A stretch of DNA of 64,000 bases from Duganella sp. 1224 (GTDB lineage: Bacteria > Pseudomonadota > Gammaproteobacteria > Burkholderiales > Burkholderiaceae_D), in the NCBI RefSeq assembly GCF_013408245.1, contig NZ_JACBYS010000008.1, positions 124,001 to 188,000 of the forward strand. The letters run 5' to 3'. A program made the position numbers and the translations under genes. The notes beneath the pieces are model-generated. The model was not told the origin of the DNA and searched no databases. It saw nothing but the letters and a program-made list of their open reading frames with translations. This document shows, piece by piece, positions 1 through 64,000 of the stretch; within the stretch, counting starts at the first letter, position 1, and each line of letters begins with the position of its first letter.

Positions 1-1
1 A

Positions 2-2254
2 TCGGCCCTGGCCACCGAGGGAGCGGCAGCCGCTGAGGGACAGGACACGCCGGCCGCCAGCGCGCCTGCCGCCAATCAGCTGGAAACGGTGATCGTGACC
101 GCGCAGCGCCGCGCGGAAAACATCAAGGACGTGCCGATGTCGATCGCCTCGATCAAGGGCGACAAGCTGGACGTGCTGACCTCGGGCGCCGCCGACATCC
201 GCTTCCTGGCCGGCCGTTCGCCGTCGGTCAACGTGGAATCGGACTATGGCCGCACCTTCCCGCGCTTCTACATCCGCGGCCTGGGCAATACCGACTTCGA
301 CCTCAACGCCTCGCAGCCGGTTGGCTACGTGATGGACGACATCGTGCAGGAAAACGCCATGCTGAAGGGCTTCCCGGTGTTCGACGTCGACCAGGTCGAG
401 GTGCTGCGCGGACCGCAGGGCACGCTGTTCGGCCGTAACTCGCCGGCCGGCGTGATCAAGTTCGACTCGGCCAAGCCGGTATTCAAGACCGAAGGCTACC
501 TGACCCTGGGCGTGGGCAACTACAGCGCCAAGAACGCCGAAGGCGTGTTCAATATCCCGGTCAGCGACACCGTGGCGCTGCGCTTCTCCGGCACCAGCCA
601 GCACCGCGACGACCGCGTGCACAACACCAACCCGACCCCGGGCAAGGGCACGCAGGACTTCGAAGGCTACCGCGACAACGCCTTCCGCCTGCAGGCGCTG
701 GTGCGTCCGACCAAGGACTTCGACGCGCTGTTCAACTACCATGAGCGCGACTACCACGGCACCGCCACCCTGTTCCGCGCCAACATCATCAAGAAGGGCA
801 CCAACGACCTGGTCGACGGCTTCGACTACGGCTCTTATCCGAGCGACGGCATCAACTACCAGATCCTGAAAAACAAAGGCGGCAGCATCCGCCTGAAGTA
901 CAACCTGGACGACATCACGCTGCACTCGATTACCGGCTACGAGACGCTGAAGTTCAACAGCCGCGCCGACGTGGACGGCGGCTACGGCGCGGTGTACGCG
1001 CCACCGTACGGCCCGGGCTACATCCCGTTCGCGGTGGAAACCGCCGACCTGCTGCCCAACCACAAGCAGTTCACCCAGGAGTTCCGCGCCGAGTCCAACT
1101 ACAAGGGCCCGCTGCAGTGGATCGGCGGCCTGTTCTTCTTCGACGAGAACATCCAGATCGACTCGATCGCCTTTGACACCTTCTCGCCGGGCAACCCGCA
1201 AGTGGCGCCGTACTCGGTGCAGTACCAGAAGGCCAAGTCGTGGGCGGCGTTCGGCACGCTGAACTACACCGTCAGCGACCAGTTCAAGGTGCGTGGCGGC
1301 CTGCGCTACACCAACGACAAGAAGGACTTCTCGGCGTCGCGCATCGACTACCCGGCCGGCTCCACCACGCTGACCACCGCCACCACCGACCTGCACGATA
1401 CCTCGCACAACCTGAGCTGGGACCTGAGCGGCACGTACGAGCTGGACAAGAACACCAACCTGTTCGCCCGCGTGGCGACCGGCTACCGCGCGCCATCGAT
1501 GCAGGGCCGGTTGAGCGCGCTGACCGACAAGCCATCCAAGGCCGGCGCCGAGAAGGCGCTGTCGTATGAAGCCGGCATCAAGCAGGACCTGTTCGACAAG
1601 CGTGCGCGCCTGAGCGCGTCGGTGTTCCAGTACCGCGTCAAGGACAAGCAGCTGACCGCCGGCAGCGGCTCGGTCAACATGAACCAGCTGATCAACGCCG
1701 ACAAGGTGACCGGCCAGGGCGTCGAGCTGGACCTGCAGGCCAACCTGGGCTACGGCTTCAGCAGCACGCTGGGCTACAGCTACAACGACACCGAGATCAA
1801 GGACTCCAAGCTGTTCGTGCAGTATTGCGGCAACTACGGCAACAACCCGACCCACGCCAGCGGCTGCACCCCGACCAATCCGGCCGGTCCGTTCGCCGGC
1901 ACCTCGCTGATCAACGGCAATCCGCTGCCGCGCGCGCCGAAGAACCAGTTGAACTTCACGCTGAAGTACAGCACCGAGATCGGCAACGGTGAGTTCTACG
2001 CCTACACCGACTGGACCTACCGCAGCAGCTACAACTTCTTCCTGTACGAAGCGCCGGAGTACAAGGCCAAGCCGCTGACCGAAGGCGGTCTGCGCCTGGG
2101 CTACAAGTGGGGCGACGGCAAGTATGAAGTGGCAGCGTTTGGCCGCAACATCACCGACAAGCGCGTGATCCTGGGCGCCATCGACTTCGACAACCTGACC
2201 GGCATGCTGAACGAGCCGCGCACCTGGGGCGCGACGTTCAAGTACAACTTCTAA
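2..2254 (+). CDS. TonB-dependent receptor, 5' end outside window
   Basis: Outer-membrane beta-barrel receptor that takes up a ligand with energy from TonB/ExbBD; the ligand is unknown. The reading frame is open from base 2, so the start and signal peptide lie before the window. An Ala/Pro-rich stretch leads into a TonB-box-like LETVIVTAQRR (about bases 80-115), then the plug domain (VEVLRGPQGTLFGRNSPAG) and a barrel ending in the typical aromatic terminus TFKYNF. The length matches the family. A strong hairpin terminator follows at once, so it is transcriptionally separate from DUF969. Its place before peptide and nucleoside catabolic genes is suggestive but does not identify a ligand. Confidence 0.93.
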   Translation, partial: SALATEGAAAAEGQDTPAASAPAANQLETVIVTAQRRAENIKDVPMSIASIKGDKLDVLTSGAADIRFLAGRSPSVNVESDYGRTFPRFYIRGLGNTDFDLNASQPVGYVMDDIVQENAMLKGFPVFDVDQVEVLRGPQGTLFGRNSPAGVIKFDSAKPVFKTEGYLTLGVGNYSAKNAEGVFNIPVSDTVALRFSGTSQHRDDRVHNTNPTPGKGTQDFEGYRDNAFRLQALVRPTKDFDALFNYHERDYHGTATLFRANIIKKGTNDLVDGFDYGSYPSDGINYQILKNKGGSIRLKYNLDDITLHSITGYETLKFNSRADVDGGYGAVYAPPYGPGYIPFAVETADLLPNHKQFTQEFRAESNYKGPLQWIGGLFFFDENIQIDSIAFDTFSPGNPQVAPYSVQYQKAKSWAAFGTLNYTVSDQFKVRGGLRYTNDKKDFSASRIDYPAGSTTLTTATTDLHDTSHNLSWDLSGTYELDKNTNLFARVATGYRAPSMQGRLSALTDKPSKAGAEKALSYEAGIKQDLFDKRARLSASVFQYRVKDKQLTAGSGSVNMNQLINADKVTGQGVELDLQANLGYGFSSTLGYSYNDTEIKDSKLFVQYCGNYGNNPTHASGCTPTNPAGPFAGTSLINGNPLPRAPKNQLNFTLKYSTEIGNGEFYAYTDWTYRSSYNFFLYEAPEYKAKPLTEGGLRLGYKWGDGKYEVAAFGRNITDKRVILGAIDFDNLTGMLNEPRTWGATFKYNF

Positions 2255-2275
2255 GCCGTCGGGCTGACCCTGAAA

Positions 2276-2309
2276 CCCCGCACTCCGCAAGGCGTGCGGG
2301 GTTTTTTTT
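2276..2309 (+). terminator. Rho-independent terminator after the TonB receptor
   Basis: An 8-bp GC-rich stem (CCCCGCAC paired with GTGCGGGG) around a 10-base loop is followed by eight T residues, 21 bases after the receptor stop codon. Confidence 0.9.
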
Positions 2310-2329
2310 GACCCGCACCCCCGGCCCCT

Positions 2330-2359
2330 GGGGTCTGACCCCGTACGGGGTCAGACCCC
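2330..2359. repeat. 30-bp palindromic repeat, copy A
   Basis: Perfect self-complementary 30-mer: arm GGGGTCTGACCCC, centre GTAC, then the complementary arm. Each 13-base arm is itself almost palindromic. Flanking CACCCCC upstream and TGCGGGGT downstream form an outer pairing, so the full unit is about 60 bp. It lies between the receptor terminator and the ribosome binding site of DUF969. No T-run follows, so it is not a classical terminator. Confidence 0.9.
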
Positions 2360-2411
2360 TTTCGGCGCATTGCGGGGTAAGATGCGGCGATTCATCCGCC
2401 GAGGAGTTTTT

Positions 2412-3089
2412 ATGGTTAATTTATGGCCGCTGCTGGGCGTGGCCGTCATCATCGCCGGCTTTGCGCTGCGCGCCCATCCCGTCCTGGTGGTGATCGCCGC
2501 CTGTTTCGTCACCGGCTTCGCCGCCGCCATGCCGCTCGACCAGCTGCTGGCCACACTGGGCACGGCCTTCGTCAAGACCCGCAACCTGCCGATGATCCTG
2601 CTGCTGCCGATCGCCGCCATCGGCCTGCTGGAACGGCATGGCTTGAAGGAGCACGCGCAGGCGTCGATCGCCCGCATCAAGTCCGCCACCACCGGCCGCC
2701 TGCTGATCGTCTACCTGGCCATCCGCGAACTGGCGGCTGCCTTCGGCCTGACCAGCATCGGCGGCCATCCGAACATGGTGCGGCCGCTGATCGCGCCGAT
2801 GGCGGAGGGCGCGGCCGAGGTGCGCTATCCGAACGTGACCATGGAGATGCGCTACCGCATCCGCGCCATGGCCGCCGCCACCGACAACGTCGGCCTGTTC
2901 TTCGGCGAGGACGTGTTCGTCGCCTTCGGCGCGATTGTGCTGATGCAGACCATCCTGCGCGGCGAAGGGCTGGAAGTCGATCCGCTGCACATGGCGCTGT
3001 GGGGCATCCCCACCGCCATCTGCGCCTTCATCATCCACGCTTGGCGCCTGTACCGGCTGGACCGCCACCTGGCGCGGAGCGCGGCATGA
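2412..3089 (+). CDS. DUF969 family membrane protein
   Basis: Hydrophobic 225-residue inner-membrane protein with about five or six membrane segments, starting MVNLWPLLGVAVIIAGFAL. The start at 2412 follows GAGGAG at 2401-2406; upstream in-frame starts lack a ribosome binding site. The sequence resembles DUF969, almost always found beside DUF979 and often near pcp or 5-oxoprolinase genes, suggesting that the pair forms a transporter. The stop overlaps the DUF979 start (ATGA), implying translational coupling. The substrate is unknown; pyroglutamate or pyroglutamyl peptides is an inference from the neighbouring pcp only. Confidence 0.85.
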   Translation: MVNLWPLLGVAVIIAGFALRAHPVLVVIAACFVTGFAAAMPLDQLLATLGTAFVKTRNLPMILLLPIAAIGLLERHGLKEHAQASIARIKSATTGRLLIVYLAIRELAAAFGLTSIGGHPNMVRPLIAPMAEGAAEVRYPNVTMEMRYRIRAMAAATDNVGLFFGEDVFVAFGAIVLMQTILRGEGLEVDPLHMALWGIPTAICAFIIHAWRLYRLDRHLARSAA

Positions 3090-4042
3090 TCCTCAAGCTG
3101 GACTACTTCTATTACGTGCTCGGCGCCATGCTGTTGATGGTGGCGTGGATGGCGCTGCGCGACCGCCACAATCCCCGGCGCTACAGCAGCGCCTTGTTCT
3201 GGGCCTTGTATGCGGCGATCTACCTGGCCGGCGACGTGCTGCCGCCGGTGGCGGCTGGCCTGATGATGGTGACGATGGCGCTGATCGCCGGCTTTGGTGG
3301 CGTTACGCTGGGCCGCTACGGCGAGCGCACGCCGGAAGCGCGGCGCGACAGCGCCCGCCGCCTGGGCCACAAGCTGCTGATCCCCGCGCTGCTGATCCCC
3401 ATCACCACGGTGATCGGCTCGACGCTGTTCAAGGACGTCAAGTGGGACGGCCTGTTCCTGCTCGACCCGAAAAACATCACGCTGGTCAGTCTTGGTTGCG
3501 GCTCGCTGTTCGCGGTGGCCACCGCCTGCTGGCTGACGCGCTCCACGCCTTTGCAGGCGATGCGCGAATCGCGCCGGCTGATCGACCACCTGGGCTGGGC
3601 GGTGGTGCTGCCGCACATGCTGGCGGTGCTTGGCCTGCTGTTCACCGATGCCGGCATGGGCAAGGCGGTGGCACACGTGGTCACGTCCTACATCAATATG
3701 GACGTGCGGCTGGTGGCGGTGGCCGTGTACTGCGTCGGCATGGCGCTGTTCACCATCATCATGGGCAATGGCTTCGCGGCGTTTCCGGTGATGGCGGGCG
3801 GCGTCGGCATTCCGGTGCTGGTCGGCGTCTACCACGCCAATCCGGCGGTGATGGCGGCAATCGGCATGTTCAGTGCCTACTGCGGCACCCTGATGACGCC
3901 GATGGCGGCCAATTTCAACATCGTGCCGGCGGCCTTGCTGGAGCTGCCGGACAAAAACGCGGTGGTCAAAATGCAGGTGCCGACCGCGTTGCCACTATTG
4001 TTAGTGAATGTAGCATTGCTTTATTTTTTGATGAATCTGTGA
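3086..4042 (+). CDS. DUF979 family membrane protein
   Basis: 318-residue polytopic membrane protein with about eight to ten hydrophobic segments and a conserved-looking central stretch (IIMGNGFAAFPVMAGGVG), partner of the upstream DUF969 protein. The ATG at 3086 overlaps the preceding stop. Known DUF979 proteins are uncharacterised putative permeases. pcp follows after 41 bases, so the three genes probably form one operon for uptake and processing of a pyroglutamyl compound; that role is inferred from context. Confidence 0.85.
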   Translation: MILKLDYFYYVLGAMLLMVAWMALRDRHNPRRYSSALFWALYAAIYLAGDVLPPVAAGLMMVTMALIAGFGGVTLGRYGERTPEARRDSARRLGHKLLIPALLIPITTVIGSTLFKDVKWDGLFLLDPKNITLVSLGCGSLFAVATACWLTRSTPLQAMRESRRLIDHLGWAVVLPHMLAVLGLLFTDAGMGKAVAHVVTSYINMDVRLVAVAVYCVGMALFTIIMGNGFAAFPVMAGGVGIPVLVGVYHANPAVMAAIGMFSAYCGTLMTPMAANFNIVPAALLELPDKNAVVKMQVPTALPLLLVNVALLYFLMNL

Positions 4043-4083
4043 GAGGCTACCGGGTTAGATAGTGGCGTCACGGAGCAGTCGAG

Positions 4084-4734
4084 ATGAAAAAGATAATATT
4101 GTTAACGGGCTTTGAGCCGTTTAACAAGGAGACCATCAACCCCTCGTGGGAAGCGGTGCGTCAGCTGGACGGCTGGCACGAGGGCGAGTTTGTGGTCCAT
4201 GCGCGGCAGCTGCCGTGCGTGTTCGGGCGCGCGCTGAAGGCGGTACACCAGGCGGTGGAGGAGCTGCAACCGAGTATCGTCATCTCGGTCGGCCAGGCCG
4301 GCGGGCGGGTGGATATTTCGGTGGAGCGCGTCGCCATCAACGTTGACGATGCGCCGTATGCGGATAACCAGCAGCGGCAGCCGGTCGACCAGCCGATCGT
4401 CAACGGCGGCCCGGCGGCGTATTTTTCAACCTTGCCGATCAAGGCGATTGTGCACGAGTTGCGCGAGGCGGGGGTGCCGGCATCGGTATCGCAATCGGCC
4501 GGCACGTTCGTGTGCAACCACGTGTTCTATGGCCTGATGCACCAGGCGCACGAGTGGGGCACGACCATGCGCGCCGGCTTCATTCACATCCCGTATCTGC
4601 CGGAGCAGGCCGCGCGCCATCCCGGCGCCGCCAGCATGAAGCTGGAAGACGTGGTGGAAGGCCTGCGCATCGCCGTGCGCACCACGCTGGCCCACACGGT
4701 CGACCTGCGCGAAGCAGGCGGCCTGACGCATTAA
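4084..4734 (+). CDS. pcp: pyroglutamyl (pyrrolidone-carboxylate) peptidase
   Basis: Cytosolic cysteine peptidase of family C15 that removes N-terminal pyroglutamate from peptides. At 216 residues it has the normal length. The catalytic triad falls at the family positions: Glu81 (SVERVAIN), Cys144 (GTFVCNHVFY) and His168 (FIHIPYLP); the N-terminus LLTGFEPF is also typical. GGAG at 4073-4076 precedes the ATG. It is the last gene of the DUF969-DUF979-pcp group and converges with the LysR gene at 4802. Confidence 0.95.
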   Translation: MKKIILLTGFEPFNKETINPSWEAVRQLDGWHEGEFVVHARQLPCVFGRALKAVHQAVEELQPSIVISVGQAGGRVDISVERVAINVDDAPYADNQQRQPVDQPIVNGGPAAYFSTLPIKAIVHELREAGVPASVSQSAGTFVCNHVFYGLMHQAHEWGTTMRAGFIHIPYLPEQAARHPGAASMKLEDVVEGLRIAVRTTLAHTVDLREAGGLTH

Positions 4735-4780
4735 CCGGACCGGCCAACGCCGCGATCCTGAACCTCAAGGTCAGCAGATC

Positions 4781-4810
4781 GGGGTCTGACCCCGTACGGG
4801 GTCAGACCCC
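4781..4810. repeat. 30-bp palindromic repeat, copy B (overlaps a CDS end)
   Basis: Same perfect palindrome as copy A, between the convergent pcp and LysR genes. Unlike the other copies it reaches into a gene: the LysR stop codon (4802-4804, minus strand) and the preceding Gly-Val codons are repeat sequence. Confidence 0.9.
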
Positions 4811-5710
4811 AGGCTGTGAGGGGTTCAGAATATTCAAAAACGCCCGCACCACCGGCGCATCGTCCTGCGTGGTATAGGTAATATACAGATTCGCCGACGG
4901 CGGATTGGTCCGGATCGGCACAAACACCACCCCCGGCCAGCCGATGCGGCTGGTGGTTTCCGGCATCAGCGCCACGCCCAGTCCCGCGCCCACCATGGCC
5001 AGCAGCGTTTGCGGCTCGGTGGCCTCCTGCGCGATGGTCGGCTGGAAGCCGGCCTGCACGCAGCACTGCATCAGGTAGCGCGGGAACGACGACTTGTCGA
5101 GCGCCAGCGTCAGCATCGGCTCCTGTGCGATGTCGATCAGTTCTATCGCTTCCTGCTTGGCCAGCGGGTGATGTTCGTTGATGGCCACGCACACGTCTTC
5201 GCGGAAGCACAATTCCTGGCGCAGGTTGTCGCTCTTCAGCACATCGTCATCCAGCCGCGGCTCGCGCCAGAAGCCGACGTCCACTTGCTTGGCGCGCAGC
5301 GCTTCGTATTGCAGTGTGGGGCCCATTTCGTGCAGCGTCCACGTCACGCGCGGGAACTTGGTCTGGAATTCTTCCAGCAGGCTGGGGATCGGGCCCCACA
5401 TCGCCGAGCCGACGATGCCGACGCGCAGCCGTCCCACTTCGCCGCGGTCGATCTGGCGGATGGTGTCGATGGTCATGCGCATGCGGGCCAGCAGGTCGGC
5501 CGCTTCGTTCATCAGCGCCTTGCCGGCCACGGTCAGTTCAAACGTGCGCGTGGTGCGGGCGAACAGCTTGACACCCAGTTCGCTCTCCAGCTTCATGATC
5601 TGCTGGCTGAGCGGCGGCTGCGAGATGTGCAGGCGCTCCGCCGCGCGGCTGAAACTTTTTTCTTCGGCGACGGCGAGGAAGTACTTGAGTTGTTTCAGAT
5701 CGATGGACAT
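4802..5710 (-). CDS. LysR-family transcriptional regulator
   Basis: 302-residue regulator with an N-terminal winged helix (LKQLKYFLAVAEEKSFSRAAERLHISQPPLSQQI, here split: helix residues about 3-60) and a C-terminal effector-binding domain (about 90-295). It lies 29 bases downstream of psuG on the same strand and may be co-transcribed with psuK-psuG, though LysR proteins usually act on divergent genes. GAGG precedes the start. Its last codons and TGA stop come from palindromic repeat B, so the C-terminus may have been altered by repeat insertion. The effector is unknown. Confidence 0.92.
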   Translation of the reverse strand: MSIDLKQLKYFLAVAEEKSFSRAAERLHISQPPLSQQIMKLESELGVKLFARTTRTFELTVAGKALMNEAADLLARMRMTIDTIRQIDRGEVGRLRVGIVGSAMWGPIPSLLEEFQTKFPRVTWTLHEMGPTLQYEALRAKQVDVGFWREPRLDDDVLKSDNLRQELCFREDVCVAINEHHPLAKQEAIELIDIAQEPMLTLALDKSSFPRYLMQCCVQAGFQPTIAQEATEPQTLLAMVGAGLGVALMPETTSRIGWPGVVFVPIRTNPPSANLYITYTTQDDAPVVRAFLNILNPSQPGV

Positions 5711-5739
5711 GGCTGGCCTCGAAAGTTAGCCCCTGGTGG

Positions 5740-6651
<912 letters not shown>

Positions 6652-6655
6652 GGTC

Positions 6656-7786
6656 TTATCCTTTACTGGGGAAGAGCGGGGCGCTCAAGTCAAAATCGTG
6701 TATCTCGTCGAGGACGTCGGCGGCCAGCACCGGCGATACCGTCTCCGGGCTTTCCAGTGTCATGGCGGCCACCTTCAGGCCGCGGCGGCAAGCCAGCGTC
6801 AGGTCGCCGCTGCCCTGGTACAGCGACCAGCAGACGGCGGCCGAGAAGGCATCGCCGGCGCCGGTCACGTCCACCACGTCCACCTGGTGCGCAGCCAGCC
6901 AAACCAGCTCGCCGCCGCGCGTGTGGTACACGCCCTGGCCGCCGCAGGTGACGATGACGTCGCGCGCGCCTTGCGCGCACACCTCGTTGCAGGCGGCGCG
7001 CACGTCGGCCTCGGTCGGCAGCGCGCGGCCGACGCGGGTTTCCAGCTCGCCGCGGTTCAGGATCAGCAGGCGCAGGCCGCCCAGGTCCGCCGGCAGCCGG
7101 GCCATCTTCGGCTGCGAGACGGCGATGATCACCAGCGGCACGTTGTCGGTGCGCGCGCTGTCCAGCAGCGCGGTGATGCTGTCGGCGGGCAGGTTCAGAT
7201 CGGCCACGGTCATGGCGGCCGCCGCGCGCTGCGGCAGGCGGCTGGCCAGGAACTCGGGCGTGAGGCGGTCGTACAGCGCCATGTCGGCCAGCGCCACCAC
7301 CAGCTCGCCCTTGTCGTCGAGGATGGCGGTGTAGGTGCCGGTGGCGGCGTCCTGGAGCTTCAGGCTGCCGCGCGTGTCGATGCCGGCCGCCTCGGCGTGG
7401 TCCTGCAGGTTGCGGCCGGCGCCGTCGTCGCCCAAAGCGGTCAGCAGCGCCACCGGCAGATTCAGCCGCGCCAGGTTTTCGGCGATGTTGCGCGCCACGC
7501 CGCCGTACACCTCTTCGGCGGTGGCGGGATTGGAGGTGCCCAGCTGCATGGCCTCGATGGTGCGCAGCTTGCGATCCAGGTTGGCGGCGCCGATGCACAT
7601 CACCGGCCGTTTATCGGGCAGCACGTAGGCGCGGCCGAGCAGGCGGCGTTCGCGGATCAGGCCGGCGATGTGCCCGGCCACGGCGGAGCGTGACAGGCGC
7701 AGCTCCACCGCCAGATCCTGCTGGGAGATGAAGGGGTTGGCGCGGATCAGCTGGTAGAGCTGTTCCTTTTTCGAAGAATCGGTCAT
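6656..7786 (-). CDS. psuK: PfkB-family pseudouridine kinase with N-terminal winged helix
   Basis: Probable pseudouridine kinase making the PsuG substrate. The 376-residue protein has a winged helix-turn-helix (about residues 1-60: [20 protein letters not shown], then [12 protein letters not shown]) followed by a PfkB ribokinase fold with the C-terminal signature [15 protein letters not shown]. coli PsuK is about 313 residues without a helix-turn-helix; this layout resembles E. coli YeiI. The start at 7786 has GGAAG before it; longer in-frame starts lack this. Pairing with psuG supports the substrate. The DNA-binding domain suggests autoregulation, and an inverted repeat covers its promoter. 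Confidence 0.85.
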
Positions 7787-7800
7787 GGGGCTTCCAAACA

Positions 7801-7840
7801 GTTGTTCGCAATCGTAAACATTTGTCTTGATTGCGTCAAC
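7801..7840 (-). promoter_or_regulatory. psuK promoter overlapped by an inverted repeat (candidate operator)
   Basis: On the minus strand TTGACG (7834-7839), a 17-base spacer and TACGAT (7811-7816) form a plausible sigma-70 promoter 25 bases before the psuK ATG. The same bases carry an inverted repeat: GTTGaCGCAATC on one side and GATTGCGaaCAAC on the other, with 7-bp perfect inner arms. A bound regulator would block polymerase. The cognate protein could be the winged helix of PsuK or the LysR at 4802; this is inferred. Confidence 0.6.
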
Positions 7841-7869
7841 GGCGCGCAGCGGCTCGGTTTGTCGTGGTT

Positions 7870-7875
7870 TATAAT
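7870..7875 (+). promoter_or_regulatory. -10 element for the nucleoside phosphorylase gene
   Basis: A consensus TATAAT stands in an AT-rich stretch (7866-7960) of the 206-base divergent region, about 118 bases before the phosphorylase start. No good -35 is visible, which fits an activator-dependent promoter. An AT-rich inverted repeat (ATTTATA, 9 bases, TATAAAT; 7883-7905) follows in the presumed leader. Confidence 0.45.
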
Positions 7876-7992
7876 ACTCCTCATTTATATCATCTTTATA
7901 TAAATAGCTAAGAAAAATGGTATTTGCCATACATATGCACGATGATGCATAGTGTCAGCTTCCCCAGCCATATCAAAAATTCGAGGATTTCC

Positions 7993-8832
7993 ATGTCTAA
8001 TAACTTCCCATTCCAGGCAGCCGACATCATTCGCGCCCGTCTCCCACAAGGTTTCAAGCCGCGCGTGGCGATGATCCTCGGTTCCGGCCTGGGCGTGCTG
8101 GCGGAACAAATGACCGACGCGGTCACCATCGGCTACGATGAACTGCCGGGCTTCCCGATCTCCACCGTGCACGGCCACGCCGGCGAGCTGGTGATCGGCA
8201 CGCTGTCAGGCGTGCAGGTGGTGTGCATGAAGGGTCGCGGCCACGTCTACGAAGGCTACGGCCTGGGCGTGATGACCAGCGCCGTGCGCACCATGAAGCT
8301 GCTGGGCTGCGAAATGCTGTTCGTGACCAACGCCGCCGGTTCGCTGCGCACCGAGGTGGACGCCGGTTCGCTGGTGGCGCTGACCGACCATATCAACTTC
8401 CTGCCGGGCACGCCGATGATCGGCGCCAACGACGAGCGCTTCGGCCCGCGCTTCTTCAGCATGGCCAACGCCTACGACGCCGAGCTGCGCGCGCTGCTGC
8501 ATGCCTCGGCCAAGGAGAAGAACGTGACGCTGCATGAAGGCGTGTACATCGCCTACGCCGGTCCTAACTTTGAAACGCCTGCGGAAATCCGCGCGTTCAA
8601 GACGCTGGGCGCGGACGTGGTGGGCATGTCGGTGGTGCCGGAAGTGGTGTCGGCCCGTCATTGCGGCCTGAAGGTGGTGGGCGTGTCGGCGATTACCAAT
8701 CTGGCGGAAGGGCTGTCGCCGTTCCCGCTGTCGCATGAGCAGACCTTGAAATACGCGGCGGTGGCGGCGACCTCGCTGGTGGAAGTGATTCTGGGCTTCC
8801 TGGGCAACGTGGCCAAGACGCCGCAAGCGTAA
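7993..8832 (+). CDS. purine-nucleoside phosphorylase (trimeric, PunA/XapA type)
   Basis: Phosphorolysis of purine (deoxy)nucleosides to free base and (deoxy)ribose 1-phosphate in the cytosol. The 279-residue protein shows the PNP family II motifs MILGSGLGVLAE (phosphate site), GRGHVYEGY, VTNAAGSL, YAGPNFETPAEIR and the base-pocket region GVSAITNLAEG. The start at 7993 follows GAGGA (7983-7987); a longer in-frame start at 7924 has no ribosome binding site. It heads a same-strand run with deoB and deoC, which process the deoxyribose 1-phosphate it releases. Whether it prefers xanthosine or guanosine/inosine cannot be read from the sequence. Confidence 0.93.
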   Translation: MSNNFPFQAADIIRARLPQGFKPRVAMILGSGLGVLAEQMTDAVTIGYDELPGFPISTVHGHAGELVIGTLSGVQVVCMKGRGHVYEGYGLGVMTSAVRTMKLLGCEMLFVTNAAGSLRTEVDAGSLVALTDHINFLPGTPMIGANDERFGPRFFSMANAYDAELRALLHASAKEKNVTLHEGVYIAYAGPNFETPAEIRAFKTLGADVVGMSVVPEVVSARHCGLKVVGVSAITNLAEGLSPFPLSHEQTLKYAAVAATSLVEVILGFLGNVAKTPQA

Positions 8833-8844
8833 CCCGGGTGAGGC

Positions 8845-8874
8845 GGGGTCAGACCCCGTACGGGGTCTGACCCC
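8845..8874. repeat. 30-bp palindromic repeat, copy C
   Basis: Variant with the central A and T of the arms exchanged (arm GGGGTCAGACCCC first), still a perfect palindrome. It is followed by the conserved flank GCCGCAGTGCGGGGT and lies between the phosphorylase and deoB, 61 bases before the deoB start. Confidence 0.9.
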
Positions 8875-8935
8875 AGTGTGCCGCAGTGCGGGGTTGCAGT
8901 GGCAAGTCCGCACTTTTGCTTTTTAGGAGTACATC

Positions 8936-10129
8936 ATGAAACGCGCATTTATCCTGCTGCTCGATTCGTTTGGTCTGGGCGCCACGCCCGACGCGGCGAA
9001 GTACAACGACGCCGGCGCCAATACTTTCGGCCACATCGCCGAGCAAGTCGCCAAGAGCGGCAAGCCGATGTCGCTGCCGACCATGGAAAAACTGGGCCTG
9101 ACCGCCGCCGCGCACCTGGCCAGTGGCGAATGGGCCACCGGCTTCACCCAACGCGAGGGCTTCACCGCCGCCTATGGCGCCGCGCGTGAACGCTCGACCG
9201 GCAAGGACACCCAGTCCGGCCACTGGGAAATCGCCGGCGTGCCGGTGGAATTCGACTGGGGCTACTTCCCGAAAACCGTGCCGTCGTTCCCGGCCGAGCT
9301 GACCGCCAAATTGCAGGAGCTGACCGGCGTGCCGGGCTTCCTCGGCGACTGCCACGCGTCGGGAACGGAAATCATCAACAAGCACGGTGACGAGCATGTC
9401 GCCTCCGGCAAGCCGATTATCTACACCTCGGCCGACTCGGTGCTGCAGATCGCCGCGCACGAGGAATCGTTTGGCCTGGAGCGCCTGTATGAAGTGTGCG
9501 AGATCGCTTTCAAGCTGGTGGAGCCGTACAACATCGGCCGCGTGATCGCGCGTCCGTTCGTCGGCGCCAACGGCAACTACACCCGCACCAGCAACCGCCA
9601 CGACTACGCGGTCGCGCCGCCGGCGCCAACGCTGCTGGACCACGTGAAGAACGACGGCGGTGAAGTCATCGCGCTGGGCAAGATCAGCGACATCTTCGCC
9701 ACCCAGGGCGTATCGCGCGTGGTCAAGGGCAAGGACAACATGGCGCTGTTCGACGCGCTGCTGAAGGTGCAGGACGAAGCCGGCGACAAGTCGCTGACGT
9801 TCGTGAACTTCGTCGACTTCGACCAGGCCTTCGGCCACCGCCGCGACGTCAACGGCTACTCTAACGCGCTGCACGAAATGGATGCGCGCCTGCCGGAATT
9901 CATCGCCAAGCTGAAAGAGGACGACCTGGTGGTGATCACCGCCGACCATGGCTGCGACCCGACCTGGCCAGGCTCCGACCACACGCGCGAACACATCCCG
10001 ATGATCTTCTTCGGTCCGAAGGTGAAAGCGCAGTCGCTGGGCATTTCTGAAACCTTCTCGGACATCGGCCAGACCCTGGCCCATCACCTCGGCGTCAAGC
10101 CACTTTCGAACGGAACCAATCTGTTATGA
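8936..10129 (+). CDS. deoB: phosphopentomutase
   Basis: Interconverts (deoxy)ribose 1-phosphate and 5-phosphate; Mn-dependent alkaline phosphatase-superfamily enzyme. At 397 residues it is close to E. coli DeoB (407). Metal-site motifs are LLLDSFGLGA (Asp10), STGKDTQSGHWEI and TADHGCDPTW with GSDHTREHIPM. AGGAG before the ATG. It overlaps deoC by 4 bases, so the two are translationally coupled. Confidence 0.97.
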   Translation: MKRAFILLLDSFGLGATPDAAKYNDAGANTFGHIAEQVAKSGKPMSLPTMEKLGLTAAAHLASGEWATGFTQREGFTAAYGAARERSTGKDTQSGHWEIAGVPVEFDWGYFPKTVPSFPAELTAKLQELTGVPGFLGDCHASGTEIINKHGDEHVASGKPIIYTSADSVLQIAAHEESFGLERLYEVCEIAFKLVEPYNIGRVIARPFVGANGNYTRTSNRHDYAVAPPAPTLLDHVKNDGGEVIALGKISDIFATQGVSRVVKGKDNMALFDALLKVQDEAGDKSLTFVNFVDFDQAFGHRRDVNGYSNALHEMDARLPEFIAKLKEDDLVVITADHGCDPTWPGSDHTREHIPMIFFGPKVKAQSLGISETFSDIGQTLAHHLGVKPLSNGTNLL

Positions 10130-11079
10130 GCGACTTCAAGCGCAATGAAGCGGTCCCGCTGGACCTCAGCTGGATCAACCATATCCGCGTCAACAAATCC
10201 GCGTCCGACCGCCGCGCCGCCAGCCTGGCCAACCGCCGCACGGTGAAGAAGGAATACCAGGCCGCCTGGCTGGTCAAGGCCATCGGCCTGATCGACCTGA
10301 CCACGCTGTCCGGCGACGATACGCCCGGCCGCGTGGAACGCCTGTGCCGCAAGGCGCTGCGTCCGCTGCGCGCCGACCTGGTGGAGGCCCTGGGCCTGCA
10401 GGACTACAACCTGGCCACCGGTGCCGTCTGCGTGTACCACGAGATGATCAAGCCGGCGGTGGAGGTGCTGCAGGGCCGCCTGCCGATCGCCGCCGTGTCG
10501 ACCGGCTTCCCGGCCGGCCTGACCAGCATGGAAACCAAGGTGCGCGAGATCGAACTGTCGGTGGCCGCCGGCGCCACCGAGATCGACATCGTCATCACCC
10601 GCCAGCATGTCCTGACCGGCAACTGGCAAGCGCTGTACGACGAAATGCTGGCCTACCGCAAGGCCTGCGGCGACGCCCACGTCAAGGCCATCCTGGCCAC
10701 CGGTGAACTGGTCACGCTGGAAAACGTGGCCAAGGCATCGTGGGTATGCATGATGGCCGGCGCGGACTTCATCAAGACCTCGACCGGCAAGGAATCGGTC
10801 AACGCCACCATTCCGGTGTCGCTGACCATGGTGCGCGCGATTCGCGACTACCACGAGCAGACCGGCTTCAAGATCGGCTACAAGCCGGCGGGCGGCGTCA
10901 GCACGGCCAAGGCCGCGCTGCAGTACCTGACCCTGATGAAGGAAGAACTGGGCAACGAATGGCTGGAACCGCACCTGTTCCGCATCGGCGCATCGAGCCT
11001 GCTGACCGACATCGAGCGTCAGCTGGAACACCACGTGACCGGTAACTACTCGGCCGCTCACCGCCACGCGCAACCATAA
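10126..11079 (+). CDS. deoC: deoxyribose-phosphate aldolase
   Basis: Class I aldolase splitting deoxyribose 5-phosphate into acetaldehyde and glyceraldehyde 3-phosphate. The Schiff-base lysine is Lys217 (FIKTSTGK), with Lys254 (IGYKPAGGV) and the acid in ATEIDIV as partners. At 317 residues it is longer than E. coli DeoC (259) because of an N-terminal extension of about 50 residues, as seen in eukaryote-like and some bacterial DeoC proteins. The next gene, 14 bases on, would oxidise the acetaldehyde. Confidence 0.96.
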   Translation: MSDFKRNEAVPLDLSWINHIRVNKSASDRRAASLANRRTVKKEYQAAWLVKAIGLIDLTTLSGDDTPGRVERLCRKALRPLRADLVEALGLQDYNLATGAVCVYHEMIKPAVEVLQGRLPIAAVSTGFPAGLTSMETKVREIELSVAAGATEIDIVITRQHVLTGNWQALYDEMLAYRKACGDAHVKAILATGELVTLENVAKASWVCMMAGADFIKTSTGKESVNATIPVSLTMVRAIRDYHEQTGFKIGYKPAGGVSTAKAALQYLTLMKEELGNEWLEPHLFRIGASSLLTDIERQLEHHVTGNYSAAHRHAQP

Positions 11080-11093
11080 CAACGGACACCGTC

Positions 11094-13481
11094 ATGCCAA
11101 CCATCAAAGAGATCCTCAACACCATGGAATACGGCCCAGCACCGGAAAGCACCAAAGAAGCGCAAGCGTGGCTGGAACAGCGCGGCCGTCAATTCGGCCT
11201 GTTCATCAACAACGAATGGAGCGAGGCCGGCGACACGCTGTTCGCCTCCGTCAATCCGGCCGATGGCAGCAAGCTGGCCGACCTGACCCAGGGCAGCGCA
11301 GAAGACGTCGACCGCGCGGTAGCAGCGGCACGCGCCGCGCAACCGGGCTGGCAGGCGCTGGGCGGCCATGGCCGCGCCAAGGTGCTGTACGCCATCGCGC
11401 GCCTGATGCAGAAGCATGCGCGCCTGTTCGCCGTGCTGGAAACGCTGGACAACGGCAAGACTATCCGCGAAACCCGCGACGTCGACCTGCCGCTGGTGGC
11501 GCGTCATTTCTACCACCACGCCGGCTGGGCGCAGCTGCAGGCCGAAGAATTCGCCGACTACCGCGCCGTGGGCGTGGTCGGCCAGATCGTGCCGTGGAAC
11601 TTCCCGCTGCTGATGCTGGCGTGGAAGATCGCGCCGGCGCTGGCCGCCGGTAACACCGTGGTGTTCAAGCCGGCCGAATTCACCTCGCTGACCGCGCTGC
11701 TGTTCGCCGACATCTGCGTGCAGGCCGGCGTGCCTGCGGGCGTGGTCAACATCGTCACCGGCGATGGCCGCGTGGGCGAAGCCATCGTCAAGCACGCGGG
11801 CATCGACAAGCTGGCCTTCACCGGCTCGACCGAAGTGGGCCGCCTGATCCGCGAAGCCACCGCCGGCAGCGGCAAGAAACTGTCGCTGGAACTGGGCGGC
11901 AAGTCGCCGTTCATCGTGTTTGAAGACGCCGACCTGGACGCCGCCGTCGAAGGCCTGGTCGATTCGATCTGGTTCAATCAGGGCCAGGTATGCTGCGCCG
12001 GTTCGCGCCTGCTGGTGCAGGAATCGATCCAGGACAAATTCCTGGCCAGGCTGCGCGCCCGCATGGACAAGCTGACCCTCGGCTCGCCGCTGGACAAGTC
12101 GATGGACATCGGCGCGCTGGTCGATCCGGTGCAGAAGCAGCGCATCGAAGGCCTGGTGCAATCGGCGCGCGACGAAGGCTGCACCGTGTACCAGCCGGCC
12201 TGCGAACTGCCGGCCGATGGCTCGTGGTTCCCGCCCACCCTGATCACCGGCGCCTCGACCGCCGCCGCCGTGGCGCAGGCCGAAATCTTTGGCCCGGTGC
12301 TGGTGGCGATGAGCTTCCGCACCCCGCCGGAAGCGGTGCAACTGGCGAACAACACCGTGTACGGCCTGGCCGCCTGCGTGTGGACCGAGAACATTTCGCT
12401 GGCGCTGGACGTCGCGCCGGCCATCAAGGCCGGCGTGGTGTGGATTAACACCGCCAACCAGTTCGACGCCGCCTGCGGCTTCGGCGGCTACCGCGAATCC
12501 GGCTATGGCCGCGAGGGCGGCCGCGAAGGCATGTATGAATACCTGACCGCCAAGGCGGAAGACGCGCGTCCGGCCGCGCCGGTGATCGAGGCGAAAGCAA
12601 AAGCCAAGGCCGCGCCAGCGCCGGCCGGCAGCCCGTTCGCCATCGACCGCACGGCCAAGCTGTACATCGGCGGCAAGCAGGCGCGCCCGGATGGCGCCTA
12701 CAGCCGCGCGATCCACGGCGCCGATGGCGCCTTCATCGCCGAGGTGGGCGAGGGCAATCGCAAGGACATCCGCAACGCCGTGGAAGCCGCGCACAAGGCC
12801 ACCGGCTGGACCAAGGCCACGTCGCACAACCGCGCGCAGGTGCTGTACTACATCGCTGAGAACCTGGCGGCGCGCGGCGAGGAATTCGCTGCCCGCATCG
12901 CCGCCATGACCGGTTCGAAGAACGCCGAGAAGGAAGTGCAGGCGTCGATCGAGCGTCTGTTCTACTGGGCCGCTTGGGCCGACAAGTATGATGGCCTGGC
13001 GCACCAGCCGCCGATGCACGGCATTACCGTGGCGCTGAACGAGCCGCTGGGCGTGATCGGTATCGTGTGCCCGAACGAGGCGCCGCTGCTGGGCTTCATC
13101 TCGCTGGTGGCGCCGGCCATCGCGCTGGGTAATCGCGTGGTGGTGGTGCCGTCCGAGGCGCATCCGCTGTCGGCGACCGATTTGTACCAGGTGCTGGATA
13201 CGTCGGACCTGCCGGCTGGTGTGGTCAACATCATCACCGGTTCGGCCGATGAACTGGCGCGCACGCTGGCCACGCATGGGGATATCGATGCGGTGTGGCG
13301 TCATGATGGTTCGGCCGAGGGCTGCGCGGAAGTGGAGCGCCTGTCGGCGTCGACGCTGAAGCGGACCTGGGTGGGCGGGGCCAAGGGGCGTGACTGGTAC
13401 AGCACGGCGCAAGCCGGCGGCCGCGCCGTGCTGGCGCATGCGTCGCAAGTCAAAAACATCTGGATTCCTTACGGCGTTTAA
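11094..13481 (+). CDS. two-domain aldehyde dehydrogenase, ALDH16 type
   Basis: Likely NAD-dependent oxidation of acetaldehyde from DeoC to acetate. In the 795-residue protein, residues 1-485 form a complete ALDH domain with general base Glu266 (LELGGKSP) and catalytic Cys300 (NQGQVCCAGSR). After an Ala/Lys-rich linker (about 490-510) comes a second ALDH-like domain (to 795) with a nucleotide-fold region but no catalytic Cys or ELGGK motif. This matches ALDH16, whose bacterial members keep the first active site and whose degenerate second domain has a structural role. The substrate is inferred from operon position. Confidence 0.9.
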   Translation: MPTIKEILNTMEYGPAPESTKEAQAWLEQRGRQFGLFINNEWSEAGDTLFASVNPADGSKLADLTQGSAEDVDRAVAAARAAQPGWQALGGHGRAKVLYAIARLMQKHARLFAVLETLDNGKTIRETRDVDLPLVARHFYHHAGWAQLQAEEFADYRAVGVVGQIVPWNFPLLMLAWKIAPALAAGNTVVFKPAEFTSLTALLFADICVQAGVPAGVVNIVTGDGRVGEAIVKHAGIDKLAFTGSTEVGRLIREATAGSGKKLSLELGGKSPFIVFEDADLDAAVEGLVDSIWFNQGQVCCAGSRLLVQESIQDKFLARLRARMDKLTLGSPLDKSMDIGALVDPVQKQRIEGLVQSARDEGCTVYQPACELPADGSWFPPTLITGASTAAAVAQAEIFGPVLVAMSFRTPPEAVQLANNTVYGLAACVWTENISLALDVAPAIKAGVVWINTANQFDAACGFGGYRESGYGREGGREGMYEYLTAKAEDARPAAPVIEAKAKAKAAPAPAGSPFAIDRTAKLYIGGKQARPDGAYSRAIHGADGAFIAEVGEGNRKDIRNAVEAAHKATGWTKATSHNRAQVLYYIAENLAARGEEFAARIAAMTGSKNAEKEVQASIERLFYWAAWADKYDGLAHQPPMHGITVALNEPLGVIGIVCPNEAPLLGFISLVAPAIALGNRVVVVPSEAHPLSATDLYQVLDTSDLPAGVVNIITGSADELARTLATHGDIDAVWRHDGSAEGCAEVERLSASTLKRTWVGGAKGRDWYSTAQAGGRAVLAHASQVKNIWIPYGV

Positions 13482-13499
13482 ACAGCACCCCAAACGGAT

Positions 13500-13528
13500 G
13501 GGGTCTGCCCCCTCCGGGGTCAGACCCC
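13500..13528. repeat. palindromic repeat, degenerate copy D
   Basis: A 29-base version with changes in the first arm and the centre (GGGGTCTGCCCCC then TCC instead of a perfect arm plus GTAC); the second arm and the flank GCCGCAGTGCGGGGT are intact. It lies 18 bases after the aldehyde dehydrogenase stop, before deoA. Confidence 0.85.
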
Positions 13529-13605
13529 GGCGCCGCCGCAGTGCGGGGTTCGCGGGTGCCGCGAGCTCCACTGCGGCGTTATCAATTTAGTGTACGGAGA
13601 ATGTC

Positions 13606-14928
13606 ATGTATCTACCCCAGGAGATCATCCGCAAGAAGCGCGACGGCGGCGTATTGTCCGCCGAAGAGATCCAGTTCTTCGTTGGCGGCATCCCTTCCGG
13701 CCGCGTGACCGAATCGCAGATCGCCGCGCTGGCCATGGCGGTCTATTTCAACGACATGACCATGGATGAACGCGTGGCCTTCACCCTGGCCATGCGCGAC
13801 TCCGGCGAGGTGCTGGACTGGCGCTCGCTGGACCTGAACGGCCCGGTGGTCGACAAGCATTCCACCGGCGGCGTCGGCGACGTGGTCTCGCTGCTGCTCG
13901 GCCCCATGGTCGCGGCCTGCGGCGGCTATGTGCCGATGATTTCCGGCCGTGGCCTGGGCCACACCGGCGGCACGCTGGACAAGTTCGACTCCATCCCCGG
14001 CTACAGCACGGTGCCGGACAACGCCTTGTTCCGCAAGGTGGTCAAGGAAGTCGGCGTGGCCATCATCGGCCAGACGTCGTCGCTGGCGCCGTCGGACAAG
14101 ATCTTCTACGGCGTGCGCGACGTCACCGCGACCGTGGAATCGGTGGCCATGATCACCGGCTCCATCCTGTCGAAGAAGCTGTCGGCCGGCCTGGATGCGC
14201 TGGCGATGGACGTCAAGGTCGGCAGCGGCGCCTTCATGCCAACCTACGATAAATCGGTGGAGCTGGCCGAGAGCATCGTCAAGGTGGGCAACGGAGCCGG
14301 CATGACGACGTCCGCCATCCTGACCGACATGAACGAATCGCTGGCGCCTTATGCCGGCAACGCCATCGAGGTGCGCGGCGCGATCGATTACCTGACCGGC
14401 AAGTCGCGCCCCGCGCGCCTGCACGAGGTGACGCTGGCGCTGTGCGCCGAGATGCTGGTACTGGGCAAGCTGGCTGCCACCGAAGAGGAAGCGCGCGCCA
14501 AACTGCAGGCGTCGCTGGACAGCGGCGAAGCCGCCGAGCGCTTTGCGCGCATGGTGGTGGCGCTGGGCGGTCCGGCCGATCTGATGGAAAATCCGGACAA
14601 GTACCTGGAGCGTTCGCCGATCATCGTGCCGGCGCCCGCGCCGACGTCGGGCTATGCCGCCTCGGCCAACTGCCGCGAGATTGGTCTGGCGGTGGTGTCG
14701 CTGGGCGGCGGCCGCCGCCGCGCCGCCGATCCGATCGACTTCGCGGTTGGCCTGACCGGGCTTGCTGGCCTGGGCGACCGGATCGAGGCCGGTCAGCCGC
14801 TGGCGATGGTGCATGCGCGCACGCAGGAAGCGGCCGAGCAGGCCGTGCGTGAAATCCAGGCGGCCTATCACATCGCCGACGCGGCACCCGCCGCCAATCC
14901 GGTGATCTACCGCACCATCCGCCCATAA
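13606..14928 (+). CDS. deoA: thymidine phosphorylase
   Basis: Phosphorolysis of thymidine or deoxyuridine to base plus deoxyribose 1-phosphate. At 440 residues it equals E. coli DeoA; the phosphate-binding signature [20 protein letters not shown] and [14 protein letters not shown] are clear, with the C-terminal alpha/beta lobe complete. GGAG precedes the ATG. Its sugar product goes to DeoB and DeoC upstream, its base to the pyrimidine pathway downstream. Confidence 0.97.
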
Positions 14929-14935
14929 CCACGTC

Positions 14936-15060
14936 GTCCCGGCGCAAGCCGGGACCCATGGTGAGTTCGCGAATCCGCAACCTGGCCATGGATTCCGGCT
15001 TTCTCCGGAATGACGGTAATTTTGCCGGTATGACGGTAATGTTTCGCCGCGATGACGGCA
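14936..15060. repeat. intergenic cluster of short inverted and direct repeats
   Basis: The deoA-cdd gap holds three elements: a hairpin GTCCCGGC-GCAA-GCCGGGAC (14936-14955); a second hairpin ATTCCGG-6-CCGGAAT (14992-15011); and three copies of ATGACGGYA starting at 15010, 15030 and 15052 (20-22 base period). The hairpins resemble REP-like repeats scattered in many beta- and gammaproteobacteria. No T-run follows them. Confidence 0.7.
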
Positions 15061-15075
15061 TCGAGGATAACTTAG

Positions 15076-17125
<2,050 letters not shown>

Positions 17126-17180
17126 CGTTCCCTCCCTTGAGTGAAGCTGCCCAGTATACGCCGATGGTCCGGCGAGGCGA

Positions 17181-17942
17181 TTACATTTGCTGGAATAAAT
17201 GACTGTGGCCGCGGCTCACTTCCAGCAGTGCCGGATGGTTGCGGATGCGCACCATCTGCCGCCCGCGCAAGTCGCGCGTGACTTCCTGTATCGCATCCAC
17301 CCGCACCAGCGTCGAGCGGTGGATGCGCCAGAATTCGTCCGGGTCCAGTTCGTCCGCCAGTTCCTTCAGCGTCTTGCGGATCAAGACTTCCGATTGCTCG
17401 GTCTGCACCCGCGTGTACTTTTCGTCGGCCTGGAAGAACAGCACCTCGCGGGTGGAGATCATGCGCAGGTTGGCGCCCACCACGGCCTGGATCCAGCGCA
17501 GGTAGTCGGGCTTGGCGGCCGGCTTGCTGTGGTGCGATAGCAACGCGGTCAGCTGCCGCTCGATGTCGGACGGCCGCTGGCCGATGCGCGCCTGCAGCCG
17601 CGCGCAGGTGGTCTTCAGGCGCTCGCCGCCGACCGGCTTGAGCAGGTAGTCCAGCGCGCCCTGTTCAAACGCCTCGATCGCGTACTGGTCGTAGGCGGTG
17701 ATGAACACCAGGTGGCAGCGGTTGAACAGCATGCGCGCGGCCTCGATGCCGGACAGGCCCGGCATGCGGATATCAAGAAAGACGATGTCCGGCTGGTGCT
17801 GGCCGGCCAGCGCCACGGCCTCGATGCCGTTGGCGGCTTCGGCGATGATGTCGAGCTCCGGCCAGGCGTCCAGCAGGCGGCTGCGCAGTTGCTGTCGCAT
17901 GCCGTCCTCGTCGTCGGCGATCAGTGCGGTGGGGCGGTTCAT
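17181..17942 (-). CDS. LytTR-family response regulator
   Basis: 253-residue DNA-binding regulator: receiver domain (residues 1-120, phosphoacceptor Asp57 in PDIVFLDIRMPG, Lys in YLLKPVGGE) and C-terminal LytTR domain (about 150-250, DEFWRIHRSTLVRVDAI). Its start overlaps the histidine kinase stop by 4 bases, giving a kinase-regulator pair similar to LytS/LytR or AlgZ/AlgR. Targets are not evident. Confidence 0.94.
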   Translation of the reverse strand: MNRPTALIADDEDGMRQQLRSRLLDAWPELDIIAEAANGIEAVALAGQHQPDIVFLDIRMPGLSGIEAARMLFNRCHLVFITAYDQYAIEAFEQGALDYLLKPVGGERLKTTCARLQARIGQRPSDIERQLTALLSHHSKPAAKPDYLRWIQAVVGANLRMISTREVLFFQADEKYTRVQTEQSEVLIRKTLKELADELDPDEFWRIHRSTLVRVDAIQEVTRDLRGRQMVRIRNHPALLEVSRGHSHLFQQM

Positions 17943-18868
17943 TTGGCGTGGGGGGCGAAAATATCGGGAGCGTAGGGGACGCGGATGCTGGCGCGGGTGC
18001 CGCCGGTCAGCGGCGCCTCGATCACCAGTTGCGCACGGTTGCCGTACTGGATGCGCAGCCGTTCGCGCACATTGGCCAGGCCGACGCCATCGCCGGCGAA
18101 GGCGTTGAAGCCGACGCCGTCGTCGATCACGTCGACCTGCAGCATCTGGCCATCGACGGCCGCGCGGATGTCGATGCGGCCGCCCTCGATCTTCGGCTCC
18201 AGTCCGTGCTTGATGGCGTTTTCGATCAGGATCTGCAGCATCATCACCGGAAAGGTGGCGCTCAGCATCTCGTCCGGCACGTCGATCGACACCGCCAGCC
18301 GCGCGCGCATGCGCGCCTGCATGATGGCCAGGTAGGCGCGCGACATCTCGATCTGCCGGCCCAGTGTGCCGGCGCCCTTGGCGCGCATCTGCGGCAGCGT
18401 GGCGCGCAGGTAGTCGATCAGGTTCTGGTGGATGCGCGCGGCCTGCGGCGGATCGGTCTCGATCAGCTGGCCGATCAGCGCCAGGGTGTTGAATAAAAAG
18501 TGCGGTTCAACCTGGGCCTGCAGGGCGGCCATGCGCGCCTCGACCACGCGCCGCTCGATGCTTTCCTCGTCGGCGTGCGATTCGGCGCTGCGCGCCTCCA
18601 GCTCGGCCTTGCGCTTGCCGCCGGCCAGCACCTTGAGGCCGGACGACGCCAGGATGAACCACCACAGCTGCTCGTCGACGTGCAGCAGCGAGGCGGACAC
18701 GATCAACAGCAGCAGCCAGATGATGATCAGCTTGCGCCACTCGACCTGCGCCAGCCAGTCGAAGAAATGCCACCAGACGCTGGCGGCGGTGTCGCCGACC
18801 TCGCGCACGATGTCCAGCAGGCTTTTGGCGTTGTTATAGCCGGCCTGGGCCAGCTTGTGCTTTTTCAT
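17939..18868 (-). CDS. LytS-type sensor histidine kinase
   Basis: 309-residue inner-membrane kinase with two hydrophobic segments (about residues 45-62 and 66-82), then a His_kinase domain with phosphoacceptor His123 (VEPHFLFNTLALIGQLI) and an ATPase domain with N-box LIENAIKHGLEP and G-box DDGVGF. There is no large periplasmic sensor, so the signal is probably sensed in the membrane, perhaps through the small membrane protein encoded just upstream. It overlaps its neighbours by 4 bases on both sides. Confidence 0.93.
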   Translation of the reverse strand: MKKHKLAQAGYNNAKSLLDIVREVGDTAASVWWHFFDWLAQVEWRKLIIIWLLLLIVSASLLHVDEQLWWFILASSGLKVLAGGKRKAELEARSAESHADEESIERRVVEARMAALQAQVEPHFLFNTLALIGQLIETDPPQAARIHQNLIDYLRATLPQMRAKGAGTLGRQIEMSRAYLAIMQARMRARLAVSIDVPDEMLSATFPVMMLQILIENAIKHGLEPKIEGGRIDIRAAVDGQMLQVDVIDDGVGFNAFAGDGVGLANVRERLRIQYGNRAQLVIEAPLTGGTRASIRVPYAPDIFAPHAK

Positions 18869-19119
18869 TCAACATCCTTGTACGGCGTGGCGCGCTGGCG
18901 GCGGGCGCTGATGAAGCAGGCGCCCACGCCCACCTTGACCAGCATGAAGGCGGCGAACAGCACCAGCGCCAGCGGCAGGATGGAAATCAGGAAGGCCAGC
19001 AGCAGCGCCGCGCCCAGCAGGGCCGGCGGCGACATGCGGCCGATCAGGCGGCCGGTGTAGCGCAGCAGGTTGCTCAGGGCCTGGAACACTTCGTTGATGA
19101 GGTCGGTGGCTTTGTTCAT
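18865..19119 (-). CDS. small membrane protein, first gene of the LytTR operon
   Basis: 84 residues: an amphipathic N-terminus (MNKATDLINEVFQALSNLLR) and one long hydrophobic stretch (residues about 35-65), then a basic tail. The start at 19119 follows CGGAGA; a longer in-frame start has no ribosome binding site. It overlaps the kinase start by 4 bases, so all three genes are coupled. No family recognised; a role as accessory to the sensor kinase is possible but unproven. Confidence 0.75.
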   Translation of the reverse strand: MNKATDLINEVFQALSNLLRYTGRLIGRMSPPALLGAALLLAFLISILPLALVLFAAFMLVKVGVGACFISARRQRATPYKDVE

Positions 19120-19221
19120 GTGCTGTCTCCGTAAGAGGTGTTGCGATGGAAGCACTCTAGCAAAGCACGCCGCGCCGGCGCAGCGGAATCCGATCAACTG
19201 CGCTTTGGCGGGGTTGACCGG

Positions 19222-19785
19222 TTATTGCGCCGGATGAACGGCGGCTTCCCAGTCCTTGCGCAACAGGCCATAGATGATGCTGTCCGACACCTCGTCGCCG
19301 ACAAACCAGCGCTCGCGCAGATGGCCCTCGCGCCGGAAGTGCTGGCTTTCCAGCAGGCGTTCCGAGGCAACGTTGTCGGGATGGATATCGGCCTCCAGCC
19401 GGCGCAACGCCAGCGGCCCGAAGGCGTGGCCGATCATCGCCGCCAGCGCCTCCTTCATGTAGCCGCGTCCCCAATGCGGGCGGCCGAGGATGTAGCCGAT
19501 TTCGCAACGGTGGTTGCGGCGGTCGAAGGCATACAGCGTGATGCTGCCGATGACGTCGTCCCCGAGCACGATGGCCAGGCGCAGCGCGCTGCCGCTGCGG
19601 CAATCGGCCAGGCTCTTGTCGATATGTTCGACGGCCTGGCTGGCTTGCGTCCACGGCGTACTGCTGAAGTAGCGCATGGTTTCGGCATCGGAATGGATGC
19701 GGAATACCGCCTCGGCGTCGTCGGCGCGCATGAAGCGCAACCGCAGGCGGGCGGTGTCAAGGGTGATGGGGTCAAAGGTGGTCAT
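19222..19785 (-). CDS. GNAT-family N-acetyltransferase (RimJ/RimL-like)
   Basis: 187-residue acetyl-CoA-dependent acetyltransferase. The N-terminus TLDTARLRLRFMRADDAEAV and the acetyl-CoA site segment GYILGRPHWGRGYMKEALAA with LRRLEADIHPDNVASERLLE are typical of the ribosomal-protein/amino-acid acetyltransferase branch. The substrate is unknown. It is the first gene upstream of the LytTR operon on the minus strand, about 100 bases away. Confidence 0.92.
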   Translation of the reverse strand: MTTFDPITLDTARLRLRFMRADDAEAVFRIHSDAETMRYFSSTPWTQASQAVEHIDKSLADCRSGSALRLAIVLGDDVIGSITLYAFDRRNHRCEIGYILGRPHWGRGYMKEALAAMIGHAFGPLALRRLEADIHPDNVASERLLESQHFRREGHLRERWFVGDEVSDSIIYGLLRKDWEAAVHPAQ

Positions 19786-19839
19786 CGAGAGATTGTAGCG
19801 CGCTTCATTTCCGGTTTATATGATTCTATTGATAAGTTG

Positions 19840-19848
19840 TGATATACT
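19840..19848 (+). promoter_or_regulatory. extended -10 promoter for the PEP-CTERM gene
   Basis: TGATATACT is an extended -10 element (TGn plus TATACT) in an AT-rich patch, 46 bases before the start at 19895; there is no clear -35, as usual for extended -10 promoters. Confidence 0.55.
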
Positions 19849-19894
19849 GAACGCAATTATTGTTTCTTAATTGAAATTATCAAAGGAAAACGAC

Positions 19895-20950
19895 ATGACC
19901 GTTCGCGCACTTGCCCTGACTTCGATCGCCGCCGCAGCCATGGTGGCATCGTCCGCCCACGCCGCGCCCCTGACCGCGAAAGAGGTGCTGGAGCAGTTCA
20001 ACGTGGTCACCCTGGGCAGTGCCACCGTCGGGTCGCACATCGATGGCCGCACCTACGTTGGCGGCTCGCTGAGCGGCCAGAACGCCGTGCTGACCATGAA
20101 GCCGTCGAATCTGCCGACGTCCGACTACGCCGGCCTGACGGTGCGCGGTTCGCTCAGCAACGTGCAGGTGACCGGCGGCGGCGTGGTGGTGTACGGCGAC
20201 GTGTCCAACAGCACGGTCAACAACGGCAACGCGGTGGTCTATGGTGCTTCGGCCAATTCCAGCTACGTGGGCTCGGGCAGCCACTACATCGCTGGCGCCG
20301 TCAGCGGCGGCAACGTCAACACCACCAAGGTCGACGCCGCGCACTTCACGGCGGACATGACCACCAACGTCAACGCCGCCCAGTCGACCGACATGAGCGC
20401 CGTGCTGCGCGATTTCTCGGCCTACGTCAGTACCTGGAAGTCGACCGGCAGCACGGTCGCTTTCAGCAACGACGACCACACCGTCACCTTTAACGCCAAG
20501 GCCGCCTCCAACGGCGTCGCCGTGTTCGACCTGACCACGCTGGACAGCAAGATCTTCTCGTCGAGCACCACCGACTTCGTCTTCAACATGAACGGCGCCA
20601 CCTCGGCCGTGCTGAACACCAACGATTCGGTGTTAAACCTGAGCGCCAACTTCAACCGCACCGACCTGGGCAACAAGCTGCTGTGGAACTTCGCCGGCGC
20701 CACCAGCGTGACCTTCAACCGCACCTTCGACGGCCAGATCCTGGCGGTGGACGGCACCTTCAGCAACCAGGGCGGCGCCAACGTGGAAGGCGGCGTGTAT
20801 GCCAAGGGGCTGATCCAGGGCGGTGAAATCCACCAGCAAAGCTATATCGGCTCGGTGCCGGAACCGGAAACCTACGCCATGCTGCTGGGCGGCCTGGGTT
20901 TGATGGGCTTCATGGCGCGCCGTCGCCAGAAGGCGGCGGCCGCACGCTGA
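19895..20950 (+). CDS. choice-of-anchor A family PEP-CTERM surface protein
   Basis: Exported protein, 351 residues. Signal peptide residues 1-24 (ends SSAHAA), then a choice-of-anchor A domain rich in Gly, Ser, Asn and Thr beta-repeats (HIDGRTYVGGSLSGQNAV), and a PEP-CTERM tail (SVPEPETYAMLLGGLGLMGF followed by ARRRQK) for exosortase cleavage. AAAGGA (19882-19887) sets the start at 19895. No exosortase gene is in this window. The last 41 bases overlap the convergent RutR-like gene. Confidence 0.92.
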   Translation: MTVRALALTSIAAAAMVASSAHAAPLTAKEVLEQFNVVTLGSATVGSHIDGRTYVGGSLSGQNAVLTMKPSNLPTSDYAGLTVRGSLSNVQVTGGGVVVYGDVSNSTVNNGNAVVYGASANSSYVGSGSHYIAGAVSGGNVNTTKVDAAHFTADMTTNVNAAQSTDMSAVLRDFSAYVSTWKSTGSTVAFSNDDHTVTFNAKAASNGVAVFDLTTLDSKIFSSSTTDFVFNMNGATSAVLNTNDSVLNLSANFNRTDLGNKLLWNFAGATSVTFNRTFDGQILAVDGTFSNQGGANVEGGVYAKGLIQGGEIHQQSYIGSVPEPETYAMLLGGLGLMGFMARRRQKAAAAR

Positions 20951-21569
20951 TCGCCGCCAGCACCATGTCGACGATGAGCTGTTCGGCGTCGTCGAAATCC
21001 TTCTTCGTCAGCTGTTTGCGGTTCAGCACCAGCGCCATCTGGGCCGAGAAGTCCGCGTAGGACTGCGTCATCGCCCAGATGGCAAACAGCAGATGCGTGG
21101 CGTTGACCGGCGCGATCTTGCCGGCGCGGATCCACTGCTCGAATACCTCGATATCCTTGCGCACCAGCGGCACCACGCGGTTCTGTATCTGGCCGCCGTA
21201 CAACGGCGCGCCGCTGATCACCTCCATCGCATACACGCGCGACGCCCACGGGTTCTCGCGCGAGAATTTCAGCTTGGCCTGCACGTAGGCGCGCAGCACG
21301 TCGCGCGGGTCCTGGTCGGCCGCGGCCAGGCTTTCCATGCGCGCCAGCCAGTCGTCCAGCACCTCGTCCAGCACGCGCTGGTACAGCGCCTGCTTGGTGG
21401 GGAAGTAGTACATCAGGTTCTGCTTCGACAGGCCGGCGTTGTCCGCCACGGTGGCGATGGAGGTGCCCTCGTAGCCGCATTCGGCGAACACGCGCACCGC
21501 CTCGGCGGTGATTTCGGCTTCCAGCTTGTCGCGGTTGAGCAGGCGGCGGTTGATTTTTACTGTCGGCAT
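20910..21569 (-). CDS. RutR-like TetR-family pyrimidine regulator
   Basis: 219-residue TetR protein closely resembling E. coli RutR, the uracil-responsive regulator of pyrimidine use. Shared stretches: LSKQNLMYYFPTKQALY (recognition helix and after), ASRVYAMEVISGAPL and WIRAGKIAPVNATHLLFAIW followed by TQSYADF. It overlaps the 3' end of the MocR gene by 13 bases, so the two regulators form one operon divergent from bauA. A RutR-box-like palindrome lies in the shared divergent region. Expected to repress the pyrimidine genes unless uracil or thymine is present (inference). Confidence 0.88.
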   Translation of the reverse strand: MPTVKINRRLLNRDKLEAEITAEAVRVFAECGYEGTSIATVADNAGLSKQNLMYYFPTKQALYQRVLDEVLDDWLARMESLAAADQDPRDVLRAYVQAKLKFSRENPWASRVYAMEVISGAPLYGGQIQNRVVPLVRKDIEVFEQWIRAGKIAPVNATHLLFAIWAMTQSYADFSAQMALVLNRKQLTKKDFDDAEQLIVDMVLAAISVRPPPSGDGAP

Positions 21570-23017
21570 ATCAGTCTCAGGAAGTTGAGCAGTTGCGGAT
21601 GGTCGGCATACGCCACGTTGAAGCGGAACCAGATCGACTCCGGCGCCCGCAGCATAAAGAAGTCGCACGGCGACAGCAGGATGCCGTGCTTGAGCGCGAG
21701 GTCGGCGATCACCTTGCCGTTCCACGCGGGCGAGGGCGCGTCGTGCCAGCCGGCGCTGACGAACATGCCGCCGCGCGGTCGCGCCAGCAGCGTCATGCCG
21801 ACCTCGCGCAGGCTGGCCATGGCGCGTTCGCGGCCGGCGTCCAGCTGCGTCACCAGCTTGTCCACCATGCGCCGGTAGGGGCGCGCGGTGATGGCGTGGT
21901 AGACGGCGCGCTCGTTGATCTCGGAGGTGGTGAGGCCGGCCAGCATCTTCACCCGCAACAGCTCGGGGATCAGCGACGACGACGCGCTGATCGACCCGAC
22001 CCGCAGCACCGGCGACAGCGTCTTGGAAAAGCTGCCGACGCGGATCACGCGCCGCAGGCCGTCCATCGCTGCCAGCGAGGCTTCGCCGCGCGGCGCCAGC
22101 TCGCGGTAGATGTCATCCTCCACCAGCCAGAAGTCGAACTGCTCGGCCAATGCCAGCAACCGGTGCGCCTGCGCCACCGTCAGCGAGGTGCCGAGCGGGT
22201 TTTGCAGCACGGTGTTGACGAACATGAGTTTCGGCTGCGCCAGCGCGGCCTGCTGCGCCAGCATCTCCAGATCCAGCCCATGCTCGCCGCGCGGAATGCC
22301 GACCGCGACGCAGCCGTGGTGGCGTATCAGCGACAGCAGGTTGCTGTAGCCAGGGTCCTCGACAAACACGGTGTCGCCCGGCTTGGTCAGCGTGCGCAGT
22401 ATCAGGTCGAAGGCGTGGGTGGCGCCGTGGGTCAGCAGAATCTGCTCGGCTTCCAGCGGGAACAGTTCGTCGCCGAGCGTGGACGCCATGTGCTGGCGCA
22501 GCGTCGGGAAGCCCATCGGGTGGCCGTAGCCGCGCAGCCGGTTGGCGGGAATGCGCATGGCCTGGCGCACGGCGTCGAGGATGGTGTCCTCGCCATACCA
22601 CTCGGGCGGCAGCCAGCCGGCGCCCACCGGCAGCGCTTCCGATACCCCGGAATACAGCTCCGGCGTCAGCGCGTCGATGGCCAGCGGCGCGGCGCTGGGG
22701 ACGGCCTGCAGCAGCGTCGCCGGCAGATCCTGGCGGGCGACGAAGTAGCCGGAGCCGCGCCGCGAGGACAGCAGTCCCAGCGTCACCAGCCGGTCGTAGG
22801 ACTCGACAACTGTGAAGGTGCTGACGCCATTACACTTGGCGAACTGCCGCACCGAGGGCATTTTGGTGCCCACGCGCAACTCCCGGCTGCCGATCATGGC
22901 GCTGATGGCGGCCACGATCTGGTCCACCAGGCTGCCTTTGTGCCTGCGCTCGATGGCGACGCAGGGCCACGCGCCCGGCCCGCCGGCTTGATCGATCACA
23001 GAACCCGCTTGTTCCAT
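21557..23017 (-). CDS. MocR-type regulator (GntR helix-turn-helix fused to aminotransferase)
   Basis: 486-residue regulator: N-terminal GntR winged helix (about residues 25-90, LVDQIVAAISAM...GTKMPSVRQFAKCNGVSTFTV) and a C-terminal fold-type I aminotransferase domain with a PLP lysine in RVGSFSKTLSP. Such proteins sense PLP and amino acids. The start at 23017 follows GGAGTCAAGG. It is divergent from bauA, whose substrate beta-alanine is the natural candidate effector (inference). The operon with the RutR-like gene gives dual control of the pyrimidine locus. Confidence 0.9.
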   Translation of the reverse strand: MEQAGSVIDQAGGPGAWPCVAIERRHKGSLVDQIVAAISAMIGSRELRVGTKMPSVRQFAKCNGVSTFTVVESYDRLVTLGLLSSRRGSGYFVARQDLPATLLQAVPSAAPLAIDALTPELYSGVSEALPVGAGWLPPEWYGEDTILDAVRQAMRIPANRLRGYGHPMGFPTLRQHMASTLGDELFPLEAEQILLTHGATHAFDLILRTLTKPGDTVFVEDPGYSNLLSLIRHHGCVAVGIPRGEHGLDLEMLAQQAALAQPKLMFVNTVLQNPLGTSLTVAQAHRLLALAEQFDFWLVEDDIYRELAPRGEASLAAMDGLRRVIRVGSFSKTLSPVLRVGSISASSSLIPELLRVKMLAGLTTSEINERAVYHAITARPYRRMVDKLVTQLDAGRERAMASLREVGMTLLARPRGGMFVSAGWHDAPSPAWNGKVIADLALKHGILLSPCDFFMLRAPESIWFRFNVAYADHPQLLNFLRLICRQ

Positions 23018-23136
23018 CCTTGACTCCACGCAGCGAAAGTGAAACTGTAGTGTTTTTGTTGCCAGTACGGTTGGACAGTTTGATGAATTGTGTATCTGTG
23101 CCATAGTTGTTGCGCTGTCTATTATTGCATCATCAT

Positions 23137-23152
23137 TTTGCCAACTGGTAAA
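23137..23152. promoter_or_regulatory. RutR-box-like palindrome
   Basis: TTTGCCAACTGGTAAA is an inverted repeat (TTTgCCA, two bases, TGGtAAA, 6 of 7 paired) matching 11 of the 14 fixed bases of the E. coli RutR site TTGACCANNTGGTCAA. It sits 55 bases before the bauA start and downstream-facing from a RutR-like gene. Confidence 0.6.
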
Positions 23153-23207
23153 TTTTTTTACGGTCTGTCAAAAAAATCCGAAAGCAGTTGTTTCATAGGA
23201 GAGGTGC

Positions 23208-24524
23208 ATGAACGAGTCTCGACCAGTATCGATGGAATCCTTCTGGATGCCATTCACGAACAACCGCGATTTCAAGCAGCATCCGCGCCTGCTGGTGTCG
23301 GCGGAAGGCATGTACTACAAGGACGTGGACGGCCGCAGCATCCTGGATGGCACCGCCGGCCTGTGGTGCGTGCCGTGCGGCCACGCGCAGCCGAAGATCG
23401 TCGCCGCCGTGCGCGAGATGGTCGGCCAGCTGGATTTTGCGCCGACCTTCCAGATGGGCCACCCGGCTGCCTTCGACCTGGCGGAAAAGCTGATGGAGTA
23501 CACCAACCATCGCTTCGGCCACGTCTTCTATACCAACTCGGGTTCCGAATCGGTGGACACCGCGCTGAAGATCGCGCTGGCGTACCACAAGGCGCGCGGT
23601 GAGGCCAGCCGCACGCGCTTCATTGGCCGCGAGCGCGGTTATCATGGCGTGGGCTTCGGCGGCATCTCGGTGGGCGGCATCGCTGGCAACCGCAAGCCGT
23701 ATGGCGTGATGCTGCCGGGCGTCGATCACCTGCCGCACACGCACAACCTGGAGAAGAACGCCTACACGCGCGGCGAGCCGGAACACGGCGCCAACCTGGC
23801 CGACGAACTGGAACGCATCGTCGCGCTGCACGACGCGTCCACCATCGCCGCGGTGATCGTCGAGCCGGTGGCCGGCTCCACCGGCGTGCTGATTCCACCC
23901 AAGGGCTATCTGAAGCGGCTGCGCGAGTTGTGCACCAAGCACGGCATCCTGCTGATCTTCGATGAGGTGATTACGGGCTTTGGCCGCCTGACCACGCCAT
24001 TTGCCGCCGACTACTTCGACGTCGAGCCGGACATGATGACCACCGCCAAGGGCCTCACCAACGGCACCATTCCGATGGGCGCGGTGTTCAGCAAGAAGCA
24101 TATTCACGACGCCTTCATGGATGCCCCGGCAGGGATTGAGCTGTTCCACGGCTATACCTACTCGGGTCATCCGGTGGCGTGCGCGGCGTCGCTGGCGACG
24201 CTGGAGGTGTTCAAGGAGCAGAACATCCTGGAGCATGCGGCGGGCATGGCCGAGTATTGGGCGGATGCGGTGCATTCGCTTAAAGGGCTGCCGCACGTGA
24301 TCGACATCCGCACCATTGGCCTGATCGCCGGCATCGAGCTGGCGCCGATCGCCGGCAAGCCGGGCGCGCGCGCGTTTGCGGCGTTCAAGCAGGCGTTTGC
24401 CGACGGGGTGCTGATCCGCGTCACCGGCGACATCATCGCCTTGTCGCCGCCGCTGGTGCTGGAGAAAAAACACATCGACGAACTATTCGGAAAATTAACG
24501 AAGGTCCTGCAACACCTGGAGTGA
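23208..24524 (+). CDS. bauA: beta-alanine (omega-amino acid):pyruvate aminotransferase
   Basis: PLP-dependent class III transaminase moving the amino group of beta-alanine, and probably 3-aminoisobutyrate, to pyruvate to give malonate (or methylmalonate) semialdehyde and alanine. The 438-residue protein has the family start SMESFWMPFTNNRDFK, cofactor motifs TNSGSESVDTALKIA, LLIFDEVITGFGR and the PLP lysine in TTAKGLTNGTIPMG. AGGAGAGG before the ATG. First gene of the forward pyrimidine-degradation run; alanine dehydrogenase follows. Confidence 0.93.
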   Translation: MNESRPVSMESFWMPFTNNRDFKQHPRLLVSAEGMYYKDVDGRSILDGTAGLWCVPCGHAQPKIVAAVREMVGQLDFAPTFQMGHPAAFDLAEKLMEYTNHRFGHVFYTNSGSESVDTALKIALAYHKARGEASRTRFIGRERGYHGVGFGGISVGGIAGNRKPYGVMLPGVDHLPHTHNLEKNAYTRGEPEHGANLADELERIVALHDASTIAAVIVEPVAGSTGVLIPPKGYLKRLRELCTKHGILLIFDEVITGFGRLTTPFAADYFDVEPDMMTTAKGLTNGTIPMGAVFSKKHIHDAFMDAPAGIELFHGYTYSGHPVACAASLATLEVFKEQNILEHAAGMAEYWADAVHSLKGLPHVIDIRTIGLIAGIELAPIAGKPGARAFAAFKQAFADGVLIRVTGDIIALSPPLVLEKKHIDELFGKLTKVLQHLE

Positions 24525-24549
24525 GAGGCGCGGCCAACCCCCAACCGCT

Positions 24550-24579
24550 GGGGTCTGACCCCGTACGGGGTCAGACCCC
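24550..24579. repeat. 30-bp palindromic repeat, copy E
   Basis: Perfect palindrome, same orientation as copies A and B, with upstream AACCCCC and downstream GCCGCAGTGCGG flanks. It lies between bauA and ald, 64 bases before the ald start. Confidence 0.9.
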
Positions 24580-24642
24580 TGTTCGCCGCAGTGCGGATTG
24601 GAACTGTGCCGCACACGAACGTAAAACCGAAAGGAGACAACC

Positions 24643-25758
24643 ATGCTGGTCGGCGTCCCAAAAGAGATCAAGAACCAGGAGTCCCGCGTTGGCCTTACCC
24701 CGGCCAGTGTCAAGGAGCTCGTTTTGCGTGGTCATCAGGTACTGGTACAACAGAACGCCGGCGCCGCTATCGGCCTGACGGACGCGATGTATGAAGCATC
24801 CGGCGCCAGCATCGTCGACAGCGCGGAGGAGATCTTCCGCCGCGCCGAGATGATCGTCAAGGTGAAGGAACCGCAGCCGCAGGAATGCGCGATGCTGCGC
24901 GAGGGGCAGATCCTGTACACCTATCTGCACCTGGCGCCCGACCCCGAACAGACCAAGGCGCTGGTGGCGTCCGGCGCGGTATGCATCGCCTACGAAACCA
25001 TCACCGGCGCCAATGGCGGCTTGCCGCTGCTGGCGCCGATGAGCGAAGTCGCGGGGCGCATGTCGATCCAGGCCGGCGCCGCGCACCTGGAAAAATCCAA
25101 AGGCGGCATGGGCCTGCTGCTGGGCGGCGTGCCGGGCGTGGCGCCGGGCCATATCGCCATCATCGGCGCCGGCGTGGTCGGCACCAATGCTCTGCAGATG
25201 GCGGTCGGCATCGGCGCGCGCGTCACCATCCTCGATAAAAACGTGGACCGCCTGCGCCAGTTGGATCTCGTGTACGGCAACCGTGTCGCCACCATGTACT
25301 CCAATGCGCATGCGATCGACGAAGCGGTGCTGGACGCGGACCTGGTCATCGGCGGCGTGCTGGTGCCGGGAGCGACGGCGCCCAAGCTGGTCACCAAGTC
25401 GATGATCTCGCGCATGAAGCAAGGCGCGGTGGTGGTGGACGTGGCGATCGACCAGGGTGGCTGCTTTGAAACGTCGCACGCTACCACGCACGAGCAACCG
25501 ACGTACGTGGTGGATGGCGTGGTGCACTACTGCGTGGCCAATATGCCGGGCGCGGTGGCGCGCACCTCCACCTTCGCATTGAACAACGCAACGATAGGCC
25601 ATGCGCTGGCGCTGGCCGACAAGGGCTGGCAGAAAGCGCTGAAAGCCAATCCGCATCTGAAGAATGGTTTGAATGTCTGCCAGGGCCATGTTACCTACGA
25701 AGCAGTGGCGCACGGTCTTGGTTATCAATACGTAGACGCGGACAGCCTGCTGGGTTAA
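24643..25758 (+). CDS. ald: alanine dehydrogenase
   Basis: NAD-dependent oxidative deamination of L-alanine to pyruvate and ammonium. The 371-residue hexameric-type protein has the N-terminal signature VGVPKEIKNQESRVGLTP, substrate residues in VKVKEPQP and YLHLAPD, and the NAD fold IAIIGAGVVGTNALQMAVG. AAAGGAG precedes the ATG. Beside bauA it would regenerate the pyruvate acceptor and release the amino nitrogen as ammonium, closing the transamination cycle (inference from context). Confidence 0.95.
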   Translation: MLVGVPKEIKNQESRVGLTPASVKELVLRGHQVLVQQNAGAAIGLTDAMYEASGASIVDSAEEIFRRAEMIVKVKEPQPQECAMLREGQILYTYLHLAPDPEQTKALVASGAVCIAYETITGANGGLPLLAPMSEVAGRMSIQAGAAHLEKSKGGMGLLLGGVPGVAPGHIAIIGAGVVGTNALQMAVGIGARVTILDKNVDRLRQLDLVYGNRVATMYSNAHAIDEAVLDADLVIGGVLVPGATAPKLVTKSMISRMKQGAVVVDVAIDQGGCFETSHATTHEQPTYVVDGVVHYCVANMPGAVARTSTFALNNATIGHALALADKGWQKALKANPHLKNGLNVCQGHVTYEAVAHGLGYQYVDADSLLG

Positions 25759-25780
25759 GCCGCACATTTGAAAGAGCATC

Positions 25781-27274
25781 ATGGATACCATCACCCATTA
25801 CATCAACGGCGTCAGCGTCGACACGCAAAGCGGCCGCCATGCAGACGTGTTCAATCCCGCAGTGGGCGAACCGGTCGCCAGGGTGGCGCTGGGCACGGCG
25901 GAGGAAGTGGACGCCGCCGTGCGCGCTGCCGAGCAGGCGTTTCCGTCGTGGTCCGCCACGCCGCCGCTGACCCGGGCGCGCGTGCTGTTCAAGTACCTGC
26001 AACTGTGCCAGCAGCACACCGACGAATTCGCGGCCATGGTCACGCGCGAGCATGGCAAGACCTTCGCCGACGCCCAGGGCGAAGTCGCGCGCGGCATCGA
26101 GATGGTGGAGTTCGCGGTTGGCATTCCGCAGATGCTGAAGGGCGAGTTCACCGACCAGATTTCGCGCGGCATCGATGCCTGGTCGATGCGCCAGGCGCTC
26201 GGCGTGGTGGCCGGTATTACGCCGTTTAACTTCCCGGTGATGGTGCCGATGTGGATGTTCCCGATCGCGCTCGCTTGCGGGAATACCTTTGTGCTCAAGC
26301 CTTCCGAGCGCGATCCATCGGCGTCGCTGCTGCACGCACGCTTGCTGAAGGAGGCCGGACTGCCGGATGGCGTGTTCAACGTGGTGCAGGGCGACAAGGT
26401 GACGGTGGATGCGCTGCTTGATCATCCGGTGGTCCAGGCGGTGAGCTTTGTCGGCTCAACGCCGATTGCGGAATACATCTACTCGCGCGGCTGCGCGGCC
26501 GGCAAGCGGGTGCAGGCGCTGGGCGGAGCGAAGAACCACATGGTGGTGATGCCGGATGCGGACATGGACATGACGGTCGATGCGCTGATGGGCGCCGCCT
26601 TCGGCTCGGCCGGCGAACGCTGCATGGCGATCTCGGTGGTGGTCGCGGTTGGCGATGCGGGCGACAAGATCGTCGATGCACTGGCAAAGCGCACCGCCGC
26701 ACTGAAAGTGCGCGATGGCATGGCGTCTGACGCCGAAATGGGGCCGGTGGTGACGTTGGCGGCCAAGCAGCGCATCGAGCGCCTGATTGGCGAAGGCGTG
26801 GAGCAGGGCGCCAAGCTGGTGGTGGATGGCCGCAATCACAAAGTGGTCGGCCGCGAGAACGGCTTCTTCATCGGCGGCACCTTGTTCGACCACGTCACGC
26901 CGGAGATGACGATCTACAAGGAAGAGATTTTCGGCCCGGTGCTGTGCATGCTGCGCGCGCCGGACGTGGGCAGCGCGGTGGAGCTGATCAACCGTAACGA
27001 GTACGGTAACGGCGTGGCGATCTACACGCGCGATGGCGGCGTGGCGCGCGAGTTCGTGCGGCAGATCCAGGTGGGCATGGTGGGCGTGAATGTGCCGCTG
27101 CCGGTGCCGATGGCGTTCAACAGTTTCGGTGGCTGGAAGCGCAGCCTGTTTGGCGATCATCATGCGTATGGTCCCGAGGGCGTGCGCTTCTACACGCGCC
27201 ATAAAGCGGTGATGCAGCGCTGGCCCAACACCGCCAGCGCTGGCGCAGAATTTGCATTCCCACAGATGAAATAA
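25781..27274 (+). CDS. mmsA: CoA-acylating (methyl)malonate-semialdehyde dehydrogenase
   Basis: Converts malonate semialdehyde to acetyl-CoA, and methylmalonate semialdehyde to propionyl-CoA, with NAD and CoA. 497 residues; signatures [33 protein letters not shown] and catalytic Cys in [14 protein letters not shown]. Position after bauA and ald gives the terminal step for uracil- and thymine-derived carbon. Confidence 0.95.
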
Positions 27275-27292
27275 TTCGCCACCGAGGACATC

Positions 27293-28660
27293 ATGATCGA
27301 ATCGATTAGCTACCTGCCGACATCGAAGGAAGCCAATGAATCATTGGCCAAACACTTCACCGACCTGGCGCCGGCGCTCAACGCGCGCCAGGCCGCGATC
27401 GAGGCGTCGCGCTGCCTGTACTGCTACGACGCGCCCTGCACGCGCATCTGCCCGTCGGAGATCGATGTGGCCAGTTTTATCCGCAATATCCACGACGAGA
27501 ACATCAACGGCGCCGCTGTCGGCATCCTCAGGCAAAACATCCTCGGCGGCAGTTGCTCGCGCGTCTGTCCGACCGAAATCCTGTGCGAAGACGCCTGCGT
27601 GCGCAATCACGATGCGGAAGGGCAGCCGGTCAAAATCGGCCTGCTGCAACGCTACGCCATCGATAACATGACGCTGGACGAGCACCCTTTCAAGCGAGGT
27701 CCTTCGACCGGCAAGAAGATTGCTGTCGTCGGCGCCGGGCCTGCGGGACTGTCGTGCGCGCACCGGCTGGCGATGCTGGGCAACGAGGTGGTGATCTACG
27801 AGGCGCGCGAGAAGTCCGGCGGCCTGAATGAATACGGCATCGCCAAGTACAAGCTGACCGATAACTTCGCGCAGAAGGAAGTCGACTTCCTGCTGAGGAT
27901 CGGCGGCATCACCATCAAGCATGGGCAAAAGCTGGGCGTCAACCTGCAACTGCGCGAGTTGCACACCAACTACGATGCGGTGTTCCTCGGCCTTGGCCTG
28001 GGCGCCAGCAAGCAAATGGGCCTGACCGGCGAAGATGCCCCCGGACTGCTGGCGGCTGTCGACTACATCGCGGAACTGCGCCAGGCCGATGATCTGAGCA
28101 GGCTGCCGGTGCCGTCGCGTGCCATCGTCATCGGCGCCGGCAACACGGCCATCGATATGGCGGTGCAGATCCAGCGCCTGGGCGCGGACGAAGTCACGCT
28201 GGTGTATCGCCGTGGCTTCGAGGCGATGAGCGCGACGGAACATGAGCAGCACATCGCCAAGGAAAATCAGGTGCGCATGCGTACCTGGGCGCAGCCGCAG
28301 CAAGTGCTGCTGGACGACGCCGGCCGCGTGCGCGGCATGCGCTTCGAGAAAACCGCTGTGGTCAACGGCCGGCTGGCCGGCACCGGCGAAACGTTCGAGA
28401 TTGCTGCGGACGCCATCTTCAAGGCCATTGGCCAGAGCATGGACGAAACCAGCATCAGCGATCCGCTGGCGAAAACGTTGAAGCGCGACGGCGACAAGAT
28501 ACACGTGGAGGCACATTTCCGCACCGTGCTGCCGCGCATTTACGCCGGCGGCGACTGCGTGGCGCCGGGGCAGGATCTGACGGTGCAGGCGGTCCAGCAT
28601 GGCAAGCTGGCGGCGCACGCCATTCATCACGATATCAACGGTCTGAAGGAGGCTGCATAA
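27293..28660 (+). CDS. preT: NAD-dependent dihydropyrimidine dehydrogenase, PreT subunit
   Basis: Flavin and Fe-S subunit passing electrons from NAD(P)H to PreA for reduction of uracil and thymine. 455 residues: N-terminal GltD-like Fe-S domain with Cys groups CLYCYDAPCTRICP and CSRVCPTEILCEDAC, then FAD (VVGAGPAGLSCAHRLA) and NAD(P)H (VIGAGNTAIDMAVQI) folds and the C-terminal IYAGGDCV. Its stop overlaps the preA start (TAATG). Corresponds to the N-terminal half of mammalian DPD. Confidence 0.95.
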   Translation: MIESISYLPTSKEANESLAKHFTDLAPALNARQAAIEASRCLYCYDAPCTRICPSEIDVASFIRNIHDENINGAAVGILRQNILGGSCSRVCPTEILCEDACVRNHDAEGQPVKIGLLQRYAIDNMTLDEHPFKRGPSTGKKIAVVGAGPAGLSCAHRLAMLGNEVVIYEAREKSGGLNEYGIAKYKLTDNFAQKEVDFLLRIGGITIKHGQKLGVNLQLRELHTNYDAVFLGLGLGASKQMGLTGEDAPGLLAAVDYIAELRQADDLSRLPVPSRAIVIGAGNTAIDMAVQIQRLGADEVTLVYRRGFEAMSATEHEQHIAKENQVRMRTWAQPQQVLLDDAGRVRGMRFEKTAVVNGRLAGTGETFEIAADAIFKAIGQSMDETSISDPLAKTLKRDGDKIHVEAHFRTVLPRIYAGGDCVAPGQDLTVQAVQHGKLAAHAIHHDINGLKEAA

Positions 28661-29949
28661 TGGCTGACCTGAGCATAGAATTCTGCGGCATCAAGTCCAT
28701 CAATCCGTTCTGGCTGGCCTCCGCGCCGCCGACGGACAAGGCCTACAACGTGGTGCGCGCATTTGAAGCGGGATGGGGCGGCGTGGTATGGAAGACGCTC
28801 GGCGAGGATCCCGCCGCCGTCAACGTATCGTCGCGCTACTCGGCGCATTACGGCAAGAACCGCGAGGTACTGGGCTTTAACAACATCGAGCTGATTACCG
28901 ATCGTTCGCTGGAGCTGAACCTGCAGGAAATCACGCAGGTGAAGAAGGACTGGCCGGACCGCGTGATCATCGTGTCGCTGATGCTGCCGTGCGAGGAGCG
29001 TCTGTGGGCCGACATCATGCCGAAGGTGGAAGCGACTGGCGCTGACGGTATCGAGCTGAATTTCGGCTGCCCGCATGGCATGCCTGAACGCGGCATGGGC
29101 GCCGCGGTCGGCCAGGTGCCGGAGTATGTGGAGATGGTCACGCGCTGGTGCAAGCAGAATACCAGGCTGCCGGTGATCGTCAAGCTGACGCCGAACATTA
29201 CCGATGTGCGCGCGCCGGCGCGGGCGGCCAAGGCGGGTGGGGCGGATGCGGTATCGCTGATCAACACGATCAACTCGATCACGCATCTGGACCTCGATCA
29301 GATGGTGGCGTTTCCGATCGTCGGCGGCGCCAGTACGCATGGCGGTTACTGCGGCTCGGCGGTGAAGCCGATTGCCTTGAACATGGTGGCTGAAATCGCG
29401 CGCGATCCGCAGACGGCAGACCTGCCGATTTCCGGTATCGGCGGCATCGGCAACTGGCGCGACGCGGCCGAGTTCATCGCGCTGGGCGCGGGCTGTGTGC
29501 AGGTGTGCACGGCGGCGATGCTGCATGGCTTCCGCATCGTTGAAGAAATGAAGGATGGCTTGTCGCGCTGGATGGATCAGAAGGGCTACAAGAACATCGC
29601 CGAGTTCTCGGGCAAGGCGGTGCCGAACACCACCGACTGGAAATACCTCAACATGAATTACAAGGTGATCGCGCAGATCAACCAGGAGGATTGCATCAAG
29701 TGCGGCCGTTGTTACGTGGCGTGCGAGGATACGTCGCACCAGTCGATCAATCAGCTGATCGACGCGGCCACCGGGGCGCGCACGTATGAGGTGAACAAGG
29801 AGGAGTGCGTTGGGTGTAATCTGTGCGAGATCACCTGTCCGGTGCAGGGTTGCATCACGATGGTGCCGCAGGATACCGGCAAGCCGTACATGAACTGGAC
29901 GCAGGACCCACGCAATCCCCGCGCTGAAAGGGTCGCGGAGACAGCGTGA
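28660..29949 (+). CDS. preA: NAD-dependent dihydropyrimidine dehydrogenase, PreA subunit
   Basis: Catalytic FMN subunit reducing uracil and thymine to the 5,6-dihydro forms. 429 residues: dihydroorotate-dehydrogenase-like barrel (1-330) with active-site Cys in NFGCPHGMPERGMG, then two [4Fe-4S] motifs, CIKCGRCYVACEDTSHQ and CVGCNLCEITCPVQGC. This is the first committed step of the reductive pathway whose later enzymes flank it. Confidence 0.96.
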   Translation: MADLSIEFCGIKSINPFWLASAPPTDKAYNVVRAFEAGWGGVVWKTLGEDPAAVNVSSRYSAHYGKNREVLGFNNIELITDRSLELNLQEITQVKKDWPDRVIIVSLMLPCEERLWADIMPKVEATGADGIELNFGCPHGMPERGMGAAVGQVPEYVEMVTRWCKQNTRLPVIVKLTPNITDVRAPARAAKAGGADAVSLINTINSITHLDLDQMVAFPIVGGASTHGGYCGSAVKPIALNMVAEIARDPQTADLPISGIGGIGNWRDAAEFIALGAGCVQVCTAAMLHGFRIVEEMKDGLSRWMDQKGYKNIAEFSGKAVPNTTDWKYLNMNYKVIAQINQEDCIKCGRCYVACEDTSHQSINQLIDAATGARTYEVNKEECVGCNLCEITCPVQGCITMVPQDTGKPYMNWTQDPRNPRAERVAETA

Positions 29950-29979
29950 TTGAGCGCCAGCGCCAACCCCCGGCCAGAT

Positions 29980-30009
29980 GGGGTCAGACCCCGTACGGGG
30001 TCTGACCCC
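29980..30009. repeat. 30-bp palindromic repeat, copy F
   Basis: Perfect palindrome in the orientation of copies C and G, with AACCCCC upstream and GCCGCCGTGCGGGGT downstream, between preA and the permease gene, 88 bases before the latter's GTG start. Confidence 0.9.
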
Positions 30010-30096
30010 GGTATGCCGCCGTGCGGGGTGAAAGCAAGCGTCAAGGTACGAAAATTGCAATGGTGGAGCAGACATCAACCCTTTGGAGAACGCCTC

Positions 30097-32974
<2,878 letters not shown>

Positions 32975-32984
32975 GGAGCATGTC

Positions 32985-34211
32985 ATGAAGATTAATGGTG
33001 ATCGCCTGTGGGCGTCGTTGATGGAGCTGGCGAAAATAGGCGCGACAGAGAAGGGCGGCGTCAAACGCCTGGCGCTGACCGATCTCGATAAGCAGGGCCG
33101 CGACCTCGTGGTCAGCTGGGGCAAGCAGGCCGGGATGTCGATCACGGTGGACCAGATCGGCAATGTCTTCATGCGCCGCGACGGCACCAACAACGCGCTG
33201 CCGCCGGTGATGACCGGCAGCCATATCGACACCCAGCCCACCGGCGGCAAATTCGATGGCAACTACGGCGTGCTGGCCGGCCTGGAAGTAGTGCGCACGT
33301 TGAACGACTTGAAGATCAAGACCGAGGCGCCGATCGAAGTCGCGTTCTGGACCAACGAGGAAGGCTCGCGCTTTGTGCCGGTGATGATGGGCTCCGGCGT
33401 GTTCTGCGGCGCCTTCAGCCTGGAAACCGCGTACGCCGCGCGCGACGTGGAGGGCAAGTCGGTCGGCGAGGAGCTGGAGCGTATCGGCTACAAGGGCACG
33501 CAGGTGCCGGGCGACCATCCCATCGGCGCCTACTTCGAAACGCACATCGAGCAAGGACCGGTGCTGGAAGACGCCGACAAGGTGATCGGCGTGGTGCCGG
33601 CGGTGATGGGCCTGTCGTGGTACGACTGCGTGGTGACCGGCATGGAAGCGCACGCGGGGCCGACGCCCATGCATCTGCGTAAGGACGCGCTGCAGGTCGC
33701 CACGCGCATCATGCAGGAAGTGGTGGCCATCGCCAACCGCTACCCGCCGTATGGACGCGGCACGGTGGGCATGGTGCAGGTGTTCCCCAACAGCCGCAAT
33801 GTGATTCCGGGCGAAGTCAAATTCAGCATCGACCTGCGCAACGTGAACGATGAGCTGCTGAACACCATGCACGAGGAGATGCTGGCCTTCATCGACAAGC
33901 AGCGCGGCGAGACGGGGCTGAAGATCGCCATCGAGCGCGTGTCCTATTATCCGCCATGTCCGTTCCATCCCGAGTGCGTGGATGCCGTCCGCAGCGCCAC
34001 CGCGAAGCTCGGCTACTCGACCATGGACGTGGTATCCGGCGCCGGCCACGATGCCATCTATGCCGCTCGCCTGGCGCCGTCCGGCATGATCTTCGTGCCG
34101 TGCAAGGATGGCATCAGCCACAACGAAATCGAAGACGCCAAGGCCGAACACCTGGAAGCTGGCTGCAACGTCCTGCTGCACGCGATGCTGGAGCGCGCCC
34201 GCGTGGTTTGA
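32985..34211 (+). CDS. N-carbamoyl-beta-alanine amidohydrolase
   Basis: M20-type zinc hydrolase of the hydantoinase/carbamoylase family, releasing CO2 and ammonium from N-carbamoyl-beta-alanine to give beta-alanine, the BauA substrate. 408 residues; metal motifs GSHIDTQPTGGKFDG, WTNEEGSRF, HIEQGPVLE, GAGHDA and ISHNEIED. AAGGAG (32973-32978, overlapping the previous stop) sets the start at 32985. It is paralogous to the AllC half of the fusion at 35626; operon position after the dihydropyrimidinase decides the function. Confidence 0.93.
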   Translation: MKINGDRLWASLMELAKIGATEKGGVKRLALTDLDKQGRDLVVSWGKQAGMSITVDQIGNVFMRRDGTNNALPPVMTGSHIDTQPTGGKFDGNYGVLAGLEVVRTLNDLKIKTEAPIEVAFWTNEEGSRFVPVMMGSGVFCGAFSLETAYAARDVEGKSVGEELERIGYKGTQVPGDHPIGAYFETHIEQGPVLEDADKVIGVVPAVMGLSWYDCVVTGMEAHAGPTPMHLRKDALQVATRIMQEVVAIANRYPPYGRGTVGMVQVFPNSRNVIPGEVKFSIDLRNVNDELLNTMHEEMLAFIDKQRGETGLKIAIERVSYYPPCPFHPECVDAVRSATAKLGYSTMDVVSGAGHDAIYAARLAPSGMIFVPCKDGISHNEIEDAKAEHLEAGCNVLLHAMLERARVV

Positions 34212-34243
34212 CCGGTGCGCGGCTGGCGTGCATACTCCAGCGC

Positions 34244-35638
34244 ATGCACACCGATCCCCAACAAGCCTATCTTGATGCTAACCACCTTCTGGCCGCCGGC
34301 GATTATGCCGGCGCCGAGGCGTGCTATCTGCAAGCGCTGGCGCTGCAGCCGTGGCATGTGGCGGCGCGCGCCAATCTTGGGTACTTGAAGGAGCAGCAAG
34401 GCGCCACGGCGGAGGCGGAATTTCACTATCGGCAGGCGATCGCGCTGGTGCCGGACCACGCGCAACTGCATCAGAATCTGGGGGCGCTGCTGTTCAAGGA
34501 GAAGCGGCTGGCGGAGTCGGAGGCGTCCCTGCGGACGGCGGCGGAGTTGACGCCGGATGCGCCGACTGCCTGGAGCCAGTTGGGCGCGGTGCTGGTGTGC
34601 CTGCACCGCGAGCCGGAGGGCGAGGCTTGCTATCGCCAGGCGCTGGCGCTCGATCCGACGCATGCGCGCACGCGGTTCAATCTCAGTTATCTGCTGCTGC
34701 GCCAGGCGCGCTTTGAGGAGGGCTGGCGCATGCTGGACGCGCGCTGGCAGTTCGACCATTTTCCGCTGTCGTTCGATCGTCCTTTTTGGGACGGTGAGTC
34801 GCTGGAGGGCAAGTCCATTGTGCTCGGGCTGGAGGCTGGGCATGGCGACATGATCCATTTCTGCCGCTACGCGGGCATGCTGAAGCAGCGCGGCGCGGCG
34901 CGTGTGGACGTGGTGTGTCATCCGGGCTTGCAGCGCTTGCTGGAAACGCTGGACGGCGTGGACCGCGTACATGCCTTGGGCGAGGCGCTGCCGGGCGGTT
35001 GGGATTACTGGACGCGGCCTATGCGTCTGCCAGGATTGTTTGGCACGGAGATGGCGACCATTCCGTCGGCCACGCCGTATCTGCACGCGCAGCCGGCGTC
35101 GGTGGCGCGCTGGCGCGACGTGTTGCGCGGGGCGGGACTGGATTCAGGACTGCGCGTGGGACTGGTCTGGCGTGGCAACGCCAATTTTGAAAATGATGCG
35201 GATCGTTCGCTGCCATCGTTGCTGGCGCTGGCGCCGCTGGGCGAGGCTGTGGCGGCTAGCCCTCGCGCGGTGCATTTCGTCAGCCTGCAAAAGGGCGCAG
35301 GCGAGGCCGAGGCGCTGGCGCCGCCGGCCGGCATGCATGTGCATCCGCTGGCGTCGCGCCTCGACGACTTTGCCGAGACGGCGGCGCTGGTCGCCAATCT
35401 GGATCTGGTGATCAGTGTGGACACGGCGGTGGCGCATCTGGCCGGCGCGCTGGGCAAGCCTTGCTGGCTGCTGCTGCCGGATTATCGCTGCGACTGGCGC
35501 TGGATGGCGGAGCGCGAGGACACGCCGTGGTATCCGTCCATGCGCCTGTTCCGCCAGCCGCGCGGCGCTGGCTGGGCGCCGGTGATCGCGTCGGTGGCGG
35601 ACGCGCTGGCAGGGCTGGCGGCCGGTCAGTCGCGGTAG
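34244..35638 (+). CDS. TPR protein with glycosyltransferase-9-like domain
   Basis: 464 residues. Residues 1-160 hold about four tetratricopeptide repeats (ANLGYLKEQQGATAEAEFHY, then similar units). The rest resembles TPR-linked glycosyltransferase (GT9/GT41-like) proteins, ending in SVDTAVAHLAGALGKPCWLL followed by the DWRW and PWYP motifs. Substrate unknown; family members often modify flagellin or surface proteins. The start at 34244 has only a weak ribosome binding site. It does not fit the surrounding nucleobase pathway, and its 3' end overlaps the convergent uraD-allC gene by 13 bases. Confidence 0.85.
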   Translation: MHTDPQQAYLDANHLLAAGDYAGAEACYLQALALQPWHVAARANLGYLKEQQGATAEAEFHYRQAIALVPDHAQLHQNLGALLFKEKRLAESEASLRTAAELTPDAPTAWSQLGAVLVCLHREPEGEACYRQALALDPTHARTRFNLSYLLLRQARFEEGWRMLDARWQFDHFPLSFDRPFWDGESLEGKSIVLGLEAGHGDMIHFCRYAGMLKQRGAARVDVVCHPGLQRLLETLDGVDRVHALGEALPGGWDYWTRPMRLPGLFGTEMATIPSATPYLHAQPASVARWRDVLRGAGLDSGLRVGLVWRGNANFENDADRSLPSLLALAPLGEAVAASPRAVHFVSLQKGAGEAEALAPPAGMHVHPLASRLDDFAETAALVANLDLVISVDTAVAHLAGALGKPCWLLLPDYRCDWRWMAEREDTPWYPSMRLFRQPRGAGWAPVIASVADALAGLAAGQSR

Positions 35639-37377
35639 CTGCGCAGGAAGTCGAGCAACACGCGGGCGGCGATGTCGGCGTCGTCGGCGGTCATGGTTTC
35701 CAGCGGGTTGTGGCTGATGCCGCCGTTGCCGCAGCGGGTGAACAGCATGGCGACGTCGGTGATCGCGGCCATGGCCATGGCGTCGTGGCCGGCGCCGGAC
35801 AGCAGGTCGAAGCGCGGCAGGCCGGTACGTTCGATGGCGTCGCCAAACTGCTGCATCAGGCGCGGCGCGCAGGGCGCGGCGTTGGCCTCCAGCAGCGGCT
35901 GCAGCGTGAATTCAATCTGGCGGCGCGCGCAGATGGCGGCGATGCCGTCCATGACGTCCTTAACAGCGGCAACGCGCACGGCGTCGTCGGCGGCGCGGAT
36001 GTCGAGCGACAGCTTGCAGGCGCCGGGGATGACGTTGACCGAGCCGTTCGGCACCTGCAACTGGCCCACCGTGCCGACCAGCGAGGGCGCCTGTGCGCAG
36101 CGCTGTTCGACCAGCAGCACGATTTCCGCGGCGGCTGCGGCGGCGTCCTTGCGCATGTTCATGGGCGTGGTGCCGGCGTGGCTGGCCAGTCCGCTCAGGT
36201 CGACCAGGTAGCGCGAGCTGCCGGCGATGGCGGTGACCACGCCCAGCGGCAGGCCGTGTTGCAGCAGCACCGGGCCCTGTTCGATATGGACTTCCACAAA
36301 GCCGAGCAGTTCGGCCGGGTCGCGGGCGATGGCCGGGATGCGCGCCACGTCATGGCCGGCGGCCAGCAGCGCGTCGCGCATGGTGATGCCGTCGGCGTCG
36401 GTCTGGTCCAGCAGCGACAGGTCGAAGCGGCCGGTGATGGCGGTGCTGCCGAGGAAGGTGCTCTTGAAACGCACGCCTTCTTCTTCGGCGAAGCCGATCA
36501 CTTCAAGATGGAACGGCAGCTTTTCGCCGCGCTGGTGCAGGTGGCGAACGATGGCGATCGGCAGCAGGATGCCGAGGCGGCCGTCGTACTTGCCGCCGTT
36601 GCGCACGGTGTCGTAGTGCGATCCGGTGATCAGCGTTTTGGCGCCGGCGGCGTCCGAGCGGTAGACGCCCATCACGTTGCCAACGGCGTCGATGTGCGCT
36701 TCCATGCCCGCTTCGCGCATCCAGTCCAGCAACTGGGCGGCGGTGCGGCGGTGGGCGGGCGTCATGTAGGCACAGGTGAGGGCGCCGTCGTCATCGCTCC
36801 ATGCGGCCAGGTCTTCGCTCCATTGCATGATGGCGGGGCCGAATTCCAATTGCACGGCTAGCAGGTCGTTGAGGCGGATTTCGGCGATGCGATGGATCTG
36901 GCGCAGGCATTCGGCAATTTCGTCGGCGCGCTGGTTTTTCAGGCGCCGCGCGAAGGTGGCGATGACGCTCTGGCGCGTCAGCCCTTGTCCGGTGGGGCCT
37001 TTCACGGCCAGGATGAAGGGGAAGCCGAATTTGGCGTTGTAGTCGGCGTTCAGCTGGTGCAGCGTGGCGAACTCCTCGGCGCTGCACAGGTGCAGGCCGG
37101 ATTTGGCTTGTTCGCTGGTGGATTCGGCGGTCAGCTGGCCGGCCACGGCGGCCTTGCCGGCCAGCTCGGGGTGAGCGCGGATCAGGCCCAGTTGCTCATC
37201 CAGCGTGGCGGCGTTGACCACATCCTGCAAGGCCAGCTTGAGCGCGGTGACGCTGGCGAACGGACGGCGCGCGGCGGCGCGTTCCGGTATCCACGGCGAG
37301 TGTTCGTAAATGCCGCGCAGGCGGTCGACGAAGGTGGCGCTGTCGCAGCTGTTCAGGTCTGGGAGTGTGGTCATCAT
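35626..37377 (-). CDS. fused OHCU decarboxylase / allantoate amidohydrolase
   Basis: 583-residue fusion of two urate-pathway enzymes. Residues 1-170: UraD-type 2-oxo-4-hydroxy-4-carboxy-5-ureidoimidazoline decarboxylase (FVDRLRGIYEHSPWIPERA, active-site His69 in IRAHPELAGKAA), producing S-allantoin. Residues about 180-583: AllC-type amidohydrolase on allantoate, with metal motifs GSHYDTVRNGGKYDG, AEEEGVRF, HIEQGPVLL, GAGHDAM and ISHNPLE. Allantoinase, the step between, is not encoded in the window. A start at 37374 is equally possible (GGAG spacing slightly better). It lies 68 bases downstream of a LysR gene on the same strand. Confidence 0.93.
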   Translation of the reverse strand: MMTTLPDLNSCDSATFVDRLRGIYEHSPWIPERAAARRPFASVTALKLALQDVVNAATLDEQLGLIRAHPELAGKAAVAGQLTAESTSEQAKSGLHLCSAEEFATLHQLNADYNAKFGFPFILAVKGPTGQGLTRQSVIATFARRLKNQRADEIAECLRQIHRIAEIRLNDLLAVQLEFGPAIMQWSEDLAAWSDDDGALTCAYMTPAHRRTAAQLLDWMREAGMEAHIDAVGNVMGVYRSDAAGAKTLITGSHYDTVRNGGKYDGRLGILLPIAIVRHLHQRGEKLPFHLEVIGFAEEEGVRFKSTFLGSTAITGRFDLSLLDQTDADGITMRDALLAAGHDVARIPAIARDPAELLGFVEVHIEQGPVLLQHGLPLGVVTAIAGSSRYLVDLSGLASHAGTTPMNMRKDAAAAAAEIVLLVEQRCAQAPSLVGTVGQLQVPNGSVNVIPGACKLSLDIRAADDAVRVAAVKDVMDGIAAICARRQIEFTLQPLLEANAAPCAPRLMQQFGDAIERTGLPRFDLLSGAGHDAMAMAAITDVAMLFTRCGNGGISHNPLETMTADDADIAARVLLDFLRSYRD

Positions 37378-37445
37378 GGCTCCATCATAACGCGCCAGCG
37401 CCGCCGCGATATATGCGGTATGCGGTACGGTTTATATGACTGCGC

Positions 37446-38384
37446 TTACTTCTGCGTCAACGCCTTGGCGGCGGCGGCCACCTGTTCGCGCAGCCATTTG
37501 TGTTCCGGCGCCTGGTGCACGCGCTGGTGCCACAGCTGGTAAAAGCGCATGGCCGGAAACTGCACCGGCACGGTGTAGGTCTTGAGCGGCATCTGCTTTT
37601 CGTAGTGGCGCACGAACTGGCTGCCGGTGGTCAGCACCAGGTCGGTCTGCGCCAGCATGTTGGGGATCAGGCCAAAGTAGGCCGATTCCACCACCACGTT
37701 GCGCTGCAGGCCCTGGCGCTCCAGGTAGTCGTCGATGACGCCGAGGTAGCCGGGCAGGATGGGCGTGGGCGCCACGTGCGGCAGCGTGAGATAGTCGTCC
37801 AGCGACATCTTGTCGGCCGGCGTGCGCAGCGCGTACGGGCAGTCGGCGCGCATCACGCAGATGATCGGGTCCTCGAACAGCTTGGACATGTGCAGGTGCT
37901 CGGGCGGCTCGTCCCAGTTGGCGATCACCAGGTCCATGTCGCCGTCCGACAGCATGCGCACGTAGTCGACCCCGGCGCCCAGGCTGTGGATCTTGATGCG
38001 GCTGTTGGGCGAGCCGCGCCGCAGCAGCGCCACCAGGTTGGGCAGGAACTGGCTGTCCAGGTAGTCCGGCGCTGCCACGTGGAAGGTGCGCGCTTCCTCC
38101 TGTGGCATGAAAGGTGCCTTCCTCAGGAACAGGTTCTCGGTTTCGTCGAGGATGCGCTTTGCTGGTGCAAGCAGGCTTTCGCCGTGCTGGGTCGGCACCA
38201 TGCCGCGCGCGCCGCGCACCAGAATGGGGTCGCCGGTCAGCTCGCGCAGCTTGCGCAGCGAGGCGGAGATCGAGGGCTGCGGCTGATTCAGTTTGAGGGC
38301 GACGCGGGAGACGTTTTTCTCCACCAGCAGCAGGTAGAGGATGCGGATCAGGTGGAGGTCCAGGTGTTGCGGCAAAGCGGACAT
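37446..38384 (-). CDS. LysR-family regulator beside urate genes
   Basis: 312-residue LysR protein (helix-turn-helix LHLIRILYLLLVEKNVSRVA with LNQPQPSISASLRKL; effector domain 95-300). It is divergent from puuD with 117 bases between, and upstream of uraD-allC on its own strand, so it is well placed to control urate breakdown in both directions. The divergent region is AT-rich with TATACT at 38422-38427. The effector, possibly urate or an intermediate, is not known. Confidence 0.92.
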   Translation of the reverse strand: MSALPQHLDLHLIRILYLLLVEKNVSRVALKLNQPQPSISASLRKLRELTGDPILVRGARGMVPTQHGESLLAPAKRILDETENLFLRKAPFMPQEEARTFHVAAPDYLDSQFLPNLVALLRRGSPNSRIKIHSLGAGVDYVRMLSDGDMDLVIANWDEPPEHLHMSKLFEDPIICVMRADCPYALRTPADKMSLDDYLTLPHVAPTPILPGYLGVIDDYLERQGLQRNVVVESAYFGLIPNMLAQTDLVLTTGSQFVRHYEKQMPLKTYTVPVQFPAMRFYQLWHQRVHQAPEHKWLREQVAAAAKALTQK

Positions 38385-38501
38385 GGGTTTGTTTCGTTTA
38401 TACGGGAATGGATATGTTTAATATACTCTAATGTTCATGTAGCAGGAATCAAATCCGTTTATCTTCTGTAAATTAGCCACATTCTTAACCTCTCACACTA
38501 C

Positions 38502-39710
38502 ATGGAATATCTGATCCCTTATGGCCTCGAATGGGCGAACCTGCTGGTGCGCTGGCTGCACATCATCACCGGCATCGCGTGGATAGGCGCCTCGTTCTAT
38601 TTTGTCTGGCTGGATAATTCGATCCGCCCGCCGGCGCCGGGCTCGGAGCTGGCGAAGAAGGGCGTGTCGGGCGAGTTGTGGGCGGTGCATGGCGGCGGTT
38701 TCTACAACCCGCAGAAGTACCTGGTGGCGCCGGCCGAGCTGCCCAAGGAGCTGCACTGGTTTAAGTGGGAGGCCTATTCGACCTGGCTGTCGGGCATCGC
38801 GTTGCTGACCATCGCCTACTACTTCAACGCGCAGGCGATGATGATCGATAAGTCGGTAGCGGATCTCTCCAGCTGGCAGGCGGTGGGCATCGGCATCGGC
38901 ACGCTGGTGGTTGGCTGGACGGTGTATGACCTGCTGTGCCGCTCGCCGCTGGGCAAGCATGACCTGTGGTTCGGGGTGGTGATCTTCGCGCTGATCGTGG
39001 CGGCGGCCTATGGCCTGACGCATGTGCTGAGTGGCCGCGCGGCGTATATCCATGTGGGGGCGCTGATCGGCACCATTATGGTCGGCAATGTGCTGATGCT
39101 GATTATTCCGGGCCAGCGCAAGATGGTGGAGGCCATGTCCGCCGGCCGCATGCCGGATCCGGTGCACGGACAGAAGGCCAAGCAGCGCAGCGTGCACAAT
39201 AACTACTTCACGCTGCCGGTGCTGTTCATCATGATCAGCAACCATTATGCGATGACGTACCGGAACGAGCGCGCGTGGCTGGTGCTGGCGTTCATCATGG
39301 CGGCGGGCGTGTTCATTCGCCACTTCTTCAACCTGCGGCACAAGGGCCGCGTGGAATGGCGTTATCCGGCCATCGGCGTGGCGCTGCTGGCGTGCGTGGC
39401 GGTGGCGATCGCGCCATCCAGGCCGGCAGCGGTGGCGCCAGCGGCTGATCCGGCGGCGGCGTTTGCGGGTGTGCAGGCGGTGATTGCGCAGCGTTGCGTG
39501 TCCTGCCATTCAGCGCATCCCACGCAGCCCGGCTTTGCGGCGGCGCCGCTGGGCGTGGCGTTCGATAACGCGGCCGAGATTCACCAGAACGCCGAGAAGA
39601 TCTACAAGCAGGTGGTGCAGACCAAGGCCATGCCGCTGGCTAACCTGACCAATATGACGGAGGCGGAGCGGGCGCAGATCGCGGCCTGGTACGCGTCCGG
39701 CGCAAAATGA
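38502..39710 (+). CDS. puuD: membrane-bound urate hydroxylase with cytochrome c domain
   Basis: Oxidises urate to 5-hydroxyisourate, passing electrons to the respiratory chain instead of making peroxide. 402 residues: about seven or eight membrane segments in the PuuD/DUF989 domain (LLVRWLHIITGIAWIGASFYF, split by conserved FVWLDNSIRPP and HGGGFYNPQKY), then a C-terminal cytochrome c domain with heme site Cys332-Val-Ser-Cys335-His336 and a likely distal Met in KAMPLANLTNM. It starts a forward group with an M20 peptidase and a thioesterase. Confidence 0.94.
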   Translation: MEYLIPYGLEWANLLVRWLHIITGIAWIGASFYFVWLDNSIRPPAPGSELAKKGVSGELWAVHGGGFYNPQKYLVAPAELPKELHWFKWEAYSTWLSGIALLTIAYYFNAQAMMIDKSVADLSSWQAVGIGIGTLVVGWTVYDLLCRSPLGKHDLWFGVVIFALIVAAAYGLTHVLSGRAAYIHVGALIGTIMVGNVLMLIIPGQRKMVEAMSAGRMPDPVHGQKAKQRSVHNNYFTLPVLFIMISNHYAMTYRNERAWLVLAFIMAAGVFIRHFFNLRHKGRVEWRYPAIGVALLACVAVAIAPSRPAAVAPAADPAAAFAGVQAVIAQRCVSCHSAHPTQPGFAAAPLGVAFDNAAEIHQNAEKIYKQVVQTKAMPLANLTNMTEAERAQIAAWYASGAK

Positions 39711-39732
39711 CGCATCAAGCAAGGATCAAAGA

Positions 39733-40959
39733 ATGAGCAAGCAAAAACTGGCCGAGTGGATCGACGCGCACTTTGACGAGGAGGTGGGCGTGCTGCAGCA
39801 GTTGCTGCGTGTACCGACCGATACGCCGCCGGGCAACAACGCGCCGCACGCGGAGGTGGTGGCGGATCTGGTCAAGGCCTATGGCTGGACGGCCGAGAAG
39901 CACGCGGTGCCGGCGCAGACGGTGCGCGACTACGGCATGGAGAGCATCACCAACCTGATTATCCGCCGTCCCTATGCGGCGGGCGGGCCGACGCTGGCGC
40001 TGAACGCGCACGGCGACGTGGTGCCGCCGGGCGACAACTGGACCTATCCGCCATATGGCGGCGTGGTGGAAAATGGCTATATCTACGGGCGCGCGGCGGC
40101 GGTGTCGAAGTCGGACTTTGCGACCTACATCTTTGCCGTCCGCGCGCTGGAGGCGCTGGGCGTGCCGCTGAAGGGGGCGCTGGAACTGCACTTCACGTAC
40201 GACGAGGAGTTCGGCGGCTTGCTGGGGCCGGGCTGGCTGCTGGAGCAGAAGCTGACCAAGCCGGATTTTGTCATCGCGGCGGGCTTCAGCTACAACATCG
40301 TCACCGCGCACAACGCCTGCCTGCAGCTGGAGGTTACGGTGCACGGCAAGTCCGGCCACGGCGCCATGCCGGAAACCGGGCACGACGCCCTGCAGGCGGC
40401 CACGCGCATCCTGAACGCGATCTACGATCAGCTGCCGGAGCTGAAGAAGATCAAGTCGAAAGTGGCCGGCATCGATTCGCCGACCATGCTGGTGGGCCGC
40501 ATCGACGGCGGCACCAACACCAACGTGGTGCCGGGCAAGGTGGTGCTGAAGATGGACCGCCGCATGATTCCGGAAGAGGACCCGGTGGCGGTGGAAGCGC
40601 AGGTGCGCGCGCTGATCGAGAACGCGGTGCGGGGCGTGCCTGGCATCACGCTGGAGATCCGGCGCCTGCTGCTGTCGCACGCGCTGCGCGAGCGTCCGGG
40701 GACGGAGAAGCTGGTGGCCAGCCTCCAGAAAAATGCCGAAACGTTCATCGGCGAGAAGATTCCGGCGCAGGGCACGCCGCTGTACGCGGATGCGCGCCTG
40801 TACGGCGAACATGGCATTCCGGCCGTGCTGTATGGCGCCGGGCCGCGCACGGTGCCGGAGTCCAACGCCAAGAAGGCGGACGAGCGTCTCAACCTGGAAG
40901 ACCTGCGCAAGGCAACCAAGGTGGTAGCATGCACCTTATTTGACTTCCTCGGAGCGTAA
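39733..40959 (+). CDS. M20-family metallopeptidase, altered last metal ligand
   Basis: 408-residue ArgE/DapE-like amidohydrolase. Metal residues visible: His93 (LNAHGDVVPPG), Asp128 (VSKSDFATY), Glu158/Glu159 (YDEEFGG) and the Asp of YADARLY. The usual C-terminal ligand motif (aHxxdE) reads NAKKADERLN, so the last His appears replaced by Lys. Position directly after puuD suggests a ureide or amide of purine breakdown as substrate, but no specific family is recognised. Confidence 0.82.
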   Translation: MSKQKLAEWIDAHFDEEVGVLQQLLRVPTDTPPGNNAPHAEVVADLVKAYGWTAEKHAVPAQTVRDYGMESITNLIIRRPYAAGGPTLALNAHGDVVPPGDNWTYPPYGGVVENGYIYGRAAAVSKSDFATYIFAVRALEALGVPLKGALELHFTYDEEFGGLLGPGWLLEQKLTKPDFVIAAGFSYNIVTAHNACLQLEVTVHGKSGHGAMPETGHDALQAATRILNAIYDQLPELKKIKSKVAGIDSPTMLVGRIDGGTNTNVVPGKVVLKMDRRMIPEEDPVAVEAQVRALIENAVRGVPGITLEIRRLLLSHALRERPGTEKLVASLQKNAETFIGEKIPAQGTPLYADARLYGEHGIPAVLYGAGPRTVPESNAKKADERLNLEDLRKATKVVACTLFDFLGA

Positions 40960-40960
40960 G

Positions 40961-41410
40961 ATGTTTTCCAAACAGCTGATGGCGGCGTGGGGCGATATGG
41001 ACTTCAACAGCCATATGCGCAACACGGCTTTTCTCGACAAGGCGGGCGATGTGCGGATGCTGTTCCTGTCGGAGCACGGCTTCCCGATGCGCGAGTTCAT
41101 GCGGCTGAATATCGGGCCGGTGGTGATGAAGGACGAGATTGCGTACTTCAAGGAAGTGCTGCTGCTGGAAGAGATCACCGTCACGCTGGGCCTTGCCGGT
41201 CTGTCGGAGGATGGCAGCCGCTGGATACTGCGCTCGGACATCATCCGCCCGGACGGCAAGCTGGCGGCGCGCGTCAGCAGCACCGGCGGCTGGCTCGATC
41301 TGGAGGCGCGCAAGCTGATCGCGCCGCCGCCGGCGCTGATGGCGACCTGGCAGGCGCTGGTCAAGACCGACGATTACCAGGATCTGCCGTCCAGCCTCAA
41401 ACCAGCCTAG
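40961..41410 (+). CDS. hotdog-fold thioesterase
   Basis: 149-residue acyl-CoA thioesterase-like protein; WGDMDFNSHMRNTAFLDKAG is the 4-hydroxybenzoyl-CoA thioesterase/FabA-like active-site segment with its Asp. The start is one base after the previous stop, and the ribosome binding site GGAG (40951-40954) lies inside the end of the M20 gene. The substrate is unknown. Its stop shares CTAG with the stop of the convergent gene at 41407. Confidence 0.85.
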   Translation: MFSKQLMAAWGDMDFNSHMRNTAFLDKAGDVRMLFLSEHGFPMREFMRLNIGPVVMKDEIAYFKEVLLLEEITVTLGLAGLSEDGSRWILRSDIIRPDGKLAARVSSTGGWLDLEARKLIAPPPALMATWQALVKTDDYQDLPSSLKPA

Positions 41411-42141
41411 CGCTCTTTGCCGCCGAAGTACCGGCGGTGCAGCGCGGTCTTGACGCCCTGCGCCTGCAGGCGCCTGGCGGCGGCGTTAAGGTTGGCGGCC
41501 AGCGCCCGCTGGTCGGCGCCGAGATAGATATACAGTCCCATTTCGTCCAGCGGCTTGCCGGTGCGGCCTTGCGACAGCATGGCGCGCGAGGCGGCACTCA
41601 GGCTGCCATCGTCGTAGACACACACGTGGTCGCGCCGTTTGATCACCATATCCAGGCAGGCCGGCACGTTTTGCACGTCGTGCGGCCGCACGCGCGGGCG
41701 CAGGCTTTCCAGCGTGGTCTGGTAGATGTAGATGCCGCGCTTGTAGCTGACGGTGCGTTCGGCCGCCGCCAGCTGCGCCCAGCTGTCGATGGGCGGCTGG
41801 CCGGGCGGCGTGAACGCATATGTGCGTGACAGCACAAACGGCTCATCCAGGCGCAGGTACTGTGGATGCTTGAGGCCATATTCCTTGACCCGACCCATTT
41901 CGCCGGCGATGCTGCCATCGGCCAGCATCGCCTCGCTGCGCCGTCCTGGCAGGCTTTGCAGCTCGCAGCGCTGGCGCACCTCGGCGCACAGCCGGTGCAG
42001 GTAATCGCTGGCGTAGTGGAAGATGACCGAGTCGGTTTCGTGCGTGGTGCCGAAAATGAGCGTGTCCGGGCCTTGCGCATGCGCGCTGGCGGCAACGGCG
42101 GCGCAGGCGGCGGCCGCGATGGCAAGGCGGTAGCGAGGCAT
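41407..42141 (-). CDS. periplasmic substrate-binding-like protein
   Basis: 244 residues with a signal peptide (residues 1-22, ending ASAHAQ) and a type-2 periplasmic binding fold: DTLIFGTTHETDSVIFHYAS, later LDEPFVLSRTYAFTPPGQPP and VSYKRGIYIYQTTLESLRP. It resembles the solute-binding-like proteins encoded without ABC permease genes in many betaproteobacteria. No transporter partner nearby; ligand and role unknown. Divergent from pqiA. Confidence 0.75.
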   Translation of the reverse strand: MPRYRLAIAAAACAAVAASAHAQGPDTLIFGTTHETDSVIFHYASDYLHRLCAEVRQRCELQSLPGRRSEAMLADGSIAGEMGRVKEYGLKHPQYLRLDEPFVLSRTYAFTPPGQPPIDSWAQLAAAERTVSYKRGIYIYQTTLESLRPRVRPHDVQNVPACLDMVIKRRDHVCVYDDGSLSAASRAMLSQGRTGKPLDEMGLYIYLGADQRALAANLNAAARRLQAQGVKTALHRRYFGGKER

Positions 42142-42232
42142 GGGGAGTCCGCTATTAATGGGAATGGCAAGCTATGATAGCTGATCCGGCTTTGCCGTAT
42201 GATATGGGCATGATTGACTGAACAGCCATCCT

Positions 42233-43501
42233 GTGCATCGATACGATTTAATCAGTTGCCATGATTGCGGCGTGCTGCACGTGCGCCGCCCGGTGCGCCC
42301 GAGCGAGAAGGCGCGCTGCGTGCGTTGCCGCTCGGTCCTGTATCGCGGCATCCATTCGGACGCCAGCCGCATGGCGGCGATCACCATGGGCGCGGTGGTC
42401 ACGTTCCTGATCGCGCAGTTCTTCCCCATCGTTCAGCTGGATATCGGCGGCTACAGCACCAGCGCCACGCTGCTGGGCGCCATCCGCGTGCTGTGGACCG
42501 AGCAGATGGAACTGGTGGCGACGGTGGTGTTCCTGTTTACGATGGCGCTGCCGGCGGTGGAGCTGGGCGCCTTGCTGTACGTGACGATGTCGCTGCGCGA
42601 GGGACGGCGGCCGGCGGGTTTCGACCATCTGCTGCGGGCGGTGGGCGTGGCGCGGCGCTGGGGCATGACCGAGGTGCTGATGATCGGCATCCTGATCACC
42701 ATCGTCAAGATGACCAGCCTGGCGGAGGTGGTGGTGCAGCCAGGCCTGTTCGCGTTTGGCGCGCTGACGCTGATGCTGGCGATCGTGGTGTCCTTCGATC
42801 CGAAGATTTTGTGGCATATCGGCGAGCATCTTCCGGGGCCAGGGCGCGTGGCGCAGAAGACCTTCCGCTACGCGGCGCTGACCAAGGGCGCGCCGCTGCT
42901 GGCCTGCCACGCCTGCGGGCTGGTGGAGTCGCTGAAGTACACGGTGCGGCACCAGTACTGCGCGCGTTGCGGCGCGCGCCTGCATCGCCGCCATCCGGAC
43001 AGCGTGGGCCGCACCTGGGCGTTTCTGCTGGCCGCGGCCATCCTGTACATCCCGGCCAACCTGCTGCCGGTGATGTACACGCATTCGCTGTTCGGCAAGG
43101 AAGACGACACCATCATCAGCGGCGTGGTGTACTTCTGGACCAGCGGCTCGCCGGCGCTGGCGGCCATCATTTTCATCGCCAGCATCGTGGTGCCGGTGCT
43201 GAAGCTGGCGGCGCTGGCGCTGCTGGCGTGGACGGCGCAGCGGCGTTCGCGCTGGCAGCCGATGCAGCGCACGATGTTGTATCGCATCGTGGAGTTTGTG
43301 GGGCGCTGGTCGATGCTGGATATTTTCGTCATCACACTGACGGTGGCGCTGGTGCGCTTCCAGTCGCTGGCGGTGATCACGGCCGGTCCCGGCGCGCTGG
43401 CGTTTTGCGCGGTGGTGGTGCTGACCATGATCGCGTCCATGCAGTTCGATCCCCGGCTGATCTGGGATCCTATCGATACACACGGAGAGAAGCATGTCTG
43501 A
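42233..43501 (+). CDS. pqiA: paraquat-inducible protein A
   Basis: Inner-membrane component of the Pqi (MCE) lipid-transport system. 422 residues with two PqiA domains, each opening with paired CxxC zinc motifs: CHDCGVLHVRR with CVRCRSV, and CHACGLVESL with CARCGARL, and each followed by about four membrane segments. The start is a GTG at 42233; the frame closes 15 bases upstream. It overlaps pqiB by 8 bases. Confidence 0.92.
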   Translation: MHRYDLISCHDCGVLHVRRPVRPSEKARCVRCRSVLYRGIHSDASRMAAITMGAVVTFLIAQFFPIVQLDIGGYSTSATLLGAIRVLWTEQMELVATVVFLFTMALPAVELGALLYVTMSLREGRRPAGFDHLLRAVGVARRWGMTEVLMIGILITIVKMTSLAEVVVQPGLFAFGALTLMLAIVVSFDPKILWHIGEHLPGPGRVAQKTFRYAALTKGAPLLACHACGLVESLKYTVRHQYCARCGARLHRRHPDSVGRTWAFLLAAAILYIPANLLPVMYTHSLFGKEDDTIISGVVYFWTSGSPALAAIIFIASIVVPVLKLAALALLAWTAQRRSRWQPMQRTMLYRIVEFVGRWSMLDIFVITLTVALVRFQSLAVITAGPGALAFCAVVVLTMIASMQFDPRLIWDPIDTHGEKHV

Positions 43502-45116
43502 AAACGAGAACGGCCAGCCGCCGTTGCCCGAACCGGAACTGGAGAAGCCCAGCCGCTGGCTGCCGTCGCTGGTGTGGCTGATTCCCCTGCTGGCGGCGCT
43601 GATCGGCCTGACGCTGGTGGTGCGCACGGTGCTGGAGCAGGGGCCGACGGTGACGGTCAGCTTCCGCAGCGCCGATGGGCTGGAGCCGGGCAAGACCAAG
43701 GTCAAATACAAGGACGTGGACATCGGCCTGGTGAAGACCATCACGCTGGCGCCTGATTTGACCAAGGTGCTGGTCAGGATAGACATGAGCAAGGAGGCCA
43801 AGCGTTTCACCGCCACGGATACGCGCTTCTGGGTGGTCAAGCCGCGCATCGGCGCCAGCGGCGTGTCGGGGCTGAATACGCTGTTGTCCGGTTCCTATAT
43901 CGGCGTGGACGCGGGCAAGTCGGAGGAAACCACCCATGAATTTACCGGATTGGAGAAGCCGCCGCAGGTGACGCGCGATGAGAAGGGCACCTCGTATCTG
44001 CTGCACGGCGAGTCGCTGGGTTCCGTCGATGTGGGCTCGCCGATCTTCTACCGTCGCATCCAGGTGGGGCAGGTGACCGGCTTTGATCTGGACGAGAAGG
44101 GGCGCGGGGTCAAGGTGTCGGTGTTCGTCGCCGCGCCTTACGACCAGTATGTGGGCAAGAACACGCGCTGGTGGCATGCCAGCGGCGTGGATGTGCGGCT
44201 GGATTCGTCGGGCTTCAAGGTCAACACACAGTCGGTGGCCGCGTTGCTGGTGGGCGGTATCGCCTTTGAGTCGGTGAGCGGGCAGAAGCCGTCCGCGCCG
44301 GCGGCGGGCGGCAGCGAGTTTGCGCTGGCCGCCGACCAGGCCAGCGCGCTGCGCGAACCGGATGGCGTGGCGGTGACCACGGTGCTGTATTTCGATCAGT
44401 CGCTGCGCGGCCTGTCGGCCGGCGCGCCGGTGGACTTCCGCGGCATCGTGCTGGGCGAGGTACGCTCGGTGGGCGTGGAGTTCGATCCGGTGAAGAAGAA
44501 CTTCCGCATGCCGGTGACGGTGGACATGTATCCGGCGCGGCTGGGTCGCAATTTCGCCCAGACCATCGGCAACAACGAGGACCGTTCGGTCGGCACGCAG
44601 GTGCTGGAGCGGATGGTGGGACGCGGCCTGCGCGGCCAGCTGCGCACCGGGAATCTGCTGACCGGGCAGTTGTACGTGGCGCTGGATTTCTTCCCGAATG
44701 CGCCGCCGGCCAAAATCGACGGCTCGCAGGAAGTGGTGGAGCTGCCGACCGTGCCTAACAGCCTGGATGAATTGCAGACGCAGATCTCCAGCATCGCGCG
44801 CAAGCTGGACAAGGTGCCGTTCGAGGATATCGGCAAGAACCTGCGCGACACGCTGAAGAGCGCCGACGTGCTGATGAAGCGCCTGGATTCGCAGGTGGTG
44901 CCGGAGCTGAAGGATACGCTGGCGGCGGCGCGCAAGACCTTCCACGAGGCCGACGAACTGCTGAAAAAGGATTCGCCGGCGCAGTCGGACCTGCGGCAAG
45001 CCTTGCAGCAGGTGACGCAAACGATGCAGTCGCTGGACGCGCTGGCCGATTATCTGGAGCGCCATCCGGAAGCGCTGATACGCGGTAAGGTCGATAAAAA
45101 AGGAGATCCGAAATGA
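43494..45116 (+). CDS. pqiB: PqiB, MCE-domain intermembrane transport protein
   Basis: Periplasm-spanning MCE protein, 540 residues: one N-terminal membrane anchor (LVWLIPLLAALIGLTLVVRT, preceded by PSRWLPS) and three MCE domains (VTVSFRSADGLEPGKTKVKY; LGSVDVGSPIFYRRIQVGQV; LSAGAPVDFRGIVLGEV), then a helical coiled tail (about 430-530). In E. coli PqiB rings form a tube linking both membranes. Overlaps pqiA and pqiC. Confidence 0.94.
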   Translation: MSENENGQPPLPEPELEKPSRWLPSLVWLIPLLAALIGLTLVVRTVLEQGPTVTVSFRSADGLEPGKTKVKYKDVDIGLVKTITLAPDLTKVLVRIDMSKEAKRFTATDTRFWVVKPRIGASGVSGLNTLLSGSYIGVDAGKSEETTHEFTGLEKPPQVTRDEKGTSYLLHGESLGSVDVGSPIFYRRIQVGQVTGFDLDEKGRGVKVSVFVAAPYDQYVGKNTRWWHASGVDVRLDSSGFKVNTQSVAALLVGGIAFESVSGQKPSAPAAGGSEFALAADQASALREPDGVAVTTVLYFDQSLRGLSAGAPVDFRGIVLGEVRSVGVEFDPVKKNFRMPVTVDMYPARLGRNFAQTIGNNEDRSVGTQVLERMVGRGLRGQLRTGNLLTGQLYVALDFFPNAPPAKIDGSQEVVELPTVPNSLDELQTQISSIARKLDKVPFEDIGKNLRDTLKSADVLMKRLDSQVVPELKDTLAAARKTFHEADELLKKDSPAQSDLRQALQQVTQTMQSLDALADYLERHPEALIRGKVDKKGDPK

Positions 45117-45709
45117 TGCGTGCATTTGGCCTGTCGTTGGCCGCGGTGTTGGCGTTGGGCGGCTGCGCGAGTTCGCCGCCCGAGCATTTCTATAGCTTGA
45201 GCAATGGCCTCGGCGTGGCGCCGGCGCCGGCGGCACGGGCGGGCTACTTCATCGAGATGCAGGCGGTGACGGTGCCGAAAGACGTGGCGCGTAACCAGCT
45301 GGTGGTGACCACCGGCGCCGGGCGCATGGACTTGCTGGAGCAGGAGCGCTGGTCGTCGCCGCCGGCCGCGGAGATCGGGCAGGCGCTGTCGCTGGCGGTG
45401 TCGGGCGAGCTGGGAACGATCGACGTCTTCCGCACGCCGGTGCCGGAAAAGGCGCCGGTGTACCGCATCAGCACCAATGTGCAGCGCTTCGAATCGGCGC
45501 CGGGGCAGTATGCGCTGATCGACGCCGTGTGGAGCGTGCGGCAGGTGGGCAGCGAGCAGGTGCTGACTTGCCGCAGCGTGGCGCAGGAGACGGTGGGCGC
45601 GGGCTACGACGCGCTGGTGGCCGGCCACCGCCGCGCCGTCGCCCGCATCGGCGCCGACATCGCCAAAGCCGTGCGCTCACTCGCTGCCGGCACTCTGCCT
45701 GCTTGCTGA
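45113..45709 (+). CDS. pqiC: PqiC, outer-membrane lipoprotein of the Pqi system
   Basis: 198-residue lipoprotein with lipobox LALGGC (acylated Cys at about residue 19) followed by ASSPPEHFYSL, typical of the PqiC/YmbA (ABC-type transport auxiliary, DUF330) family that caps the PqiB tube at the outer membrane. It overlaps pqiB by 4 bases and ends the operon. Confidence 0.92.
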   Translation: MMRAFGLSLAAVLALGGCASSPPEHFYSLSNGLGVAPAPAARAGYFIEMQAVTVPKDVARNQLVVTTGAGRMDLLEQERWSSPPAAEIGQALSLAVSGELGTIDVFRTPVPEKAPVYRISTNVQRFESAPGQYALIDAVWSVRQVGSEQVLTCRSVAQETVGAGYDALVAGHRRAVARIGADIAKAVRSLAAGTLPAC

Positions 45710-45792
45710 CTTGGCGGGGAGAGTGAGGGCTTGTGTGAAACTGCGTAAGCTTCAGCTAACGGGCAGCCTCTGACAGCGGATTTTGTTACGTT

Positions 45793-46506
45793 TCAAGCCC
45801 GTCGATCCGGATTCGTACTCCTGCGTCGCCGCAGCAACGCCACCATGCCAAGGCCAATACCAAACATGGCGAACTGCGTAGGTTCAGGTACTGCGCTGAC
45901 CTGGTAACGAACGCCCGACAGATCACCTATAAAATAGGTGTACTGTCCGTTCGAACTATTAGAAAAGAAACCCATCGGGGCAAACGCAGATAAGCTCCCG
46001 TCAAACGAATGCGATTTCCCTGGATCAGCGTTACCGACGAATGAAACCATCGATGAGTTGAGATACATTGCCGATTGAATATGTTCACCCGGGCTGATGT
46101 TGACGTCTGCCCCCATCTGGAACTCATCGCCACCACCATGAACAACCTGCGTGGAAAGCGCGAGATGTGCCACTGCGATATCTGATTCCCAAGAGAACGT
46201 ATGGCCATTGATCGTCGCAGATCCAGACGCATGGATGGGTTTATTGTCAAATCCCGCAGCATAACTATAAGGCGTCTGCCACACTACATTCAGGTCCGCG
46301 GTATCCAGAGTCAGCGTTTGAACAAAACTCTGGCCCGTCAAATCTGACGATCCGGTATTAAATTCATTAAAGCCGTCGAAGCCGGACGTAACCGTCCCCA
46401 TGAAAGTCAACGTAACAACAGCCGCATTAGCAGCGCCTGCAGAGACGCCTACGAGGGAAACCGCGACAAGCATTACTTTTCTGAGTATTGGTGTAACTCG
46501 AAACAT
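45793..46506 (-). CDS. PEP-CTERM surface protein
   Basis: 237-residue exported protein: signal peptide residues 1-28 (ending AANAAV), a beta-rich body of unknown fold, and a C-terminal sorting signal (SAVPEPTQFAMFGIGLGMVA then LLRRRRS) for exosortase processing. Its codons are less GC-rich than the neighbouring pqi genes, hinting at a different origin. Function unknown. Confidence 0.88.
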   Translation of the reverse strand: MFRVTPILRKVMLVAVSLVGVSAGAANAAVVTLTFMGTVTSGFDGFNEFNTGSSDLTGQSFVQTLTLDTADLNVVWQTPYSYAAGFDNKPIHASGSATINGHTFSWESDIAVAHLALSTQVVHGGGDEFQMGADVNISPGEHIQSAMYLNSSMVSFVGNADPGKSHSFDGSLSAFAPMGFFSNSSNGQYTYFIGDLSGVRYQVSAVPEPTQFAMFGIGLGMVALLRRRRSTNPDRRA

Positions 46507-46823
46507 ATCGGCACTTTAAAGTTTTTGAAAGAATAATATTATCATTTTAAAATGCTTTATTGTAAATATCTGTGCCTGTTATTCCATGCGACGAAATTGG
46601 AGTGTAAGCTTGTAGATTGCGCACGCGCCTTGAACGGTAACAGACGACATGGTTTGTTCCACCATTACGGCATCAAATCAGCAATAAGACCGCATGTTTA
46701 AGTTGTTTTGCAATGCCGTAACAGTCTCTTGCTTCTTGCAGAGCTGAGTCAGCTATTTACCGGCAGCCCGACTTCGGAGAACTTACGCCGGGTAAGCGCC
46801 AATTTATGCCCAAAAGGTGCAAT
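46507..46823. other. AT-rich intergenic region between divergent genes
   Basis: About 317 bases separating the PEP-CTERM gene from the binding-protein gene. The left part (46510-46580) is strongly AT-rich and probably holds the promoter of the PEP-CTERM gene; TATTAT-like hexamers are abundant there, so none can be singled out. I see no gene, no convincing hairpin terminator and no recognisable riboswitch. Confidence 0.5.
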
Positions 46824-47606
46824 ATGAGATGGTTTGTGTTCGCAGCAACAATGCTGCTATGCAGTGCGGTACAGGCTGGCGACTGCATCATCCGTGTCGG
46901 TTACCCTGATCGCGAACGGCCCCCTTATTATCTCGGCCACGGGACGGTGGTGCCAGAGCGGCCTGGCGCTGCCGTAGATCTGATCCGTATGGCGGTCAGT
47001 CAAATTGGTTGTATGGCGCAACTTGTTCGACTACCGAACGCGCGCCTCAAGTTCGCCTTAGTGAATGGCAGCATCGATATGGCGCCAGTTGATCTGCGTG
47101 ATGGCGAGCAACCCTATTCCGCCTTGCCCCTGCATCTTGGCGTGCCCGATACGCGCCGAGGAATACGAGTGTTGGCAGTAGTCTACGTCCGCGTCATCGA
47201 TGCTATCCCATCTGACACTGATCCTCGTCATTACTTTAGAAATCACAAACTCGCGACTATTCAAGGCGCTCCTTTGGGCGAACAGTTACGCGACGAAGGA
47301 TATGTCGTTGACGGTGGTGCTGCGGACGCATACGGCAATCTTAAGAAAGTGATGCTTCATCGGGCCGACGGCTTTGCCGTTTCCATCGCGAATGTAAACG
47401 CGATGGATTCGATCGTCACCACTCGTTACGGTGGCCAACTGCTCCGTCTCCACAAACCGATGCGTGCTTCGACCGTTTGGCTCTCGGCCAGTAATGATTA
47501 CTACCGGCAGAATGTAGATCGAATGGAGCATTTATGGGACTGGTGGGGCGATAATGCGGCAAGTAAGCTGAACGAACTGGTAAGGGGCTATGCCGCGATC
47601 AAATAG
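46824..47606 (+). CDS. solute-binding (SBP family 3-like) periplasmic protein
   Basis: 260 residues with a signal peptide (MRWFVFAATMLLCSAVQAG) and a domain like amino-acid-type binding proteins (IIRVGYPDRERPPYYLGHG, AAVDLIRMAVSQIGCMAQLV, LPNARLKFALVNGSIDMAPV). AAAGG (46810-46815) favours the start at 46824 over the in-frame ATG at 46806. No permease or ATPase genes accompany it, as with many orphan SBP-like proteins. Lower GC than surrounding genes. Confidence 0.8.
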   Translation: MRWFVFAATMLLCSAVQAGDCIIRVGYPDRERPPYYLGHGTVVPERPGAAVDLIRMAVSQIGCMAQLVRLPNARLKFALVNGSIDMAPVDLRDGEQPYSALPLHLGVPDTRRGIRVLAVVYVRVIDAIPSDTDPRHYFRNHKLATIQGAPLGEQLRDEGYVVDGGAADAYGNLKKVMLHRADGFAVSIANVNAMDSIVTTRYGGQLLRLHKPMRASTVWLSASNDYYRQNVDRMEHLWDWWGDNAASKLNELVRGYAAIK

Positions 47607-47626
47607 CCCGGCGAATCAGGCGGCCA

Positions 47627-47956
47627 TCAGCGCCCACGCAGCGATGAGAGTGACCACTCACCGATCGAGATTTGATACAGCGTTTCTTTGTATGGCAGGC
47701 GTGCGATGATCTTCGCTTTCGTGGCGACCGCGCCCAGTGTCACGCCACGGCACAGCAAGCTGACGTGCGAGGTTTCGCGTGCGCAGATTGCGTCGGGACT
47801 GTCGATGAAGTTGGTCTTGCTGAGCCGGGGGAAAACGACGGTCATCCCGGTCGGCAAGCTGCCTATCGGTGGCACGACAAAAATCGTCAGCTGGGTGTAG
47901 ATGACGCTCAGGACGAGCGCCAGGAACAGCAGGGAGAAGAGGCTACGTTTGCGCAT
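47627..47956 (-). CDS. small membrane-anchored hypothetical protein
   Basis: 109 residues: a basic N-terminus and one hydrophobic segment (RKRSLFSLLFLALVLSVIYT), then a short extracytoplasmic region containing two cysteines (AICARETSHVSLLCRG) that could form a disulfide. No family recognised. It converges with the binding-protein gene 20 bases away; GGA stands before the ATG. Confidence 0.6.
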   Translation of the reverse strand: MRKRSLFSLLFLALVLSVIYTQLTIFVVPPIGSLPTGMTVVFPRLSKTNFIDSPDAICARETSHVSLLCRGVTLGAVATKAKIIARLPYKETLYQISIGEWSLSSLRGR

Positions 47957-48052
47957 CGTTCCGGGGTTGAAGTATCGTTGGTGTTATTCATGATAAAACA
48001 ATTCCGAATGGGAATACTCTTCAATTATCACAGCGGAGGACGTTAAATCCTG

Positions 48053-48964
48053 CTAGGGCGCGATGCGCAGCGTGGCTTCGAAATGCTGGCGTAGCGCCTG
48101 CACCTTGGGCGCGTGTTCGCGGCTGCGCTGCCACAGCAGGTGCAGCGGCAGCCCCTCGGTGGCCAGCTGCGGCAGGATGTGGACCAGGCTGCCGTCGCGG
48201 ATGTGCTGCTCCACCAGCCAGGTGGGCAACTGTGCCAGACCCAGTCCCGCGACCACCGCCGCCACTTGCGATTCCGCCTGGCCGAAGATCATGCGGCCCT
48301 GAATGTGTTGGCGCGCCTGCGGCGCGGCGCCGTCGCGGATGCGCCACGGTTGGGTGCTGCCATCGGCGCGGCCATACAGGATGGCGTCGTGGTCCGCCAG
48401 GTCGGCGCTGCTTTGCGGCGCGCCGTGCCTGGCGAGGTAGGCCGGCGCGGCGCAGAAGATCAGTTCTTCATTGCCGAGGTGGCGGAAGCCCACCGCCGCC
48501 GGCCAGGCGTCGTCGCCGCCGATGCGCACCACCAAATCCATGCCGTCTTCGATGACGTCGACAAAGCGGTCGGTGAACGAGATGTGCGGCGTGATGTGCG
48601 GATGGTGCGCGGCAAATTCCAGCAGCGGCGCCAGTACTTTCAGGCGACCGAAGGTGGCCGGCAGGTCGATGCGCAGGCGGCCGCCGGGAATGGTGTCTTC
48701 GTCCGACAGCGCGCGCTCCGCCACCGCCAGTTCATCGAGGATGCGCACGCACGATGCGTAGAAGGCGGCGCCGGCGTCGGTCAGCGTCAGCTGGCGCGCG
48801 CTGCGGTCGAATAGCTGCTTGTGCAGCCGCTGCTCCAGCCGGGCGATGGCTTTGCCGACGGCGGAATTGGTCAGGTGCAGTCGCGTGGCGGCGGCGGTGA
48901 AGCTGCCGGCGTCGGCGACGGCGACGAAGGTTTCCAGGCCTTTCAGGCGTTCCGTGGCGCTCAT
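48053..48964 (-). CDS. LysR-family regulator divergent from an MFS exporter
   Basis: 303-residue LysR protein of the DsdC/AaeR-like group (LKGLETFVAVADAGSFTAAA then LHLTNSAVGKAIARLEQRL; effector domain 90-300). It faces away from the MFS gene at 49059 with 94 bases between, the usual layout for a regulator and its target exporter. Confidence 0.93.
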   Translation of the reverse strand: MSATERLKGLETFVAVADAGSFTAAATRLHLTNSAVGKAIARLEQRLHKQLFDRSARQLTLTDAGAAFYASCVRILDELAVAERALSDEDTIPGGRLRIDLPATFGRLKVLAPLLEFAAHHPHITPHISFTDRFVDVIEDGMDLVVRIGGDDAWPAAVGFRHLGNEELIFCAAPAYLARHGAPQSSADLADHDAILYGRADGSTQPWRIRDGAAPQARQHIQGRMIFGQAESQVAAVVAGLGLAQLPTWLVEQHIRDGSLVHILPQLATEGLPLHLLWQRSREHAPKVQALRQHFEATLRIAP

Positions 48965-49058
48965 GGAATTTATTTCTATTAAGGGATGGAAGAATCATCC
49001 AACACGAGAATTTTTGTCGTGGTTATCATGGCGGCCATTTGTTACCAGGTCAAGCCGC

Positions 49059-50189
49059 ATGTTTACTTCTATTCTTCTGGCGGTCGCCGCGTTTGTGATT
49101 GTGACGACCGAATTTCTGATTGTCGGCCTGCTGCCGGCCTTGGCGCGTGATTTGCACCTCGCGGTGGCGACCACCGGCCAACTGGTGACGCTGTTCGCGG
49201 TGGTGGTGATGTTGTGCGGCCCGTTCCTGACGGCGTGGCTGGCCAATGTCGAGCGCAAGCGGCTGTTCGTGGCGATTCTGCTGGTGTTCGCCGCGTCGAA
49301 TGCGCTGGCGGCGCTGGCGCCAAATGGCTGGGTGCTGGCGCTGGCACGCCTGTTGCCGGCGCTGGCGTTGCCGGTGTTTTGGGGCACGGCGAGCGAGACG
49401 GCCGCGCAGATCGCCGCGCCGGGGCAGGACGGACGCGCGGTGTCGCGGGTCTATCTGGGAATCTCCGGCGCGATGCTGTTTGGCATTCCGCTCGGTACGC
49501 TGGCCTCGGATGCGATCGGCTGGCGCGGCGCTTTCGGGCTGCTGGCCGTGCTGTCGCTGCTGATTGCGGTGTTGTTGGCGGCGTACATGCCGTCAGTGCG
49601 CGCGCATCATCCGGTGCGCATGGCGGATCAGGCGCGGATATTGAAAAGCCGCTTCTTCCTGGCCAATGTCGCGCTGTCGGTGCTGGTGTTTACCGCGATG
49701 TTCACCGGCTACACCTATCTGGCGGAGATGCTGGAGAAATCGGCCGGCGTTCCGCCGGCGCTGGTCGGCTGGTGGCTGATGGGCTTTGGCGCGGTGGGCT
49801 TGCTGGGTAACTGGCTGGGCGGCTTGTGGGCTGGCCAGCGGCCGCTGGCCACGACGGCGGCGTTCTGCCTGGTGCTGGCGGCAGGCATGGCGGCGAGCAT
49901 GGCTTTGGCCGGTCGCGGCGCCTGGTTTGTGCTGGCGCTGGCGGTATGGGGCATCGCGAATACGGCGCTGTATCCGGTCTGCCAGATCCGCGTGATGCAG
50001 GCCGCGACGCAGGCCCAGGCGTTGGCCGGCACCATGAATGTGTCGGCCGCCAACGGCGGTATCGCGCTGGGCGCGCTGATCGGCGGCATCAGTATTTCGG
50101 CCTTGGGCGTGGCGAATATCGGTTACGTGTCTGGCGTAATGGCCTTGCTGGCGGTGCTGGTGGTGGCGTTGATCCGGCGTCCGGCTTAG
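49059..50189 (+). CDS. MFS transporter (AraJ/SotB-like efflux family)
   Basis: 376-residue inner-membrane protein with about 12 hydrophobic helices; VTTEFLIVGLLPALARDLHL at the N-terminus and the loop motif after helix 2 (WLANVERKRL) fit the drug/sugar efflux branch. The start at 49059 is taken because it begins the first membrane helix; the frame extends upstream into the divergent LysR gene. Substrate unknown. Confidence 0.9.
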   Translation: MFTSILLAVAAFVIVTTEFLIVGLLPALARDLHLAVATTGQLVTLFAVVVMLCGPFLTAWLANVERKRLFVAILLVFAASNALAALAPNGWVLALARLLPALALPVFWGTASETAAQIAAPGQDGRAVSRVYLGISGAMLFGIPLGTLASDAIGWRGAFGLLAVLSLLIAVLLAAYMPSVRAHHPVRMADQARILKSRFFLANVALSVLVFTAMFTGYTYLAEMLEKSAGVPPALVGWWLMGFGAVGLLGNWLGGLWAGQRPLATTAAFCLVLAAGMAASMALAGRGAWFVLALAVWGIANTALYPVCQIRVMQAATQAQALAGTMNVSAANGGIALGALIGGISISALGVANIGYVSGVMALLAVLVVALIRRPA

Positions 50190-50195
50190 CCCAGG

Positions 50196-51110
50196 TCACA
50201 TTTCTCCGGGCTGCATGGCGGCGGCGATCTGGCCGCGCAGCCAGCTGTTGGCCGGGTCGTTGTCGACGCTGGCGTGCCAGTACAGGTAGACGTCCAGCGC
50301 CGGCAGGTCCAGCGGCACCGGCAAAATCTGGTTGTTGAACTGCCGGTTGACGATGCGCGCCAGGCGGTCGGGCATGGTCAGCGCCAGGTCGGTCTGGCTG
50401 ACCACGCGGCAGGCGGCGAAGTAGTGCTGGCAGCGCAGGCGGATGCGGCGTTGCAGGCCTTGGCGGCTGAGCTCGACATCTTCGAGGCCGGGGCCGCGCC
50501 GGCGCGAGCTGGTCTGGATGTGTTCCAGCGCCAGATATGTCTCCAGCGTCAGCTTGCCGCGCTTGATCAGCGGATGGCCGCGCCGCACCAGCACCACGGT
50601 CTGGTCGCGCGCCAGTTGCGCGCGCCGCACCTCGGTGGGCAGCGGCAGCAGGATGTCGATGGCGGCGTCCAGTGTGCCGGCGGCCAGCTCGCCGGCCAGT
50701 TCCTTGCGGCTCACTTGCAGCGTGTTGAGCGTGGCCGATGGCGCGGCGGCGGCGATGCCGGTCATTAGCGGCGGCAGCACGCTGGCTTCCAGCACGTCGC
50801 GCACGGCCAGCGAGAAACTGCGCTCGCTGCTGGCGGCGTCGAAACGGGCGGCGCCGGTCAACGTCACCTCGAAGCCGCGCAGCGCGCGGCGCACCGGTTC
50901 GATGATGGAGCGCGTCAGCGGCGTTGGCGTCATCACGTGGCCCTGGCGCTCGAACAGGGGATCGTCGAATAGCTGGCGCAGGCGGTTCAGCGCGTGGCTG
51001 ATGGCCGGCTGCGTCAGGTGCATTTTCTGGCTGGCGCGCGTGATGCTGCCTTCGGCGTAGATGGCTTCCAGCACGGTGAACAGGTTGAGGTCGACCTTGG
51101 ATAGATGCAT
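50196..51110 (-). CDS. LysR-family regulator (NodD/LeuO-like)
   Basis: 304-residue LysR protein starting with the NodD-like pattern VDLNLFTVLEAIYAEGSITRA and the recognition helix LTQPAISHALNRLRQLF. It converges with the MFS gene (6 bases apart) and is divergent from the phosphatase/acyl-CoA dehydrogenase pair at 51195, its most likely target. Confidence 0.93.
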   Translation of the reverse strand: MHLSKVDLNLFTVLEAIYAEGSITRASQKMHLTQPAISHALNRLRQLFDDPLFERQGHVMTPTPLTRSIIEPVRRALRGFEVTLTGAARFDAASSERSFSLAVRDVLEASVLPPLMTGIAAAAPSATLNTLQVSRKELAGELAAGTLDAAIDILLPLPTEVRRAQLARDQTVVLVRRGHPLIKRGKLTLETYLALEHIQTSSRRRGPGLEDVELSRQGLQRRIRLRCQHYFAACRVVSQTDLALTMPDRLARIVNRQFNNQILPVPLDLPALDVYLYWHASVDNDPANSWLRGQIAAAMQPGEM

Positions 51111-51194
51111 GGGATTTATCGGTGAGCATTAATTCTATTCATTTGATGAATTATAGGCCGGCCGGTAAGCTACAGGTCTTACGCGGGAGGCGAT

Positions 51195-51899
51195 ATGGGA
51201 CAAATTTTTCTGGTGCGCCATGGGCAGGCCTCGTTCGGCAAGGCGAATTACGACCAGTTGTCGGAACTGGGCTTCGAGCAGGCGCGCCTGCTGGGCCAGT
51301 GGTATGCCAATACGCGGCAGTCGTTCCACAAGGTGATCAACGGCGGCATGGCGCGCCACCGGCAGACGGCGGACGCCTGCATGGGCGCGCTGCCGAAGAA
51401 GTTGCTGATTGAAACCGAGTGGATCACCGACGAGGACTTCGCCGAGTTCGACCATCACCAGGTGCTGCTGCGCCATTGCCCCGAATTCGCCGACGCGGTG
51501 GCGTTCAAGGCGCTGCTGGCCAGCCATGGCGATCCGCCGCGCGCGCTGGAGCAGTTGTTCCGCGCCGCCATGCAGCGCTGGATGGGCGGCTGGCACGACG
51601 GCGATTACACCGAAACCTGGCCAGACTTCCGCCGCCGCTGCGTGCGCGCACTGGAACGGCTCGACACCGACAGCAGCAAGCAGACCACCATCGTGTTCAC
51701 TTCCGGCGGCGTGATCGCGGCGCTGATGCAGCATCTGCTGGGCCTGCAGGATTTCCAGGTGATGGAGCTGAACTGGACGCTGGCCAACTGCGCCGTCACC
51801 AAGCTGATGCACCGTCCCGGCCAGTTCACGCTGAGCTATCTGAATAATTACGCGCACCTGGAATGGCTGGGCCAACCGGGCGCGGTGACCTACCGATAA
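51195..51899 (+). CDS. histidine-phosphatase-fold protein lacking the second His
   Basis: 234 residues, phosphoglycerate-mutase-like fold with the phosphohistidine motif [10 protein letters not shown] (His9). The second catalytic motif, normally SHGG, reads [11 protein letters not shown], so that His is absent; a subfamily with this TSGG form exists, and its activity is uncertain. The next gene begins 10 bases on and encodes an ACAD10/11-type enzyme, suggesting a joint pathway. Confidence 0.85.
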
Positions 51900-51909
51900 G
51901 GGAGACAAG

Positions 51910-53124
<1,215 letters not shown>

Positions 53125-53206
53125 TTATCTTAAAAGCAAGGTAATCGTTTTCCGTCGGTCTATTACTGAACTGTTGTTTGGCGGTCCCACAGGTGTCGAC
53201 TTCGTG

Positions 53207-53235
53207 TTGACATCTCAAGAGGGCTGCATTAATCT
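53207..53235 (+). promoter_or_regulatory. promoter of the second TonB receptor gene
   Basis: A perfect -35 TTGACA (53207-53212), a 17-base spacer and a weak -10 TAATCT (53230-53235) stand 53 bases before the receptor start in the 163-base gap. Confidence 0.5.
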
Positions 53236-53287
53236 TTGTCGTCACGCAAGTTAAACGATTAACTAAAACTACAAGCAGGAGACGACG

Positions 53288-55789
53288 ATGAAAAAGACCA
53301 TCCCCCTGACGCCGATGGCGTCGGCCATGGCGCTGGCCTTGCTGGCCATGAACGCCCAGGCGCAACAGGAAGAATCCACCACCAAACCCGGCACCCTGGA
53401 GACGGTGGTGGTGACCGCCAATAAACGCGTCGAAAAATTGGAAAGCGTTCCAATGGCGATTTCGGTGATGAGCGAGCAGGAAATCCAGCGCACCAATATC
53501 CGCGAAATCGAGGACGTGGTGGCGCAGATGCCGTCGCTGACGCTGAACTCGGGCACCACCGCCGCCAACAACGCCATCTTCATGCGCGGCATCGGCACCG
53601 TGTCGGTCGGCATCGGCGTCGAGTCGGACGTGGCGGTGATCATCGACGACATTCCGATCGCCACCCAGTTCCAGGCATTTAAAGACCTGGCCGACGTGTC
53701 GCGCATCGAGGTGCTGAAGGGCCCGCAGAGCACGCTGTTCGGCAAGTCGGCCGTGGCCGGCGCCGTCAACATCGTCACCAAGCCGATCTCCGGCCCGATG
53801 GTGTACCGCGCCAGCACCTACCTGACCAACGACAACGAGTGGCGCGTCAACGCCTCGGCCGGCGGCCAGCTGGACGAGCACTTCGCGCTGCGCCTGTATG
53901 CCGGCAAGAGCCGCCTGCCGGGTACCTTCCACAACCTGACCGACGGCAAGGACGTCAACGGCTCGGGCGGCAAGACCTTCATGGCCAAGCTGCAGTGGAA
54001 TCCGCTGGACAACGTGCAGGTCGACCTGTCGCCGCGCTACAACTACCAGGAAAACTCGCGCGGCGTCACCGCCGTCAACGGCTTTGTGCTGCGCACCGGG
54101 TCGGCGGCCGCCGGCAATGTGGTGTCGACGCCGATCGGCCTGGATGGCGTGTACCTGAACGGCAATCCGCTGCTGCCGGCCACCTCGGTGCTGGCCGGCA
54201 TCAACGTCAACGATCCGAACAACCGCAACGTGCGCCGCGATTTCCCGACCGGCCTGATCTCCAGCGACCGCGGCGTCGGCCTCAAGGTGGCGTGGACGCT
54301 GCCGAACGACGCCACGCTGATGTCGATCACCTCGTGGAGCAAATACCTGGCCAACGACTTCCGCGACCAGGACTTCACCGACGTGCCGACCATCGCCGTT
54401 GCCGGCTCGACCATTCCGACCGTGGGCAACAACCAGTTCGGCACCTACGACATCCGCTCGAAGACGCAGGAAATCCGCTACGTGTCGCCGGACACCGGCA
54501 ACTTCAAGTACGTGGCCGGCCTGTGGGCGGCGCACAACGAGATCTACCGCCACTTCATCCGCGGCTACTGCGTGGCGCCGACGGTCTGCAGCGGCAACTC
54601 GCCGTCCAGCCCGACCAACTATTACACCGATATCTACAACACCAACAAGGCGGTGTTCGGCCAGGCGTCGTGGGAATTCATTCCAAGCTGGACGCTGACC
54701 GGCGGCCTGCGCTTCAACGAGGAAATCTCGGGCTACCACTACAAGCGCAACTACTACACCAACCAGCTGACCGAGGCCTCGTTCGTGCCGGGTCCGGTGG
54801 GCGTCGACCAGTTCCAGAGCACCGGCAACACCGACCGCGCCACCACCGGCAAGCTGAGCCTGCAGAAGCAGATCACGCCGGACTGGATGGTCTACACCCA
54901 GGTGTCGACCGGCTACAAGGGTGAGGCGTATGACGTGACCTCGGGCCTGAAGGCATCGGCGGCGTTCCCGGTCAAGCCGGAAACCAGCCAGAGCTTCGAG
55001 CTGGGCACCAAGGCCAACCTGTTCGACAACCGCATGTCGGTGGCAGCCACCTATTTCAACTCGGACTTCTTCGGCTACCAGCAGAACGTCACCTACGTGC
55101 TGCCCAACGACCCGACCATCTACAGCCAGCTGAATTCGATTCCGCACATCGCCACCCACGGCTTTGAACTGGACGTGAACGCGCTGGCGGCCAAGGACCT
55201 GACGGTGAACGCGGCGCTGGCCTTCACGCTGCCGACCATCGAGAAATGGGCCAACGGTCCGTGCTACAGCGACCCGACCAATGTGGCGGTGAATGGCACC
55301 AAGTACGCGGCCAACGGCTCGATCGCCGGCCAGAACACGGCCTGCTTCCCGATCACGCCGGGTTCGACCACCGGCGTGCAGAACCTGGACAACTCGGTGT
55401 TCCCGGGCACGCCGAAGATCAAGCTGAACCTGCGCGCCAGCTACGACTTCGCGATTCCCAAGCTGCCGCTGCGGGGTTTTGCCGACGTCAGCGTGCGTTA
55501 CCAGAGCGATTACAACACCAACATCAACAACGACCCGAACGCCAAGAACGATCCGTACGCGATCACCGATCTGGGCTTTGGCGTACGCGATCCGAAGGAC
55601 AAGTACAAGCTGAGCTTCCGCATCAACAATCTGTTCGACCGCTTCTATATTCCGAACGCCAATGCCAGCGGCCCGTCGTCATTCCGCGCCGGACCTACGC
55701 CGACCTCGCCGCAGGTTTCGGCCAGCAGCTGGGTGCCGCCGCGCGACGTGTTCCGCTACTTCAGCGTCAAGCTGGATGTGAAGTTCTAA
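53288..55789 (+). CDS. TonB-dependent receptor
   Basis: 833-residue outer-membrane receptor. Signal peptide residues 1-25 (ALLAMNAQAQ), TonB box LETVVVTANKR (about 36-46), plug (IRDVE-like VSRIEVLKGPQSTLFGKSAV) and a 22-strand-type barrel ending SVKLDVKF. AGGAG before the ATG. No inner-membrane transporter is adjacent, so the ligand cannot be told. It is similar in layout to, but clearly different in sequence from, the receptor at the window start. Confidence 0.95.
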   Translation: MKKTIPLTPMASAMALALLAMNAQAQQEESTTKPGTLETVVVTANKRVEKLESVPMAISVMSEQEIQRTNIREIEDVVAQMPSLTLNSGTTAANNAIFMRGIGTVSVGIGVESDVAVIIDDIPIATQFQAFKDLADVSRIEVLKGPQSTLFGKSAVAGAVNIVTKPISGPMVYRASTYLTNDNEWRVNASAGGQLDEHFALRLYAGKSRLPGTFHNLTDGKDVNGSGGKTFMAKLQWNPLDNVQVDLSPRYNYQENSRGVTAVNGFVLRTGSAAAGNVVSTPIGLDGVYLNGNPLLPATSVLAGINVNDPNNRNVRRDFPTGLISSDRGVGLKVAWTLPNDATLMSITSWSKYLANDFRDQDFTDVPTIAVAGSTIPTVGNNQFGTYDIRSKTQEIRYVSPDTGNFKYVAGLWAAHNEIYRHFIRGYCVAPTVCSGNSPSSPTNYYTDIYNTNKAVFGQASWEFIPSWTLTGGLRFNEEISGYHYKRNYYTNQLTEASFVPGPVGVDQFQSTGNTDRATTGKLSLQKQITPDWMVYTQVSTGYKGEAYDVTSGLKASAAFPVKPETSQSFELGTKANLFDNRMSVAATYFNSDFFGYQQNVTYVLPNDPTIYSQLNSIPHIATHGFELDVNALAAKDLTVNAALAFTLPTIEKWANGPCYSDPTNVAVNGTKYAANGSIAGQNTACFPITPGSTTGVQNLDNSVFPGTPKIKLNLRASYDFAIPKLPLRGFADVSVRYQSDYNTNINNDPNAKNDPYAITDLGFGVRDPKDKYKLSFRINNLFDRFYIPNANASGPSSFRAGPTPTSPQVSASSWVPPRDVFRYFSVKLDVKF

Positions 55790-55902
55790 GCGTGTTATGC
55801 GCTGCGTGAATCTCTGGCATCAGAAAGATAAATTGGCTTAATAGGTCGGCGGCGGGCATGATTACACCTGTCTCCTCTATTCTCCTCCAAGGAAATAGAT
55901 TT

Positions 55903-55931
55903 AGCCCGCTCTCTGCAGCGGGCTTTTTTTT
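55903..55931 (+). terminator. Rho-independent terminator after the TonB receptor
   Basis: Stem AGCCCGCT / AGCGGGCT (8 bp), 6-base loop, then a run of eight T residues, 113 bases after the receptor stop. Confidence 0.88.
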
Positions 55932-55937
55932 ATCGGT

Positions 55938-55968
55938 ACAAATGTCACGTGCAGAAAGTGACGTTTGT
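55938..55968. promoter_or_regulatory. inverted repeat upstream of the Flp pilin (candidate operator)
   Basis: Two 11-base arms, ACAAATGTCAC and GTGACGTTTGT, pair at 10 of 11 positions around a 9-base spacer. A -10-like TAGAAT follows at 55995-56000, so the repeat lies around the -35 to -60 region of a possible pilin promoter. Protein unknown. Confidence 0.5.
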
Positions 55969-56031
55969 CGGCTGTGCGGCGGCGTGGCGGTGCGTAGAAT
56001 GCATTACATCAGCAGTGCAGCACAGCAGGAC

Positions 56032-56054
56032 CTAAAACCCGAACCCCGTTTTAG
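56032..56054 (+). promoter_or_regulatory. hairpin in the presumed pilin mRNA leader
   Basis: CTAAAAC and GTTTTAG (7 of 7 paired) enclose a 9-base loop, 45 bases before the pilin start. No T-run; it may stabilise the mRNA. Confidence 0.4.
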
Positions 56055-56098
56055 TTGACGCAGTAGCCCCTTCAATCAACTTTAACGAGGATTCAATC

Positions 56099-56266
56099 AT
56101 GAACGCAATCAAGAACTTCATCCGCAACGAAGACGGCATCACCGCCATCGAATACGCCCTGATGGCTGCCGCCATCGCCGCCGCGATCACCGCCGGCCTG
56201 GCCATCCTGGGTCCGAAACTGACCGCTTCGCTGACCTACATCTCGGGCCTGATCAAATCGTCGTAA
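56099..56266 (+). CDS. flp: Flp-family type IVb pilin
   Basis: 55-residue pilin: short basic leader, prepilin-peptidase site in NEDGITAIEYALM (cleavage after Gly, with Glu and Tyr at +5 and +6), then a hydrophobic helix rich in Ala and Ile. ACGAGG (56085-56090) precedes the ATG. Its own terminator follows, so it is a single-gene unit. No tad/cpa assembly genes are in the window, so the assembly machinery must lie elsewhere. Strongly expressed by look: clear leader, terminator and few rare codons (inference). Confidence 0.92.
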   Translation: MNAIKNFIRNEDGITAIEYALMAAAIAAAITAGLAILGPKLTASLTYISGLIKSS

Positions 56267-56280
56267 TCAGTCAGCGCCCC

Positions 56281-56312
56281 AAAAAATCCGGCCCCGCGCC
56301 GGATTTTTTTTT
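56281..56312 (+). terminator. Rho-independent terminator after flp
   Basis: Stem ATCCGGC / GCCGGAT extended by A-T pairs, 5-base loop, then a run of nine T residues; the A-run on the other side makes it potentially bidirectional. Confidence 0.9.
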
Positions 56313-56345
56313 GCCCGAGTGAGTGTTGCCCGGCACCCCAGTCGT

Positions 56346-56375
56346 GGGGTCAGACCCCGTACGGGGTCTGACCCC
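56346..56375. repeat. 30-bp palindromic repeat, copy G
   Basis: Perfect palindrome in the orientation of C and F, flanked by GCACCCC upstream and GCCGCCGTGCGGGG downstream, between the flp terminator and the polB promoter. Confidence 0.9.
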
Positions 56376-56456
56376 TGCCTGCCGCCGTGCGGGGGAAACT
56401 GGCCGCCACACGACGCACGCTTCCAGGCAGCCGGGAACCGCGCACCGCCACCCCGC

Positions 56457-56472
56457 CTGTATGCGCATACAG
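56457..56472. promoter_or_regulatory. LexA (SOS) box of polB
   Basis: CTGTATGCGCATACAG is a perfect 16-base palindrome fitting the CTGT-N8-ACAG LexA consensus. It directly abuts the -10 TATAAT, so LexA would block polymerase. Confidence 0.9.
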
Positions 56473-56478
56473 TATAAT
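56473..56478 (+). promoter_or_regulatory. polB -10 element; predicts a leaderless transcript
   Basis: Consensus TATAAT starts right after the LexA box. Transcription would begin 6-7 bases later, at or next to the ATG at 56485, and no ribosome binding site is present between them. Confidence 0.7.
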
Positions 56479-56484
56479 TCCGGC

Positions 56485-58860
56485 ATGACGCATATCCCAC
56501 AAACCGGCTTCATCCTGACCCGCCACTGGCGCGACACGCCCAGCGGAACGGAGATCGATTTTTGGCTGGCCACCGATGCTGGCCCGCGCAAGGTGCGGCT
56601 GACCGCGCAAACCTCGGTGGCCTTCGCCGAGGCCGCGCTGCGGGAAGCCGTGGCCGCCCAGATCGGCGCGGACGCCGGCATCGCCCTGCGCGAACTGCCG
56701 CTGAAAACCTTCCAGCAGCAGCCGGTGATCGGCGTCTACGCCTCGCGCTACAAGCAGCTGACCGCGCTGGAGCGCACGCTGCGCGAACACGGCATCAAGC
56801 TGTACGAGGCCGACATCCGCCCGCCCGAGCGCTACCTGATGGAGCGCTTCATCACCGCCGGCGTGCAGACCGAGGGCGGCCACGCCAGCGGCCAGGTCAT
56901 CCACAACTGCAAGCTCAAGCCCGCGCCCGACTACCGGCCGACGCTGAAAATGGTGTCGCTGGACATCGAAACCAGCGCCTACGAAGACCTGTACTCGATC
57001 GCGCTGGAAGGCTGCGGCCAGCGCCAGGTCTACATGCTGGGCGCGCCGCCGGCCGACGCCCCAGCGCCCGCGCTGGACTTCGACCTCGAATACCTCGCCA
57101 CGCCGCGCCAGCTGATCGAACGCCTCAACGCCTGGATGGCGCGCCACGACCCCGACGTCATCATCGGCTGGAACGTGGTGCAGTTCGACCTGCGCGTGCT
57201 GCAGAAAAACGCCGACCAGCACAAGGTGCCGCTGGCGCTGGGGCGCGAAGGCAAGGCCATCGAATGGCGCGAGCATCCCGGCAAGCAGGGCTATCTGTTT
57301 GCGCCGCTGCCGGGCCGCATCATCCTCGACGGCATCGACGCGCTGAAAGCCGCCTCGTGGATCTTCCCGTCCTACAGCCTGCAAAACGTGGCGGAAACCA
57401 TGCTGGGCGAGGGCAAGGACATCGGCGACGATTACGACAAGATGGCGGAAATCGAGCGTCGCTTCCAGCACGACAAGCCGGCGCTGGCGCTGTACAACCT
57501 CAAGGACTGCGAGCTGGTCACGCGCATCTTCGCCAAGGCCAACCTGCTGGCCTTCATGATCGAGCGCGCCACCGTGACCGGGCTGGCGGCCGATCACCTG
57601 GGCGGCTCCATCGCCGCCTTCAACCACCACTACCTGCCGCGCATGCACCGCGAGGGCTACGTGGCGCCCAACGTGGGCGACGTCAGCGGCGGCGCCTCGC
57701 CGGGCGGCTTCGTGCTGGATTCCAAGCCCGGCCTGTACGACTCGGTGGTGGTGCTGGACTACAAGAGCCTGTACCCGTCGATCATCCGCACCTTCCTGGT
57801 CGATCCAGTCGGCCTGGTCGAGGGCGAGATCGCCGACGACCCGGCCACGGTGGTGGAGGGCGTCAACGGCACGGTGTTCTCGCGCGACAAGCACTGCCTG
57901 CCGGCCATCACCACCGACATCTGGAAGCAGCGCGACGCTGCCAAGCGCGCCAAGAACGAGCCGCTGTCGACCGCGCTGAAGCTGCTGATGAATTCCTTCT
58001 GCGGCGTATTGGGCGCCAGCGAATGCCGTTTCTTCAATCCGCGCCTGGTGTCGTCGGTGACGCTGCGCGGCCACCAGATGCTGAAGCAGACGCGCGAGCT
58101 GGTCGAGGCCGAAGGCTACGACGTCATCTACGGCGACACCGACTCGATCTTCATCTGGCTCAAAAAGGAATACCCGAGCGCCGAAGCGCTGGCCATCGGC
58201 CAGCGACTGGCCGACCAGATCAACGCCTGGTGGCGCACCACCCTGCGCGAGCGGTACGGCCTCGAATGCCACCTCGAAATCGAGTTCGACACGCACTATC
58301 AAAAATTCTTCATGCCGACCATCCGAGGCACCGACCTTGGCAGCAAGAAGCGCTACGCCGGCCTGGCGGTCAACGCCAGGGGCGAAGAGGAGGTCATCTA
58401 TCGCGGGCTGGAAGTGGCGCGCAGCGACTGGACGCCGCTGGCGCAGCAGTTCCAGCAGGGGCTGTTCACCCGCATCTTCAAGGACGAGCCGTACCAGGAC
58501 TATGTGCGCGACTACACCGAGCGCACGCTGGCCGGCGACCACGACGACCTGCTGGTCTACCGCAAGCGCCTGCGCCAGCCGCTGGATGAGTACAAGGTCA
58601 ACGTGCCGCCGCAGGTGCGCGCCGCCCGCATCGCCGACGAATACAACCAGTCGCAGCGCCGCCCGCTGCGCTACCAGAACGGCGGCTGGATCAGCTACGT
58701 GATGACCACCGGCGGCCCGGAACCGCTGGAGGTGCAGCGTTCCAACATCGATTACGAGCACTACCTGACCAAGCAACTGCAGCCGATCGCCGACGCCATC
58801 CTGCAGCCGATGAACGACAGTTTCACCAGCCTGACCACGGCGCAAGCCAGCCTTTTCTGA
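56485..58860 (+). CDS. polB: DNA polymerase II
   Basis: SOS-induced family-B repair polymerase with 3'-5' exonuclease, 791 residues (E. coli PolB 783). Exonuclease motif I SLDIETS, motif with NVVQFDLRVL, polymerase motif A DYKSLYPSI, motif B LKLLMNSFCGVLG and motif C YGDTDSIF are all intact. The start at 56485 gives the expected N-terminus MTHIPQTGFIL; upstream codons read through the LexA box and the repeat. The next gene begins 10 bases after the stop. Confidence 0.96.
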   Translation: MTHIPQTGFILTRHWRDTPSGTEIDFWLATDAGPRKVRLTAQTSVAFAEAALREAVAAQIGADAGIALRELPLKTFQQQPVIGVYASRYKQLTALERTLREHGIKLYEADIRPPERYLMERFITAGVQTEGGHASGQVIHNCKLKPAPDYRPTLKMVSLDIETSAYEDLYSIALEGCGQRQVYMLGAPPADAPAPALDFDLEYLATPRQLIERLNAWMARHDPDVIIGWNVVQFDLRVLQKNADQHKVPLALGREGKAIEWREHPGKQGYLFAPLPGRIILDGIDALKAASWIFPSYSLQNVAETMLGEGKDIGDDYDKMAEIERRFQHDKPALALYNLKDCELVTRIFAKANLLAFMIERATVTGLAADHLGGSIAAFNHHYLPRMHREGYVAPNVGDVSGGASPGGFVLDSKPGLYDSVVVLDYKSLYPSIIRTFLVDPVGLVEGEIADDPATVVEGVNGTVFSRDKHCLPAITTDIWKQRDAAKRAKNEPLSTALKLLMNSFCGVLGASECRFFNPRLVSSVTLRGHQMLKQTRELVEAEGYDVIYGDTDSIFIWLKKEYPSAEALAIGQRLADQINAWWRTTLRERYGLECHLEIEFDTHYQKFFMPTIRGTDLGSKKRYAGLAVNARGEEEVIYRGLEVARSDWTPLAQQFQQGLFTRIFKDEPYQDYVRDYTERTLAGDHDDLLVYRKRLRQPLDEYKVNVPPQVRAARIADEYNQSQRRPLRYQNGGWISYVMTTGGPEPLEVQRSNIDYEHYLTKQLQPIADAILQPMNDSFTSLTTAQASLF

Positions 58861-58870
58861 CGGAGACCGC

Positions 58871-59665
58871 ATGAGCGCATTCAAACAACTGCACGACGGC
58901 AACCAGTTGCTGCACCTGCCCAACGCCTGGGACGCCGGCAGCGCCCGGCTATTCGAAAGCCTGGGCGCGGCCGCGATCGCCACCACCAGCGCCGGCGTGG
59001 CGTGGGCGCAGGGCTATGCCGACAATGACCACCTGCCAGTCGACAGCGCCATCGCGGTGGCCGCCAACATCGCGCGCGTGATCAAGGTGCCGCTGTCGGT
59101 GGATTTTGAAAATGGCTACGCCGCCGAACCCGAGCAGGTGGCGCGCCATGTGCTGCGGCTGATCCATGTTGGCGTGGCCGGCATCAACCTGGAGGACGGC
59201 AACGACGCGCCGTCGCTGCTGGCGGACAAGATCCGCGCCATCAAGGCGCTGGCCGCGCAGTCCGGGCACGACATCTTCATCAACACCCGCACCGACGTCT
59301 ACCTGAAAGGGCTGGCGCCGGAAGGGCAGCGCGTGGCCGAGGTGCTGCAGCGCGCCAGGCTGTACAAGGACGCCGGCGCCGACGGCCTGTTCGTGCCCGG
59401 CATCTGCCAGGTGGACGAGATCAAGGCGGTGGTGGCCGGTGCCGGTCTGCCGCTCAACGTGATGGACTGGCCGGGCCTGCCGCCAGCCGGCGAACTGCAT
59501 CGCCTCGGCGTGGCGCGCCTGAGCGCCGGCTCCGGCATTTCGCAGGCACTGTGGTCGGTGGCGGCCGGCATGGCCAAGGGATTCATCGACAGCGGCAACG
59601 CCGGCCCGCTGATCGCCAAGGCCATGCCCTACGGCGACCTGCAGGCGCTGTTTCTCAAGCCTTAA
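58871..59665 (+). CDS. isocitrate lyase / PEP mutase-family protein
   Basis: 264-residue TIM-barrel enzyme of the isocitrate lyase/PEP mutase superfamily (LLHLPNAWDAGSARLFESLG, SVDFENGYAAEPEQVARHV, NLEDGNDAPSLLADKIRAI, FINTRTDVYL). Members cleave or rearrange 2-oxo/carboxy acids; the exact reaction (for example oxaloacetate decarboxylase or carboxyphosphonoenolpyruvate type) is not evident. It is 10 bases after polB and may share the SOS transcript. Its stop shares TTAA with the convergent DoxX gene. Confidence 0.88.
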   Translation: MSAFKQLHDGNQLLHLPNAWDAGSARLFESLGAAAIATTSAGVAWAQGYADNDHLPVDSAIAVAANIARVIKVPLSVDFENGYAAEPEQVARHVLRLIHVGVAGINLEDGNDAPSLLADKIRAIKALAAQSGHDIFINTRTDVYLKGLAPEGQRVAEVLQRARLYKDAGADGLFVPGICQVDEIKAVVAGAGLPLNVMDWPGLPPAGELHRLGVARLSAGSGISQALWSVAAGMAKGFIDSGNAGPLIAKAMPYGDLQALFLKP

Positions 59666-60024
59666 GCCTTGGGCCTGGCGAACGCCACCAGTTGCAGCAG
59701 GCCGCCGGCCATGGCGAAGTTCTTCAGCAGGTTGTAGACCTGCGCCTGGTCGGCCAGGTGGTTGTGGAAGGCCAGCCCGGTCACCACCGAAAACGCGGCC
59801 AGGATGGCGGCTGCGATGCGCAGCTGGAAGCCGAACACCAATGCCAGGGCGCCGCCCAGCTCCACCATCAGCGAGGCCGCGTACGCCACCGGCGCGAACG
59901 GCAGGCCGGAACTGCGGATCAGGGCCAGGGTTTCCTCCGGTCCGGTGATCTTGTTGAAGCTGCTGTAAAAGAAAATCACGGCCATCAGGACGCGGCCGAT
60001 CAGCGAAACAGTTTGGGTATTCAT
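59662..60024 (-). CDS. DoxX-family membrane protein (copy 1)
   Basis: 120 residues, four membrane helices, DoxX signature: SLIGRVLMAVIFFYSSFNKI at the start and GGALALVFGFQLRIAAAILA in helix 3. DoxX proteins are quinone-linked or oxidoreductase partners of mostly unknown function. It is a clear paralogue of the next gene upstream (60141) with nearly identical C-termini (LLKNFAMAGGLLQLVAF). Confidence 0.9.
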   Translation of the reverse strand: MNTQTVSLIGRVLMAVIFFYSSFNKITGPEETLALIRSSGLPFAPVAYAASLMVELGGALALVFGFQLRIAAAILAAFSVVTGLAFHNHLADQAQVYNLLKNFAMAGGLLQLVAFARPKA

Positions 60025-60140
60025 GGCGATAATCCTTCTCGAACAACGATGAGAAGGATTATCGGCGGCGGCCAGGCGGCTGGCACCTTGCCAAAGCGAG
60101 GGCTAACGCTGGCGGATAGGGTTAGCCGGATCGGATGAGA

Positions 60141-60509
60141 TCAGGCCTTCGCCTTGTTGCCGTAGAAGGCCACTACCTGCAACAGGCCGCCGGCCATGGC
60201 GAAGTTCTTCAGCAGGTGGATGAGCTGATTCTGGTCGGCGAAGTTGGTGTGGAAGGCCAGCGCCGTCGCCACCGAGAACGCCGCCAGGATGGCCGCCACG
60301 ATGCGGGTCTGGAAGCCGAACACCAGCGCCAGGCCGCCGCCCAGTTCCACCGCCACCGCGATGGCGAAGCCGAGCGGCGCCAGCGGCAGCCCGGACGAGG
60401 CGATATAGCCGATGGTGGCAGCCGGCGCCATGATCTTGCCGATGCCGCTGAACACGAAGATGGTGGCCAGCAGGACGCGGCCGATGATCGAGATGGTATT
60501 GCTGTTCAT
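60141..60509 (-). CDS. DoxX-family membrane protein (copy 2)
   Basis: 122 residues, four helices, same layout as copy 1 (SIIGRVLLATIFVFSGIGKI; GGGLALVFGFQTRIVAAILA; LLKNFAMAGGLLQVVAFYGN). The two genes are a tandem duplication on one strand, 116 bases apart, downstream of the pirin gene and probably in its operon; pirin-DoxX neighbours are common in proteobacteria. Confidence 0.9.
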   Translation of the reverse strand: MNSNTISIIGRVLLATIFVFSGIGKIMAPAATIGYIASSGLPLAPLGFAIAVAVELGGGLALVFGFQTRIVAAILAAFSVATALAFHTNFADQNQLIHLLKNFAMAGGLLQVVAFYGNKAKA

Positions 60510-60531
60510 GATGGTATTCCTTTTATACTGT

Positions 60532-61347
60532 TTAGATTAAATTGGCTGCGCGTAGCTGTTTGCCGATGCGCTGGATTTCGTTTTCGCCCTGTTCAAGCGC
60601 GGCGGCGCTGGTGTGCACCGAGTAGTAGCCGGTGACCAGGTCGTGCGGATGTTTGACCGCCGAACCCAGCACGAACTCGGTCGCGCCCTCCGCCACAAAC
60701 TCCAGCGGCGATGCGCCTTCCTCAAAAATCGCCAGCTCGCGGCCGATGGTGGTGCGGCCGCTGCGCAGCGCGCCGCTGGCCGGCGCCACCCAGGCTACCG
60801 TATGGCCAGCCGGCGGCGTGTAGGTCCAGCGCTCGCCGTCCCGCAGCTTCACGTGCAGATAGGTGAGCGACGCGCGCGGCTGCACTAGGCTGGCGGCCTC
60901 GCCGTAGCGGCCGAGGATGATACGGGCCGGGCCCACGGCTGGCACCTGATCGGAAGATAGGTAGCGGCTCTCGCATGGGCCGTTCTCATCCTCCGGCGGC
61001 AGCGCCAGCCATAGCTGGAAGCCGAGCGCGTGTTCGCCGGCGACCGGGCCGCCGTCATGCCAGACGCCGTTGCCGGCGCTCATCCATTCGACGCCGCCGG
61101 TGCGCAGCACGCCCTCGGCACCGGTGGTTTCGCGGTATTCCATGGCGCCGTCCAGCAGCACGGTCACGGTGGCGATGCCCGAGTGCGGGTGCATGCCCAT
61201 GCGGCCACCATCCCCGGCCGGCAGCAGGAAGCGGTCCAGGAAAACAAAGGGCTTGATCAGCTCGCCCGCATCGCCGGGGCTGGCCAGCCGCGTGATCGGG
61301 CCGCGCGTGTGGCCGGCGGTGCGGAAAGCGACGTTGCGTTGGTTCAT
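60532..61347 (-). CDS. pirin-family protein
   Basis: 271-residue bicupin. The N-terminal cupin carries the metal motif GRMGMHPHSGIATVTVLLDG (His ligands) and EYRETTGAEG; the C-terminal cupin is shorter. Some bacterial pirins are quercetinases or redox regulators; this one is not assignable. The start at 61347 follows GAGGAG; an upstream in-frame start has none. Divergent from a LysR gene 106 bases away that probably controls it. Confidence 0.93.
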   Translation of the reverse strand: MNQRNVAFRTAGHTRGPITRLASPGDAGELIKPFVFLDRFLLPAGDGGRMGMHPHSGIATVTVLLDGAMEYRETTGAEGVLRTGGVEWMSAGNGVWHDGGPVAGEHALGFQLWLALPPEDENGPCESRYLSSDQVPAVGPARIILGRYGEAASLVQPRASLTYLHVKLRDGERWTYTPPAGHTVAWVAPASGALRSGRTTIGRELAIFEEGASPLEFVAEGATEFVLGSAVKHPHDLVTGYYSVHTSAAALEQGENEIQRIGKQLRAANLI

Positions 61348-61453
61348 CGTTGTGCTCCTCAAGAATGTTGCGTTGATGAGCAGCATGGTAAGCCGGCATG
61401 GTGGATCTGAATAGCCTATATAATTAGATGGAATCCATACAGGGAGTAGATGC

Positions 61454-62344
61454 ATGCTGGACGCCATGTCGCTCGATCAACTGCGCACGTTCATTGCCGC
61501 CGCCGACGAGGGCAGCTTTTCGGCCGCCGGCCGCAAGTTGCGGCGCGCGCAGTCGGTGGTCAGCACCACGTTGGCCAATCTGGAGCAGCAGGTCGGCTTC
61601 GCGCTGTTCGAGCGTACCGGCCGCTACCCGCGCCTGACCGAGGCTGGTGCCGCGCTGCTGGACCAGGCGCGCGCCGCCGTCGACGGCATGAACGCCTTCA
61701 AGGCCAAGGCGCGCACGTTGGCCGAGGGATTGGAACCGGAGCTGGCGGTAGCGGTGGACGTGATGTTTCCGATTGCCACGCTGACGGCGGCGGTGCAGGC
61801 GTTTCAACGGCAGTTTCCGACCACGCCGCTGCGGCTGTACGTCGAGGCGCTGGGGGCGGTGGTGCAGCCGTTGCTGGATGGCCGTTGCCGTGTCGCCATC
61901 ATCGGCTCGCTGCCGGAGATTCCGGCCGGCTGCGCATCGGAGTTTCTGCTCAGCGTGGGCGCGGTGGCGGTGGCGGCGCCGAACCATCCGCTGGCGGCGC
62001 ACCACGGACCGATTGCGCAGGAGGTGGCCGGCCAGCATGTGCAGCTGGTGCTGACCGACCGTTCGACGCTGACCGCCGGCCGCAACTTCGGCGTGATGGC
62101 GGCGCAGACCTGGCGGCTGGCGGACCTTGGGGCCAAGCATGCTTTCCTCAAGGCCGGCCTGGGCTGGGGCTACATGCCGTTGCACATGGTCGAGGACGAT
62201 TTGCGCAGCGGCAAGCTGGTAAGGATTGATGTGGCGTTGCACGCGCGGCTTGGGCCGGGGTTCTCGATGCATGCGATTCACATGAAGGATCATCCGCCTG
62301 GGCCGGCGGGGCGCTGGTTCGTCAACCATCTGAAGCAACAGTAA
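61454..62344 (+). CDS. LysR-family regulator divergent from pirin
   Basis: 296-residue LysR protein (LDQLRTFIAAADEGSFSAAG, RRAQSVVSTTLANLEQQVGF; effector domain 90-290). Placement opposite the pirin-DoxX-DoxX operon makes that operon its likely target; LysR-pirin pairs are frequent. Confidence 0.93.
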   Translation: MLDAMSLDQLRTFIAAADEGSFSAAGRKLRRAQSVVSTTLANLEQQVGFALFERTGRYPRLTEAGAALLDQARAAVDGMNAFKAKARTLAEGLEPELAVAVDVMFPIATLTAAVQAFQRQFPTTPLRLYVEALGAVVQPLLDGRCRVAIIGSLPEIPAGCASEFLLSVGAVAVAAPNHPLAAHHGPIAQEVAGQHVQLVLTDRSTLTAGRNFGVMAAQTWRLADLGAKHAFLKAGLGWGYMPLHMVEDDLRSGKLVRIDVALHARLGPGFSMHAIHMKDHPPGPAGRWFVNHLKQQ

Positions 62345-62417
62345 GGTTATGCAGCGAACGAACGCAATGGCGGGCGGCGCGCATCATGGCGGCTATCGTC
62401 ATCTACAGGAGTCCGCC

Positions 62418-62648
62418 ATGCCACGAGGAGCCAGTCCCAAGCGGGAACGCGAATACGAGAAGCTGGAGCGCAAATTCAAGAAGGAAGGGCGCTACAAGGG
62501 GCGGGAGGAGGAAGTGGCCTCGCGCATCGTCAACAAGCAGCGCGCTGAAAGCGGCGAAACCAAGAAATACCAGCACAAGCCCGTGCGCCGCGCCGCCTCG
62601 CGCCGCAAGAGCCGCAGCGCCCACCGCACCCAGCGCCGCACCTCCTAA
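62418..62648 (+). CDS. small basic protein (plasmid-stabilisation-like)
   Basis: 76 residues, very rich in Lys, Arg and Glu; MPRGASPKREREYEKLERKF then VASRIVNKQRAESGETKKYQ matches a widespread family of short proteins often labelled plasmid stabilisation protein, without proven function. The Arg/Ser-rich tail suggests nucleic-acid binding. AGGAG (62407-62411) fixes the start. Confidence 0.8.
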   Translation: MPRGASPKREREYEKLERKFKKEGRYKGREEEVASRIVNKQRAESGETKKYQHKPVRRAASRRKSRSAHRTQRRTS

Positions 62649-62870
62649 GCCGCTCCCCGCCCCACGCGACTGCCACGCCGCAGCCGCCGCGCGTCCGCCA
62701 CCGCGACTGTTGCGGCGCCGTCGTGCCGCCGCCACCGCCCCGCCACGCCACCGCTGCGCGACCACCGCCGCGCCACTGCGCCCACCGCACCGCACCGCCG
62801 GCCGCGCTGCCGCCGCGCTGTCCCCACCCAAGCGGCGGGCCACATCGTGCTTGCGCGCTCCGCGAAAGTG
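62649..62870. other. C-rich low-complexity intergenic stretch
   Basis: About 220 bases dominated by CCGCC, CCACC and CGCCG words on the plus strand with few A or T. Open frames exist on both strands but give only Pro/Ala/Arg or Gly/Arg-biased translations without a ribosome binding site, so no gene is called. Strand-biased C content could favour Rho loading or G-quadruplexes on the other strand. Confidence 0.5.
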
Positions 62871-62878
62871 CGCGATGA

Positions 62879-62902
62879 TATTTTGAAAACGGTTTCAAAA
62901 TA
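62879..62902. promoter_or_regulatory. LacI-type operator palindrome before the cellulase gene
   Basis: Arms TATTTTGAAA and TTTCAAAATA are perfectly complementary around ACGG. The centre GAAAACGGTTTC resembles operators of LacI-family sugar regulators. It ends 15 bases before the TTG start. The regulator gene is not in the window. Confidence 0.65.
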
Positions 62903-62917
62903 CCGGAGGAGACACAG

Positions 62918-64000
62918 TTGAAGCACGCCCTTTCCCTGCTGGCGCTGGCCAGCTACGCCTGCGCCGCGAGCGCGTCCGCCACCGACGACGGCATCAAGCT
63001 CAATCAGCTTGGCTTCCTGCCCGGCGCCGACAAGGTCGCCGTGGTGCCCGACGGCGCCGCGCGCGATTTCAGCATCGTGCGCGCCGGCACCAACACGGTC
63101 GTGCAGACCGGCCCCCTGAGCCCGCCCGCCAGCGCCCCCGATTCCGGCGACACCGTGCGGCAAGCGCACTTCACCGACCTGCGCACCCCCGGCCGCTACC
63201 AACTGCGCGTCTCCGGCCTGCCGGACTCGCCGCCATTCGAGATCAGCCCCGGCGCCTACGACGCGCTCAACGCCGCCGCCCTCAAGGCCTACTACTTCAA
63301 CCGCGCCGGCATCGCGCTGGACGCTGCCCACGCCGGCATCTACGCGCGCGCCGCCGGCCACCCGGACACGCACGTGCTGATCCACGCCTCCGCGGCCTCG
63401 CCATCGCGCCCGGCCGGCAGTGCCATCGCCAGCCCGAAAGGCTGGTACGACGCCGGCGACTACAACAAATACATCGTCAACTCCGGCATTTCCACCTACA
63501 CGCTGCTGGCCGCATTTGAAGACTTCCCCGCCTGGTTCCAGGCGCAAAAGCTGAACATTCCCGAATCCGGCAACGGCATGCCCGACATCCTCAACGAAGC
63601 GCGCTGGAACCTCGACTGGATGCTGACCATGCAGGACCCGGCCGATGGCGGCGTCTACCACAAGCTGACCAACCTGCGCTTCGACGGCATGGTGATGCCG
63701 GCGCAGGCCACGCAGCCGCGCTACGTGGTGCAGAAGACCACCGCCGCCGCGCTCGACTTCGCCGCCGTCATGGCCGCCGCCAGCCGCATCTACTCGCCCT
63801 ACGATCAGGTGTTGTCGGCCCGCATGCTGACGGCTGCGAAGCAAGCCTGGCAATGGGCGCAGGCGCACCCGCGCGACTATTACCGTCAGCCAGCGGACGT
63901 CGCCACCGGCGAATACGGCGACAACGACGTCAGCGACGAACAGGCCTGGGCCGCCGCCGAACTCTATATCACCACCCGCGACGACAGCTACTACCAGGCG
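62918..64000 (+). CDS. glycoside hydrolase family 9 cellulase, 3' end outside window
   Basis: Secreted endoglucanase-like enzyme; 361 residues are seen and the frame is still open at the last base. A TTG start at 62918 follows GGAGGA (62905-62910) with ideal spacing and begins a signal peptide (LKHALSLLALASYACAASASA). Then comes an N-terminal Ig-like cellulase domain (IKLNQLGFLPGADKVAVV) and the GH9 catalytic barrel with its signature GWYDAGDYNKYIVNSG, whose aspartates include the catalytic base. Likely substrate cellulose or a mixed-linkage glucan; control by the LacI-type palindrome is inferred. Confidence 0.92.
   Translation, partial: MKHALSLLALASYACAASASATDDGIKLNQLGFLPGADKVAVVPDGAARDFSIVRAGTNTVVQTGPLSPPASAPDSGDTVRQAHFTDLRTPGRYQLRVSGLPDSPPFEISPGAYDALNAAALKAYYFNRAGIALDAAHAGIYARAAGHPDTHVLIHASAASPSRPAGSAIASPKGWYDAGDYNKYIVNSGISTYTLLAAFEDFPAWFQAQKLNIPESGNGMPDILNEARWNLDWMLTMQDPADGGVYHKLTNLRFDGMVMPAQATQPRYVVQKTTAAALDFAAVMAAASRIYSPYDQVLSARMLTAAKQAWQWAQAHPRDYYRQPADVATGEYGDNDVSDEQAWAAAELYITTRDDSYYQA

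Follow-up and report, generated by a model that had tools for sequence, protein, structure and literature searches.

The stretch of DNA analysed here (64 kb, hereafter the window) contains 15 matches to the 13-nt sequence GGGGTCWGACCCC at up to 2 mismatches, compared with a mean of 1.44 and a maximum of 6 in shuffled sequence, where 15 was reached in 0 of 100 shuffles. Fourteen of these matches form pairs, at 2330, 4781, 8845, 13500, 24550, 29980 and 56346, and bear out the initial annotation of six perfect 30-nt palindromes plus one decayed copy, each perfect core consisting of two near-palindromic 13-mers around GTAC. Both of the A/T sub-types that it described were found, with the swap compensated without exception in the six window cores, and the outer ACCC(C)/GCGGGGT pair ascribed to most copies was seen at six of the seven, in degenerate form at 24550 and 56346. 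The six perfect copies compare with about 2 per 64 kb predicted by the genome mean.

The first REPIN-like copy (2317..2378, plus strand) has an outer ACCCC, a core at 2330-2359 of the T/A sub-type and an outer TTGCGGGGT, and comes after a hairpin and T-run downstream of the preceding gene. The second (4781..4825, minus strand; core 4781-4810) has an outer tag, GAGGGGTT, on one side only. It lies between convergent ORFs and covers the last 9 nt, including the stop codon, of the minus-strand ORF 4802-5710, so that the description of the family as confined to gaps holds strictly for the other six copies only. These are all on the plus strand: a copy at 8832..8894 with an outer ACCC, a core at 8845-8874 (A/T sub-type) and an outer GTGCGGGGT; the decayed copy at 13487..13549, whose core (13500-13528) has GGGGTCTGCCCCC as one arm and a 3-nt centre; an insertion of about 107 nt at 24525..24631, its ends approximate to a few nt, with a T/A core at 24550-24579; a copy with approximate ends at 29947..30043, with an A/T core at 29980-30009 and its left end at the stop codon of the preceding gene; and a copy at 56317..56394 with an A/T core at 56346-56375, which comes after a hairpin and T-run that are themselves 3' of a short upstream gene. 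Six of the seven do precede a start codon in the same direction, at 61-109 nt as measured with the starts at 30098 and 56485 picked by eye. Rfam at gathering thresholds gave nothing at the palindrome copies and a tRNA search found none; the sole Rfam match was a toxic sRNA at 55869-55931.

Across the genome of this soil bacterium the family reaches high copy number: when up to 3 mismatches are allowed it counts 196 copies, and the reversed pattern 0. Perfect palindromes made up 61 of 77 sampled cores, a figure that includes 17 fetched as perfect matches (44/60 among the rest), and arm changes over the 77 cores were compensated in 27 cases and non-complementary in 9, of 1001 cells. Folded as DNA the core forms a 13-bp stem (-15.6 kcal/mol, z -5.7). 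Doublets outnumber singlets by 52 to 7 in 1.17 Mb, one of the features by which REPINs are recognised. In contig C2, 36 of 39 copies are extragenic, compared with 8% of positions; 18 of these 36 are in convergent gaps (17.7% expected) and 2 in divergent gaps (38% expected). Sampled copies thus cluster at the 3' ends of genes and keep away from divergent promoters, and the earlier stress on start codons is misleading: because the bias in contig C2 is toward gene 3' ends, the distance to start codons seems to be a by-product. As the initial annotation had noted, no T-run follows the copies (75/77 sampled copies lack one at up to 14 nt from the core), and an intrinsic terminator, that is a hairpin followed by a T-run, was rejected on this ground. 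TGAG was present 24-38 nt left of the core in 21/77 copies against 2% expected; no target rule is claimed, since TGAG is part of the insert at 29980 and occurs in several of the empty sites at 24550.

The genome carries a single-copy gene for a RAYT-family Y1/HUH transposase, for which a search had been proposed, at G000:C2:135403-136050 on the minus strand, and a palindrome core is situated 24 nt downstream of its stop codon. The product passes the curated cut-off of PF01797 (45 bits vs 23) and scores 66 bits with the NCBIfam model NF047646 (REP_Tyr_transpos), where the cut-off of 80 is not reached; all 15 rows of a RAYT alignment (A1) match NF047646 below E 0.001. In fold, the RAYT model was closest among PDB entries to 4er8, TnpAREP bound to a REP hairpin (E 1.3e-5), and against PDB the RAYT profile matched ISDra2 TnpA (E 1.4e-5) and 4er8 (E 0.025); the single sequence gave no match in PDB, and PHROGs had no match for this RAYT. 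It contains the motifs NHVH, YIE(M/L)NP and WSSYR, and has W followed by D at a position where D, E or Q occur across the alignment. Judged from its sequence, the protein seems largely to fit subclass 2.1/group 1, for which PMC3733652 reports GGGGWSAS inverted repeats. The other four Y1 genes of the same genome were considered as mobilisers and rejected: L018, L021 and L022 have no core within about 1.5 kb on each side, and although a core lies 90 nt ahead of the start of a second RAYT, L019, a counterpart of that gene (L141; 177 of 233-234 residues identical) is present in genome G042, which holds zero copies.

A close orthologue of the RAYT was present in 9 of 72 genomes, which hold 12-177 copies of the palindrome, while the 63 genomes without one hold 0-12, with the single exception of G034 (92 copies, best RAYT 52% identical); for RAYT versus copy number over the 72 genomes the Mann-Whitney p is 1e-8. 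Among 14 genomes searched later, the three with an orthologue hold 33, 59 and 12 copies, some repeat matches in these three being known beforehand and only the RAYT side unseen; the other eleven gave ten 0s and one 1. The core is located 20-24 nt past the RAYT stop codon in L112-L115 and L312-L314, a 2-mismatch core is found 3' of the RAYT at L119, and L116 has none. Some Y1 gene was present in 58 of 58 genomes examined, so that information comes from the close orthologue alone. The count in relatives that the initial annotation had called for shows a patchy presence across the genus: absence, which it regarded as speaking against such an element, is seen in 40 of 60 same-genus genomes, but as patchiness following the RAYT. 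Of 398 further genomes sampled from the order, 2 contained copies. A tree-based test with three independent pairs gave p 0.25, most pairings having all pairs in the expected direction and none the opposite, and a 34-genome tree implies about four RAYT gains or losses. As the RAYT is at one collinear place across genomes, common descent accounts for some of the correlation between RAYT and copies.

The sequence of the arms also varies with the enzyme. Diverged RAYTs have other nested palindromes nearby, and these variants are abundant when counted in their own genomes. A GGGGTCGTACCC-type variant read from the RAYT flank was subsequently counted 96 times in G015 and 112 times in G023, and a GGGGT(CA/AC)GACCCG-type, taken as one combined pattern from RAYT flanks, 47 times in G058, 152 in G032, 75 in G038 and 76 in G019. 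Variants that were not predicted from RAYT flanks occur in G043 (19), G028 (37), G020 (24), G012 (22) and G035 (8), and among wider RAYT loci the flank rule found no nested palindrome in 72/80. Copies are present on both sides of the RAYT at L114, L117, L121, L126, L133, L136 and L139. Across the genus there are three or more arm types, their populations ranging from tens of copies to about 180, and these flanks and counts indicate that the arm variant follows the RAYT lineage.

Orthologous gaps could be compared at 2330, 8845, 13500, 24550 and 29980, and each of these five sites is occupied in certain Duganella species and unoccupied in others, a contrast that the initial annotation had suggested looking for. 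The core at 2330 is missing in 12 of 12 relatives with a readable gap (8 of 20 unreadable), and that at 8845 in 34 of 34 (29 and 5 in two comparisons), G015 and G023 carrying a doublet of a different type in the same gap. A core-like insertion is also present at 13500 in 4 of 20 relatives. Among 20 relatives the 24550 copy is common to G060, G023 has a doublet of its own and 18 are without a doublet; at 29980 the core is present in 7 of 20 (some imperfect), lost in 2 and the gap empty in 11. From these alignments the palindrome unit is judged to be inserted as a block. This pattern bears on whether the hairpin is primarily a structured RNA, acting as a 3'-UTR stabiliser, an attenuator or a bidirectional terminator and kept for that role in transcripts, as the strength of the stem, the compensated arm changes and the proximity to gene 3' ends might suggest. 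A vertically conserved RNA would not give such presence and absence, and at four of the five gaps the majority of close relatives lack the core, as do 11/20 at the fifth; together with the scarcity of T-runs, the lack of an Rfam match at the copies and the fact that copy number and arm sequence both track the RAYT, this leaves a structured RNA, the other primary nature that the initial annotation had offered, unsupported and very improbable. Single sites may nonetheless have a secondary RNA effect. It is slightly less probable still that the unit is a MITE moved by some unrelated transposase of the DDE type, the link with the RAYT being coincidental: the clear insertion, the terminal inverted tags and the short non-coding unit are MITE-like, but RAYT presence and the variant in the RAYT flank predict most populations, and no target-site duplication was recognised at the compared insertion sites, where boundaries are too unsharp to exclude one. 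Least likely of all is a site for a nucleoid, gyrase, partition or regulatory protein kept chromosome-wide by selection, since the palindromic, abundant and mostly intergenic motif has zero copies in two thirds of the same-genus genomes (40/60) and copies in 2/398 others of the order, has arms that differ between species, and belongs to a unit exceeding the usual size of a binding site and inserted as a block.

The palindromes are thus very probably the cores of non-autonomous REPIN-like elements that the single-copy RAYT most likely copies and mobilises, and the proposal of a REP/MITE-type element was right: copy number, patchiness, filled and empty gaps and a RAYT with a 3' copy all agree. 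Such an element of about 50-107 nt would comprise two inverted 13-nt REP-like hairpins with a 4-nt centre and an outer ACCC(C)...(TGC)GGGGT pair. We infer that the hairpin, in single-stranded form, is bound by the RAYT, which would then cut near the outer tag using an HVH metal site and the tyrosine conserved in RYIE(L/M)NP, and insert a copy of the element elsewhere. Selection would clear copies from genes and promoters, and on loss of the RAYT the remaining copies would decay. Transposition is the presumed process here, and the dependence of mobility on the RAYT appears as a correlation among genomes. More broadly we lean towards the view that subclass 2.1/group 1 RAYTs actively mobilise a REPIN class of their own with an outer ACCC...GGGT tag and not GTAG, in which each lineage would read its own arms, arms and enzyme would evolve in step, and the population would end once its enzyme was lost. 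The genus offers a natural panel for RAYT-REPIN specificity and for the fate of a REPIN population after RAYT loss. Literature searches on the 13-mer or its shorter forms gave none on such repeats among the matches listed; those combining Oxalobacteraceae with 'repetitive extragenic palindromic' gave nothing on point, and those combining Duganella with RAYT terms none on Duganella, again among the matches listed, and RAYT/REPIN with four taxon names returned no RAYT or REPIN among the best 10 of 727 matches.

With the REPINs and RAYTs described in the available text of PMC3116915 the element shares two REP-like palindromes in inverted orientation that fold into a hairpin, a high copy number, an extragenic location, a majority of doublets, its non-autonomous nature and a repeat in the flank of the cognate RAYT gene. 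It differs in having no GT[AG]G head and in hairpins that are usually 4 nt apart, and its RAYT looks as though it belongs outside the groups associated with classic REPINs. A GT[AG]G head was found within 6 nt of the hairpin foot at 0/308 arm sites (background 2.35% per site), and because of this absence the element is not a canonical REP; this suggests that GTAG-keyed searches can miss whole REP populations. In the portion of PMC2817692 dealing with canonical GTAG REPs the RAYT is flanked by two inverted REPs, whereas the RAYT of the window genome has the 3' copy only, its orthologue at L114 having copies on both sides. The CGTC-tagged REPs in the excerpts of PMC3733652 are likewise short extragenic palindromic dimers, and some of the relatives compared here have similar repeats in the same gaps, but the CGTC-tagged REPs differ in sequence and tag and are a separate family. 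The same excerpts describe TIRYT genes and TIRtrons, which carry GGGGWSAS inverted repeats beside a Y1 transposase gene and form moderately abundant TIR families, some of them double palindromic. Here the arm GGGGTCAG, present in one arm of every intact core and on the opposite strand in the other, fits GGGGWSAS and the repeat adjoins a Y1 transposase gene; however, the Duganella element has about 200 copies, mostly doublets, and only a 3' copy at the window-genome RAYT, and within those excerpts and our data a species-by-species match of RAYT lineage and arm type is reported for the Duganella element only. The closest likeness of the enzyme itself is with TnpAY1 subclass 2.1 (RAYT group 1), the second largest subclass, for which the available sections of PMC6006769 list REPs as 'no' after both automatic and manual searches for REP-like sequence. 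NHVH, YIE(L/M)NP, the WSS serine pair and a prevalence that includes beta-proteobacteria are common to both, while that paper gives E or Q after W, where the window-genome RAYT has D, and the Duganella RAYT has a REPIN population linked to it. The REPIN/RAYT kind is known and, as far as those sections go, what is new is a REPIN population linked to a RAYT that seems to belong to a group listed as being without REPs.

All seven nested palindromes proposed for the window (core starts 2330, 4781, 8845, 13500, 24550, 29980 and 56346) were recovered as doublets, with 15 arm matches against a shuffle mean of 1.44, and as described six of the cores are perfect 30-nt palindromes and one, at 13500, is decayed. 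Six copies lie 61-109 nt ahead of a start codon in the same direction, within the 50-110 nt claimed for six of the seven. Confinement to gaps between genes holds for six copies but not for that at 4781, which lies where two ORFs converge and runs into the end of one. Window positions 55869-55931 (+) match the Rfam Betaproteobacteria toxic small RNA (RF02278; 62.3 bits, gathering threshold 50). A short, apparently pilin-like gene follows about 170 nt downstream, its start (MNAIKNFIRNEDG) read by eye. The window corresponds to 124001-188000 of contig C8. Counting the core over the full 6.11-Mb genome, a check suggested in the initial annotation, gave 196 matches when up to 3 mismatches were allowed, while a reversed control pattern in the same search matched nowhere.

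Element anatomy was drawn from 77 copies: contig C2 supplied 39, C8 and the window 6 each, C3 and C4 stretches picked for holding copies 9, and perfect-match loci 17. Their consensus is ACCCC, about 8 nt, the core, about 7 nt and GCCGNNGTGCGGGGT. Left ACCC and right GGGT occur together in 62/77, a figure biased upwards by orienting copies to favour the tags. Of 1001 arm cells, 992 are paired (shuffled mean 945, maximum 959), 27 cells carrying an alternative complementary pair and 9 being non-complementary. The two A/T sub-types account for 46 and 12 sampled copies and a further core form, AGGGTC...GACCCT, for 9 exact ones. The core is predicted to fold as DNA into a 13-bp stem at -15.6 kcal/mol, compared with -3.4 kcal/mol for a single 13-mer, and a GT[AG]G head was found at 0/308 arm sites when searched up to 6 nt 5' of each. 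TGAG also occurs in 21/77 copies (2% expected) at a distance of 24-38 nt to the left of the core, narrowing to 25-29 nt in 20 of these; in the 24550 copy the TGA of this motif is the stop codon of the upstream gene.

Placement was assessed over the whole of contig C2 using a home-made gene caller (777 genes, 90% coding). Extragenic positions hold 36 of its 39 copies, against 8% of 30-mer positions, and 3/39 fell in called coding sequence. Convergent gaps contain 18 of these 36 (17.7% expected), divergent gaps 2 (38% expected) and co-directional gaps 16, with both deviations at p of about 1e-5; the copies therefore prefer the 3' ends of genes and shun promoters, a placement described for REPs by Di Nocera et al. 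(PMC3733652).

Comparison of orthologous gaps, likewise suggested at the outset, was run at 2330, 8845, 13500, 24550 and 29980 and showed each site to be filled in some genomes and empty in others. At 8845 the window core is present in 0/34 relatives. In 25 of them the gap spans 48-56 nt and contains a GC hairpin and a T-run, another 7 have longer gaps lacking the element, and in G015 and G023 the place is taken by a doublet of a different type. The 2330 core is missing in 12/12 readable relatives (8 of 20 were unreadable), and a core-like insertion at 13500 is common to 4/20. The insert at 24550 is about 107 nt long; among 20 relatives it recurs, its arms altered, in G060, while G023 carries a doublet of its own and the other 18 have none, 14 of these with an intergenic spacing of just 10-25 nt. 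The G023 doublet in this gap (L291) has the window's arms (GGGGTCTGACCCC-AA-GGGGTCAGACCCC), that genome's own population being of the GGGGTCGTACCC type. At 29980 the core is found in 7/20 relatives (imperfect in G013 and G031), with flank remnants only in 2 and an empty site in 11; orthologous copies differ in A/T sub-type and in their centre (GTAC, ATGC, GTGC, GCAT) while arm pairing is kept, at 13/13 in six copies including the window's. Several relatives without the element carry palindromic repeats bearing a CGTC tag (for example CGTCATTCC...GGAATGACG) in the 8845, 13500 and 24550 gaps; a half-copy lies in the window at 14992-15015 (-) and one unit 3' of the L019 RAYT gene. CGTC REPs are, according to PMC3733652, not associated with transposase genes.

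A RAYT-type transposase gene, the partner that had been anticipated, encodes 216 aa at C2:135403-136050 (-), and a core lies 24 nt beyond its stop codon. Y1 transposase genes number five in this genome, this one included, and at least one in every one of 58 genomes. In a first set of 58 genomes, those with a RAYT orthologue at 72% identity or more are the source genome, G056, G008, G013, G040 and G037 (the last two matching without the N-terminus), which hold 177, 22, 58, 93, 25 and 27 copies; G007 has only a RAYT fragment (residues 70-148) and 1 copy. In a second set of 14 other genomes of the genus, blind on the RAYT side only as repeat matches in its three carriers had been seen beforehand, those carriers (73-76% identity) hold 33, 59 and 12 copies, and the eleven non-carriers (best RAYT at most 55%) hold 0 in ten and 1 in one. 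Over the 72 genomes, leaving out the incomplete G006 and G057 (0 copies) from the RAYT comparison, 9 carriers have 12-177 copies and 63 non-carriers 0-12, with the exception of G034, whose 92 copies without a close RAYT are possibly an orphan REPIN population or reflect an assembly gap. A two-gene tree of 34 genomes shows about 4 RAYT changes; 3 independent pairs on well-supported branches went in the expected direction or were equal, none opposite, a number too small for significance. Since the RAYT locus is collinear among carriers, wholly or in large part, inheritance was probably mainly vertical, with losses.

Arm variants follow the RAYT lineage. Where the RAYT is 48-61% identical, other nested palindromes lie near the gene: L117 and L118 show GGGGTCGTACCC types, L123, L127 and L129 show GGGGTCAGACCCG types and L126 shows GGGGTACGACCCG, all read from the RAYT flanks before genome counts were made. 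Across the 58 genomes the GGGGTCGTACCC type numbers 96 in G015, 112 in G023, 19 in G043, 1 in each of four genomes and zero in 51. A single joint pattern for GGGGTCAGACCCG/GGGGTACGACCCG gave 47 in G058, 152 in G032, 75 in G038, 76 in G019 (of either form), 37 in G028, 24 in G020, 22 in G012, 8 in G035, 1 in G059 and zero in 49/58; G028 was unpredicted, yet split RAYT pieces immediately precede one of its copies. Among 398 other genomes from the order, the window 30-mer at up to 2 mismatches occurs in G363 (22) and G340 (4), both from distant genera of other families, and in 0 of the remaining 396. Applied to the best 80 RAYT loci among the matches listed (named genomes, some flanks short), the flank rule yielded 8 with nested palindromes, of which four are in Duganella or Pseudoduganella, three in Janthinobacterium and one in Alcaligenaceae, so the RAYT link is demonstrated within this group only and not across the subclass. 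Longer palindromes of about 48-62 nt, e.g. GGTGTCGGACAC and AGGGACGGACCCT types, flank other Duganella RAYTs, at L131, L133 and L136, suggesting further REPIN classes.

In the proposed mechanism, the RAYT would bind the hairpins as single-stranded DNA, cleave near the ACCC/GGGT tags and copy the element, and copies would decay once the RAYT is lost. The protein scores 45 bits against PF01797 (cut-off 23) and 66 against NF047646, under the cut-off of 80, and its AlphaFold model (pLDDT 79.5, 15-row alignment) best matches 4er8, TnpAREP bound to a REP hairpin. H60 and H62 (NHVH) and Y120 (RYIE(L/M)NP) are invariant in the alignment and are the predicted catalytic residues, such His and Tyr residues being catalytic in HUH enzymes. 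The introduction of PMC8266576 backs this role. Compared with subclass 2.1 in Table 1 of PMC6006769, NHVH, YIELNP and SS fit, whereas the residue after W, here D, disagrees. That table's REP entry for 2.1 is 'no', and the paper states that automatic and manual searches alike turned up no REP-like sequences for subclasses 2.1 and 2.3. TIRs with GGGGWSAS adjoin such genes, some TIR families being moderately abundant (Di Nocera et al. 2013, PMC3733652), and PMC6006769 places 20/26 of the Di Nocera genes in subclass 2.1; the association of RAYT and repeat thus has precedent, to which, as far as the consulted parts of the cited papers show, the present family adds a high-copy doublet population and its matching to RAYT lineage.
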